This document shows, one piece after another, positions 1 through 64,000 of a stretch of 64,000 bases of DNA (position 1 is the first letter of the stretch; each line of letters opens with the position of its first letter). The notes under the pieces were generated by a model. That model was not told where the DNA came from. It saw nothing but the letters and a program-made list of their open reading frames with translations, and did not search any database. Where the stretch lies: assembly GCA_949152475.1 (NCBI GenBank), contig OX424564.1, forward strand, positions 23,806,165 to 23,870,164, written 5' to 3'. The position numbers and the translations under genes are program-made. The stretch comes from Terebella lapidaria (taxonomy: Eukaryota; Annelida; Polychaeta; Terebellida; Terebellidae).

Positions 1-1700
1 CTATTCTCACTTTGTGAGGATAGGAAATTAAACCAATTGCATTGTTCTATAATGCATTGTTCTATCATGTAAAAATTTATTAACAGTATATTATCGCTAT
101 TAACAACACAGCCAACACGTGCGTGCCTGCATTGTTCGCGGAGGCAATAGCCTTGTTAACTGGTGGTCTATATCGAGAAGTATCCAGTTCAAAACCAGGG
201 CATAATACAGGCATGATCAGGAACTATGGTACCTTTCTGTCCTTGTTAGTTTACTTAGACCAGGTAGCTCCGGTGACATTTGATATTGGGTATATTTGCT
301 CGGCGGAAGTCACTGCCTCTGTCATTCCACATAAGCAGGAAATTCGTGTATGTTTTTTTCGTTTCCCACAATGTCATTGCAGGCAGCAAATGGGAGAACG
401 AAATAGTGTAAATTTGAACTGTATCACAGCTTTAACGTCGTCCCCCCCCCCCCCCGTCCCATTGTGTCATCATTGACTTATATTTACAATCGCATTTCCT
501 TCGCGACTACAACAAAAGACTGGTCGATAATATGGTATGTGTTAACCCCCCGTGCTTCCGCGTTTGAATATAACTTTCCTCTGCGTGTTGCGTGGATCAG
601 CTAATCAAATTGACTGGATTAGCATGTCGCTGTTTCTTCCATATTCATTACGTGAAACAAAGGAGCAATGACTGAAGTGATATCATCATTGGTGCCAATG
701 ACACATGTACATAATCTTTATGGTTGTTTCCCCTTCAGTGACAGTTTGAGGACATTGTCCGGGTGCTGGGTTATGAGTAATGGGCCCAAGCACGCGTGTC
801 ACACGCGTCACCGCTGTCGCATGTTATATATATGTTGCTAAGGTAGACGCATGGCTGTAAGTACACAATGAATATTTAATATTGATTGCGAGGGAATCAT
901 ACTTATTGTTTCAGGTGAGAATGATGGAAGACTTGGGAATTACGCCCGTGTATCATGTCATAAATATATATATGTAGACTAAAGCACAAACACACAAGTT
1001 ACTTAGAAACAGCGAATGAATAAAAACACGTACAAAAAACAGCATAGATAAAATGTGACAACCTTGGACACTATAAAGTATTGTTGTTAATGATGTTCAT
1101 TTGGCCCTAATCCCTTTGTTTTGGTTAAAATCACAACACCAACAAATACATTTACACGGAAACAGTGATTAACCCAAAACAATAATAACAAAACAAAAAG
1201 CCTGCAAAGTCCTTGTATATCTTCGTTAAAATCACACATCAAAAGTGCGAGTTTATGTTCAGTCTATGGGCCTGGAATCTCTCTGTTATGATTTCGTGAA
1301 TTTTTTGTCCTTTCTTTCCACGTTCTGCTCCCAAATGACCATCGTTTCCTGGCCCATTATTCGACTTTCCTGTTCTTTTCATGTTTTTGCTCGACGCTCA
1401 CCTGCCTTTTCCCCTTGGCGAAATAGACCCACTCCCCATGGAAAGAGCAAACACAACCATCAGGTATCATTGCTTTGGATGCCAACCAATCTCCCGCAGC
1501 TCTGCAATGACAGTCGCATCAATATCTTCACCACTGATTGATGGGTAAACACTGAATCATCATAACGGGTTTTCACTGGCGATTCAGCTGCTGTTTAGGC
1601 CGCTGTGTTCCTAGAAACCAGCAGGTTGGGGGATAGATTTTTGCACTCAGTGAGGGGGGAGACGGGGAAGACGGCTGAGCTATCTTTAGTAGACGGGGGA
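1..1700. other. Intergenic, no gene seen
   Basis: AT-rich sequence with short open frames only; none shows a recognisable domain or codon pattern. It contains a 14-nt poly-C run at 442-455. It lies upstream of a candidate promoter for the RGK gene. Confidence 0.5.
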
Positions 1701-1701
1701 A

Positions 1702-1724
1702 TGACGTGATCGCGTCTATATAAA
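1702..1724 (+). promoter_or_regulatory. Candidate TATA promoter with CRE-like site
   Basis: A perfect TATATAAA box lies at 1717-1724, with a CRE-like TGACGTGA at 1702-1709 just before it. A start site would be expected near 1745-1755. The nearest plus-strand gene is the RGK GTPase, whose first coding exon begins with a splice acceptor (AG at 7568-7569) and so must have an upstream noncoding exon. The pairing of this promoter with that gene is inference. Vertebrate RGK genes are known as inducible early-response genes, which would suit a CRE. Confidence 0.4.
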
Positions 1725-1749
1725 CGTCTCGGTGAAACCAAACGCAGCA

Positions 1750-2149
1750 ATAGAAACCACTGCACGGCCGTGCATTGATAGACTTACAGCCTTTGAATAG
1801 AAGCCTGACTGAAGAACGAGGGCTCATGATAACTCCACATCCGTAGCGCGATTAGACGATCGTTCAAACGGAATGAAGACAGCGTGCTAGTGAAGAAACG
1901 CCTCTTGAATTACCATCGCATCATTGCACGGAAACGCAACAGCGGGTGGACAATAACCCAAAGAAAAGTGGGTAATAAACGTGGAACTCATTTGTCTAAA
2001 ATTAAGGCATCGAGATATAAGAGACCCAAGGAGTGGGATATTTTAGGAAAGACGCCCCTGTCAAGAGCGGACGTAAAGCCTGGATTACATTCCAAAGTTC
2101 CTTTATCAGAAGAGGATTTGCCGATCACTCGTGGGTTATTTTTGGAAAG
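1750..2149 (+). other. Candidate 5' noncoding exon of the RGK gene
   Basis: The stretch runs from about 25 nt after the TATA box to a strong donor, AAAG|GTGAGT, with GT at 2150-2151. It holds several short upstream frames and no convincing protein. If spliced to the acceptor at 7569 it would form the 5' untranslated leader. No transcript evidence is available, and the left limit is approximate. Confidence 0.3.
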
Positions 2150-5100
2150 GTGAGTCTGTTTTTAGTCTCAGACATTATAATGAATGCCTCTTTATTTGCT
2201 CTCGTTGGAAAGTTTTCTCTTTTTTCTGATATTACGTGCATCTATACACGTATACCATGCAGTGAATCGCTTTTTCTTTTTAAAATGCATGTAGATAGCA
2301 TTGGCATCCTATATAGCAACGAGCGATATAAAAAGTTTGAGATCTGTTGTTCCACGCTACCTTGCAAAGCGGGGCGCCGTAACGAACAAAGAAATCATCT
2401 ATCTTGTTCATCTGTTCTTTTTTTCTCGACATTGAACCGGATGGTTTATGAATTCATATGCCATAAATATTCACTCGGAAGAAACACACAAAAAGTGGGA
2501 ACTGGTTTACGGGATAATCTGCCTTTCTGAACAGCTGGGACCTTCATGCACCACTGTGCCAGAAGACAACATATCGATCGAGTCGCCCCGGATTTTATCG
2601 ATTTTCTTTGTTAGTGATGTTCCGAGATTGGGGAGAGACGGGGGATGCCCCCACTGTATTTTACCCTTTGTCATTGAGCAGAGAGACCGTGAATTTGTGT
2701 CCTGTTTAGGACATCCCCCCCCCCCCCCCCTTTCCCAACCATCTCTTCCTCTGAAAGTCTGACAGCTTGCTATGTTGCGCTGTCAAACTGTCTCCGCGCA
2801 TTTCCCTTCTTGTCATGCACTGGCCGATACCCCGCACAAAGAACGGGAAACAAAAACTCCCGGTGTCTCCTGCTCGCCACTGTCTCGTATCGGAGCCCCA
2901 CACGACGAAGACAACCAGTCCCCCATCCTGATACGTTTTCATACCTTTGGCTTTGTCCACGTGCAACAACTGATAACGCATGGTTAAACTATGCAGGTAT
3001 AGGTGTAAAATGGCAGGTTTCACATTGCATTGTAGGTTTGCTTCCAGGGCTGGTACGGGCAGATGGTGCATTACCAATTCGCCATCCCCCATGCATCACT
3101 TGCACAGTCTAGATACAGTTACCAATGTGCCAGGCGTTCTTCATTCATGACGGTTGTTCTTCGGTTGCTCATCGTAAGTTTATTTTTACTCACGTGGGAG
3201 GAATCCTCACTATTCCAAAGCTTCTAGGATTATGTTATACATGTGGGTAGTCGGAGTAGGGGGAGGGTTGGAGCAGAGAAGGTTTTAGTTGAGAACTGCC
3301 AGGTGCCGAGGCATGAATTGCACGAGCTTTGCAAGAGGCCGTTGCCGCGCAAATAAATCAACCTGCTCCATCCCCCCCCCCCCCCCCATCCCCACCCCTC
3401 AGCGGAGGACCCCGTCATTCAGCGTGCACGACTCTACCAGTGATAACAGCCTGGTAGCACACTGATACGAGCGCCACAGGAGAAGTAGGCATTACTCATT
3501 GCAGGCCATGGCTAATTATTGCTCCGCTGGACAATGTAATCGTATTGATACCGCCGGCAAACTATGGGCAATTACTGTCCACCTGCAAGTGATGTTAGAT
3601 CTATACGCACATTGTATATTGGACATTTGATTTGGCCTCGCTGGTGTCATCTGCAAGAGCGTAGGCAACCGACGCAAGAGATGACTCTTCTCTCGACCAT
3701 ACAGAGAGAGAGAGAGAGAGACAGACGGCCGAGTCCAGTCAAATCAGTCGTAAATAAAGGAGGCCGAGTCCATGGGCCTAGTAGACGGCCGGGCATCAAG
3801 CCGCGCTATTCACAGCATCGGATTTCGATTAATTAAACGCTCGATTTGCGTCTGGCAGGTGGATTGCAAGCACGCGGTGGACATATATAGTAACTGTTAG
3901 TCAGTCGGGGCCACTGAGTCGGCAGACTCTCGCAAATTGGTGACTGGATTGAGACTGTTGAAGTGACGATGATTCAGGTGTTCAGTGATGAGTTCAAATT
4001 GGATGCGGGAGCTGAATGGATTTCTTGAATGACTGTGTCGGACTGTGACCATCCCACGGTTTGTGACTCAGCTGTGATGAAAGTGATCACGGTGAGAAGA
4101 CGTCCCCACGCCTGGATGGCCGTATGTACATGTCATATATACTCTATCGATTCTACTTCCGCAGTCATTCAGTTCAAATATCCGCTACCGTTGTTTTCAG
4201 AGTAAGAGGTATATCTTCTTCATAGATGTCGTGTTTACCGACTCAATAATAAACCGCCTGTTTTAAAAGAGGTAGAAAAATAGGTGGATATTGATTTGGC
4301 CATCACCAGACAAGAGCATATAGGCAGGATTATTTGCTCCAAAGGACCATCCCGACCCAGTAATCACCATTTGATAATCGGAATAGTCCTGATAAGCAAT
4401 TTCGCTGCAACCGGTCTTGAAGGTACAGCATCAAATCAGCTAATTACTCGACCCAGTTCAAAACTTTCCGATCTCAACCTTAATATTAGACGAGAAATGC
4501 GCCGTTTACTATGGTTTCATGCATTGCCATAAATTAACCAGACGTCGTCAAAATAGGCCGGGTGAAATGATAAAAGGTTTTTCGCGTAACAGAGTGTTAA
4601 TTAAATGTTTATACAGTGAGAAACATGTGTCGAAGTCGATATATGACCGCGTGACAGGTGTGAATGAGCAATGTTTACAGTGTATTGAGACATCCATGCA
4701 TTCTGCATGCCAGTTGGAGCTAAAGCGTCAATAGGGCCCATTTCCACGGGAAATTGTCGACGTCGCGAATAGAAATAGCCACCATTGCATTATGATCGTC
4801 GATCGTCAGACCCCGCAAGCTGGTAACTCACTTAGCACATGTTATTAGTACGAGATTAACGGCCACATTACATACATTGTATGCCTACACCTTGTAGTAG
4901 GCCCAGGAGTCCGTCCAAAATTATCGACGAGCATATATCAGCAGCAGCAGAAATGGACAGCTTAATTCCAAAAAGGATGCTGCCCACGTGCTGCCAAATG
5001 GATGCTAATAGCATGGCCAATTACGCCAAATTTTATTTGATGTTGGTCAGCTTGCGCTCACGTAAATTCCCACGGAGTAGACGTAGAACACGGGGGTAAT

Positions 5101-7569
5101 TGCTACGTACACGTATACATCGTGCGTAATGACCAAGGTTACTACGCAAAGTATTGTCGAACAAGAAGGGCGAAAAAAAAGAAACAGGGACAATTTATTC
5201 CTTGCCGCGCTTGGCAACACTTCCAGAGTTTTACAGCTCTGATACATCCTCCAATTTGCCCGACCACGGGGAGAATGGCTCGGTAACACGGCGGCAACAC
5301 GAGGGTAATCTCGGATCTCTCTCTGCCCGTTGTTCGTTCGATGGTTAGCTGTGAATTCGTTGTTTTTTTTTCTCGGCGGCGATGGACGAGCTCAGTGGGA
5401 CGGCCAGTGGAGGAGACTTCTGTGATGCGACGACAGAAGTGCTTACATAATTGAAAGTTATCAACACTGACAGCTGTCAGAGTGGAGGCTCAGGAGATGT
5501 ACTTGTGGGCCACGTGATAAGAATTCATCGTTCATCCCTCATCATTGTAGCAATACTCTCCAAATCCCCATCCCCTTCTGCCGTGCCTCCTTTATTTCTT
5601 GCCCTCGTTTTTCAGTCAGCTTTTCAGTCAGGCGTTTGGGCGAGGGATTCATTCTTTACGGCGCCAAGGAGCGAAGTATCAAAGAGACAAGGGATCGCAC
5701 TGCTACTTTTCTTCAGCGAGAATACCACGGAGGATTCGAAGCCAAAATGTTATTTGTTGCCCAATGCCCACTCCCTCGGTAGACAGCCACATAGTTAGCC
5801 AGGTATGCGTGGCTGCCTGCCTGCCTACCTGAGCAAAACTTTGCTGCATTGCAGCTGCATGGGGTAGATTTCCTATCGCCCACGACCCCCCCCCCCCGTG
5901 CCCGTCCCCCGTCTTCCCTCCCCATCATCATCAGCTCGCCTGATCTGTCTCAGCAGCCACGCTGCGGCAGCCCTCTCCACCGCGAACATCCTCAATCACA
6001 GCATGGCTATCGTGGTCCCCAACGCTCCATCATGCTGGCCCCCTCAGTGTAAGCCGAGCTTAGCCCGTGTAGCGGGGATAGCATAGCAGCAGTTGCACGG
6101 CCAGGCACACGAGAAAGAAATCTGCAACATTCTCTCCGCGTTGCACGAGGCAACTCCAAGAAAGTTTACCAGTGCAGTCTACCCGGAATCCTATCTGGGC
6201 TTGCCCTGGTGAACTTTACAGCTAAGCTTGCGACTCCTAGGCAAAGGCAGAGGGATATTCGGTAGATAATAGGATAAACTTCTAGGGAATTGTGCCCCTG
6301 TCTCGTGGCAATACTAAACAACGATACCTAACTGGCCTGATATCAGACTGCAACGCTGTGGCAGGAGAGGAAAAAAAACGGTTTCACCAGGCAGAATTAC
6401 TGGATAAGATAACAATCAACAAAGCTGCTGCTGCAGGAGAAGAGAGGAAAGTGGGAATAAAGTTGTAGTAGTGACCTCCAGAGGCAGAGCATTGTTCCCA
6501 GAATCTACTTATTGCCATCATCGGCAAACTGCAGATCGCGGGACTGAAACCAGGACAAGGCAAAGCTAAGAGATTACCATGTAAACATGGCAAAGGTAAA
6601 TACCGAGAAACCGATAGCAGTCGTGGAAAAACTGCTTCTTCCCAGTGAAAAACAATTTTTCTCTGGAATAATCGTGAGACCGAGATATGGGACATGTTTT
6701 GAACTGGATAGGTCTCGAATCTCCCGGAGACTTTGGTCATTCTGTGTTGGGAGTGGACTCGGCTACAGTCGCATAAACGCAATTAAGTTTAGGGGTGTAA
6801 CGGTCTCGGCCAGACTGTGGGAAGAACGGATACAATAGTTACTCTTGTAAGGATTTTCAATTGGGAAAGTTATTTACGTGGTCACCACTTGTATGATGCA
6901 AGGGTTTTCCTCTTTGGAAAATTTCAGCGTGGTGAAGGATCTCATGTGATGCAATGTGCCGTCAGAAAAGGCCGGGATATAGCTCGGGAATATCACATAT
7001 ATATAGACACAGGCGGTATTGGAATGCTCATTACCTAGTAATTGGGTCACTGTAAGCGCATATCCAACTACTTTTATTGAAAAGCAGCTGTTATTGGCTT
7101 GTCCTTGCGTCAGAATACGTGTATCTGACGGTTTTCCCGAACTGACATAAATACCAACTCGTTCAGATGTAAGGAGGGTATATTTATATCAGAGAGGTCA
7201 ATAGTTTTTATCGAGCGAATGCTGGCCCTGGAGTTTTCTGCGTGCCATCGCATTAATTAGCACCTGTAATTATACAGTAATATGGTGTAAATTTGATACA
7301 CCGTTCGTACCATTGTCGCTTGGTAGCCTGGGAATGATGGATCTTTTGATTGGACGATGTGTTTGTCTCTGTGTGTGACAGGTTGAACGTTCGCTAAAGG
7401 TGGAAACTTGATAGCTATCAATGCTTACTGTCACGACCTACACGTATAGTGCATGAAACAATAACATGTTTGTGATGGACAGGTTGCTGTTTCCATTTTA
7501 AGAAATATGCTCAGACATGTTATCAATAAAACGTGTAGCCTGACGTTTTATTTTGTTTTCTCCTTGCAG
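2150..7569. other. Presumed 5' intron, no coding sequence seen
   Basis: No recognisable protein. It holds poly-C runs at 2715-2730, 3372-3387 and 5886-5897 and a short (GA)n tract near 3703-3721. The right end, from about 7550, is a good acceptor: a T-rich tract then TTGCAG, with exon sequence from 7570. Confidence 0.4.
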
Positions 7570-7596
7570 ATCACAAGAAGGACATAGCACCTGGAG

Positions 7597-10500
7597 ATGA
7601 GGACAGAACAAGACACGATGTTTCGCTTGGGAAGCAACCATGAGTTTGACTTGTACTTTGCTCGGGCAGCGTTGGAAGAGATGGAGAATGGTACGATTGA
7701 CTCCCGACGCGGAAGTCTTCCGAGCGCGCCTCCACACCAGCTGCTCATCAAGGAGTCGCACGGACCACGCCGGGCGGCCAGCTGTAAATACCCATCCCGC
7801 GCACGCAGGAAGGGTGGCTCTGTCTCCCCAAGAGACAAGGACGGAACCCCAGCCAAAGTCTTGCCAGAAAATGACGCCATTCCCCCAACCACTCACGAAG
7901 TGGACACAACTCAGCTAGAGATCCAAGAGTCGACGCCACCCCAGCAGATCCAGATGCCTCCCGCGCTACCTGTGGATCCTAGTTTGCTATCCCCGGGTGG
8001 TCCCCGCCTAGACTTTAAGTGCCACTCCGCCCCTCACAGCCGTTCAAGTTCATGGAAGAAGGGTCGCCGACCGAAATCCGGAGTCCTCGAGGAGAACGAC
8101 CACGAAACGTCGAGTAGACCTCGCACGGGGAGTGTACCGCTCGAGGATTCTATCAGCACGAGACTCGAACAGTTGCGTCTCTTGCAGGCGGACGACTGCT
8201 GCGTCGTCAGAAACTTCACGTTATCATCCAAAGGTCTCATCAATAGGGGCGACTCGTTCAAGCGGAAGAGTTTCAGTGTCGCATCTGATCAGGGTAGCGT
8301 CGGCAGCGGACTTGGTGACACTGAACATGGAGTCAGTGTCCATTCAGTAGGGGGCAGCACTGCCGCATCCTCCTGTGCACCTCCGGTATTCAAGGTAGCC
8401 TTGGTCGGCGCCCACGGGGTGGGAAAGACGGCATTGGTCCAACAGTTTATGACGTCAGAGTACATGGGAGCCTTGGAAACCAGCTTTGGTATGTTGTCAA
8501 AATATAACCTATATGACTAGATTTAGTTATATATACAGTACTGTAAATAACCTACAGGTAATGTGAGGAAATTAACATCAACCAATGTGTAAAATATTTC
8601 GAGAGCTAACTTCAATTGCAAGAATTCATTCCATACGTGTAAATGTCATGATGTTTTCTGAAGAAACATTATTGTGCGAACGTATCTATGAATAATAATA
8701 GGCGCAGTATATATGTCCCAAGCAAGTGCGTTCAATAGTTGTTCGCAACACCACATTCCAGTATATGTTAGCAAAGTTAGTGTTTTTGTCTAAGATACCT
8801 CGATGAAAGGCATTCCGTGAGCTGAGCAAAAATGCAATCCACCGCCGCGTTTTCCAAATACCTGACATTCTCACTATATCGAAGACTTCAGTGTGTCTTG
8901 ACTTGCACCAGACTCAAAGGAACTAAAAAACCAGGAACACATCTGATATTTCAAACGGGTGTGGGTTTCACAGGTACATGGGTAGGAAATAATAAATCAG
9001 TTTTTGCCATGTACATGCAGACCTACATGTAGTATATCAAGTATTTTTTACTGGTGATGTTGAATATTGCCTATACATAAAATCACTGCTACTGGTATTT
9101 CCACGAAAGACGGTTCCCTCTGCCAAGGATATGTTTTCCCCACCAAGACCAACTCTCTGGAGAGCTCCCAACAATATTGCCAGGATCATTTCGGTTTATG
9201 CCCGCTATTCGCGTTATATAAGAACCCTAATGCCGAACAAACTGTAGCTTGTTCGTTATACTTAGGCTGGCTCCACCAGAAACAATGCTTAACTTAGACA
9301 GATATTGTAATCCGCTTATACCCCTCCGTTGGGAGGCGATTTTCGTTTACTCCAATGCTGGGTATATTCAGGACAGCAATCTTGCCGAAGTATAACACAG
9401 GGAAAGGATTATTCTTCTTCCATCATATCTACTTTCGTCTTGGGTGATTCTGCTGACTTTCTTTCACTGCATGGTGTCTTATCTTCACCACCTACATCCA
9501 ATCAAGTAACCACGTGTAGAGCTGTATCTCACCAGGTAATTTATAAGTATGTATGGTTGGCTAGGAGCCACGATGTCCACATAAATCCCTACCCATGCAC
9601 CTATATACAAGCCGGCGGAGGGGACTAACCGTTGCTTCCGATGCAACGTGGAAGATATTAATCTGCGCGTGGGGTTTCAATAAGAAGCCAGAGAAAAGCT
9701 GTCTTAGACAGGATGGCGAAAATAGAGTGAATGTGTCACCTCCTTAATTCAAGGTCCTATACGTGGGATTTGGCTACTTGTCTGAGAGCTACAGGTCTCC
9801 TGCGTCAAATGGTGGACCCTTACGCGCATCAAAAGGTCTTTCGCCACTTCCCTCAACCTCTTCCCCTGGCCATTCGCGGAATTCCGCTATAGCCTTCAAG
9901 AAGTGGACGGAGTTAACGCCGCCAAATGCAACGAGGCAGAGGCAGAGTGACAACCTGATATTCTTTGGTAGTCCTTGATGTATACGTAACGTAACTCAAT
10001 TTTTACTCGTCATGCGGGCCGCTGTTGGCTTTTATCCGGGGAATGAAAAGGGCGAAATGCGATCAACGAGGAGACGAATGTAGCTTAGCAAATCTCGGAA
10101 GTCTTTCAGCGACTCTCCGTTGACCAACCACTGTAAAGACACAGTCTGTCGCCGAAGACCACTCTCACACAAAAGAGCTTCTCTTCTCCTCCAGGAGGGT
10201 GCGGCTTATAAGAATGAAGTGTCAGAAGTCTTTATCCCTTCCCTGGGGGTAGGTGACGGGGGAGGAGGGGGGGGGGGGGGCTGACGAGGCCAGCTCTATG
10301 GTTGCTAAGGTGCCTCAAGTCCATCAAGACCTGACGATCACTCCTACCCGTCCGTCATCCTCAACTTCGTCAAGCGGGGCTGTCCCCCAAGGTTACTTAC
10401 CGTGAGTGGACGGGGTCGATCTTGGAAGGACTGCTCCAGGCGTGGACGTCCTGTCAATTCATTTGTCTCACGAAACAGTCTTTTCCGGGATTGTGAACCG

Positions 10501-13500
10501 TCCGTGGAAACTGTCCGCAAGCACGCATCCATTATTGGAAAGCGAGTAGCGGTGTCCGGACGGAACATGCGGAGGAGAATAAAAAATTGCCCGTGCAGTT
10601 GCGAGAAGGTCCTAGTTCATGGTCATTGCTTTTGGGGGAGGAAAAACAGAACTCAATTATAGGCGAATGCATTACACGGATGATGTCTCGGGTGAAAAAG
10701 GATAAACACGCGAAGAAAATTTGAATCAGTAATTGACCCCAGCAAACAACAAGTCGCAATATATGTATAGCCATTATAACACGAGACATTCCATCTAGAC
10801 TTGACATTTGGCCGAGGGGGAAACATGGTTCCAATTTCACGTGGGTGAAAAATTCCTTTGCCACAAAGTACGCGGACAAATCCATTTCCTACCTGTTTTC
10901 GATGACCTTAAACCGAAAAACCCAACTCGAAGTCCATAATGTGGAGCTAATTCCCCGGGCAGGAAGACATTAAAATGTCGCCATTAGGGTGGTGACAAAA
11001 CTCTGTCTTTCGTTCAAATCTTGGGACACGAGGTTAGCCGAGTCACACTATATTGCCTGCTGCAAGAGTAAGATATCGGTCATTACTATTTTATTGCAGG
11101 TGGCGAATCTTAATTACAGAGGAAAATACAATGTCCTTGTACAAAGGAAAGAGGTTAATATATAGTGAATCAAATATTGCTCATAGAAACGTCGGCTGGG
11201 GTAGTGTATGAAATAAACACGTTAATGAATTCATACGATGAATAACATGCGCATTGGTGAAGACAGTCATCACGGATCATTAAGGCAAATGCGAAATGGT
11301 GAAAATAATTGTCACAAATTCATTCGGTTCGATGAAGTCTGTAAGTTAGCGAAAAACAATCGTGCAATAAAAGTCTCCTATTTCGTCGAGGGAGATATCT
11401 GTTGCAACTCTCACTGGCACCCAGAACCGTTTAATCGATCGGGCGTTTGCCAGAAGGACACGGCTTTATTGAACAACTCTGTTCCTGGCAGAAAAAAAAT
11501 AACAGGGCGAGAATCCCATGTTTTGACACACAGCTGTCGGTTTTGAAACCCTCAAGCCGGCTGCACATGGTGCCGCCATATACAGTACGTCTTTCTGACG
11601 TAGGAATATTTTTTCACCCCCCCCCCCTCACCCCTCACCCCGCACCTATATTCAAACATAGGGGAATATGTGTGTACACCCCCCCCCCCCCCCCCCCCAC
11701 ATAACACCTTGGCACCTGGGAATTAGATTCATATGTGAATCCAGGGTCCAAAATACTAGTTTTCAATTTCAACAGTCCATAATGTATAGATCTTGGAGTT
11801 TATGTAGGAGTGTAGGCCGGTCATTAGTGAAAACTAGTGACGTCAAATTTCCGACTGTTTTGATTTCTGTCATGTCGTTCGGGTGGAAATATGGACACGT
11901 GGCTATTTAAAGAGTAATTATCGAAAAGGTCAAACGTCAAAGTCAAAGGCATTATCTTTGAATCCATTTGAATACTGTGTTTCCAAGAGTGGGTGATGAT
12001 GTATGATGTTTATATGTATAATATACGTAGGTGATGGTATCTTTTTTTGCAATCCTACCTACAGCTTTTATGCTGATAATTATCGTGTTTCATATCTGCG
12101 TTATTGATCACGGCAAATTTAAACCTTGACATATGCGCGAGTGTACGAGGCCTGACGAATTAAATTTCAATAATCTATTTTGTGATGTGTGATATGTCTC
12201 AAAATACATGTACATGAATTTGATTCTCAAGTTGATTTGACCAATCGTCTGTGACATTTTATAGCTAGCTTGAAGTCAAAGCTGCGAAATACGTTATTCA
12301 ATTTAATCATTATAATTTATAAGACCGAAATTCTAGTCAGATTAGATGTGAAATTTCAAACGTTTCAAACATATCGGTCTGCCTTTGAAACAGGAACTTG
12401 ACATTTAAAAAATAATATGAGACACGCTCGACGTGAATGAAACATACTTGAAAACTATTGAATAGGGCCTACATACCATGAAATGATATTCTCTCTTCAT
12501 GGAATTTCTGACATATTTTGCGTTTTCTATTTTTTGCAGACGATGAACGTGAGATGACAGTGTCAGTTTTGTTGGACGGTGAAGAAACAATGCTGGATTT
12601 GCACGACATACCCTCATCCACGGTACGTATACAATTCGTATTGAATATTGCGAGAAATGCTCAATCAAAACATACATCATTAAAACCCAAGAAGTGCGTC
12701 ATTATCCTACAACACATGCACACATACACGTACGCACCAACCCGCTTGATCACGTACTAACTAACACGAATGGCTCAGTCCTTGTCTGTTGTAATTGCTC
12801 GAGTAATGATCACTGTTTTGCCGGGTAATCAGACAATGAACGAAGACAGATCACCCGAAAATGGCCATGAACCCGGGAACTACAAAGCAGGGAATTATCG
12901 CCTTTGTTACCATGGCCTTGGGCCAAAAGGGCTGCACAAAATGGGGGCTTTTATCCAACCGGACTTCGGTGCCCGGCTGGGTCTAAGTGAATTTCTCTTT
13001 CATCCTGATTCGATTGACGATATTAGCGGGAACTGACCACCAAGGTTACCGATCAGAAGTTTTCTCTGCATACGAGTTTGTTCCCAGGGACCCAAGGCAA
13101 AGATCATGGTCTTGCCGCTTGCACGTGTATGGGGCCCCTGGCAGCGCGCAAAAGGAGGTCACTAGGCTTGGGCAGGGTGTGGTGTTTAGGAGTCCATACA
13201 AGGGGCAGTAGGTGATGCACGTGGCTTCTGAGGTTGGGCCGTGCAGAGTGAGCTGGGGGGGGGGGTGGGGGGGGGGGGTTCGTAAGGGGCTTGATGAATC
13301 ATGGATGGACATCATCCTTACCAGTTGACAGTTGGGAGAATGGGGCGTCGTGCAGACGGCACACGATAGAGAGCAAGACTGAGTGAATATATCGAGTTAT
13401 CCGCTTGAGTGGTGGGATTCTGGTAGTGGAAATAATGTTCTCCTCTCATCCAAGAACTCAATATCCGGACCGTGGTCTGCTCTCCCCCGGGCGGCCGCGG

Positions 13501-15144
13501 TGCTTGGCACTCGACCCTTGACGCTGAAGGCCATTGCCGTGGAAAATTGCGCTTGTCACTGCAAAGTTCCTAGCAGGTGACGTTTTCGATGGAGAGAGGG
13601 GGGGACTGTGGAATTCCAAGGGGCCACCATGGGGTTGCGCATGCTTACTAAATGGAAATTGGGCTTATATATAAAAAGGGTCCCTGGATATTCGACCGCT
13701 GATAGACCAGATCAACTGCAAAGGGGAATATAATTTGATAAATTGGGAAAAACTCTGATGGCGACCTTCAGTGGCACGACTGGATTTTGGTCACTTGATG
13801 TTATTGAGTACCTAGGGTGGACCATAGCCGATCAGGAGTTCTGTCCCCACTTAATTGTTCATTTCGTCTCATTTTTTTTGGCAGTAAAACGGAAAGAATC
13901 CTGCCGTTTGACCGTGAGATGTTGTGATTAACCGGATACCTAATAAAATTGAATAACATGCCCGCATGCAGTTTGTTAATTGAACTTGTTTTTGAGCTTG
14001 TTTTTATAATATTTGGTACATGGATTTTTATCATGCGGGGACATTCGAAACGTGACCGTTGATCGGCTCAATTGGGGTTCAATAACACAATACAACTCGA
14101 GGCTTGATATTTGCCATATTTATGACATAGCCAGTTTTATTAATTATGTTAACCCTGATAGATGACCTGGTAATATACCTACAATAAACACGTAGGTAGA
14201 ATGGACATATTGGTAATATGCCTAAAATAGACACATTCTAAATATTATACAAAACGAAATAAACGTTCAATTCTATGCCAAAATCTGATTTAAAAATATA
14301 CAAAATGAATATAAACAAGAATTCCAATAATAAATACATATAAAATTTTATCGCTCTCTCTCTCTCCCCAGGACCCTAGTACAGTGGCTGATGCCGATGC
14401 CTTTGTCGTGGTGTACTCCATCACCGACCGTGCATCGTTCGTTCACGCTCTATCTATCACCAACACCCTGCGCAAAGACCGGGAGAGACACCCCGCCATC
14501 ATAGTTGTCGCGAACAAGAGTGACCTCGTCCGCTCCCGACAGATCACCACTGACGGTAGGCCTGCGTGTATGGGCTTAGGCAGGGGACACGTTATGATTT
14601 TTGGTTGACGCTTTTGGGGACGTTATGATTTATGGGTTGAGGACGTTGATCATCATGAATATTAGATGGGCAATGATCATATACCAGGAGAGTATTTTAC
14701 TTTTGAAACCAGTAGGGATTCCATATCTGCCTTCATATCTACATATATTGATAAGGAAAATGAGTGAAATAAAATCATGATTGTAAAACAGTTAATCAAG
14801 GCTCAATTAACCATCACAGGTCATATCTTGAAGATAAACGAGTTTCGATCAATAATTATACTGAATTATTTTGCATTACAGAGGGTCGTGAGGTTTGCCT
14901 GTTGAAGGGTTGTAAGTACATCGAGGTATCAGCTGCCTTGAACCACAAAGTCGACGACTTACTGGTCGGGATTGTCTCGCAGATTCGTCTCCACGCCCAG
15001 CGGATGGAGAAACGGAAGAAACCGTCGGCGGACGACTGCGATATTGACATCACCTGCACCTCCGGAGCAAAGGGGCTTTTGCAAAAGTTGTTCAAGCGGC
15101 AGCTCTTTGTGTCAAAGTCGTGCGATAATTTGCTTGTTTTGTAA
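7597..15144 (+). CDS. RGK-family (Rad/Gem/Rem-like) small GTPase, 4 coding exons
   Basis: Coding exons are 7597-8488, 12540-12622, 14372-14555 and 14882-15144, all with GT-AG borders in matching phase, giving 473 aa. The start is fixed by an in-frame TAG at 7585-7587. The long N-terminal half (about 1-265) is basic and Ser/Pro-rich, with RRGSLPSAP- and RKSFSVAS-like stretches that resemble 14-3-3 sites. The G domain starts near 265: P-loop GAHGVGKT (271-278) and NKSD (373-376). As is usual in RGK proteins, the canonical DxxG switch II motif is absent, replaced by a DIPSST stretch. The C-terminal tail has a basic segment (KRKK, LFKRQLF) and ends CDNLLVL, with a Cys seven residues from the end, the RGK hallmark. 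RGK proteins bind voltage-gated Ca2+ channel beta subunits and reduce channel activity, and many also act on the cytoskeleton. The N-terminus is longer than in vertebrate members (roughly 260-340 aa). Which of the four vertebrate paralogues it matches cannot be decided; it is probably pro-orthologous to all. Confidence 0.93.
8489..12539 (+). other. RGK intron 1
   Basis: A 4.05-kb intron between the P-loop exon and the short switch-region exon. No coding sequence is recognised. It contains G or C homopolymers at 10267-10280, 11617-11627 and 11679-11698. The acceptor is a clear T-rich tract ending TTTTTTGCAG. Confidence 0.85.
12623..14371 (+). other. RGK intron 2
   Basis: A 1.75-kb intron with donor ACG|GTACGT and acceptor (CT)n-CCCCAG. 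It contains a G-rich stretch at 13255-13278 (11 and 12 G separated by one T) that could form a G-quadruplex on the plus strand. No coding sequence is recognised. Confidence 0.85.
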
Positions 15145-15682
15145 AAGCGAGAAAATTATTGATTTTTTCTCATGTGCAGATGGTATATGGATATGTGGAA
15201 TGTTGGGAGAACAGTGACATTTATGTCTTTGACGAGTTCAATTGGTAAAGTGTAAATATTACGTGGAACTGAATGAATTAAACACTGAATCTCAATATCA
15301 TAAATATTCGTTTCGTGGAAAAGGAGGATTATGTTCTGCGGGAGAAGGGTACATAATGATGGACGGCGCACATAGTTTTTCAAGCAAATGTTATGATTCG
15401 CACAACGACGATATTATCAAAACCTGCCAACAAAGTAGAAACCAGTATATGTCAATGATGATTGTGTCAGAAACGTGGTTGTGTTCATTATGTTGTATTA
15501 GTTTTGTAATGAGCTTGTCTAGTCTTCCATCATTGAAGTAGACCACAAGTTGAGAAACATTGTACTTAAAACCCAAATATGTCTGAAAATGTGGTTGTTC
15601 GTGTCAAGCATTATCCCCAATTATAAATCCTTACTTTTGTGAGTTCAATGAATTGTTCATGTATAGAGCTATTTTCAGAAGA

Positions 15683-15688
15683 AATAAA
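15683..15688 (+). terminator. Candidate poly(A) signal of the RGK gene
   Basis: AATAAA about 540 nt after the stop codon, the first well-placed canonical signal on this strand. A second, CAATAAA-type signal follows near 15752. Confidence 0.45.
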
Positions 15689-16393
15689 ACGTACATGCCA
15701 AAAATTATTTATTGTTCGCATGCATTCTTATGCTTCAGTGACATCAAATTCAATAAATTAAAATTATCCATGAACATCCGTAAAATTCCATTTGCCAACA
15801 CTTTGCACCCATGGTACTCCAAGTCATTTTCACCATGTTATATCTGACATAATTATGGTTGGGAATGCATGATCTGACTGCAGAAGATGACCTCGACACC
15901 ATACTTTCTGATGAACATTCCATGTCACCCAAAACTGCCAGAGGCATGAGGCCACTCGGAGAAATTGTCAAATTTTTCATTAAAAATTCAAATAGTGTTT
16001 TTAGCCAATTGAGATCCTGACTTGCTGTAACAACAATTAGAGTCCACAAGATTAATTCATCATTTATCGAAAATTAGTGCTAAAAGGTCACCTTTTATTT
16101 TACCAATTCGTCTGCACTAATATATTTTAAGACTACTGATAAATATCACCTGCTGTCAAGTTCATGTATCACTTGATGTGGAGTTCACTTACACAGGTTA
16201 TTCAAGGGCCGATTTAACATTTTACTTTTTACATTCACGCTTACTAAGTCTCAGTTCGAACAAAACCTTCGGAGATTTTCGATCCAGGAGCGAAGTATGC
16301 ACTTTGAGGTGGGAATGACCTTATATAGTAATCATTCCAAGTCAGGATAGAGACTACCAGAAGATTCACAAGTTTGTTTTGAACACACATTAC

Positions 16394-18027
16394 ACAAGAA
16401 AATGCAGCTAACTGCGGGAGACGACATTAGAGCTCGAACACATCATCAGCACCACGACAGCTCAATGTATCTTACACAATGCCACCCCCCCCCCCCCCCA
16501 AAAAAAAAATGCTACCATATCCTAACCCACATGATTCCCATTTATTCCCGTATATTATCATTCATTTATATTCCTAATAAGTAAACTTTTTTTCTTTTAA
16601 TCGATCAACGAAACAGATACACCTGCTAAAATAATATTGAACCTCAATAAATATCCTTAAAAATATTGGAAACTAAGAGAAATATCTCCATCTGATATCA
16701 TGATATAGCCTAACACATGCCTACTAGGCAAATTAAAAGACCAAAATAAAAAGGCTTCGCAACCCAGCATGAAACACTTTGTCATGTGATAAAATACATA
16801 AAATTACGGTAAATGTACCGTATTGATCGGCATATAGGCGCATGCGCCTATATGCGAGTTATTGCATATTTTCCGGCAGTTGAAAAATAAACTGTCTCAC
16901 TTAGAGGCGCATGCGCCTATATTCGAATATAGGCGCACCCCAATATTCACTTATAGGCGCACCCCCAAAGGCTTCCAAGTCACACAGATTTAGGCCTCAT
17001 TTTTATATCAAAATATAGTGTATTTACGTTTTTACTGACAAATATATATCAAACGGTTATCTATACCAGTTAATCAAGTGATAACATAGTGAAATGAAAC
17101 CACGTGATATCACGTGATAGATCTATAAGGCCATGTTTGAAAAATGGATGACAACACAATAACAGCGTGTGTGTAGGTCGACATATTATCGGGCGCCAGT
17201 ATCATCTGCATATGTCTAGGAGGAAACCTTCTGTACTCTTCTGTATTCTTGATACTACTTATATATCCTCGTTTGGCACTGAAATGGCCTTCTTGAACCC
17301 AAAATGCCGTTAAACTTTTTTTCTTATTCTTCTTCTGTACTCATGTACCCCGCGAATGGCACTGTGTAATACAACAATAGACATATTTTCTAAATTGCGA
17401 TCCATTTCCATGTACGTGTTTTGGGTTTTTTCCCGATGACATGCGCCTATATGTGAATATTGATTTTCGGCGGGAAAAATAGGAAGTGTCTCACTTGTAG
17501 GCGCATGCGCCTATATTCGAATATAGGCGCATATTCACTTATAGGCGCATGCGCCTATATGCGGATCAATACGGTAGCCGTGGCATCGCAGACGGATCGT
17601 TCTGTTTACTTTATAACGCCAAAGAAGGCTACACGCAAGCTTACATCTATGCATGTACGAATTGCTGAACAGAGAATTGTGTGTTCCAAAATACGCATCA
17701 TTGCGGTAAAATTTGCATTGCATTCTGGGAACGTCAATTTCCATCGGCTCCGCCATTTTGACGTTTTCAAGACGACCTGAGCGTTTTTCGTATTTTTCTC
17801 AAAACTAACACATCGATTTATGCTTTATATATCTGTGGTATATTCGAAGTTTGCTATCAATTGGAGAGATTGTATGTCAAGGACGAAGAAAATACTAATT
17901 TGAAATAGGTGTCTAAACGTTTACATGCCAAAAATGGGCGTTGATAAGTTGGCATGAAACCTCCATGAAAAAGTCAGCACATAGACATGTAGAGAGTTGG
18001 GGGCTTAGCCCCCAACGCTCTGATGTC
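16394..18027 (+). repeat. Dispersed repeat, copy 1 (carries an inserted MITE)
   Basis: The first line, starting CAAGAAAATGCAGCTAACTG, is almost identical to the start of a repeat at 46951, and both copies end with a GTTGGGGGC hairpin followed by CGCTCTRATGTC. Without the 757-bp insertion at 16818-17574 this copy is about 875 bp, against 828 bp for copy 2. Both keep a block (17695-17765 here) with GCATTCTGGGAACG, resembling the half site of ZNF143/Staf, and CCGCCATTTTG, a YY1-like site. There is no coding sequence. The 3' hairpin with CTRR nearby recalls Helitrons, but the flanks do not fit an A/T target, so the family is left open. Confidence 0.8.
16818..17574 (+). mobile_element. TA-flanked inverted-repeat MITE (Tc1/mariner-type target)
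   Basis: A 757-bp element flanked by TA at 16816-16817 and 17575-17576. Its ends are inverted repeats of the form CCGTATTGATCNGCATATAG followed by GCGCATGCGCCTATATGCG. Inner copies of the same palindromic GCGCATGCGCCTATA block occur near 16903 and 17504. The second copy of the host repeat (near 47318-47326) has an uninterrupted GTAGTCGTGG at this point, so the empty site is visible. There is no transposase, so it is non-autonomous. A TA duplication is typical of Tc1/mariner elements; that assignment is inference. Confidence 0.85.
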
Positions 18028-18132
18028 AATAACACATATACGATGACCAATTTATGAAATTCGAGGTAGATATAAAATTGAGACTGATAAATCCTTGCAG
18101 AGTTTTATGGTTAATTCAGGTTAAAAATGTAC

Positions 18133-18325
18133 CGATCTACATGTATATGAATTCCTATCAGATAGAACAAACATGCGTAATAAACATAAATTTGGTTTTG
18201 AACACTGTGGGGGACATTCCATTTAGTCAATCGATCTATATGAATTCCTATCAGATAAACAAACATTCGTAATAAACATAAATTTAGTTTTGAACACAGT
18301 GGGGGACACTCCGTTTGGCCAATCA
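18133..18325 (+). repeat. Two-copy tandem duplication, about 97 bp
   Basis: Units 18133-18231 and 18232-18325 share CGATCTA, TGAATTCCTATCAGATA, AATAAACATAAATTT and TTTTGAACAC with GTGGGGGACA, at roughly 85-90% identity by eye. No coding sequence. Confidence 0.85.
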
Positions 18326-18327
18326 AT

Positions 18328-19060
18328 GTCATGTTAAAAGGCATCAAATGATGCATAATAACACGTGCTTACTCATAACCAATCCATAATCTATACACCC
18401 GTGAGAATCTGTTGATCGATGACGAATATGAGCACCGCGGATGGCCGAGACCTTTAAGGAAACACTCAATGTGAACTAAGATCGATTCAAGTTCTTGTTC
18501 ACCCAAATGCACTGTATGTCAAATTCTATTCATAATATATTGTACATATATCATATCAAATGCAAACTCAAAACTATATTTTTATTCGTTTATAAACTTT
18601 CTCCAATGACCAGCTGACATATTTTATAAAACACTGTACTGTTCAGAATTAACCGCAGTTGAGTTTCTATTCAATTGATTTCAAATGAACATCGTTCAAG
18701 TTTGTCTTTATTCAGTATAAATTGGGTGGTGCAAATACACCAGTTTACAGTTTGCCAAATAAGGTAAAGTTCGGGTAAACAAACCACACGTGCATCAGCA
18801 CGACAGCAGCGGTTTTATCTGTCAGAGTAAACCAGTGTGAATACTGTACACGAATAAAAATCTCATATATTTACAAGCCCACCCCTTGAACACCCTGGAT
18901 TTCTTCCTGACAATTCAAGAAGGAAAACTGGTCGGGATTCTCTTCATTTCTATAAATTTATTGAACCGAATGACAAGTTGGCAGCTGCAGGAACATACGA
19001 GGCTATGATGTCCGATGGCTGCCATTTCAATTCTCGCTACCTCGGGGAGAATGAGCAATG
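18328..19060. other. Intergenic, nothing recognised
   Basis: AT-rich sequence without open frames of note, repeats or RNA genes that could be identified. Confidence 0.4.
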
Positions 19061-19799
19061 TGTGGCGATTTTGCCCTAAGATCGCGGCAGGTGATTGTAA
19101 AACTACATGCCATTTGTGTGGCCTTTTCTGTCTTGGCCTTGTTTTGACACGCTCCGTTCGAGCGGGCGTTGCTACGGCGACGCATTGTAATTTACGTTAT
19201 TCCAGTAAACTATAACAATGGTTTGATTACACCTCGCGTGCGTCCTTCAGTTTGTAGTGTATTATATATACACTGGAAGCTACTCGATCGAGGAGATTGT
19301 CCGAGAGAGAGTGAACAGGACGCACGTAAGGCTCGCCATGAGCTTTGCGTTCCCTGGTCGTGGGTAGAGGCCCCTTGGGGCCCTCGGGACAATTTCCATA
19401 GGGGGGCCCGGGCTGGGAGAGACGAGTTGCTGACTCGGGGGCGCAAGCCCTGTGGATCGCCAGTTCTCTCCCTTCCCGGGACGGTGTGATGTAGGCTCTG
19501 GCTAGTTCGTCGGACTGTACGGGGTTCCGTCCCCGAGGCAGACCGCGGCTCGCCAGGCCCCTCCAGCTAACACCGTGGTGATGAACTAGTTTCTGAACGG
19601 TGTCCGTAGGCCTGGGCGTGTCGGGTGGGCTGTTACCTGGTTACCGTAAATGTTAGAGTGGTTACCGTGTCCGCAGTGACCTCCGGTGAGCGGCGCCGCC
19701 GCAAGGATCCGGAATAGCGGATGCGCGTCCGCAAGGACTCGTGGTGAGAGGACTATCCTCGAGGATCCTGAAGAGTGGACGACAGTCAATAACTTTACA
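19061..19799 (+). repeat. GC-rich repeat, copy A
   Basis: It starts TGTGGCGATTTTGCCC and ends near AACTTTACA, collinear with copy B at 20517-21169 but strongly diverged (about 30% or more by eye). It is far more GC-rich than its flanks. Shared blocks: GATCGCGGCAGGTGATT, GGGACAAT-TCCATAGGGG, CGGGGTTCC, ACCGCGG and AACACCG-GGTGATGA. The 3' part holds imperfect repeats of a GGTGAGCGG ... GAGGATCC-GGATAGTGGAC unit. GGGGTTCCGTCCCC resembles a tRNA T-arm/B box, which would fit a SINE-like or pol III origin, but no complete tRNA shape is found. It could also be an end or leader of a retroelement fossil. Family unknown. Confidence 0.7.
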
Positions 19800-20516
19800 A
19801 ATGCATTACACCGAAATAACGATGCAGTTTAGCAACTGTGATGCTAAATAAAATATTTTGTGCCGCACTTAAACGTCGAGATTCGAGAACTTTAATACAA
19901 GTCATTGGTTTGGTGAATTGATTGGTATTATTGAGAGACTATTTGTATCATCATAATCTGTAGGCCTATCAGTCTGGTATTTAAAGTGATATTGGAGGAA
20001 AGTTATGAATTTTTTCATACCTTTCTGATCGAACGAAGAAAGCATGATAGTTATATATCTGCACTTGTATGCCCAAACAGACTCCCCTTTCTAATTGATT
20101 TCTTTGCGAGTTTCTGGTGGAGATATTTTGATTTTGTTTACAGTAACACCATTCTCGGTTCTTTGTATCCCTTGATGCAATGCAATTGCATCTTACTCGT
20201 ATATGTCTGAGCTAATCGAGCGTGAAATGGGTTAAGTCAGAGCTAACGGCGCACAAAAGAAAAGAAAAGCCGCTGCTTGTGTTGTCATATGCTTCAACAT
20301 CATCGTTTATCCATCTGATCAAGCGTAATTTGTTTTGTAACCCATTTTTCTGAGACCACAGGCATATAAGTAATTGATTTGGAAAAATAGTTTTCCTGCC
20401 AATACCATTGTCGACTTTTAAATGTCAAAAATATCTGAACAATTTGATATGTGCTAGATATGCTCCAGTACTACTGGGGGCATAGGGGGACAGGCTACAT
20501 ATTGTGTGTGGCGATT
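19800..20516. other. AT-rich spacer between the two GC-rich repeats
   Basis: No recognisable gene. The base composition drops sharply to AT-rich between the two repeat copies, so they look like separate insertions or a duplicated pair rather than one transcription unit. Confidence 0.5.
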
Positions 20517-21169
20517 TTGCCCAAAGATCGCGGCAGGTGATTCTTTCTAAATACGCTTGTTTCTGGCCTTGTTTTGGACGCTTCTGTTCGGAGCACGTGC
20601 GCTACTTGGCAACGCCCTCTAACTCTCTCGCCCAGTATGCTGTAAAAATGGTCTTCGTCACTTCCCTCGTTGTTCAGTGGAGTTGTCTCAGAGCTGAACA
20701 AGGCGAGAGAACGACGGAGGGCTCGGCCATGAGCCCTACGTCCTCACTCGGCTAAGGCCCGCGAGGGCCCGGGGACAATATCCATAGGGGGCCCGGGTGG
20801 GGAAGACCTTGATGACTCAGGGGTGTACGCCCTCAGGATCACCGGTCTCCCACCTAGGTTGGTGCGACACAGGCTCTGGCGGACCGTCGGGCTGTCCGGG
20901 GTTCCAATCCCCCGTGGCGGACCGCGGCGAGACGGCCTTGCAGTTAACACCACGGTGATGATCGTGTATCTGAGTGGTGTCTGCATGACTGGGCTCGCAG
21001 GGCGGGATGCTCCTGGTTAACGTTCCGTAGTAAATACTGCACATGCACTGACCCTCGGTGAGCGGACTATCTGCGAGGTTCTGTGGATAGCGGGTGCACA
21101 TCCACCGTGACCCACGGTGAGCGGCTTATCCACGAGGATCCGGGATAGTGGACGACGTCAAACTTTACA
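20517..21169 (+). repeat. GC-rich repeat, copy B
   Basis: Direct-orientation partner of copy A. It has the closest match to a pol III B box (GGTTCCAATCC at 20900-20910, inside a CCGGGG...CCCCCG stem). The 3' end has about three imperfect copies of the GTGAGCGG...GGATCC...GATAGYGG unit. There is no meaningful open frame. An old non-autonomous repeat is the simplest reading. Confidence 0.7.
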
Positions 21170-21689
21170 TGTGTATGAACTAACAATATTTTTCAAATGA
21201 AAAAGCAATCCGTGTTTCGTGGCAAATAGTTCATTTTTCAAAGACGTGTCGTAACTGACAGTCTGCAATTGAATTTGTCAACATTCTCAATAGGCCTATG
21301 GTACCTGTCACCCAGCGATGGGGTGGCTATTTTCGTCTACAGCTCTGTAGGGACATTTAGTGCATTAGACAATGGTGACACGAAAAACTGCATACAGTGA
21401 TTGCATACATGATGCACACATGATCATATCCATCTTGGTGATAAAGTATATGACACCAATGTGAGAATGAAACTTCAATAAAGAAAAAGCGCATCATGGT
21501 GAAACCAAAAGGCCTAGCAACGTTATTCTGTCCACATCACCACATATTTCAAATATTATTCCCCAATATCATGTGATCTATACTTGGTTTTCTGAATTCA
21601 TCAACCACAATACAACATATTAAAGGGCCCAAATTCAATTATGGTTATATCCCGCCAACGATCGCCTCTGACATGGAGTCATCTAGATT

Positions 21690-23040
21690 CAGGCGAAATC
21701 TTTATCTGACACTATGGTCCATGGTGCCTGTGATGCCCCGGATCGTGGGCTGGACCCGGGTGGCCTTGCTGGACCAGCGCACTACCAGGCTGCAACTTCG
21801 GGGAAGAGCCAGTCTTCTGGAACGGCTCCAGAGACAGTGCAGCCCCCTTACTCACAAGGCGTGTCCTCTGCTGTGGCCCGTCCTTCTCGACTGACTGTGA
21901 CACTGCCTCCACTAGTGTCAGCAATGCACATGGCAACTCAGAAGCCACCACGTCTGCGAGCACAGCATCCAGTGCCAGACTCAAGGTCCTTGCTGCTGCT
22001 CCGTTCGCTGAAGTTGCTCCTATATAACTGCCACCTCTTACCAGGTCGGCGTTTGTCTCCTCTCTGTTCTCAGAAGGTGGGTCTGTGGGGTGGCAATGCA
22101 CAGCCGCGCTGGACCTGGAGCCTCTGAATCCAGTTGAGGAGATAGTCAGGCAGTATGGCTCGGACACTGCTTGGGTCTACGAGACTTTCAGGAAGTCCGT
22201 AGGTCAGGAGGTGGACCATCGACGAGATGGCCAGGAGCGGGTACCGCTTGGTGCAGGGCTGGCCAACCTGCCGGTCCCCCGGGCCCTTCAGGACCTAAGG
22301 GTGTCAGGAATTGGAGCTCTGACGTGCGTGAGAGGGGAGTACCCCTCAGGTCACCCCCTGGCACAGCTTGGAGAGCTACTAGACTGTTGCTGAAGCCTAT
22401 GAGCAGCAGGCGTATCATGAAGGAATGGCTGCTGCTAGAGAGGCAGCGGAGTCACGGTCGACTCCCATCCCTGACGATGTGCAGGAGGAACTGCAGTGGT
22501 TTTGTGCTGGGAATGAGGATCTCAGGCATTGTCTTTGCAATGCTTAGCTGGCTCAGGCTCAAGGGCATGAGGGTGTTGATGACTCCGGTCATCCACCCTC
22601 AACCAGATCGCTCCGGACTGCTTTGACGCACCCCTGGAGGTTGTGCTCTACCCCATCTTGGTCCGGAAATGGGGCAAGCTTGTCAGGGAACACCGCGTGG
22701 TTGATAGAGTGAAGATGATCTCTGTGATTGTGCCGCTGAATGCTGGGAGTCTCCTCTCCATCCAGCCCCGACTAGGCCTCTGTGGCTGCCAGGGTTGCAG
22801 TTACCACCCCCGCTGCGGGAGCCAGGGCTCCTTCCCACCTCCGAGGCTATGTCTTCCTCCCTCGTTGAGAGAGCCGGAGTCCCCGGGAAGAAGGACCACT
22901 AGCCGATAAAGGAAGGCTAGTGAGGCTGACTGGTCACGCTCCGTAGGGCCGCAGTGACATTGCCGAGTCACTTCTTGCAGCTCCACCCTGCACGGATATT
23001 CTCGGATCTGCTGGCGCCAGTCGGCAAGCGCAACCGGCAA
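21690..23040. repeat. GC-rich, coding-like but eroded segment, likely transposable-element remnant
   Basis: About 1.35 kb of GC-rich sequence in AT-rich surroundings, with overlapping medium-length open stretches on both strands. It looks like former coding sequence of a mobile element, broken several times and apparently old. No family could be assigned: no reverse transcriptase, integrase, protease or transposase motif was recognised. It lies 520 bp after GC-rich repeat copy B, and may or may not belong to the same element. Confidence 0.4.
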
Positions 23041-23049
23041 CACTTTTTA

Positions 23050-26000
23050 GAAGTACCTCATTTTCCATTACTGGTTTGTCATTTTATAAAATTTCTAAAA
23101 TTAAAAGGTTAATTGAATTCCAAGCAATCGGCACACCTCCCCTTTCAGTGGATGACCTTCACAGGTCATCATCCATTCGGGAATTCCTGGCTCAAAATTT
23201 TAGCTTGCTTATAATGGGCTCAGTCAAATTTCTGGAGCACAGTGTAGTCCATAAGTTTTGGGGTTAGTCCCTATTCTTCCAAAACAGACCCTTAAGGTCT
23301 GATCGTTTTGCATCGCCGACTTTGGATTCCGCTCACCTTGCTTCTTTCTTGTTACTATGACGATGTATTTCTGAATTGTGTATTGGTCCTGATCCCGTTT
23401 GGCGGACTATCGTACCTGGTTTTAGTTATGTAATTACGGCAGCCGCTGTGACAGTGCGGCAGTGTGGTAGTGCATATAGCACTTGTGCCCTAGGTAGCGG
23501 GATCCAAGCCTGCATGCCGTCTGTGGCAACTGTTTGATACGTTGGAGTTGTCCCTACACTATCGCAACTTTTCTACAAATAGCCCACGCGTTAAATGGCC
23601 ACTCCATTTGGTGCAATTAAAATATCTATTTCACTCAGCAGCACACACATGAACGAAAGCATAACACATTCTCTAGAGAAAATTAAAATTATAGTCGGAA
23701 TAATATGATGAAATATTTTTTCGACTTTTATATATTATTCCTTTTTTAAATGAATATCTAGTTTTCCACGTACGGCTATGAGTTGATGACACAACAAAAA
23801 GAATTCGCGTCGGTTTTGTGTTACTTCGCTTCGTTATTCGGTCCCTCGGTTTTGAAATACTAAAATGGCCTCAATCGGACACCATACTATGACAGTCCCG
23901 AGCACGTACATTGTTTACATGATACTAGCCTCATGAATATTGGAACCGTAAACTGGTGTATTTAGCGCACCATGATAAAATAACCCTTTCAATCGCTAGA
24001 CGGCACTTTGACTTTGCATCTAAAATCATAACGTCACAAAAAAAAAACCCAGGAAATCCAACAGCATTCGCCAGGTGGCAACATTGTGTTCACGATGATC
24101 CATCTCGCCAAATAATCGATTCCTAACAATAACGCTTGGTTCAATATCAATAGCTGCATCGCGAGCTACATTTCGACCAAACATGTACACGTGAAGAAAA
24201 ATGTAACTCCGTGATAGAGTAGAGCACTAGCTGCTTAGCACCGTCTTCTGGCATGTTCACCTGTATGGGCATCTATCTACATAATGATACAAGTATAGGC
24301 CTATGAAGAAACACATTTTAGAAGAAACCCTATTTAAAAGAAGCTATATATATACCCACATTATTGATGTTTCCCTATATTATTATTGATAATATTATTA
24401 ATATTTCTAAAATATTAAATTCAGGTTTCATCAGTAAGAGATAATTAACACTATTATTATAATTATACCATGTGTTCAAAACTCCACGATGTATGTGTAA
24501 GTACTGTGTGTGTGTGATCGATTACCCCATACATGTACTCATGCAGTCCACGCTGTAAATCGCCAATGATAACATGATAAGCCGAACTGATATCCACTAC
24601 TCATCACCAGAGTTACATAACGAAATATCTGATGTGTCTCTGTTATCACAGACCGATGACATATACGATTTCACATAAACCTGGAACAATCTGGTACTCA
24701 TTGGAATGATATCAGTCTGTGCCACCTTGCCAACAGTAACAATATAGTAAAACAACACGACGGCCTTTAATTATTCAAAACAATTGTCTAGACTTAGCTA
24801 GACATGCTGGACGCACCCACGCACAGGTTCCCTGGATAAGCCTACATGTATGTGACCTATACATGTAAATTTTTAACTTCCTCAACTAATAATCTACTGG
24901 ATTTTTTCCATCGCCCTTATTATCTCAACCTCACCCCATAGAATATGGCCTAATTGTTCCAGACTATTGTCTAGACATATGCCTAGCTTGACAAGTTGAA
25001 GCATTTTAAAATTTATTGTAATATAAACTTCCTCAACTATTATCTATAGTACATGTGTGTACGTGTTTTTCATCACCCTTATCCTCGCTATCCGCCCCCA
25101 GACATTGGACGCACTCATCACCCCTCCGCCACCAAGTAATACATATCCAGACCAAATTACAATGTCCCGGCATAGACAGTTTGTGATCACGGGCCCAGAT
25201 TTCGTGGTATGCAAACCATGAACTCAGTATGGGATTTTTGGTTTATCCCAAAACCACCATTTAATAGCGACTAGCGTGGTTATACATCTGGCACGCGATA
25301 TGCACCGCTATGGAACAATCCAATTGCTATCGTGCATTATGCGCCATATGGGACCGTAAAAATATTTGTAAAAAGCTAAATGAACGGGAAATTTTGAATT
25401 GAATATTTGAAAGGATAATTATATGGGTAACAATGGTTCGCTAAGTCCACTTGTTGATTTCTTCATTAATACACGATGTATGAAATGACATAATTTAATA
25501 CAACGCCAATAGCTACACGTATAGGCTACTGTACGTATATTGGAAAGTAGATAGTTGCTTGAAACCAAACCCTGCCAAAGTGTAAATGTGTAGAGATATT
25601 ACTATATTAGGAAATCGATACCATTATCTAGTCTATTGTGTTTGTAGTACTATACTGGAAACAATATTAGTTGCTTGAAACCAAATCTCACCACAGTGTG
25701 TGTAGCATCACACAATAGTAATTATTCGTAATACCATACCACAGAATCACGCAAGGATTTCAGTGGGGGAAAAAACACCACGATAAAGCAGGGAATTCCC
25801 TCTTTTCGTGTGGTAAAAGGTTCATCATCTAAAATAAATAAATGTTATTTGGGGTGTTACGTATGTCTTCGAACAAGTGATGTAATTTCTGAATAAGTTC
25901 AGAGTATTTGCACGAAGACTCGCGTTCCATGTCCCTGTTGCGAAATTATTCGTGTATTATTATAATGATCTCTCAAATCATTGCTGATAACAAATTTCTC

Positions 26001-28248
26001 ATCCCACTTGTCTGCTGTTAATAAAATTGAACAAATTTGTGCACGCTGACTGACTATTGAAATATTTATATACCGTCCCTGTAGATTATGGCAATATACA
26101 TAATATATAATGGGTCACATTACAGAAAATACTATTCTTCGTAATCTATGGTCTTCATATCTCCACACGCGTATCATTTGGATGCACTTCGATACAATGT
26201 TGAAAGGATCAGGCCTGATAGGTAAACAATTATGTTTTTTTACAGGTATAGAGATAAGTACAGGCACGAAGGCGACTTGGGCGCCTCATCAGCCAGATCC
26301 GTCTGAAATCAGCCGGTTTCGCGGGCACTGAACCACCGTTTTCGGACTCTTCGGGAACCTGCCTTATTTCGTACATTTCATCTGACCATGTCCTCTGACA
26401 AACACACAATAGTTTTTGGACATTAATTACAGTTTCACCCCACCCCAAATCGCCAATCCGTACTCACACATACTGGCACGTGCCCAAAATAATTAGGGTT
26501 CCTTCATGGGCGTTATGAATTATTAAACACATACATGTAGGCTACTAAACGTGGGTATTGTGTTCTGATATATTTTAATTCAGTGAATAAATATATCTAT
26601 TATTATACGAAGACGACTCTACCGGTATTCTCTTTGTAGGTCAACCAGGTCAGTCACTATTGGCGTCAATATGGGATGGGTCTTGCACGATTGTTAATGC
26701 GTGGGCGAGATGTGTATACAGGTCAAAAAGAAAATGATTTTCAGTCTATATATTAGGCTAAGGCGCTGCCGGTTTGTAGACCGGGCAGGTCTTCACTCGT
26801 ACGTGTAGGTGTATTTGGTCGGTGCCCATCCCTCGAAAATATTATGTCCGTTCTAAATTAATTCGTGTTTCCGTGCCTATTTATACACCTTTGGCCAAAC
26901 GACAGATAAGTATATACATGTATAAGGTCATATAATTCAACAGTGTGCATGTATTACGATGTAGGTCTATACATAACATCCGTAAGTCCGTATGTATATT
27001 ATTGGCTTTCATCACAAGTGTTTTGTTATTTGCGGGAGTATTAGTTTCATATAATCCTAATGACACCACAATTATATGGCTTATATCTCATGGGCATGTC
27101 TTTATGTCATTAACAGTTCATGAACTTATGGGCTACGGTTAAAACAACCAAATTGCTGATCATAAACGAACATTACCTACATTGCTATGGCGTGCAGTAT
27201 ACATCTTATATGCACAAAAGATTATTCATGTATTAAATGTATGACTTATACAGTAAATATATTTTTTTCTATAACCAGTGTGTTTGGTGAAAATACTACT
27301 GCCATAGGCTGGGCAATTACGTGTACATTTGACCAAATAAGGACAGATCAATTATGTGGCGGTGACTGCATTCACAAGTTTAGATAGAGGTTTAATGTGT
27401 GTGATTGGGGCGTGTTCAAGAAAATTTGCATATAATATTATACAACGCCTTATTTGGGCAATGTCATAGTTATTATGACTTGTCGAAGAATGCGTATGTT
27501 TGGCGTAAGTCTGCGTGTTTTCTAATATCTCTTTTGCGTCCAAAGCAAGACATTTCAGAGGGATTCTATGATTCGGTTTGACCTTCTCATGAGAGCGATT
27601 ATTGTTTAGGAGAAAGAAAATCAACTATAGATAGTACACTTGTACTTAAATGCAAGTGCATTAGAAGTACGATCTTATAAATATGTAAAATATTCAATGT
27701 ATCATTCACGCAGATGAAGCAGCAATATTTTACGGTACACCATATAGAGTCAATCTTTTTTTATCGGTAGCCAAACACTAATATTTTTATTATTATTTTT
27801 TTTTTTTTGAGGGGGTCCCTCATGTTTGTTCGGCCAATCCGTTCGTTCATACACGTATATATTGGCAGAAATTCTTTCTTTGCAGATTTTGGCCGTGTGC
27901 CTTCTTTTCTCTTTACCACTAGTGGCGGGTTCCGTCAGTCAATGGGAGTATCCAGAAATACATAACGAGAATGTATTTCTGGTGTATCAAATGAGAAAAG
28001 AAGAAACAGGCGGCTCGGTGACTCACAATAACCACCTATCGGACCTGCATTAGAATGATGTTAATTTTTATGACATTAACTTTTCAAAGCGGAATCATTT
28101 TCTACCATATAATAAACGCACTTATAGACCGGCACATACACTGTACTAGATTGTAATAACGAGGGGCAGTATTAATTTCATGGTGTTGCACAACGTGGTG
28201 AAAGGCCTCGTTTCTCAATGATTCACGCTCACAGCTCTATGAAGTCAC

Positions 28249-28249
<1 letters not shown>
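23050..28249. other. 5.2 kb intergenic desert
   Basis: AT-rich, with only short chance open frames on both strands and no recognised gene, RNA or well-bounded repeat. The part 23230-23560 is somewhat less AT-rich and may be the tail of the preceding repeat remnant. Confidence 0.4.

Positions 28250-28319
<70 letters not shown>
28250..28319. repeat. (AAT)n microsatellite
   Basis: About 23 uninterrupted AAT units. Confidence 0.98.
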
Positions 28320-28379
28320 TGTGGGGGTATGTACGACAGATTATCTTGAACTACCCCCATGGTCTCCAAGTAAGGGCCG

Positions 28380-28680
28380 CACATACCCCACCCATGAGGG
28401 TACATGAAGGTCGGGCATGCCCCACACGAAAGTCACACCCCTGGCAAGTAAGGATATACCCAATCGGAGGGTCGGACATACCCTTCTCAAGACAGACATA
28501 CCCCCATTGAAGGCATGACATGCCCATTTCAGGGCCCGACATACCCCTTCGAAAGTTAGAGATACCCCATACAAGGAGACACATACCCCCTTTGAAAGCC
28601 TGACATACCCATCGGAGGGTGCTACATACCCCTACTGAGGGTACTACTTACCCATCAAAAGGGACTGATATACTTATTTG
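28380..28680. repeat. Degenerate tandem repeat, unit about 28-32 bp
   Basis: A run of about ten units built around GACATACCCC followed by a GAAAG- or GAGGG-like spacer. Units differ in length and sequence, so it is an old minisatellite. The open frames over it on the minus strand come from the repeat itself. Confidence 0.8.
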
Positions 28681-29018
28681 GGAAGATCAAAGCAAACCAA
28701 CTGAGCTCGAATCGCAGGCTACGAATCGCAACATACAAACCAACTCTAACCACATTACTAGTTGTATGTACTGGTTAGGCATACTGGAAAGAGACTAATT
28801 TGTGTCATGTCCCTAAAATTGATGAGTGTCATAACTACGTCAATCGCCCTGAATATATATACCGTCCTGCTGCTTCTACCAGGGGTGGTCCATATTACAC
28901 ACCGGTCCATATTACACGACTCTCCCCTACATGGAGATAATATGCTTCTTTCCATTGATGCCCTGACACAGCAGGCACACTTGGGACTTACATATCCCAT
29001 CATCCCTAGGAACATTAA

Positions 29019-29113
29019 AGCTGCCGTAGCCGTATATAAGGGGAGGCGTCCCCCCAGCCCATGCTCTGCAGTGGTCGGGGGGAGGGCCCCCCTTATATAC
29101 GGCTCCGTCAGCT
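29019..29113. mobile_element. TTAA-flanked 95-bp hairpin MITE
   Basis: Near-perfect inverted arms of about 40 bp (AGCTGCCGTAGCCGTATATA with its complement TATATACGGCTCCGTCAGCT) flanked by TTAA at 29015-29018 and 29114-29117. A neighbouring duplicated segment at about 29465-29555 reads CATTAAATCTG without the hairpin, giving the empty site. TTAA duplication is typical of piggyBac-like elements; that assignment is inference from the target only. Confidence 0.75.
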
Positions 29114-29117
29114 TTAA

Positions 29118-29555
29118 ATCTGGTTGCCTAGGCATGTAGTCTAATGTATGTATATATTCATTAACGCGCCTGAAAAGTTGATCTTACCACCTCCAGGTTA
29201 TATAATCCACTAGCATATTTTAATCTATTTTACTCACTTTTGTGTTATTTAATAATGTTTTGTACACTTTTGTGTTGTTTAACTTGTGGTTTTACTGTTA
29301 AGCGCATCGAGAATTTTAATTTGTATGCGCTATATAAAAATAAAGTATTATTATTATATATGCCAATACACCTCCTTAGGCTGGCTTAGATACCCCGTCA
29401 TCCCAACTTAGGCCTACTAGTCCACTATTTTTCATAATATCAGATGCACCCAAGAGTCTAGGATCATTAAATCTGCTTGTCTAGGCATGTATTAACGTAT
29501 GTCTATATCCATTTACGTGCTTGAAGTGCCGATCTTCCCACCTTTCAGGTCATAC
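29118..29555. repeat. Diverged duplicated segment
   Basis: About 90 bp at 29118-29205 recurs at 29470-29555, sharing CTAGGCATGTA, ATGTMTATAT-CATT, GATCTT-CCACCT and CAGGT. The copies are separated by about 265 bp of unique AT-rich sequence. Confidence 0.6.
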
Positions 29556-29580
29556 ATACCAATGCCAATCCTTATGCCGG

Positions 29581-29965
29581 CTTACACATTGGTCACCTCC
29601 TTACGCATCCTTATACGCATGGGTCACCTCCTGTCCTTAGGCCTCCTGAAGCATGGGTCTCCTATCCACCTTAAGCCTCCTTAGGCATGGGTCACGTTCC
29701 CACCTTAGGCCTGCTTAGGCATGGGTCACGTCCCCACCTTAGGCCTCCTTAGGAATGGGTCACCTCCCCACCTTTGGCCTCCTTAGGCATGGGTCACCTC
29801 CCCACCTTAGGCCTCCTTAGGCATGTGTCACCTCCCCTCCTTAGGCCTCCTTAGGCATGGGTCACCTCCCCTCCTTAGGCCTCCTTAGGCATGGGTCACC
29901 TCCCCACCTTAGGCCTCCTTAGGCATGGGTCACCTCCACGCCTTAGGCCTCCTTAGGCATGGGTT
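29581..29965. repeat. 34-bp minisatellite, about 11 units
   Basis: The unit is ACCTTAGGCCTCCTTAGGCA followed by TGGGTCACCTCCCC. The first units are diverged; the central ones at about 29760-29955 are nearly identical, suggesting recent expansion. It contains many CCTTAGG palindromes. Confidence 0.95.
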
Positions 29966-29998
29966 TTAGGAGAGGTCGCCTTTTATGGGTACGATCCT

Positions 29999-30052
<54 letters not shown>

Positions 30053-30053
30053 T
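29999..30053. repeat. (AAT)n microsatellite
   Basis: About 17 AAT units directly after the 34-bp minisatellite. Confidence 0.97.
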
Positions 30054-33000
30054 CGTAGTTTCATAATTCATAATATTAATAATTCGTGTCTATAAAATCA
30101 CGGTGTCATACACGTACAATAATGTTCGAAATCAATATTCCAAAGTAAATAAACTGTTCTCTGACATGATTATTTGATGGAATCTTGTAAAGAATACCGC
30201 CAGATGTTGTATTTCTAAACACCCCCACCCCCTCTCTCTCGCTTACACAGATACAAAAGTCGCTTGACAACATGAGATCAACACGATAACAGCTCGATAA
30301 AACCAGCTTCTCTCTCTCCCTCTGTTCTACATTTCATGAATACAAAAGGAGGCCATGCTACCCAGGATTATGCGATCAATAATATAATGTGGGGTCAGAT
30401 TTGCATGTATCAAAGCGTGCAACCCAACTTTCTGATAATATAGGACCGATAAATGATTTTCCAAAAACCATACCCATGCAATGTGATTGAAATATGAACC
30501 GCGCTATTATGTGATTTCATGTTGGCCTACGATAACAGCCCATTGCATACCTGTATCTGTGATGCACACATGATTTCATACAGATTATTGCCTTTATTTA
30601 CCCATCCAATCAAAACTCACACATATTTCTCTTTTTCACCGTGAATATAATTTTATAATCAGAATAGGGTCTACTAAACTATTGTTCATTCAACATTTGA
30701 CGCAATATTACTATTTTCTGTGCGTTTTAAACACTACATCACCACAGGGCAGGGTCATATACCGGTACGTATACGCATAAGTTATGCTTGGTATATGGCG
30801 GGGTATATGCACCAGACACCCTTAATTGAGAGGCTTTTGTATGTGTACGCGAAACATTTACTTCAGTATTTGTACGAATATGTTCTCTCAACTGAGTCAT
30901 TGAATATCATATCAGGACCATGTAATACTGTTAACATTACGCGGGCGATATCACGGGTATTATTGTTCTACTTTCCAGACCTCGCCGCGATAGAAAAATA
31001 TCGATTTTTTTTCTGCCCCGAAAGTGCATCGCTTTGCAGTTTTTCGACTTCCACAGTAGTAGGCCGGGTTCCTCTAAATAATTCCACGATACATATTCTT
31101 TCAATAATAAATAATAGTTATGTAATTCATTTTGGAAACTATAAAAATGTGACATACATGTATGTGAGAAGAAAAAAACCGGTGATATTTGTGCTTAGTG
31201 TACATGTATATACTTTCATGTAAATAAATATGGAGTTAGTGCAGACAAATATTCATCGTGTTCTCTCAACATACAGCCAAGACATAATGTAGGACTTTAG
31301 CCTGTGATATCATGACCTTGCTTCGATTTGCTTGCCAAACAATTGGCCAATCCCTCTCATATTATAGGTGAATAGAGTGTAGGTGTCGATGAAGATATTT
31401 TCAAGTCAAACAAGAGGTGTACATTATGTCATGTATGGTGGAGATTCATTAATATCATAGGATCGGATATTATTGCACGACAGATCGACCCGACTCAAAT
31501 TTTGCAGTTCAGAACGAATAAATACATTTCGTACACACTATTCATGCGTTGAGATTTATAATATTCAAATGTATTAGCATATGTAATTCTTATAATTATG
31601 TTATCTATGGAGTGAGGGAATAATCTAGAGAATGATAATTATATTGTTACGATTTATATACGATGGACTATAACCAAAGTTATCAGCGATTGAGTACATG
31701 TATTGTTAATTGTGTGTGCATTGCTCCATATTCGTGTTGTTTGCACACGTGATTGAAACAGTTAGGCCCCATCAGAAATACATAATATACAGTAGTGTGA
31801 AGCTTCATAGCTAGGGGGCCTACCACTTATCCCAGCAAATATGTCCCTTTCTTTCTAGTCGCGATTTCATCTTTGTTAATCTCCAATTATTTGTGATCAA
31901 TTTCCGGCTCTTCTGATAACAATTGAATACATTTTTTAAAGAATATAATAGAATTTTGAAAAATCACACTAATTTTTCAGCTCAGCTAGATCCAAGTTGA
32001 TTCAAGAAATATTTCAAAAGAGAGATATAAATGTTCTCTCTACTCTGTGGATGTATAGTGAGAACATGTCCATCACTTCACTATTGTTGTTTCGTCACAC
32101 GTGTGTGTGATATTTAGTGGTCAATTACCATATTATGCCATGTTATTTTCTCAGAAGGTCATGTACAACGAGCGTGTACGTATATGTATCATTCTGGAAC
32201 ATCACGGAAACCGTTTTGAACGGTACGTAGAGCTCATGAATGACCACCCATGTACCAATATCTGGCAGTGATCCAGAATTGACATCAGCTTCTGGCATCA
32301 GTGGCTTCTGGAAGCCCTAGCCAATCACCCACCCCACCCCCACCCCCACCCCCACCCCACCACTCACCCTCCCCCACCCCCGTCATAACACTTACGTCAT
32401 CATCCATCAGTACCTCTCGCCTGCCCCCCCCCCCCCCCTCCCACAACTTTAAAGTCAATAGATGAGATCTGTCAGTGTTTGGAAAGTGTTAAAAATATCT
32501 GATATTCTTGAAAAAAAAATATGTATTGACGTATTTAGTTTTGTAATCCTTTCATCCCGCCTATAGTTTTGTTGTCATTTCTTATGATGAACATATTAAT
32601 ATTATGTGAATTTTCACTAAATTGGTAGCTGTGAGACCGCTTCATATTATCACTGACTTCATCATGGAATTCTCCACATATTACATGACAAAATACCTTC
32701 TCTTGTGTGTACTCCATTCTTTTGTGTCAAATTTACTCAGTTACGAATAATTTGATTTGAATATCTTGTTTGATTGTGGTACATGTGTATTTCGTGTTGA
32801 AATGTATACAGAAATACACAATAATGTTTTCCTTTTTTTGATCCTTAAATTTGAGGAATATTTCAATATTCATGACATTTTTTTGTCCTATTTCTACTCT
32901 GATTTTTTAAAACTCGTTAGCAGTATTTTTCGTTATTTTTTAAGGCGAAATTTGGTGGAAAATAGCCGAATTGACTCCTAGGTGAAGTACGCCAAGTTAT

Positions 33001-33110
33001 AGAAAGATAGCATTCAGCATCGCAAAAAAAATCGTCAACAGCCAGTGTAAACATGTTAGAAAAATCAGAGTATACAATACATGTAATCACTGCCAAATCT
33101 GCAATAAATC
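30054..33110. other. Intergenic, no gene recognised
   Basis: AT-rich sequence. It contains a (C4-5A)n tract at about 32322-32385 and a 15-nt poly-C at 32424-32438; the complementary strand could form G-quadruplexes. A 167-codon open stretch at 30720-31223 lacks an ATG at its start and any recognisable domain. Confidence 0.45.
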
Positions 33111-33142
33111 AAAACTCAAGCCGTATTGGTAGTTTCAGTTCT

Positions 33143-33148
33143 TTTATT
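33143..33148 (-). terminator. Possible distal poly(A) signal of the Maf gene
   Basis: AATAAA on the minus strand. It would give a 3' untranslated region of about 2.2 kb for the Maf gene (35308 down to about 33120). Long 3' UTRs are common in large-Maf genes. Weakly supported. Confidence 0.25.
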
Positions 33149-35308
33149 GATATCATCTCTGTACGTATCAGAACAGTCGTTTACATGTACTCAAAATTAC
33201 ATTCCTGGTCATTTCTCCAACAATATCATCTGTTCTTCAGATAAAAACATGCAAAACTGTCATGTACACAATAATCTAGATCAAACCGGTTCAACAGTAC
33301 AATGCCCGCACTGAATACAATCAATAAACTGTACATGCAAAATTATTACCTAAACTTTCTGACTCATTAGCACACTCAAACCATGCTGTAAAGCATGCAA
33401 TTTCTTTTACTACCAATAAATGCTGCAAGTTGGTATTTCCTATCGCCAATTCTCAAACTCCGCTCCCATTGGGGGCATCTGACAACATCATAAATAATGC
33501 TGGATACCAGCTCAATGGGGCTAATCCACATATCCTTTGCCAAGACCCCTCTGTGACATACAGATTTTGTTTGTTCAGCATCTGTGGTACAACAAAATCT
33601 TCACACGTCGAGGCAATGTTTTTTTTTCAATTTTTTTTCATTTTACTTTTTTTTTGGTTGTCCGACATGGGACAGTTTTTTTGTATGATTTTTTTTGACA
33701 ATGATGGATGAAAACATGATTTGGATGACGTTGTTGAGTTGTTGTGCCTTTTTTTCGTGTTTTTGATGTCTTTTCGCTTTGTTTTTTATACTTGTATGTT
33801 AATGCGTTACAAAGCATGTTACAATGTTCACAATTATATACACACGCAACTGGTCACCTTTACAGCAGCCAAACAAACAAACAAACACACACGAGAACAA
33901 ACAAATATGCGTGGATGAATGGACAATACACAACATATAAGTAAACCAACTTTCAAAGTCCATGTTACAGAATAAGCAGGGTTGTGGTCCGTGGTCAGTC
34001 CGCATGGAAACATACTCTCCCATTTTAGGTGGGGTCATGTACCATTTTATAAACATTTTACGCTTGCAAAATCGGTAGAATGTGAACTGTAAACCTGGGC
34101 AGCATAGCCAAGAACAGATCACTGGGGGGACCAATTACCAAGGTGCACGTTTTACCAAGATACCAACTTGATGTCAATAGAGGAATACTATCTCTTATTA
34201 TCTGCGCACCATTTGGGGACTTATATTAAAATAACATATTTTCCAGTTTGACATCAACCGTGTACCTTGGCATACGGCCAACACAAGGTCTGATCTCTTC
34301 CCCGAGACATTTTTCTTCCTTCACTTCGGTACAGAACATTTCAATAAAATCAAACACATTTTATCAAAAAAAAAATCCTACAAAAAAAAAATGAACAAAT
34401 AAACTCTACTAAAACAATCCGTTTACATCAACGGTCTCCACACAAAAATTTCGAATATGTCAACAACTTTGCAAAACACTCAGGCACTGGAAACATATGT
34501 ATTGTGCCTATATCAAGGTTTTGGTATATATCCAACAAAACAAATACAGTAACATAAAACAAAACACAAGAGCAACTGCTTGCTACAGAGTTCAGTTTTT
34601 CTTAGCAACCATCAGAATGCATGGGCTTAACAAGTGTGAGAAATAAAGGCATGCCCCATGACTTTTGCACATAATAAATTATTTACACACATTTCCAATC
34701 AAACAGAATTAAATATACAAAATAATGCCTACCAAGTCAGCATGCCACATTCTATTTACTAGTAGTATATGACACACAATGAACAAATCTTTCTCCTCAC
34801 ATCACGATAAAATGGTCGATATATTTATATATTACATTGTATTATCAAACTGTGACAATAAGCCGTCTGAGTAGATTATACATGAATATGAACATATAGC
34901 TCAATTGATAAAATGTTTGACCATATTCCAGCCAGAAATCCAACAAATGCCAACAGACACCAGACCCCTTGAACATGAATAACAGTACGTTTGCCATCAT
35001 ATAACCAGTGTGTTGTACTTTGTGAGACAAACTCTGACCGCCCAGTGTCTCTATGGTCTGCGACTGCGATGGGGGACCATTCCCATCGCAGGAGACCTTG
35101 ACACACTGGGCCACACATCGTGAGTCACAACCATATACATACAACAAATGTCTCACAAAGATTTGTTGGTTTCTGTTAGAATAGGCCACCATTTGTTCAA
35201 AGCATATCATTGACTATACATGTTCGACTTTAATGTATAGAACACTATCGTCTTAGCTTTCTACAGACACCACCCCTTACACTCACTGTTCAGTCACTAA
35301 CGACACTC

Positions 35309-36178
35309 TTAAAGTCCAGCGGCGTCCAGCCTCGCGGAGAGCCGATCATTGTCGCACTTCAGCGAGTCACGTTCCTCGCAGACTTTCCTCAGCTCCTGGC
35401 GAAGAGTGTCCAGCTGCGTGGTATAAAACTCGATCATCGAGGTCTCCTGGCGCAGTGCATTGACTTCTGCCTCAAGGCTCTGATTGACCTGCTCCAGTTC
35501 GAACTTGACAGTTTGACGCTTCTCGCGGCTGTTGGCGGCGTAACCCCTGTTCTTCAGCGTTCGCCTCCTCTGCTTGATTTGAAGAATGGATTCTTTCGGT
35601 ATTCCCTGGAGGGCGCGATTCAGTTCCTTGACGCTCATTGCAATCAGGCACTCGTCAGTGAGAGTCAGCGGCTTTGTTGCCGTCTTTCTGTACGGCATGC
35701 TCGAGGTCACATGCGACTTCGGCGTCACGATCTTACCAGCATTCGAGTCCTCCATGTCGCACTGCGGAAGCAGGCTCTCAATCGCTGGCTTCAGCTCATC
35801 CTCAAAGCTGGTGCTGTCAGCTTCAAAGCCAGTCTGCGTGCCACTCGCAGCTTGGAGACCAGTCGTATGGACATGGTTAGAGATGTACATTGCCAGTTCC
35901 TCCACTTGGGAGTCGGGCTGGTTGGGATCGAGCAGTGGGCCATCGCCATGGAGCAGCATATCCAAATCTGCAAGACTTGCTTCACCGATCATGGCTGGAG
36001 TCTGGGGAACATCAGGGGAAACAGGACCAGGACTACCCAGTGGGCTGTCAACTGGCTGAACCACAGCAGAACCTTCCTCTTTGACTGTCTCCAGATCCGG
36101 AAAATTCATCAAGTCCGAGAAATCCATGTTTATATCTTCCAAGCTAAAAGTGAATAGCTCTTGGTTACCGCTTTCCAT
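35309..36178 (-). CDS. Maf-family bZIP transcription factor with N-terminal activation region, single exon
   Basis: An intronless frame of 289 aa. The first ATG is at 36178-36176 and an in-frame TAG lies five codons upstream, so the start is firm. Residues 18-35 ([18 protein letters not shown]) resemble the large-Maf N-terminal motif (NDFDLMKF-EVKKEP type) and contain a VKEE sumoylation consensus. Then follow closely spaced S/T-P sites (about 45-62). The extended homology region is at about 172-201 ([20 protein letters not shown]), followed by basic region [20 protein letters not shown] (about 202-221) and a leucine zipper to the C-terminus. The EHR plus RGYA signature is specific to Maf proteins. 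Small Mafs lack an activation region, and vertebrate large Mafs are single-exon as here, so a large-Maf relative is the best reading. Odd points: the usual SCR of the basic region is NSR, and the zipper is diverged. It binds MARE-type DNA as a dimer by family knowledge. Confidence 0.9.
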
Positions 36179-36525
36179 AATCACAAGTGGCTAGACAGTT
36201 CGTGTTCATCGGTGTCACAGAGTGACAAGTCCTGCTCACTGTGTTATCCCGTTTGACAAATGTGACAGCGCCGGCTTTTGTGTTGTGCAATCAGGCAATA
36301 TGGCCGCCAGTTTCTGTTGGCGCTGTCAGTGAACTGTCATTCGCTTTCCCGCCGCCTTTCGATATCTCGGATGGACTGACAGCGCTTTCAGCACATGGAA
36401 GTCGAACCCACGTATCGTTCTTCAACTGTTTTTGGGTGAGAAATAAATGATTTCAGCTTAAATTGTTTGAAACCGGTGGTCAAGGGGTACCACCGATCCG
36501 AACTTGATGAAGGCGAAAGGCAACA
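36179..36525 (-). other. Presumed 5' UTR of the Maf gene
   Basis: The interval lies between the expected start site (about 25-30 nt below the TATA box) and the ATG. It is moderately GC-rich. No intron is needed to explain it. Confidence 0.5.
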
Positions 36526-36550
36526 ACATGGAATCGAGGCCGGGCACTTG

Positions 36551-36601
36551 CTTTTATACCACTCATGACGTCACTTTACGGTGATGTCATGACAGACCAA
36601 T
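36551..36601 (-). promoter_or_regulatory. Core promoter of the Maf gene: TATA, two CRE-like sites, CCAAT
   Basis: Reading upstream on the minus strand: TATAAAAG at 36558-36551, a perfect palindromic CRE TGACGTCA at 36573-36566, a second CRE-like TGACATCA at 36589-36582, and an inverted CCAAT box (CCAAT on the plus strand at 36597-36601). Spacing is typical of a compact inducible promoter. TGACGTCA is also the core of a CRE-type Maf recognition element, so binding by ATF/CREB or by Maf itself are both possible. Confidence 0.75.
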
Positions 36602-37994
36602 GAGAAGCGTCCATTTGTGCTATTTTAAGAGATAATGTTGCCTTGCGCCCACATCGAGGCTAGCGAGATTTTGGGGAGAGTCTCGTGGAAGCCCGACGGA
36701 TCTATTTTTAGTAACTGACACGGGCCCGGACTTGTTTGGTACATATAAAACACGGACTGCTAGTCCGACTCATTTAACCGATCAAATAAAAAATTATTCT
36801 TGTCAAAATACCATCTTGATAGCTCAAAACAAAGCAATCTAGTGATGCCAGCAATAAATTAGTGCTTGATTCTCTCGTTACCAGTATGTATTTCTGGTAA
36901 TATAGAATAATTGAGCGAGCAAAGAGAAACAGTATAACATATAGGTACACTAAGAAACTCACCTTCTAATAGTGAAGTTGTCTCCTGGTTAAATTGTTAT
37001 TCCATGATGGGCTGGTCCAATAATCGAACTTGTATATTATTATCATGTGAAACTGCCATATGAAATATATAACTGAACACATTTGGTATGTATTGTACTG
37101 TAGATGACATCTAAACGATCATCATTGCAAGTGCACATGGACCCCGTAGTTAAGGGTTTATCATTGTGAAATCTTCAACCGATTCATAAGTTTTCATATT
37201 GCCGTGATCTCATACATGTACATAAGACAAACTCAATAAATATAACTAGTTGATTCTATAGCTATCTCGTCAGTGGTTGAATGAAAGTGGATCACACAGT
37301 ACGCGTATTCCAGCTTATATAGGTCCACTTATTAAGGCATATAGATCCAATACATGACATTTCCAGTTGATATTCAAGCTTGCATCAGACAGTATCAACA
37401 ACTGTACATGTAGTGAGGTAGGCCTCTATAGTGATTTTATTCTTGAAGACCCGGGAAATTGATGCCAACTAGAGCACAAACTGCACGAACTTTACTAGGG
37501 TGACATGTAGGGGGGAGGGGGAAGGGGGGCGGAGATGCAAAAAAAACGTATGTGGCCCAATTAAATGTAGTCCCCTACGTGTATATCCGGGGTCTATGTG
37601 TACCAGATCCTTCGACAACATTCATTACCTTGTGGTTATTTCACAACTTTGCCCGTTGTGGGGCAATATGGCGGGATTTCCAAGCTAAATCGATCGAAAT
37701 TCCAGAGGGCGCACTTGATTATGTAGGATGGCGACACCTGGCGAATGTGTGTGTGAATGACATTGGCGTGGTATAGATGGCAGCACCGGCTGGACCAGTT
37801 CTTAAACCCATTTTTCATTCCAAAAATGTAGACCAGGTACATGTTGTTGAAAATATTGCATTGCCAACAAACTCAGGCTTATTTTATTTAATCAAACACA
37901 TGTTATGTATCTTCGTGTTAAACTTATAATGCGTGTAAAAATCAGATAATTCCAAAATTAACTAGACGCTTCCGGTCGCCTACGACCGCTTGGG
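36602..37994. other. Upstream region of the Maf gene, no gene seen
   Basis: AT-rich apart from the first 150 bp. No open frame of interest, and no recognised repeat except a short G-rich patch near 37510-37535. Confidence 0.4.
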
Positions 37995-38301
37995 TGTATC
38001 CCCCGTAGCACTATCGTTCCTCATGCCCCAAATATATTACTAATAAGTGTGAAAAACTAGAACAAGGGATAGAGAAGATTACCAGAGAAATGTAAAATCT
38101 TAGGCCACAACTGTTTTTTTTTCCCCACCAAAATTGCTAAATTAATCTTTCAAGGTTATTGAAGGGCGAATTCAAGATCACCACTGAAACCACTGCATAT
38201 GAATGTCCCAAAAACGAAGTCACAGCCAGATCATACTTTTCACCTAAATTTATATTTCAACTCAGGATTTTTGACATACTTGGTTCCAAGTTAAAAAATT
38301 A

Positions 38302-39469
38302 GCCCAAGGGCTAAGATAGGTTACCGGACAATTTTGGTTTTAAGCATTGTAGGTGACATATGATTTTGAGACTTACCAGTCAAGGTCATCTTTGTGAATT
38401 TCAATGTCTCCATTAGGTATGCCTGCATATGACTTCATATATGTTCATAATACAAACATGTAAGCTTAATCAACAAGTAGTATTTCGTTTGTAGAGGTCA
38501 ATTTAAGATTTTGAGATTTGCCCTTCAAGGTCGTTTAAGGTCAAGTTCAAGGTCACCAAAAGATGTGCCATTTATACATGATTTTTTATAGGCTTATACA
38601 CAATCCTAACCTGTATGTGCAAAAGTTTAAGCTTCAGAGGCCACTTTCAAGATTTCAAGCCAGACATTTAGCACTCAAGGTCATCTAAGGTCAAAATCAA
38701 GGTCATCATTAGTTGTTCCATATATGACTTTCTATATGTTCATAATGCGAACTGAAGCTCTATCTACATGCATTTCATCTGCAGAGGCAAATTTGGGCAT
38801 TTTTTTTTACCCCAAAATGACTGTTTTGACCTTTCAAGGTCATCCAAAGTCAAATTCAAGATCACCACACAAGTCGCCATATATGACTTCCAATTTGAAA
38901 GTGCCAATATCTAAGCTCTATCTCCAAGCGTTCTATGAGTACAGTCCGGACAGCTCCCATTATGAAGGAAAAAAGTGCCGAAAATTTTCGAAGTCCAAAA
39001 TTTTTTTCAAAGGGTGAAAAATTTTTTTTTGTCTAGAAATGACCCAAAATGGATAGTAACGCGATTTGGGACAAAAAAATTTTTTTTCGCCGACCCGTCA
39101 AAAATTCTAAATGGCCGCCACACGGAGACCGGCGATTCAAGGGCAACAAAACTTATACACATCATAAAGGTACATAAGGGGAATCTTTTGAAACAAAAAT
39201 CTCAAAACTGATCAGACAGTTTTTGAGAAAATGGCCGCCAAAGTCCAAAATTGGCCATTTTTCGTCAAAAATGGCCGCCATTTTGAGAAAAATGCGAAAA
39301 TCAAAAAACTAAAAAATAACCCCCTCTTGAGATATTTTTAGGCAACTTTGTGCAAAATTTCAGGAAAATCCGCCTGTAAACTTTAAAGATAAAAATGTGG
39401 ACGGACGACAGACGGACGACGGACGCAACGCGACGGCAATAGGTTATCGGACCATAGGTCCGGTAACCT
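38302..39469 (+). mobile_element. Inserted element with 8-bp target duplication and TCAAGGTCA repeats
   Basis: It is flanked by AAAAATTA at 38294-38301 and 39470-39477. Subterminal inverted repeats: AGGTTACCGGAC near the left end and GTCCGGTAACCT at the right end. The body has imperfect repeats of roughly 130-190 bp with CATATATGACTT and AAGGTCA words, including five exact TCAAGGTCA sites. The right third has ATGGCCGCCA repeats and a GACGGACGACGGACG tract. An 8-bp duplication fits hAT-like or related elements; the family is inferred only. Confidence 0.7.
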
Positions 39470-39843
39470 AAAAATTAACCAAAACTGCATTTCAAGATGA
39501 CGAAATTGGAGCCAGATCGAACTTTTCACCATAAGTTATATATCAACTTATAATATGTGACAAACTTGTTCCCAAGTTGAAATTCAAAGTAAAAGTTGAT
39601 CAAAACTGCATTTCAACATGACAAAATTGGAGACAGATCGAACTTTTCGCCATAAGTTATATTTTAACTCATAATATGTGCCAAACTTGGTTTCAAGCTG
39701 AAATTCAAAGTAAAAGCTTTTTACTATAAGTTATATTTTGACTCATAATATGTATCAAACTTTGGTTTCAAGTTGAAATTCCGAGTAAAAGTTGACCAAA
39801 ACTGCATTTCAAGATGATGAAATTCGAGCGAGATCAATGTTTT

Positions 39844-40265
39844 AGTAAAAATAATGTTAACTTATCCAGTTACACCCAGATATCTCTACTGGACAAAACC
39901 TTTACCTTGTTGAGCTCAATAATAAATGTTTCTCGTCTTAACTGGTATTATTGAGGTCAATGATAGATTTAACTAGCAAAAATAATGTTAATTTATTAGG
40001 TTACAGCCATAATATCTCTACTGGACAGAACCTTTACCTTGTTGAGCCCAATAATAAATATTTCTCGTCTTAACTGTTTTTATTGTGGTCAATAATAGAC
40101 TTAACTAGTAATAATAAGGTTAACTTATTCGGTTACACTCATGAAATCTGTACTGGACAAAACCTTCACCTTGTTGAGCTTAATAATAAATGTTTCTCAT
40201 CTTAACTATTTTAATTGTGGTCAATAATAGACTTAACTAGTAAAATTAAGGTTAACTTATTCGAT
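39844..40265 (+). repeat. Tandem repeat, unit about 133 bp, about 3 copies
   Basis: Each unit carries GTTAACTTAT, TCT-TACTGGACA, AACCTT-ACCTTGTTGAGC, AATAATAAATRTTTCTC and CTTAACT. Copies start near 39850, 39986 and 40118, with a partial fourth near 40250. Confidence 0.85.
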
Positions 40266-40780
40266 AATATCGATCTGTTTTCATTAAAAACAGCAGTCCT
40301 CCATTCTGAACAAGAATCCAGTGCTATTTGTTTTCATAGTACATGGTATGGATAGATCACAGATGTTCAAGTCGGTATTTTAACGGTCGTAATAAGTTAG
40401 CCCGTTAACTAATTAATATTTATTCGATCATTCTGAAAAACGATAGGTTCCGTGTGAGGGTCTTTTTCTCCGAGACTGTGCGATTTCATCATCATTCATT
40501 GAAAACTCCCACTCGTAGAGCGTTCACAAGCCATGTGTGGTAAACAGGCTAATTTGAGCACAAAATGTGTCGCCAATCGGCCAATTTGTTTGCTATGGCA
40601 ACCAAAATCGATTGGTGTCGGGATCTTACCATAAGATGTGTCTGTATAAAAAATTATTAGAATCGGTTAAGATTTGCAACCTGTAGCGCGTTCACAAGAA
40701 AGTGTCTGCGGACGCGGACGCGGACGCGGCGCGACGATGACAAATCCATAGTATCCGCCGAACTTCGTTCGGGGGATACA

Positions 40781-42281
40781 AATATCTGTACAGCTGTGAA
40801 CAGTTTACCCAGATAAATACCGGTAAGCAAGTGTATTCTTAATATTGATTTCTGACTGTTTCATTGCCAGAGCAACTGAAACAAATCTATAACAGGCAAG
40901 ATGTTCAAAACTTGGTTCTTTACACATTTTACATCCTCCAGGTTTAAAAATGTTGCATTTTCATATCAAATAATACACTCGATTCTGATTTTCCTGCAGC
41001 CTCGCTTTCGTTTGACATTCTAGCTTTCCCAGCAACTACAATGTCTTTCATCTCTTGGATTTGATCTGAAAAATAAGTACAATAATTATATTTAAAATAA
41101 TGGAATACGCATATAAAAACAATACGTTATCTATATTGATACACATAGACTCAGAGAACCAGTAAACCGCAAAAGAAACTAACTCACTGTATTATCGCCT
41201 ACCAATACTGCCGACGATCGTCAGCGATCGCCAATTGACTCGCTCGAATGGTCAGGAATGTGCAGGTTTTTGCATTGACTTGTCAATAAGCCGACCCCAT
41301 AAATTTAGACCCATTTCGTAGGTAAAAACCCTCGGCTAATACTCAAAGATCTACGGTAATACAAAAACAAATTCACATGTACTTTCCAGTGTTAATGATT
41401 TCAGTGATTATTGCAAACACAATGTAGTGAGGTATTCATTTTTTTTATTTTCATTTGCATGAGATTATTACATGTTTTGCACATGTACTATCACAATAAT
41501 TCTGAATATCAACTGTAATCCTATCTGATCATTTTCGTTCTGGTGGATTTCAATTACCATGGCATGATCACAGCAGTCGAACAATGAACAGGATTATATG
41601 CATATGGCATTGTTTCGAGTGCTAGATCGGTTTATCTAGCACTCTGTCACCGAATCTAGGCCGAGCCTTCAGGCGAGGCTTAGATGGAGATTAGATGGTG
41701 ATTATATGTTTTACCCGCCGGAGTGCTAGATCGAAATGTCTTGGAACTGCTCTCACCATTGGACGGAAACGGTGGAGTGCGAGAAACATACTTAACCACA
41801 TTTGCATATTCTGTTCGGATAGATACAAGCTACTGTGAAAGTACTACAATCTGCATGTAGTTTGCTTCTTGGGTTTGGACCCAAGACAATTCGCGGGAAT
41901 TCAATGTTGTGGCTTTGCTCATGGACAAAAATTGACAGCTTTTCTTTAACTTTTACACATAAACTAAATGTATACCAGTAGTGTTCAAACAAACTAGAAG
42001 TTCTACGTAATTCAGAAAATACATGCATCAATCAAAAAGGAGACAAGCCTGCTGTTTTTCTCTTTGGAATATAACTTTAGGGGAATTTAATTTTGTGTAT
42101 TTGCTACTAGTGCAAAACCTGCAATAAATTCCCCACAAATAATAATACCTGTACAGTATTTTAGGTATAATCTAAGAATCTTTATAACTCCATAACATTA
42201 CTGGAGTCAATGACTAGAATTAAATTCACAAAACACAATATCAGATATAAAAATAAGAAAACACAAGGCACACAAGTTTCA
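40781..42281. other. Intergenic between composite repeat and WWOX
   Basis: No gene recognised. There is a small perfect hairpin near 41618-41643 (GTGCTAGAT with ATCTAGCAC). The 3' UTR and poly(A) site of WWOX must lie at its right end, but no clear AATAAA close to the stop was found on the minus strand. Confidence 0.4.
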
Positions 42282-45200
42282 TCAAACAGTCTCTATTTTC
42301 AAGTCTAGAGGCTGTAACGACTTTGCTTTAAGAATCATATATTCGGAAAGCATCCAAAGTTTGTCAGCCGTGTCTTTGCAGAGGGCTTCATCCGACGGCG
42401 GACACTGGAAACAGTTATTGAAATAGTAGCCGCTCACGCCGTCCAGCTCATGAGCAGTGGCCACAAACACTGTAGTCGAGGAGCCTTGTTGCTGAAAACA
42501 GGACAAAGAATAAATGCTTAGACAGTGTATAGTGTTTTTTACCACTGTAATTGTCACATGTAATAACAGGTTAGTTTTCTAGTTAACATAGATCTTCAAT
42601 CAATGAATTTGGAGAAAAATAATTGTTATCTCTTATGCATCTTTGCAAGTATTTATAAAATCTTTTCTTTTTTCACATAGAAATGTATCATATGATCCGC
42701 AATTCGGCAGATATTTGAAACACTACATATAAATAACATGCACCATAATAAAAAGTATTTCTTCTCATTAAAATTAGACAGGATCTGTTCAAGTTCAGAA
42801 AACACACCTTGCTTTTGGAGAAGGGTCGTATAAACGTGTACAAAACTCTCCAGAACCACCAGTGTCTGATCAGTCCTGTACTGATCATATTCCCGGGATG
42901 CAAGGCATTCGACGTGATACCTTTCGACGCATAACGACGATGCAGCTCCATAGAGAACAGAACGTTACAGAGCTTTGACTGGTTGTATGCAAGGATCGGT
43001 CGGTAAAGGTTTTGTGGAGGGTTTAGTTGCTCCATCGATACTGTGCTGTTCTTCAGGTCTGTGAACCTACGATGAATACGTGAATAATGTTAAATGCTGC
43101 AGATTATATTATTTGAATTCAGTGGAAACAGAACATGTACTTCAAATATGAGCAAGTATTTTACAAGTGTATATTCCTTTTCCATATAACAATGGGATAT
43201 AATTGTTATAATATTTGTTTCGTTCATTTTGCTATCAACAAAAATGTTTTATCCAAAGGGTCCACAAAAATACGAGACCTACTTTTCAACACGCTCGTCC
43301 TTTCTACTTATACATATATCTATATACTCACAAACAATGCTAATTCATCTCATCCTATCATCAAATAAAATCCCGTATGTATATAGCCAGGATACCTGAG
43401 CGACTCGGCACAAACCTGTGTGACTCTGCCGTCACGGTCACTATTCGCGAGGGCGCAGACTTCTCCAGCACCCCCACGAGGCAGTGCACCAGGTAAAAGT
43501 GGCCCAGGTGGTTCGTCTGGAAAGTGGTCTCGAAGCCGTCCTCCGTGAGAGAGTACGGGACGGAAAACACCCCCGCATTCAGGATCAGCACGTGTAGAGG
43601 CCTGGATTCATGGAAGAAATGGTGAGGAAATGGTACAGTTTTTGCATGGTTTGTAGGAGGTGTACTTCCCAATTGATGTTAGTATAGTAGTTATAGCGGT
43701 AGGTGCTTTCCTGTCATTGCATTATAGGTTGCATTTCCCAACTGATTTTCAATAATTTTTAGGCATGCAAATTATGGTATGACCACAATATGGCCATATT
43801 ACTGTAAAACGACTAATTTTGGCGGACAATTTTTTTGGCGGATTTGGCGGTAGGGAAAAAACCGCCAAATCAAATCATCTGCCAAATTAACCAGATATAT
43901 GATAAGGAATGTATGTGGTTTTGGAACCGCCAAATTAAATCTCCGCCAAATGACGTGGGGCTCAAAACCGCCAAATTTAATTGCCGCCAAAATTAGTCGT
44001 TTTACAGTATGTTATCCATGGTCACATGATGAAAGCCGATGAAATGTATATGAACACCAAAACTAACCACTCCTTATTTAGGTAGCTCTCGGCGAAGTCT
44101 CTAACGGTTGCCAGACAACATAGATCCAGAACCATCAGTTCGACCTTGGCTTGAGGCCTCTCCCTCCTGATCGCGTTGACGGCGGCGTAGCCTTTCTTGG
44201 TATCACGACAGGCCAGTACGACGTGGGCACCGTGTAGAGCCATGGACCGCGCCGTCTCGTAACCTGTGGGAAGAAGGAATATCATTGGAAATCTGAAATA
44301 TCTTTTCGCTGCCAGATAAAGTTGCATGAAGTCAGATTTTATCCAGAACATTTTATTGCACGAGATGAATAGGGAACTTATTTAATATATCAAGTTCTGC
44401 TTTCTGTTCAAATATATAGTTGCATTTCATCAAATTTCCATTTAAAGCACTATTTTGTGGTCTTACACTGACTTTTTTTTTACGTCATTTCTCAAATCCT
44501 AACAATATCAAACTGTAATTTTTCAATTCACAAGCAAAATCACGGAATTTACCACGAAAAAACCAAGTTGACTCACCGATACCAGAGTTTGCCCCTGTGA
44601 TGACGACATACTGCCCGGTCAGGTCCCGCCCTTGTAACACCTGTAGCGCTGCGGTACTCGCGTCAAACCGCTGCTTGATCTCTCTAGACTTGCCGTCCTT
44701 TTCCTCAACAGCAAACGCCACACGTGGATCAGTGTATGTCGTCTTCTGGTTGATATGGCTAGTGTTGTAAAGGAAAAATTATAATGTGATAATGATAATG
44801 ACAAATGCTTTGCCTGTAAGTACATTTTATTCATGATTATGTCAAAAATAAAAAAAAAAGTATAAATGGTGCAATGACATCCATTATACATGCCACATTC
44901 AGAGATACATTAACATGATATAACGTTATTGATGTTCGTCAAACACTTATTTTCATAATATAGTTTAAAGATTATATAATTTATGTAAATTAACTGTACA
45001 CATTCAAATGTTTGTCTGTGAATTGGCTTATCTATTATCTGATTATCCATGTAAATTCATCTACTGTACACCAAACATTTTCAATTATCATGATAGAATT
45101 GTTCCCATAAAATCATTATGAACGAGTACTTACTCCACAAAGTACACTTGTCCCTGAGCATTAATTTTTCTTTCCCATCCGTATGGCAGCTCTACGAGTA

Positions 45201-46469
45201 TGAAAGACGGAAAACTGTTAGATTACACATGAATGTGTTACTGCTCGTTATGCACATAAGTCATTTCAAGTAATGCTATTTTTTCACACATATAGTAGAC
45301 ATACACTAGTACATGTAATCCACAGGTACAAATTACAATGTGAATATGATGATTTTGTAGATCTTCAAATCACAATGACCCATTCAGCATGTACATTGTA
45401 CAGACCTCCCGCAACTCGCTTCTTCTTCCCATTGACCGGATGACTCCACTGTGTGTCCAAACTCATATGACTGCAATTGTGCATGAATGGAAGAAAACCA
45501 TTATCCTGATTATCATGATTATGTATAAATGGAAGTTTGAGAGCACATGTAGGATACAGAGGAGTCAGTGGACTCTTATACTGACTTGTTATAATGAACC
45601 CATTACCCAATAGTTGTGAATGAGCCCTAGCTGGCCTGTTTTGCATAGGTGAAGTTACTTGAAGGGGCACTATATGGGATTCCGTATTTAGGGGATTTCC
45701 AGATTTGTCGGCCGACGCTGTTTTATTTATAGAACAATAGGTCAGAATACGTTTTTGTCCCAGGATCTCTGCCGAGCCAATGCTCAGATCAGCCCAGGTC
45801 GGCTCGGCAGAGATCCTAGGTCAAAAACGTCATCTGACGTTTTGTTCTATAAATAGAAGCGTCGGGAGAAAAATCTTGGAAATCCCCTAAAAACAGAATC
45901 CCCCATAGTGCCCCTTTAACTCTGGGGTGGATGGCCCGACCTGTGCCATCCACCCCAGAATGAAGTCATTTAATTTTGCAGTGCTAATTTCTGAGGTAGA
46001 TCAAGTTTCTAGAAGGAAAATGGATTTGGAACTTTGATTTTTTCCACAACAGCTTTTCAATTTATATTTCTTGAATTCGGGTCACCATATCGTCACAGTA
46101 CCTAATCATCGAACCTCTCCCTAATCCTCGACCCCTGCAAACGGCTGGGCAAAACTTAAATAAACTAAACTGTGAAATGTGCTGAAATGTGTATTAGAAA
46201 AAGTACTTTCAATGTGATTTTTGTCAGATGTCTGTTTTGCAAAGCTGTTTGGTAGTGTTTGCAAGGGTCGATGATTAAGGACAGGGTCGATGATCAGGTA
46301 CCCTGACGCTAGTAAATGAATCTAGACCAGAGTCCAAACCACAGTCCGCAAATTATCAAGAACCAGGAACATGTTCTTACTTTGCATAGTAAACTTTGCC
46401 TTCTAGTGTCACCCTTTCCTCCCAGCCTGCTGGCAGCTCGTCTTCGCTATCTGTATCGAAAGTCGGCAT
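42282..46469 (-). CDS. WWOX: WW domain-containing oxidoreductase, complete, 8 coding exons
   Basis: Coding exons on the minus strand: 46469-46381, 45470-45406, 45191-45134, 44758-44577, 44263-44068, 43601-43416, 43066-42808 and 42491-42282. All junctions are in phase, and the joined frame is 414 aa, as in human WWOX. The N-terminus shares [15 protein letters not shown]1 (about 12-44) has both signature Trp (W16, W38) and the YY pair of the human Tyr33 site (Y27-Y28). WW2 (about 53-85) has Tyr in place of the second Trp, as in human. GKKKRV between them matches the human nuclear-localisation motif. The short-chain dehydrogenase part has TGANSGIG for cofactor binding, LNAG, and catalytic YNQSK. 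The C-terminal part GGxYFNNC-RC-PS and LW-LSE is conserved. WWOX is an adaptor and tumour suppressor binding PPxY proteins; its oxidoreductase substrate is not settled. The gene spans 4.2 kb, against more than 1 Mb in human. Confidence 0.97.
43802..44007. mobile_element. TA-flanked MITE in a WWOX intron
   Basis: A 206-bp element with TA at both sides (43800-43801, 44008-44009). Terminal inverted repeats of about 26 bp begin CTGTAAAACGACTAATTTTG, with repeated TTTGGCGG words between them. It lies wholly in the intron between coding exons 5 and 6. No coding capacity. Tc1/mariner-type by target only. Confidence 0.85.
45662..45916. mobile_element. Foldback MITE in WWOX intron 1
   Basis: A 255-bp near-palindrome with arms of about 110-120 bp. 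Left arm: AAGGGGCACTAT, GGGGATTTCCAGATTT, TTATAGAACAA, AGGATCTCTGCCGAGCC, with the complement of each in reverse order on the right. The flanks do not show a clear target duplication. No coding sequence. Confidence 0.75.
45921..45959. repeat. Perfect 15-bp hairpin in WWOX intron 1
   Basis: TCTGGGGTGGATGGC (45921-45935) and its exact complement (45945-45959) with a 9-nt loop, immediately after the foldback MITE. Confidence 0.85.
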
Positions 46470-46832
46470 AGCGCCTGGCATTCAATATCACAGTTATTTT
46501 CACCAATAAACATATATTTTGCTCCTGCAAAATGTAAACAAATTTTGGAAAATTCCCCGCATGTAGAACGTGAGTTGTTGATGAACTCCGTTATAGAGAA
46601 ATCCCTTTCTGATTCGTTCAAATCGATGATGTGGTGATTTATCAAATTACACACCATCATTATTAGAACCCCATACACACGGGCAAATTATGTGAAATAT
46701 AACTGCAATAAATCATTCGTTTACATTATTATGTATGTAAGATATGCCTAGTCCTACATGACGTGTACTATGGAAACCATAGAAATACAGATTTTTAGGA
46801 AACAATTAAGCATGTTCTCAATCAGCCTTTAC

Positions 46833-48346
46833 TGTGTACAGCGCTGTATAATACATCGCTGTGCCGAGCCAATGGCTCGCGCCTGGCCGCGAAAATTGAA
46901 AATCTTGATCAAAGTATTTGAAGCATAATTATCGTGCAGTGCATTCCAAACAAGAAAATGCAGCTAACTGCGGGAGACGACATTAGAGCTCGAGCATATC
47001 ACCAGAACCCCGAAAACCACATGATTCCAATTCATTCCCGTATATTATGATGAAACACATAGGTCTACACATAGGTCAATCATATTCCTATTAACATTTA
47101 TTTTGAACTCAATGAAACAGATACGCCTGATAAAATGATATTCAACCTCAATAAAATATCCTTAAAATATTGGAAACTATGAGGAATATCTGCATCTGAT
47201 ATCATGATATAGCTAACACATGCATACTGGGAAAATTATAAGACCGGTTTAAAATAAAAAGGTTTCGCAACCTAACATGGAACAAATTGTCTTGTGATAA
47301 AATAAGTCAAATTACGGTAAACGTAGTCGTGGTATCGCAAACGAATCGCCGTGTTTCCTTCATTACGCCAAAGAAGGCCACAAGCAAGGTTCCATGTACA
47401 TGCATGCACGAAATGCTGCACAGAAAATTGTGTTTTCCAAAATACGCGTCATTGCGGTAAAATTTGCTTTGCATTCTGGGAACGTGAATTTCCATCGGCT
47501 CCGCCATTTTGACGTTTTTTCAGACGAGCTGAGCATTTTGCGTAATTTTCTCAAATATAACACATCGATTTATGCATTATATATCTGTGGAATATTTAAA
47601 GCTTGCCATTAAATCGAGAGATTTTATGTCAAGGACGAAGAAAATCCTCATTTGAAGTAGGTATGCAAACGTTTACGCCCCAAAACGGACGTCGATAGGT
47701 TGGCATGAAACCTCCACAAAAAAGTCAGCACATAGACATGTAGAGAGTTGGGGGCTTCGCCCCCAACGCTCTAATGTCAAAAACTGTGCGGTCTGTTCCA
47801 GCTAGCGTGCAGCGACATCGCTGCAGTCTTAGTTGGGCGATTTCTACCGAAAATTCCAAACAAACTCACTATTTATTTCCACACGTATTTCGTGAAGTTT
47901 TTGTTGACATCTGCCGCCATATTCTGGGCTGATCTGCATACGCATGTCAGAGGTCAACTGAATATTTGCATACTAGGTCGAGGTCACATTATCTGCGCAT
48001 GTTCGTGCGCATGGGCAGCTAATGTGACCTCGACCTAGTATGTAAATATTTAGCTGACCTCTGACCTGCGCATGCGCACAATGGCTTATGGCGCTCTGAG
48101 ATAACAACGGAAGCTCGATAAATGTGTCCTGAAATAAATGGACATTTACATTATATTTTTTCATAGAAATCGCCCAACTAAGACTGCAGCGATGTCGCTG
48201 CACGCTAGCTGGAACAGACCGCACAGTTTTTGGAATGCACTGCACGATAATTATGCTTCAAATACTTTGATCAAGATTTTCAATTCTCGCGGCCAGGCGC
48301 GAGCCATTGGCTCGGCACAGCGATGTATTATACAGCGCTGTACACA
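46833..48346. mobile_element. Foldback element with about 180-bp inverted arms, interrupted by a second repeat
   Basis: The right arm 48164-48346 is the near-exact complement of the left arm, which is split into 46833-46950 and 47779-47846 by the insertion 46951-47778. Ends read TGTGTACAGCGCTG and CAGCGCTGTACACA. A second inverted pair at about 47948-47990 and 48022-48064 sits in the centre. Without the insertion the element is about 686 bp. No coding sequence. It starts 364 bp upstream of the WWOX start codon. Confidence 0.85.
46951..47778 (+). repeat. Dispersed repeat, copy 2, inserted in the foldback element
   Basis: Collinear with copy 1 (16394-18027) but without the MITE. The right arm of the host foldback shows the unbroken junction CATTCCAAAAACTGTG; the insertion duplicated about 3 bp (AAA). 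It keeps the GCATTCTGGGAACG and CCGCCATTTTGACG blocks at about 47470-47516 and the 3' hairpin GTTGGGGGCTTCGCCCCCAA. This places the YY1-like and ZNF143-like sites about 1 kb upstream of WWOX. Confidence 0.85.
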
Positions 48347-48861
48347 TTAAAATCAGCCTGAGTGGTGCTCCGCATCGCTCAGGTTGGTTATTAATAACTC
48401 ATTTACTCCTGATTAGTAATCATAAATCACATTTCAATCGCTTCTGGTACAATCCATGGAATGTGGTGGCAACTGCAAAAGTTATGATAACATACAAGTG
48501 CTATGTTTATGTTTATTTGTTTATAAGCACCATATTTATACATTAAAATGATATTCTATAGTGCTGTACAATTAGGTTAAAAGGGATAATATAAAACAAT
48601 TTCAGGTAATGAAATGTATTCATGTATTAGATCTACTTTGTAGTATTACTCATCTACGCAATACACATCTGCTTGCAATCGTTTTCGGCCAGTGTATATA
48701 CCCATGCAATGTGCATGTAAATTCTTTAATCAACAGAAGAATTATTTGACCTGAATCCTTTCAATAATTCATTTTTTCCAAAATGGATAATTAACTTTTT
48801 ATGGATTGAGCACGACAGTATTGTGTAGTCAACATTAGACGTTTTCTAGAAGTGAATTATC
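48347..48861. other. Intergenic, nothing recognised
   Basis: Short AT-rich spacer between the foldback element and the 3' end of ETFBKMT. Confidence 0.5.
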
Positions 48862-48867
48862 TTTATT
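48862..48867 (-). terminator. Poly(A) signal of ETFBKMT
   Basis: AATAAA on the minus strand, about 165 nt after the stop codon. Confidence 0.6.
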
Positions 48868-49030
48868 TAAACATTATACTGCTGGTATAAAATTAGGAAA
48901 CTGTGCAATAAGACAAATATGATCAGACAAATGTTACACAAATATATACACAAATACCATAAGATCTGTAACACATACTCTTCTTCAGACACAATACAGT
49001 AATACCATACATAATCTATACACATGTACA

Positions 49031-50172
49031 CTATACAAAACCCCAGACATGACCATGTGTTAAGCCGTTATTCTCTTCTTTTGTAGCTGGGTGCAGTTCA
49101 TAACATGCCAGCTGTTGTAACTGTTTTCTGATTGCGTTTTTTGAAAAATACATCCTCCCTGGATCACCAATCAGAATCTTAGTTCTTCTCCTATTCAATT
49201 CCACGAGCCAATCCGTGAGCACGTCTGTGAAATCGTCATCGTAAAACATATCACCAATCAACACAACATCGAAGAAACGTTCCAAACTGCCGATTAAGTT
49301 GTCCGTATTGATATTTATTTGAACCGTATTCAGTGCAGCATTGAGCTGTGTAGCAGATGCTGCAACTAGAAATGGAAGAAAGCCTATAACAATCTGAAAT
49401 AAATTCAGAAGTGGAACAAAATCCAAATTTTCATCCAAATAAACAACCAACCTTGGCAGATATCATTGGCGACAACAAACTTGGCTCCACTGAGTTTAGC
49501 CGCGACAGAACTTGCTCCACAACCGCAACCCACATCCAAAACAGTCTTATCGTGTAATAATGTGGGCTGGTCTAGAATGTATCTGGAGAGATACAAATAA
49601 TTGAAACATAAAGTAATATCCAGTAATATTCACTGAAATTTCATTCAGGAATTTGGGTGAAAAGAATACAGTTGATATTAAATGCGTTTGGGCAAATAAA
49701 ATCATGGAAATATAAGATGATCATCGTGGATCATATTCCTTGCACGGAATTTATGTTACATGGACATTCAATTCATATTCTATTATCATGATTATCGAAG
49801 CTATCAAAAGTGAGCATATATGTTTCACCTGGTTAGAGCCTGACCGCCCGGCCAATAAAATCCCCAGAATGGATCAGGAGCTATGCTGTCAGCCTGGGTA
49901 GATTTCCACAGACGGCATTCCGGAGTTATTAGGTGAAGTGGTATCTCAGGTGTTAAATTATCACGCGAAATTTGGGTGTTCTCCAGAATATATTGGGTGA
50001 AATTCTTCTGATCAGCTGCCGAAGTTGATTTTCTACGATGTTGCAGATAAAACATTGCGTTGCAACATTTTGAATGTATCCCATGCAAAGTCGTTGTGTG
50101 TGAAGAATGAGCCGCCTGTCTTTGGAAATAGTTTACGTCTCGGTGCCGTCTGGAAAGAAATGCGTGTTTCAT
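49031..50172 (-). CDS. ETFBKMT: Electron transfer flavoprotein beta subunit lysine methyltransferase
   Basis: Exons 50172-49829, 49582-49452 and 49365-49031 join in phase to 269 aa (human protein about 262). The N-terminal 60 residues are rich in Arg/His with few acids, as expected of a mitochondrial import signal. Family landmarks: DNLTPEIPLHLITPECRLW (about 72-90), DPFWGFYWPGGQALTRY (about 100-116), the SAM-binding loop LDVGCGCGASS (130-140), the acidic ND pair closing motif II, the DMFYD motif (197-201) and GDPGR, and a C-terminal GLT-VWGF end. The family is a seven-beta-strand class I methyltransferase (METTL20) that trimethylates lysines of ETF-beta near its recognition loop in the mitochondrial matrix and lowers electron transfer from dehydrogenases. 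It is divergent from MRM3, 1.48 kb away. Confidence 0.95.
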
Positions 50173-51651
50173 GAACTGCAGTTCGTATATTATAAACTTT
50201 CAACTTTGAGGAATACGTAAACGGGGTAGCTAGTGGAAATTATTAACTCAGTCAATCATAACGCAATACATGCGCAGGATTATCAAGGAATGAGCAGTAC
50301 CAGTCATTGTAAGATGTTTTTACACCCCGAATGTTTCAATGGAATATCAACATTGATAGGCAATATTTGTTCATTACATTGGGATAACAGATAATTGTCT
50401 ATAGCTATATTGTTGTTTGACTTTGCATTAACGTCATATGAACCCCGGACCTGCAGCACTGTGGGCTTCACTGCTTCAAGAGCTATATCTCCTGTCCAGT
50501 CGGCTGCACAAGCTATTGAATCTGCAACTGCATTATAAGGTCATGCTGTTTTTTTTTGTTATCCGGCAAATCTACTAGTTATTTGGGAAAACAACACAAA
50601 GTTTTGGGTCGTTTTCCACATATTTAAACAATGGTTTTTTTTGCCCCAACCCCCACCCCCCCCCCCCCCCCTAAAAAAAAAACCCAAAAAAAAAAAACAC
50701 GAACATCGAAAAAGATCCTGGGTGGTTTTCATTTTGTTGTTTTCCTTTCAATGAAATACCTAGTGACTTAGCAAATGATCGAATACCACTTATTTCACAT
50801 TTCGGGCATGAGTTACTTCGTGAATATAGGTGGTATTGTGATAAAAAAAAGTCTGTGTTTTTGCTGTTTGTTTTTTTCCCCTGGCTGGCTGGTATTTTTT
50901 GCGAAAAAAAATGTTGACGGGAAACAAAGGAAATCACAACATGTGGCCTATTCAAGTTTGATGTAGAACAGCACTGCAAAGCTAAATGACCACTGATGAG
51001 ACTTCTTTAAGACTGGCAGTTTTTAGCCAGTTTCTGCCATATTAAATAAAATATCATTTCACCAAATTTCTACCTCCAAAACTGGAAAAGCCGGCAATTT
51101 ACCCAAATGTTAAATTTCAGTCCCAATTGAAATTTGGGAATTTCGTGATTTTTATACCGATTAGCAATGTACCAATCATGGTGATTGGCCAGAAAAATCT
51201 GGTCTGGTCTCAGTCTATTTTGATCAAATATCCTCTTTCCAAAGCAATGCATTTCGATCTTCGAACATTGGATAACATATCCAATTGTGTTCAGATTGGT
51301 AAATTCATGGTTGATGTGAAATTTAACATTGGAGCAGATTGCCAACTTTCTTAGTTTAGGCAATATGAGTATTGTACACATATAGGCTGACATTACATGT
51401 AGGGTCTAGATACAGTTATATGGATATGCGTTAATGACAAAAGCTACACATTCACTAAGACTTTATATTGATGTGCGCGTCATTAGAAATAAATAGTGAT
51501 AATGAATATTCCCCAGTCGACGGAAAAGATGTTCAGATTCTCACGACCTCGACTCGAGATAGGAACTTGATAAGTGCACTGACACGTTATGTTGCCGGTG
51601 AATACAATTTAAAATATTTACACTCGTTTTCACACATGTCATATTTCCAAG
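50173..51651. promoter_or_regulatory. Divergent intergenic region between ETFBKMT and MRM3
   Basis: A 1.48-kb interval that must contain both promoters or one shared promoter. No TATA box is obvious. The MRM3 start codon lies in TCCAAGATGGCTGCG, a near-match to the YY1 motif AAGATGGCGGC often seen at start sites of nuclear genes for mitochondrial proteins. It also holds a 16-nt poly-C followed by A-rich runs (50656-50700). Confidence 0.4.
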
Positions 51652-54058
51652 ATGGCTGCGCCCATGTTACGACATGGGTTTGCGGCTTTTGCACAGAAAC
51701 AGTCACATTTCATGTCAATAACTAATCGACAGTTCCCGAAATCGATGTCTAGGTTGATGAGAAGACGTCTTATAGCAGTTTATACCAAAAACGAAGCAGA
51801 ACAATTTGAATACGGCAAAAGAAAAGAGAAAATTTTGAAGGACAACCATTTAAATTCGGATTTCGAGCACTCAAAAATTCGCAGCGACAATTTGGCTGTA
51901 GATTATCATGGGAAAAATACAGACGAAGACAAATATGTTTTCCCCGCAAACATAAAATACACCACCTTGAAAGAAGGAGATAAAAGATTCGGGTACGAAA
52001 CATTTTCCACGATTTTTGGACCGATATTTTGTTATTCACGGACTGCGGCTTAGGTGACATGTTAAGTTAAACGCTGAGTAGTGACCAGTTCTAGAGCGCC
52101 ACGTTATGATAAAGCCAGTGATATTTTAGGCTACCCATTGTTGTCATAACCATGTTATAACATACATTTGGAGTGTATGATTGTGTCATGTGGAAAAGGT
52201 GGGCAATTTTCGAGCGGCTCGTTGACATAGGCGATCATAATGTTTGCCTCCCCACATAGGTTCACATAATCATATTATTTTGACCATTTATTGTCTATTA
52301 TATAAGCCTATCAGGTGTATCTGCACGATTTGTATTTGAATTACACATTAACTAATAAAGAACATTTTCAAAATTTTTGATAAACCATTGGATCTATGAT
52401 GTTATTATTCAAATCTTTGCAAGCTATTAAATTGTCAGCTTGGCAAATTATAATTACAGATAATTATATTAAACATAATATTAACAAATACTTTTTTAAA
52501 ATTGTTGATGAACCATTGGATCTATGCAATACTCGTAATATTCATATATTGCAGGCCATTTGTCAGTTTGGCAAAATCGCGGAAATCTCGCTACAAACAC
52601 AGCCTAATCTTGCTGGAGGGCAGACACCTGATGGAAGAAGCGCACGCCGCCAATCTGAAAATCAAATCCATTTACTTCACAAGTGGGAAAAATTTGGAAG
52701 GTTTGCCAATCGAAGATATCGTGGCAAATGGAACTGATTTATACAAAGTGAAGATGAATCACATGGCACTTTGGTCAGATGTCAATTTTCCATCTGGCAT
52801 TATGGGTAAGAGTTCCTTGAAATACAACATGTACATATATATACTATGAAAATTCATAGTTAATGGTATGGTAGGCCTACAGTAACTGGGCCTATAGCCT
52901 ATATTGAAATATGTCAAGTTTGAACATTACACACAATTTTCATTAAGAGTACTAGTAGAGAAATCGAACACAATTCCACGCGTGATATTCTACAAATAGT
53001 TGCTGATACCATGACAGTTGCAATATTCTTTTCAACCCATGAATCTTTATCCTACGTACGAAGCTGTGTGTTCCATGCCGGGGCCCGGGGAGTGCCAAAC
53101 ACGAGTTGCCAAGGAGATCCTTCCTCTAACCCTGGTGCTGGACGACATCAAGGAGCCAGGCTTCATGGGCACCTTGCTCAGATCGGCTGCCGGTGTTGGT
53201 TGTGAAAGAGTTTTGGTCACTAAAGGTAACAAACTCTTTAATTCGTGGATGTTGTGTGTTTATTTTCAGATGTTTTAAAAATAAACATATGTCCCAAAGA
53301 AGAGACACGTACTGTAATCCTTTTCTAAACACATGCTGTTTTATTCTGAGCATTATGATTGAACAGTGTTTGTTGTGGTTTAAAACCATATGGTTTATGT
53401 TGAAACGCTTTGACTCGTGGTAAATGGAATGTCTATTGAACATGGTGAAAAGAGCAACTTGCGAAACATTATGATAATGCATAATCTTATTATTTTCTCA
53501 GGCTGTGTAGACATATGGGAGCCGAAAGTACTGCGCGCTGGTTGTGGATGTCAATTTCACGTTCCCATCATCAACAATATATCGTGGGAACTGCTCTCAA
53601 ATTACATAGAGGGGGACTCCAGCGTCTACCTGGCTGACTCCCGGTCAGAAGACGCCATATCCATGGATACCCCCACCCTAACTAAAGCAGAAAAGCGTAG
53701 AATCATGAACCACACACGCCCGACAGTCGAGTCGTACACAACAGAAGACGAATCCAGAATGGCCGTCGAAGAATCCTACCTAGATGATGACCTACTTCAA
53801 GCATTTGACAAAGTTTCACTCGCTGCTCGGAACTTCGACTCCGTTGATTTCACAGGCGCTGGTGGTGACACCGTAGTCATCGTCAGCGGCGAGAGTGGGG
53901 ATCCAACTGCCCAGAGCAAAAAGTTGACCTATGAGAGACATGGAGAGCGGCTGTCGATACCGTTAGTTGCAGGAGTTGACAGACTTAATCCTGCCGTGTC
54001 GGCGAGTCTTGTGCTCTTTGAGGTCAGGCGCCAGTTGAACCTGATGCGAGACACGTGA
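51652..54058 (+). CDS. MRM3: Mitochondrial rRNA methyltransferase 3 (SpoU family), 4 exons
   Basis: Exons 51652-51992, 52555-52805, 53064-53225 and 53502-54058 join in phase to 436 aa (human 420). The exon 3 acceptor at 53062-53063 was chosen because it alone keeps phase and restores the alignment to human GIMGIFAKP. The Arg-rich N-terminus fits mitochondrial import. Landmarks: GDKRF...LAKSRKSRYK-LILLEGRHL (substrate-binding domain), SpoU motif 1 DDIKEPGFMGTLLRSAAG (224-241), VTKGCVDIWEPKVLRAG, PIINN, motif 2 VVIVSGES and motif 3 IPLVAGVDRLNPAVSASL (about 404-421). MRM3 2'-O-methylates a guanosine in the peptidyl-transferase A loop of mitochondrial large-subunit rRNA. Odd point: the Asn usual in motif 1 (PGN) is Phe here, while the catalytic Arg (R237), motif 2 Glu and motif 3 Asn are kept. 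Confidence 0.95.
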
Positions 54059-54107
54059 ACGTCATTGTCAATGTGGATGTCTTTTTGTACGCAATGTGTG
54101 TTGAACG

Positions 54108-54113
54108 AATAAA
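54108..54113 (+). terminator. Poly(A) signal of MRM3
   Basis: AATAAA 50 nt after the stop codon. Confidence 0.75.
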
Positions 54114-55435
54114 GAAATTTAAATATCCCGGTAAAACATATTCGTTCGCAAGAATTGCGAAGACATATAACAGGAATGTGGGGGAAGAGGAGGGGGGGGG
54201 GGTAAAATTTAACGATACATGTGTGAATATGTACTCGTAGAACAATGTATACCCTTTAGATGTAAATAATACAATGTGTCCCATTTCCACCCATTCTCTA
54301 CCCATTCTATATTTTCTATTTTTCGAAGTACTATTTTGATAAAATTAGTATTAGGAGGAACATATTTTCGTATCTGATTATTGTGTTCCCAAGTAGGTGG
54401 GTGGGGGATACTTTGCTTTTGTGTGTTGTGGAACTGAACTGGTTGGTAATACAGTCGGTTTTGTATCTGGATCACCCTGAATGAAGGCGTCCGACTGTGA
54501 GAAAAATTCATCATTTTTAAAGGTATCTTGAAATGAGCTGTAGCAAGCAAAAGAAGAACATATTGTCTATTTTATAGTGGAATAGTAGTTTTATAGTGGA
54601 ACGGATGAATTAATAATCTGCTACCACAAAAATAAACAGCTAATGCCGATTTCATTCTGTAAATGAACTGCAAACCTTTGATTCGAGTTATTTTATTATA
54701 GGTTTGAGTGGTAGCGCATGGGCTAGTTTGACTATCATAGACGAATTATGAACGTATCGATTACAGAAGCCGTCTACTGCATGAGTTATTGTCATGGCAC
54801 GTTATTGTAGAACTGTACAATAAACCACGAAATTCATACTGTCCACTCCTGATGTAAAAGCGACCAAATAAATGACCATCCAAACCGATCAATGATCCTC
54901 ATGCATACGATTAATTAATGCAATTCGTCACCACCGATGGCGAAGGCCATTTATAGGGTACCAGACTTAGCCACCAATATTCGGCCAGTAATTGCGCTAG
55001 ACCTCAATATATTGGATAGCAACTAGATGTCCCATGTCCGAGCATTGTTTTCGCCCCATAAGGCAATGCCTAATTTATAACTTCGTCCCGTTCATGGCAA
55101 AGAATCCCCCGCATCAAATATGTAAATAATGGAGTACTAGACTCGCGAGCAACCAGCAAGCAAGCGTTCGGCCGCACGCGCCTCGGCTATTTGGATAAAA
55201 TATCACTGTCAATTGCATGGTAAATACGAGAGGATAAGCCCCCGGGGTTCTAGCAAGGTCGAGTTATCCACAAGGGGGGTATTCTCTCCACTGTACCTGG
55301 TCATCGGGGCATCGTTTTGTAGTGTGTCGATGAGCCACGTTTTGTTCTACTTCTCGTGAGATTTACCGTGAAATATGGTAGCATTTTGAAGGAAAAAAAT
55401 CAAATTAAATATTGGAAAAGATCTGAACTATCGAG
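54114..55435. other. Intergenic downstream of MRM3
   Basis: No gene recognised. It has an 11-nt G run at 54192-54202. The part 55130-55320 is more GC-rich and could be a promoter for the candidate exon that follows. Confidence 0.4.
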
Positions 55436-55473
55436 ATGAACAGGGACTTCCAGGAGGATCTGTTGGCAAGATG
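55436..55473 (+). CDS. Candidate first coding exon of an unknown gene
   Basis: An ATG followed by MNRDFQEDLLAR and a strong donor TG|GTAAGT (GT at 55474-55475), leaving phase 2. If joined to the good acceptor at 63407-63408 (long T-rich tract, GAACAG), the frame would continue ...WKHSGIDTNKRQPMEI and stop at 63455, a 28-residue peptide. Other exons may lie between. The peptide is not recognised. It could equally be an upstream frame in a 5' UTR. Confidence 0.25.
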
Positions 55474-55520
55474 GTAAGTCGAGTGTTTTGTATAAAATGA
55501 GTGTAGGCTTAATCTGCTAT

Positions 55521-55588
55521 TTGATCAGTGTAGTATCTTAAAAGTTATAAATACTTGATCAGTGTAGTATCTTAAAAGTTATAAATAC
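55521..55588 (+). repeat. Two perfect tandem copies of 34 bp
   Basis: TTGATCAGTGTAGTATCTTA plus AAAGTTATAAATAC twice, back to back. Confidence 0.9.
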
Positions 55589-56077
55589 ATGTATCATAAC
55601 TATGGTGCAAAATGGATGTAACTAGATCTGCATCAAACGACTGCAACTGGATTACATCAAACGACTGCAGCTTGGTTCGTCTATATCATTTCATACATAG
55701 CAATTGGACTTTAATAAAACAAAATGTATAAGCTCAAATATATTTTTCCGGTTGAACTTTTGCTCAGTTGAAAATGTTTCAAAGTACATATCTGCGTTCC
55801 ACGTTCATAAAAAGAGGCGTTTTATGTAGGAGTAATTTGATATTTTGATTCAAGGCAATGTACGAATTGTGAATATCATTTGGTTCAACTAGCCATAATT
55901 AATTGTAACCTAATATAAACAAGGCCCCATTATTAAACTGAAAACATGAGTATTAATTGATATAATGCCACCAAATCACAATGTTCATGAGAGATATCAC
56001 TGTATATGTCAAGGCCATCATTTCTCCATCGTTAATTCCAAAACTAACACGTCCGTTTGCATATCTCCATCGGCTAA

Positions 56078-56281
56078 ATGAGCAGCAACTTGGACCTTCA
56101 ACCCGGTGTTATTTGCCGAAAAAACTTATCCCGTTTCGTGAATGTGTCATGTGATCGTGTTGAAATTAAGTATATTTTTTTCATACAACGATATAAACAA
56201 AGAAAACTCAGAAAACGACGCAGTTCGCTTCAGAATATTGATGGAGCACGACATGTATACAGTAGCTCCGCTCCGACGTGG
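56078..56281 (+). CDS. Weak candidate exon, basic 68-residue frame with strong donor
   Basis: An open frame from ATG (56078) that ends exactly in phase 0 at ACGTGG|GTAAGT. The C-terminal half is very basic (KQRKLRKRRSS). No family is recognised. It differs in phase from the 55436 exon, so the two are not simple alternative starts of one frame. Confidence 0.2.
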
Positions 56282-56827
56282 GTAAGTTATCTATACATAC
56301 ATGTACATACAGAAATTACATAACGAGAGACTAAATGTCGATGAGCATATCATAATTGTTCAGGTGACATTTCCAATATCAATCAGTCTTATCAGTATTA
56401 AGTCAATAATACTAGTAGTAATGGTCAGTAATCCATTTATACACTTGGGAATTTGATAGTTTTTAACGTCTAAAAATCCATGACTTCAAAAATGACAATA
56501 TACATGGGTATGTCTTTCGCTGTTTGAAGGACAATGAGAGCGGTTTTTGCACTGCAAGTGACATGTATCACTCATTATCAAAGAAATGAACCATACAGTG
56601 ATGGGGCTGCTGTGGTGATGGGGCATTTAGAGTTTAGTCGATAGCTCTGACTGGCTCATGAGGCTTACCGTCACATTTTCTTCAAGACAACTGCTATTAA
56701 TTTGCAAGTAATATCGGTATGTTTGATTGATATATTTGAAATATATTGAGATGGTAACTTTAATTGTTGAATTGACAAAATTCAGACCTTGCAGACCATA
56801 GAAAGTGGAGTTTTACCATTATATTAT

Positions 56828-56893
56828 CATAGGCGGATCCAGGGGGGGGGCGCACCCGGCGCGCGCCCCCCCTAAAATGAGAAAGAGAGAGAG

Positions 56894-56930
<37 letters not shown>

Positions 56931-58097
56931 AAATAGGCCCTAGATTTAATATAGCTGATATGAATAAATCATGGGCGTAAATAGGGGGGGTTGGGGGATT
57001 GGTCGGGGGGTCGAACCCCCCTTTTCACCTGAAATTCCAGGCTTAAACCCAACTGATCCAACAGCAAAAGAGTCAGTTTCAAGCATAAAATATCCCGTTA
57101 TATCACAATCGATGGTCGGCCACAAGAGCGGATCTCGGGGGAGGGGGTGTCCAAGGGTTCTGGTTCTGCCTTTTTCTTCCACTAGAACCCTCTCATTTAG
57201 CATGATTGACCGTTCCGGTGCAAGTTCCAAATTTGGTCCAGGGATTTGACTTAAATTGGTGCTACTTCTCCTGCATCTACTGCTGATTAATAAAGTAACT
57301 ACTATCAGAAATACATGTATTTCTGCTACTATGAGTGCCAAAGGCAGATCCAGGGGGTGGGGACGGAAGCGGGCCTTCTCCACCCCTCCCGCTCCCCCCC
57401 CCCCCCACACACAAAATTAATATCGAAAATTTAGGGGTTAGTGTCGGTACAGAAATGTCAAAATACTTGATTGCGATATGGCGAACATCTATCGGGAATA
57501 TATTATTACTTCTGATAATAAATTTGGCATTGGCATTATTTGGTATTGATGGTGATAAAAATCATTAGTCTGGATTAAATAACAATTGCTTGATTAAAAA
57601 AGGTGGTTTTAGTGAGTTTGTGTGAAATTTATACTCAGGAGAGGCCAGAAAGCTACTACAGAACATGAAAAGGGCACTGTCTTCTGGGGCCTTTCAGCGG
57701 ACCCCAGACCCCCGGCCGCGAGGTGCTTGCCGGGCTCGCATTGGTCCACTCCCTTAAATCCTGGATCTTCCCCTGGATGCACTACTCTCTTCATTTAGTA
57801 TGATATACATTCATACTACTTCAATTACTGAAGGTGGCTCACGACGCAACCCCCCTCCCCCCCCCCCTCCCACACACACACAACCTGGAACCAAGCACCC
57901 TGTACTCGTCCCTGATTAGTACACGAAATAGGCATCCAATAGTACCAGAAACGTCTCCAGAAACCACCCCATTAATGCTCTCATAAAACCAAAAAAATGC
58001 TAATTTTTTCCGGGGGGCTTACGGCGCTCACCGAACCCCCAGACCGCATGTACTTTGTTTGCGCCCCCCCTAATCTAAATTCCTGGATCCGCCTCTG
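56828..58097. mobile_element. Inverted-repeat element with GGCGGATCCAGG ends
   Basis: The left end CATAGGCGGATCCAGGG and right end TCCTGGATCCGCCTCTG form inverted repeats, with a 5-bp direct repeat ATTAT on each flank (56823-56827, 58098-58102). The interior has a (GA)n tract (56880-56926), several C/G homopolymers and inner pieces resembling the ends (CAGATCCAGGGG near 57346, CCTGGATC near 57762), so it may be composite. Open frames inside are not convincing. Non-autonomous DNA transposon; superfamily not determined. Confidence 0.6.
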
Positions 58098-58102
58098 ATT
58101 AT

Positions 58103-61100
58103 CTCCAATGTATTGATTAGGAACGAATATGTTATTGTCAAGAAGCATCCCATTTTATTTCAAGATAGCCCGTAGAAATGCCCATTTTCTAGAACACTGT
58201 TTTCTATATATATAAAAGGCAATATAAACTAACATGATCTGCATTACCTATTTATGAATTGCCACATAACTGGAAGAATCTCGATAACTCTGCTTGCGTT
58301 CACAGTAACTAATTTACAAGTCTATCACGGCAGTGCAAATATCGAGACAGGCCCAAGGCCGTAATGTACGATATAAGTATTTGCATAAAGTGTCGGGATA
58401 ATTACACGGCAAATACATGTACACTAGGCTTAGTGTCACGGTGTCACCTAGGGAAATCTGTAAATACAATGACCATAATTCATTTCCTGTTTGAAATCAA
58501 GCTATAAAGTTTGTACCCCAATTCGCTCGCTGAATCTAAGTTGCGTGTCAATTGTGAAACATAAGTCAGTGTGGTAGGCCTAATCAACTGAACTCGACAT
58601 ATGTATGATGATGATCACAATAGCTTACCAATTAGACATACCAATAACTTTACTAGGTAATCGACTTGTCATGCGCACGTGTAAACAGGTTAAACAATAT
58701 TTCAAATCTTCGATGAGTTATTTACATGCACTCTAACGTGAGTGGTACAAATCAAGGTTTCTTTCGTAATTACATAAAGTAAACTGACGACATTGCTTGA
58801 GTGTTGTATGAAGATGTATGTCTTATATGTGTCAATGACTCTCGCTGATTGGCCATGACAGCGGCACGACTAATTTATCCAGGTATACCGGCTAAATCTT
58901 GAGTGGTTTATCACGTATGTGTGTAGTTGGTATAATGAACATCCAACTTAAAGCATTTCTGGTGACTAAATTACAGGAATATTCCACGGATATTCCGACA
59001 TTTGAAACATTTTTTAATGATGGAACATTGGTCGGAAATCGACCGAAGGTGCACTTTGTCAATATGTTACAAAAGTACACGTTAATATACCTGTTATGGC
59101 CTATACTGCGACAAAATATTATATTTTCCTCATTGCATAATCGCAAAGTGTACATCATAACATAACAATATCGTTAGCTCGGGCTTCCTTGATAACCACT
59201 CATGACAAGATAACATGGATCATTGAAAGTTCAGGTCATTGCTGTCAGTGGTCATAGTTCAACAAAGTGATTCATCACAGACAGACAGACAGCATAAAAC
59301 AGGATCATTACCAACATCTAAATCAGTATTATATGGATACACCGTTCTGCTACTCTACAATATACACTGATCGTTCGAGGAAAATGCACTCTGGTTATTT
59401 CAAGTTGCGTTGAACAATTTGAAAGTGAAACACGTGAGTATGTTGTGCAGAACATGATTCATCTATTTTCGTTACTAATTATATTGTTCACACACGAATT
59501 CACACACGAAGCTGTAATTATAAGGAATTAAAACCAAATAATTGTACGACTGTGGCAAATAGCCTATCACGATTTTGAGTTATCATATGATAATTCACAA
59601 TTTACAATACATGTGACTTGTTATCAGTATGAGACATTACAATCAAAATAGATACTAGTTATCACCGCTGATCAATTGTTATCATACAAAGTTATCATGC
59701 TCCAAATATATTCACATTAATTTACCAGATATACACACGTAATCTGAACTATAGTATACATGTATATATATACGCCCTTCACATGTAATTGCAAAATGTC
59801 ACGATCTGAGTTGATGGACACATATATTGAATTACTGGCACATGGATATGTGGTTGTAATTGGCAACAAATGTCCTGCCAAAAATTAAAATTGTATAATG
59901 AATGGAAACATTATGTTCGAAAAAGAACAATAGTTTATTTCTGACCAAATTGATACCCCCAAATCATGATGGGAACGGGGATGTACGTAAAATTTCACGA
60001 CATGTTTGCATTTAGGCCACATTTCATGCGAGTATTTCCAACAACATGTATGAACTTTACAGTGCCAAAAGTTATAACAAAGCAATCTTCGAACTTTATA
60101 TATGAATAACAATTACAATGGGGATCAACTCGGTTTCTGACTGCGGTCAAGTGTCGACTCCTTGAGTTTGTGAGTGTGGACTGAGATAAGTAACAGGTTT
60201 TCACGAGCTTTCCTGTTGAGACCGTCTCAACAAGTGCTTGTGTAAGAATAACGGTGTTGTTTTCGAGTCCCTGGTGAATAGAATATATTATAAATTACTA
60301 CACATCGATATACACAAATGTGTAGTAATGCACCAGTACAAATGGGGGGGGGGGGGGGGATGCAGCTTATTTTGTTCTGCATGGTAATTGAAACCGGTTA
60401 TTTCAAACAAAAGACAATCATGATTATCGGTCAGTTTATTTGTTTATAAATGTAGAGCGTTTACATGATATCATGGCATCAACCGACAATAATTATTCCA
60501 TGTAAAATGATCTGCTTTCAATTCCATTGACATAACAAACCAATGTCAATGTTTATGCAAAGTATATTGTCCACTTCTGATATTCAGTTATACACATGGG
60601 ACAATATGGTCTTGAAATGTTGACGAAACCTCCAAGGTCAGATGGGTATTGTTATGTATTGGAAAAAAAATAGAATATAAAGTGTATTCAAAACTAAAGC
60701 GGGAATATTGTAACGCGGACATCGAAGTAGCATAGTCCAAAGTCATGAGTAGGGAGCACATATTATACTTCAAGTTCAGCATTGATTCTACTTATTGATA
60801 CATGTACATTTGCATTAAATTGTCTTTGAACTATTCGTTTAAACCCCTCCCTCTCCCCTGCCAACCACATAATATTATATACTAATATCAGTTTAGTAGA
60901 ATATTGTTTAATTCATACTTGTGAACTCGATATTTTGCTCAACTGCATATAAATGCGTTCCCTTTTTAGACGTTTGCGAGTATAGCAATGATATATGTAA
61001 CAAAAAGGGACAGCATATGTATATATACATGTATGTATAGTCAAATCCTAATCTTATCTGGTGTATCGCTTCTTTACGCGTGAGACTATCAGCAATTGTT

Positions 61101-63408
61101 GATACAGCAATCAAGCTAAACACACTGTTTATGCATGTACAATAAACAGAGATCCTCCAAAATCCACGCAAAACGAGTAGACTATATTCAAGGGGCACAT
61201 GACTCTATCCGTCCTGATTAATTAACAACACGCCATGAAAACCAAACACCGCGTAACAGGTGACTCGATGGGTGATCCTAGAACAAGCAAACAACTGCCA
61301 AACTGGTATGGGGGTTTGCTTATCTAGTTCCTAAGAAAAACTCACTGAATATTTGCCTGCTTAATTATTTTATAATCGTGTGTATTTCAGTCATACATTG
61401 CATGATACCGCGTTGGCGTTGCGATGAGATGAAACGAAATCGCTATCATTTAGTCAACAACAAAAGACGGTAGGGAATAAAATTAATACAATTGTTATTG
61501 GAGAACACAGTAAAAAAAGGAGCGAAAAAGGTGTTATTGGAAAACATTTTAAAGGTGATTTTCTTGTAAAATAACGTGGCTTTAAAACAACGAGATGATA
61601 TTCTAGGAGAACAACAGTATCATCGATTGTAAAAACCTTTGGTTTTCACGAAGATGCAAGATTGATCGACGATTATGATACACTAACGATCGAAACGTCC
61701 TTGATTTCGCTATAAATTTTGGACCACTCCCTCCAGAAAGCATTTTTTCCAGTAGCCATAACCCTAAGAGCGCTCTTGGTGTCCATCTCTAAGGCAACTG
61801 CCCTGAAAGTCATCCCAGTCATGTTATTGGAAGAACACTTACTGGTGCAATGATACGCCTCTTTCATTCCTACGTAGTGTGTGTCTTTCGCAAGTAGGTA
61901 ATATGAGCGGGCATTACCTCCATATTTCCCGGGCAATAAGTCAAATTCCCAGCAGGTGAAAAGGGCGTAAACTTGGATGAAGGTTTTACAAAGCGGGAAT
62001 TCCGCAACAGCTGAAATTTTACGAGTGATCTATGGGGATATATTTTTCGGTGCTCTTTCTTCTTAGGAAGCAGCACCTTAGCTATTGAAAATCTGGCTCT
62101 CGTGCCTTTTTTTAAAAAACAAATCCGTCAAAAATATTCACGAGAAAATATCAGAATAGCCAGCTCATTTTCACTGATTGACGAAATATAATAATACATG
62201 GCGGTGCATACATGTACATTCAGAATAAAATGAGATAAGGTTTAATCAACATGTGAGTAAATTTGGCATAATTCGTTCAGTAGGACACCAATGTTCTTGA
62301 TTCTTATTGGCCAACGGCCTGCCACATCATCGATATCAATAATAGAGTATTGTATCAAAAGTACCCAATTTCATACTAGATCAAACCAGTTGAAAATTAC
62401 AACTTGTATTTTTCAAGGTAGTTCGTAACACGAGTAAGGGATATTATATTCCATATCTGGTCAAATTGCATATCAGGATATTCAAATACATCTGTTTATC
62501 TATGCAAGCCACATAGATATCAGTAATTACCACTCTGATGACTGTACTATTTACACACAAACAACAATTATAAAAGCCCGATTATTATGTATTTACGCTT
62601 ATAGGAATATAAACATTACTAAACCGCAGCGCGCGAGAGCCCAGTATGATAATTGCAGGCGATGGCGATGAAAATTACTATTGTATTTTCACTTGTCCGT
62701 GTAAACATATCTGTTGAAGTTTGTCTGGGCTGTTGTGCTTTGGGACCCGTGCGAGGTCAAAATTATAACATTTAGCAAATACTGGCGTAAAATGTTGGAG
62801 TATATTCTGTTCATTCACACTGGATCTGTTCATTCATATGATTTCATTAGTTGTACAACCTCGGCAATGACTTGTGGATTAATAACTTGTTTTCTAGAGT
62901 TTGTGGCTAAAATCAGGAATACAACGATGAAAAAATCAAAATGGTGTGCATACGACTAGTAATACTGGAAATACTATATAGGCCCTATAGTATAATTCTG
63001 GATGGATTATGATATATATTATACCGCAGGAATGCGACAATACAAAACACCAAACACGGATATAAACTGGTGCACTATTAAATATTGCGAGTTCATGCTT
63101 ACATAGCAGATGATATCACTGGTAGTATTTACTGCGACCGTGAAAACACATAGCACATGCTATATTAGATATGACACAGATAATTGATAAACCCTCGATG
63201 TACTTCATTTGATTTAGCATGGTATATATATTGTATATACGCTGCACGAGGTCGCTGTGTAATGTAATATACATCAATATATTATGCATTTGCATCTAAC
63301 CTAATACTGTACTCAATAAGCTGGATTCGAAAGTTTATGTGCATACTGTTAGTTGCATGTATTTAAGAACAACGTTTTGTTGATCTATGTTTCTTTCTTT
63401 TTGAACAG
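58103..63408. other. 5.3 kb without recognised genes
   Basis: AT-rich and rich in ACATGTA words. There is a 16-nt poly-G at 60344-60359 and a short CAGA repeat near 59279. Minus-strand open stretches near 61673-62076 overlap in two frames, carry no known domain and are not called. If the 55436 and 63409 exons belong together this is their intron. Confidence 0.4.
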
Positions 63409-64000
63409 GAAACATAGTGGAATAGACACAAACAAAAGACAGCCAATGGAAATTTGACTTCTGCCACAGAATGCCATCCTTGAAAAATTCATAATTTTTC
63501 TACATTCCAAATATCACTTCTTCCAAAATATCATCGACTCTCCGATCAAGACCATGATATGATAATCATCGAGAAAGACGCATCCGACAACGACAACTAT
63601 ATGACTGTGCTTATTTATCTACACCTCTCTATTTGAGAGCTCAACGCCGTATCACCGGGCTTTTAGCGTACGAGATTTCGGCTGCCTGACGCCTCATCCA
63701 TGCAAACTGCTGATATCCCAAGCACGAGGTGCTAGAGCGATAAGAGGTATATATTGTACGCTCCCCAATGCATGGGGCCATGCGTTGGTCCGTCGTTTAC
63801 ATGCCATCGTTCTACATTTGGAGGACAGTTCATCATACAACTCAAGATAATCGATATGAAATGATCCATATGAAATTATATGAATGTAGATCCGGACATG
63901 AATAAGTGCCGATTTTGGTCTTCAAACTCTTGAAAGGAAACTTTTGTTGGGGATTCTCTTTGCATTTGATTAACGGACCTTTTCTCATCAACTTGCCAGA
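63409..64000 (+). other. Possible exon beginning at a strong acceptor, runs to the window end
   Basis: ATCTATGTTTCTTTCTTTTT followed by GAACAG is a textbook acceptor, with exon sequence from 63409. No long frame follows, so it would be mostly untranslated. The right limit is unknown. Confidence 0.25.

Follow-up and report, generated by a model that had tools for sequence, protein, structure and literature searches.

RGK, Maf-family and WWOX genes as close neighbours on an annelid chromosome that carries further families of a vertebrate paralogon

Gene content of the block

The window, a 64-kb stretch of Terebella lapidaria DNA (positions 23,806,165-23,870,164 of OX424564.1, here C11, in an assembly of 761.6 Mb in 438 contigs), contains three consecutive genes: an RGK GTPase gene on the plus strand (7597-15144), a Maf-family bZIP gene on the minus strand (35309-36178) and WWOX, also on the minus strand, with its ATG at 46469. 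Both outer coordinates of the block, 7597 and 46469, are exact. Between RGK and Maf (15160-35142), six-frame scans reveal no Pfam domain at E<=0.1, and between 35140 and 45132 the same scans reveal none except those of Maf and WWOX, whose recovered exons serve as a positive control. Within the reach of Pfam, RGK, Maf and WWOX thus adjoin one another directly. The interval between the first two includes a G+C-rich segment at 19150-23270 (0.49 at 20-24 kb) with overlapping open frames and no Pfam domain. On the flanks, scans of a single strand of the upstream 10 kb and of a single strand of 54-64 kb gave no match.

With splice sites set by eye, the RGK gene starts with an exon (7597-8488, plus strand, ATG at 7597) that encodes a long N-terminal region and the P-loop GAHGVGKT, where matches to the Ras and Roc P-loops fall below cut-off. 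A further exon (14372-14555, plus strand) contains the G4 motif ANKSD, and the last exon (14882-15144, plus strand) ends with SKSCDNLLVL followed by the stop, with no CAAX box. RGK GTPases are characterized by a conserved, cysteine-containing C-terminus that lacks a CAAX box and by a non-classical G3/switch II. The small exon expected between these exons for switch II/G3 was found neither by motif search nor by tblastn. When the pieces are joined and compared with the PDB, the ten best distinct sequences are all RAD, GEM, REM1 or REM2 (98.9 to 79.8 bits), and the best match outside the RGK family is M-Ras (63.7 bits). The exon layout is common to other RGK loci of the same genome.

The coding exons of WWOX (42285-46469, minus strand, with the last one inside 42285-42578) encode two WW modules followed by a short-chain dehydrogenase. 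Against the PDB, which contains only the WW domain of WWOX, the protein matches that domain in 1wmv (53.9 bits). We take the gene to be WWOX from this architecture and its likeness to the human protein. At 4.2 kb the gene is compact, leaving little intronic room for enhancers. Human WWOX lies at 16q23 as the direct neighbour of MAF, and the two genes are convergent, whereas the worm genes are arranged in tandem, both on the minus strand. The earlier note had described the WWOX-Maf adjacency as still readable; this stands with respect to immediate neighbourhood, but the orientation departs from that in humans.

Beyond WWOX lies a minus-strand gene (exons at 49034-49600) with a weak Methyltransf_16 match below cut-off, presumably ETFBKMT-like judging from the sequence, and then a plus-strand gene for an MRM3-like mitochondrial rRNA methyltransferase (exons at 51613-54058), which matches MRM3-like_sub_bind with 34.9 bits (cut-off 27) and SpoU_methylase below cut-off. 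The human counterparts, ETFBKMT on 12p and MRM3 on 17p, are outside the 8q/14q/16q/20q paralogon. Between WWOX and the ETFBKMT-like gene (46830-48300), similar stretches occur in opposite orientations, resembling a short mobile-element remnant.

Class of the Maf-family gene

The Maf-family gene is a single open frame of 289 residues, with its ATG at 36178 and its stop ending at 35309. It contains the extended homology region and Maf-type bZIP that define the family, with bZIP_Maf scoring 78.4 bits (cut-off 22). Large Mafs have a long acidic N-terminal region and are encoded in a single open frame, whereas small Mafs are short proteins without a transactivation region. The window protein, with its 289 residues, is not of the short kind, as its bZIP is preceded by about 170 residues (172 as delimited here) that are 17% acidic and 4% basic. 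It resembles MAF, MAFA, MAFB and NRL in having bZIP_Maf after a long acidic N-terminal region, but differs from these large Mafs in its basic region, YAANSREKR, in the absence of a detectable Maf_N domain and in an identity nearer to MafG. Its highest identity is to MafG (53%), which also outscores MafB in bits (75.5 vs 60.6) and in identities over the first 60 positions (39/60 vs 30/60).

In the protein, Maf_N is absent at E<=1 (Pfam). A genome search for this domain likewise gave no match, but the same search was silent in every control genome, so that absence from the genome is not proven. Local alignments of the N-terminal region with the motifs of large Mafs score like shuffles. A Maf tree built from 10 sequences, six of which are wholly or partly provisional, leaves the window protein unplaced; its branch measures 1.8 changes per column, and its shortest path leads to MafB, without support. 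A bZIP_Maf search of the genome yields seven matches: an ordinary small Maf on C1, the window gene, a gene on C14 named CNC-like by eye, and four weaker bZIP matches. The window gene is a very divergent member of the family whose class, large or small, is not settled by its sequence. Because the search brought up no other non-small Maf, the best reading is a derived, fast-evolving orthologue of the large Mafs, a reading that draws mostly on position and is partly circular.

Expansion of RGK genes on C11

A genome search with the window RGK returned 32 matches, 23 of them on C11. Fetching and reading these revealed both core RGK exons at 10 loci on that chromosome (1.95, 2.09, 2.10, 12.72, 21.11, 21.34, 21.39, 23.82, 30.67 and 30.93 Mb). 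Two fragments at 2.114 and 2.120 Mb (L031:247-408 and L031:6748-6966), close to complete copies, comprise exon 4 only, and that at 2.120 Mb has an in-frame stop. The match at 35.40 Mb is another Ras gene without the RGK C-terminus. All 12 RGK loci found are therefore on C11, between 1.95 and 30.93 Mb; the 9 matches elsewhere have 25-38% identity to the window RGK and are unlikely to include RGK genes.

In the tree, all 10 worm copies group together (100/99) inside RGK (99/98), which points to a single RGK gene in the common ancestor of worm and vertebrates that has since multiplied in the worm. The worm genes are like RAD, GEM, REM1 and REM2 in core sequence, in their CAAX-less C-terminus and in the shared clade, and differ in having reached 10 copies and 2 fragments by an expansion in the worm lineage. 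The earlier note had counted one RGK, one Maf and one WWOX gene within 39 kb, asked for a tree to confirm a single copy before the vertebrate duplications and read the window as a preserved, unduplicated ancestral state. The 39-kb cluster is confirmed and the single RGK clade agrees with the expected ancestry, but the count is correct for the window only, and with the family multicopy on C11 the description as an unduplicated ancestor does not hold for RGK.

The window RGK scores highest against RAD and GEM (225 and 224; next 210 and 216) among nine copies, the partial one at 2.09 Mb having been left out of this comparison. It also has the shortest end branch among the four copies without near-twins, and we consider it the likely founder of the worm expansion. 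An expansion found only on one chromosome illustrates how a family can grow in number without its linkage group being broken up.

Families of the vertebrate paralogon

Human RGK and large-Maf genes share chromosome arms: RRAD (16q22) with MAF (16q23), GEM (8q22) with MAFA (8q24), REM1 (20q11) with MAFB (20q12), and REM2 with NRL (both 14q11). The members of each pair are megabases apart. Further families were chosen by hand for having, like Maf and RGK, human members on 8q, 14q11, 16q and 20q. Those of the ETO/CBFA2T, CHD6-9, TOX, junctophilin and NFAT families are on 8q/14q/16q/20q.

In the worm, all five families searched are found on C11. ETO/CBFA2T (NHR2) gives a single match in the genome, at 17.63 Mb. 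A CHD6-9-like gene with two adjacent BRK domains is at 13.17 Mb; single BRK domains occur on C3 and C16, which we take to belong to other BRK proteins. The TOX HMG box has one match (31.45 Mb, 78% identity), in which the two stops counted are both past the conserved exon. Junctophilin matches at 25.48 Mb (78% identity), where another of its exons lies close by, and the other 20 of its 22 matches are on small contigs. NFAT was recovered at the second query: the Rel-homology Pfam model found only Rel/NF-kB-like genes, whereas an NFATC query placed 3/3 matches at 37.17 Mb. Read back, the matches of all families but junctophilin look like the named exons.

C11 makes up 5.46% of the assembly, so that by length alone five of five would be expected with a probability of 4.8e-7. 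None of the seven control loci is on C11 (PBC on C16 and C13; Rel/NF-kB on C7, C1 and C4; the small Maf on C1; the CNC-like gene on C14). Because the five families are all on C11 and the seven control loci all elsewhere, the linkage of RGK and Maf very probably predates the vertebrate duplications, and at the level of the chromosome this upholds what the earlier note had proposed. The test is independent of the assignment of the window gene to the large Mafs.

The vertebrate paralogon of 8q, 14q11, 16q and 20q contains the same families that the worm has on one chromosome, with the difference that RGK is secondarily expanded in the worm. This resembles the bilaterian ancestral linkage groups as used in PMC11371463, whose families share a single chromosome from one bilaterian to the next: C11 joins Maf, WWOX, RGK, ETO, CHD6-9, TOX, junctophilin and NFAT, families picked by hand. 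The same source describes non-clitellate annelids as keeping these groups, often fused and rarely split, with the genes within fused groups mixed after fusion (PMC11371463).

Origin of the neighbourhood

We consider it probable that several processes together account for the locus. C11 would descend from an ancestral bilaterian linkage group that was quadruplicated in vertebrates into parts of 8q, 14q11, 16q and 20q, and RGK, Maf and WWOX would be linked since all three sat on this one chromosome. The close association of WWOX and Maf is most likely microsynteny that has been retained, with control elements of Maf, situated over WWOX or past it, keeping the pair together. The window RGK would be the likely founder of an expansion confined to C11 in the worm lineage, and the window Maf would be the rapidly diverging counterpart, by orthology, of the large Mafs of vertebrates. 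Linkage at the chromosome scale needs no special cause, because non-clitellate annelids keep their linkage groups.

For the WWOX-Maf pair, a regulatory cause is most likely by analogy with vertebrates, where PMC2745767 proposes that WWOX is a bystander in a genomic regulatory block of MAF; in the worm WWOX may play the same part. The worm is like the block in this source in that a Maf-family gene directly adjoins WWOX, and is unlike it in its compact WWOX; the tandem orientation described above is a further difference. The simplest cause of a neighbourhood shared by worm and human would be the same constraint, older than vertebrates.

The spacing of RGK and Maf is a separate matter. Since genes are mixed within linkage groups, 20 kb between the two asks for either retention or luck. 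Human genes give no support for tight adjacency, because their RGK-Maf pairs are megabases apart, which also favors an explanation from chromosome-level ancestry alone, with RGK genes spread by tandem and dispersed duplication and one landing near Maf by accident. With 12 RGK loci over 1.95-30.93 Mb of C11, an RGK gene near Maf is less surprising than a single copy would be, and the chance of one within 20 kb, 0.5% (5 clusters) to 1.2% (12 loci), cannot be neglected when the locus was singled out by eye. An accident would, however, have had to involve the very copy that is most vertebrate-like of the 9 compared and whose end branch is shorter than those of the other three copies without near-twins, so that accidental spacing is a serious possibility but not the one we prefer. 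Tight adjacency as the ancestral state is likely, judged from one invertebrate genome. Whether RGK, Maf and WWOX together form a bilaterian microsyntenic block held for >500 million years by a shared regulatory landscape, dispersed as four copies in vertebrates and with its RGK as the parent of the one-chromosome expansion, is a bolder proposal that we put forward tentatively, as one that could nearly as well be right as wrong.

The identity of the Maf gene could be questioned on the grounds that MafG leads in identity and bit score and Maf_N is missing, as would be the case if it had arisen within this lineage from a small Maf, or were a third Maf, after loss of the large Maf. We regard this as unlikely, because the gene adjoins WWOX on the chromosome of the MAF paralogon, has a long acidic N-terminal region in a single open frame as large Mafs do, and coexists with an ordinary small Maf on C1; the unsupported shortest tree path to MafB points the same way. 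That three unrelated locations were joined by pure chance is very improbable: the data come from one genome and the locus was selected after the fact, but five of five further paralogon families are on C11 and the WWOX adjacency is shared with humans. A fast-evolving large Maf on an ancestral linkage group is the reading that we favor. The locus connects both human families of four genes each, and WWOX, with a single chromosome from before the duplications, and the age of the MAF-WWOX regulatory block relative to vertebrates becomes testable.

A literature search on paralogon linkage of RRAD/REM1, large and small Mafs and CHD7/CHD8 found no report, nor did most of the search on an ancestral linkage group of TOX3, CHD9 and JPH3; on WWOX-MAF microsynteny or a regulatory block a single paper came up, and a term search of the main text of three synteny papers found no mention of WWOX or MAF. 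An entry on the MAF-WWOX pair would most likely be found in Irimia et al. 2012; the pair may have been published, and we do not claim otherwise.

Mitochondrial contig and small contigs

The mitochondrial contig, C438, is 15,973 bases long and has its protein genes all on one strand (invertebrate code). Named by eye, they follow the order nad4L-nad4-(rRNA stretch)-nad1-nad3-nad2-cox1-cox2-cox3-nad6-cob-atp6-(repeat stretch)-nad5, which we take to be the annelid ground order and which points to an annelid as the probable host. ARAGORN found no tRNAs on this contig. The presumed control region contains a long TA-rich repeat (L020:3270-3700).

In small contigs such as C18, C146, C181 and C417, genes of Rab/Ras-like and MORN type have numerous TAA and TAG codons in frame but little TGA, and C417 also contains a second, divergent COX1. 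These contigs seem to come from a ciliate, either an associate of the worm or a contaminant.
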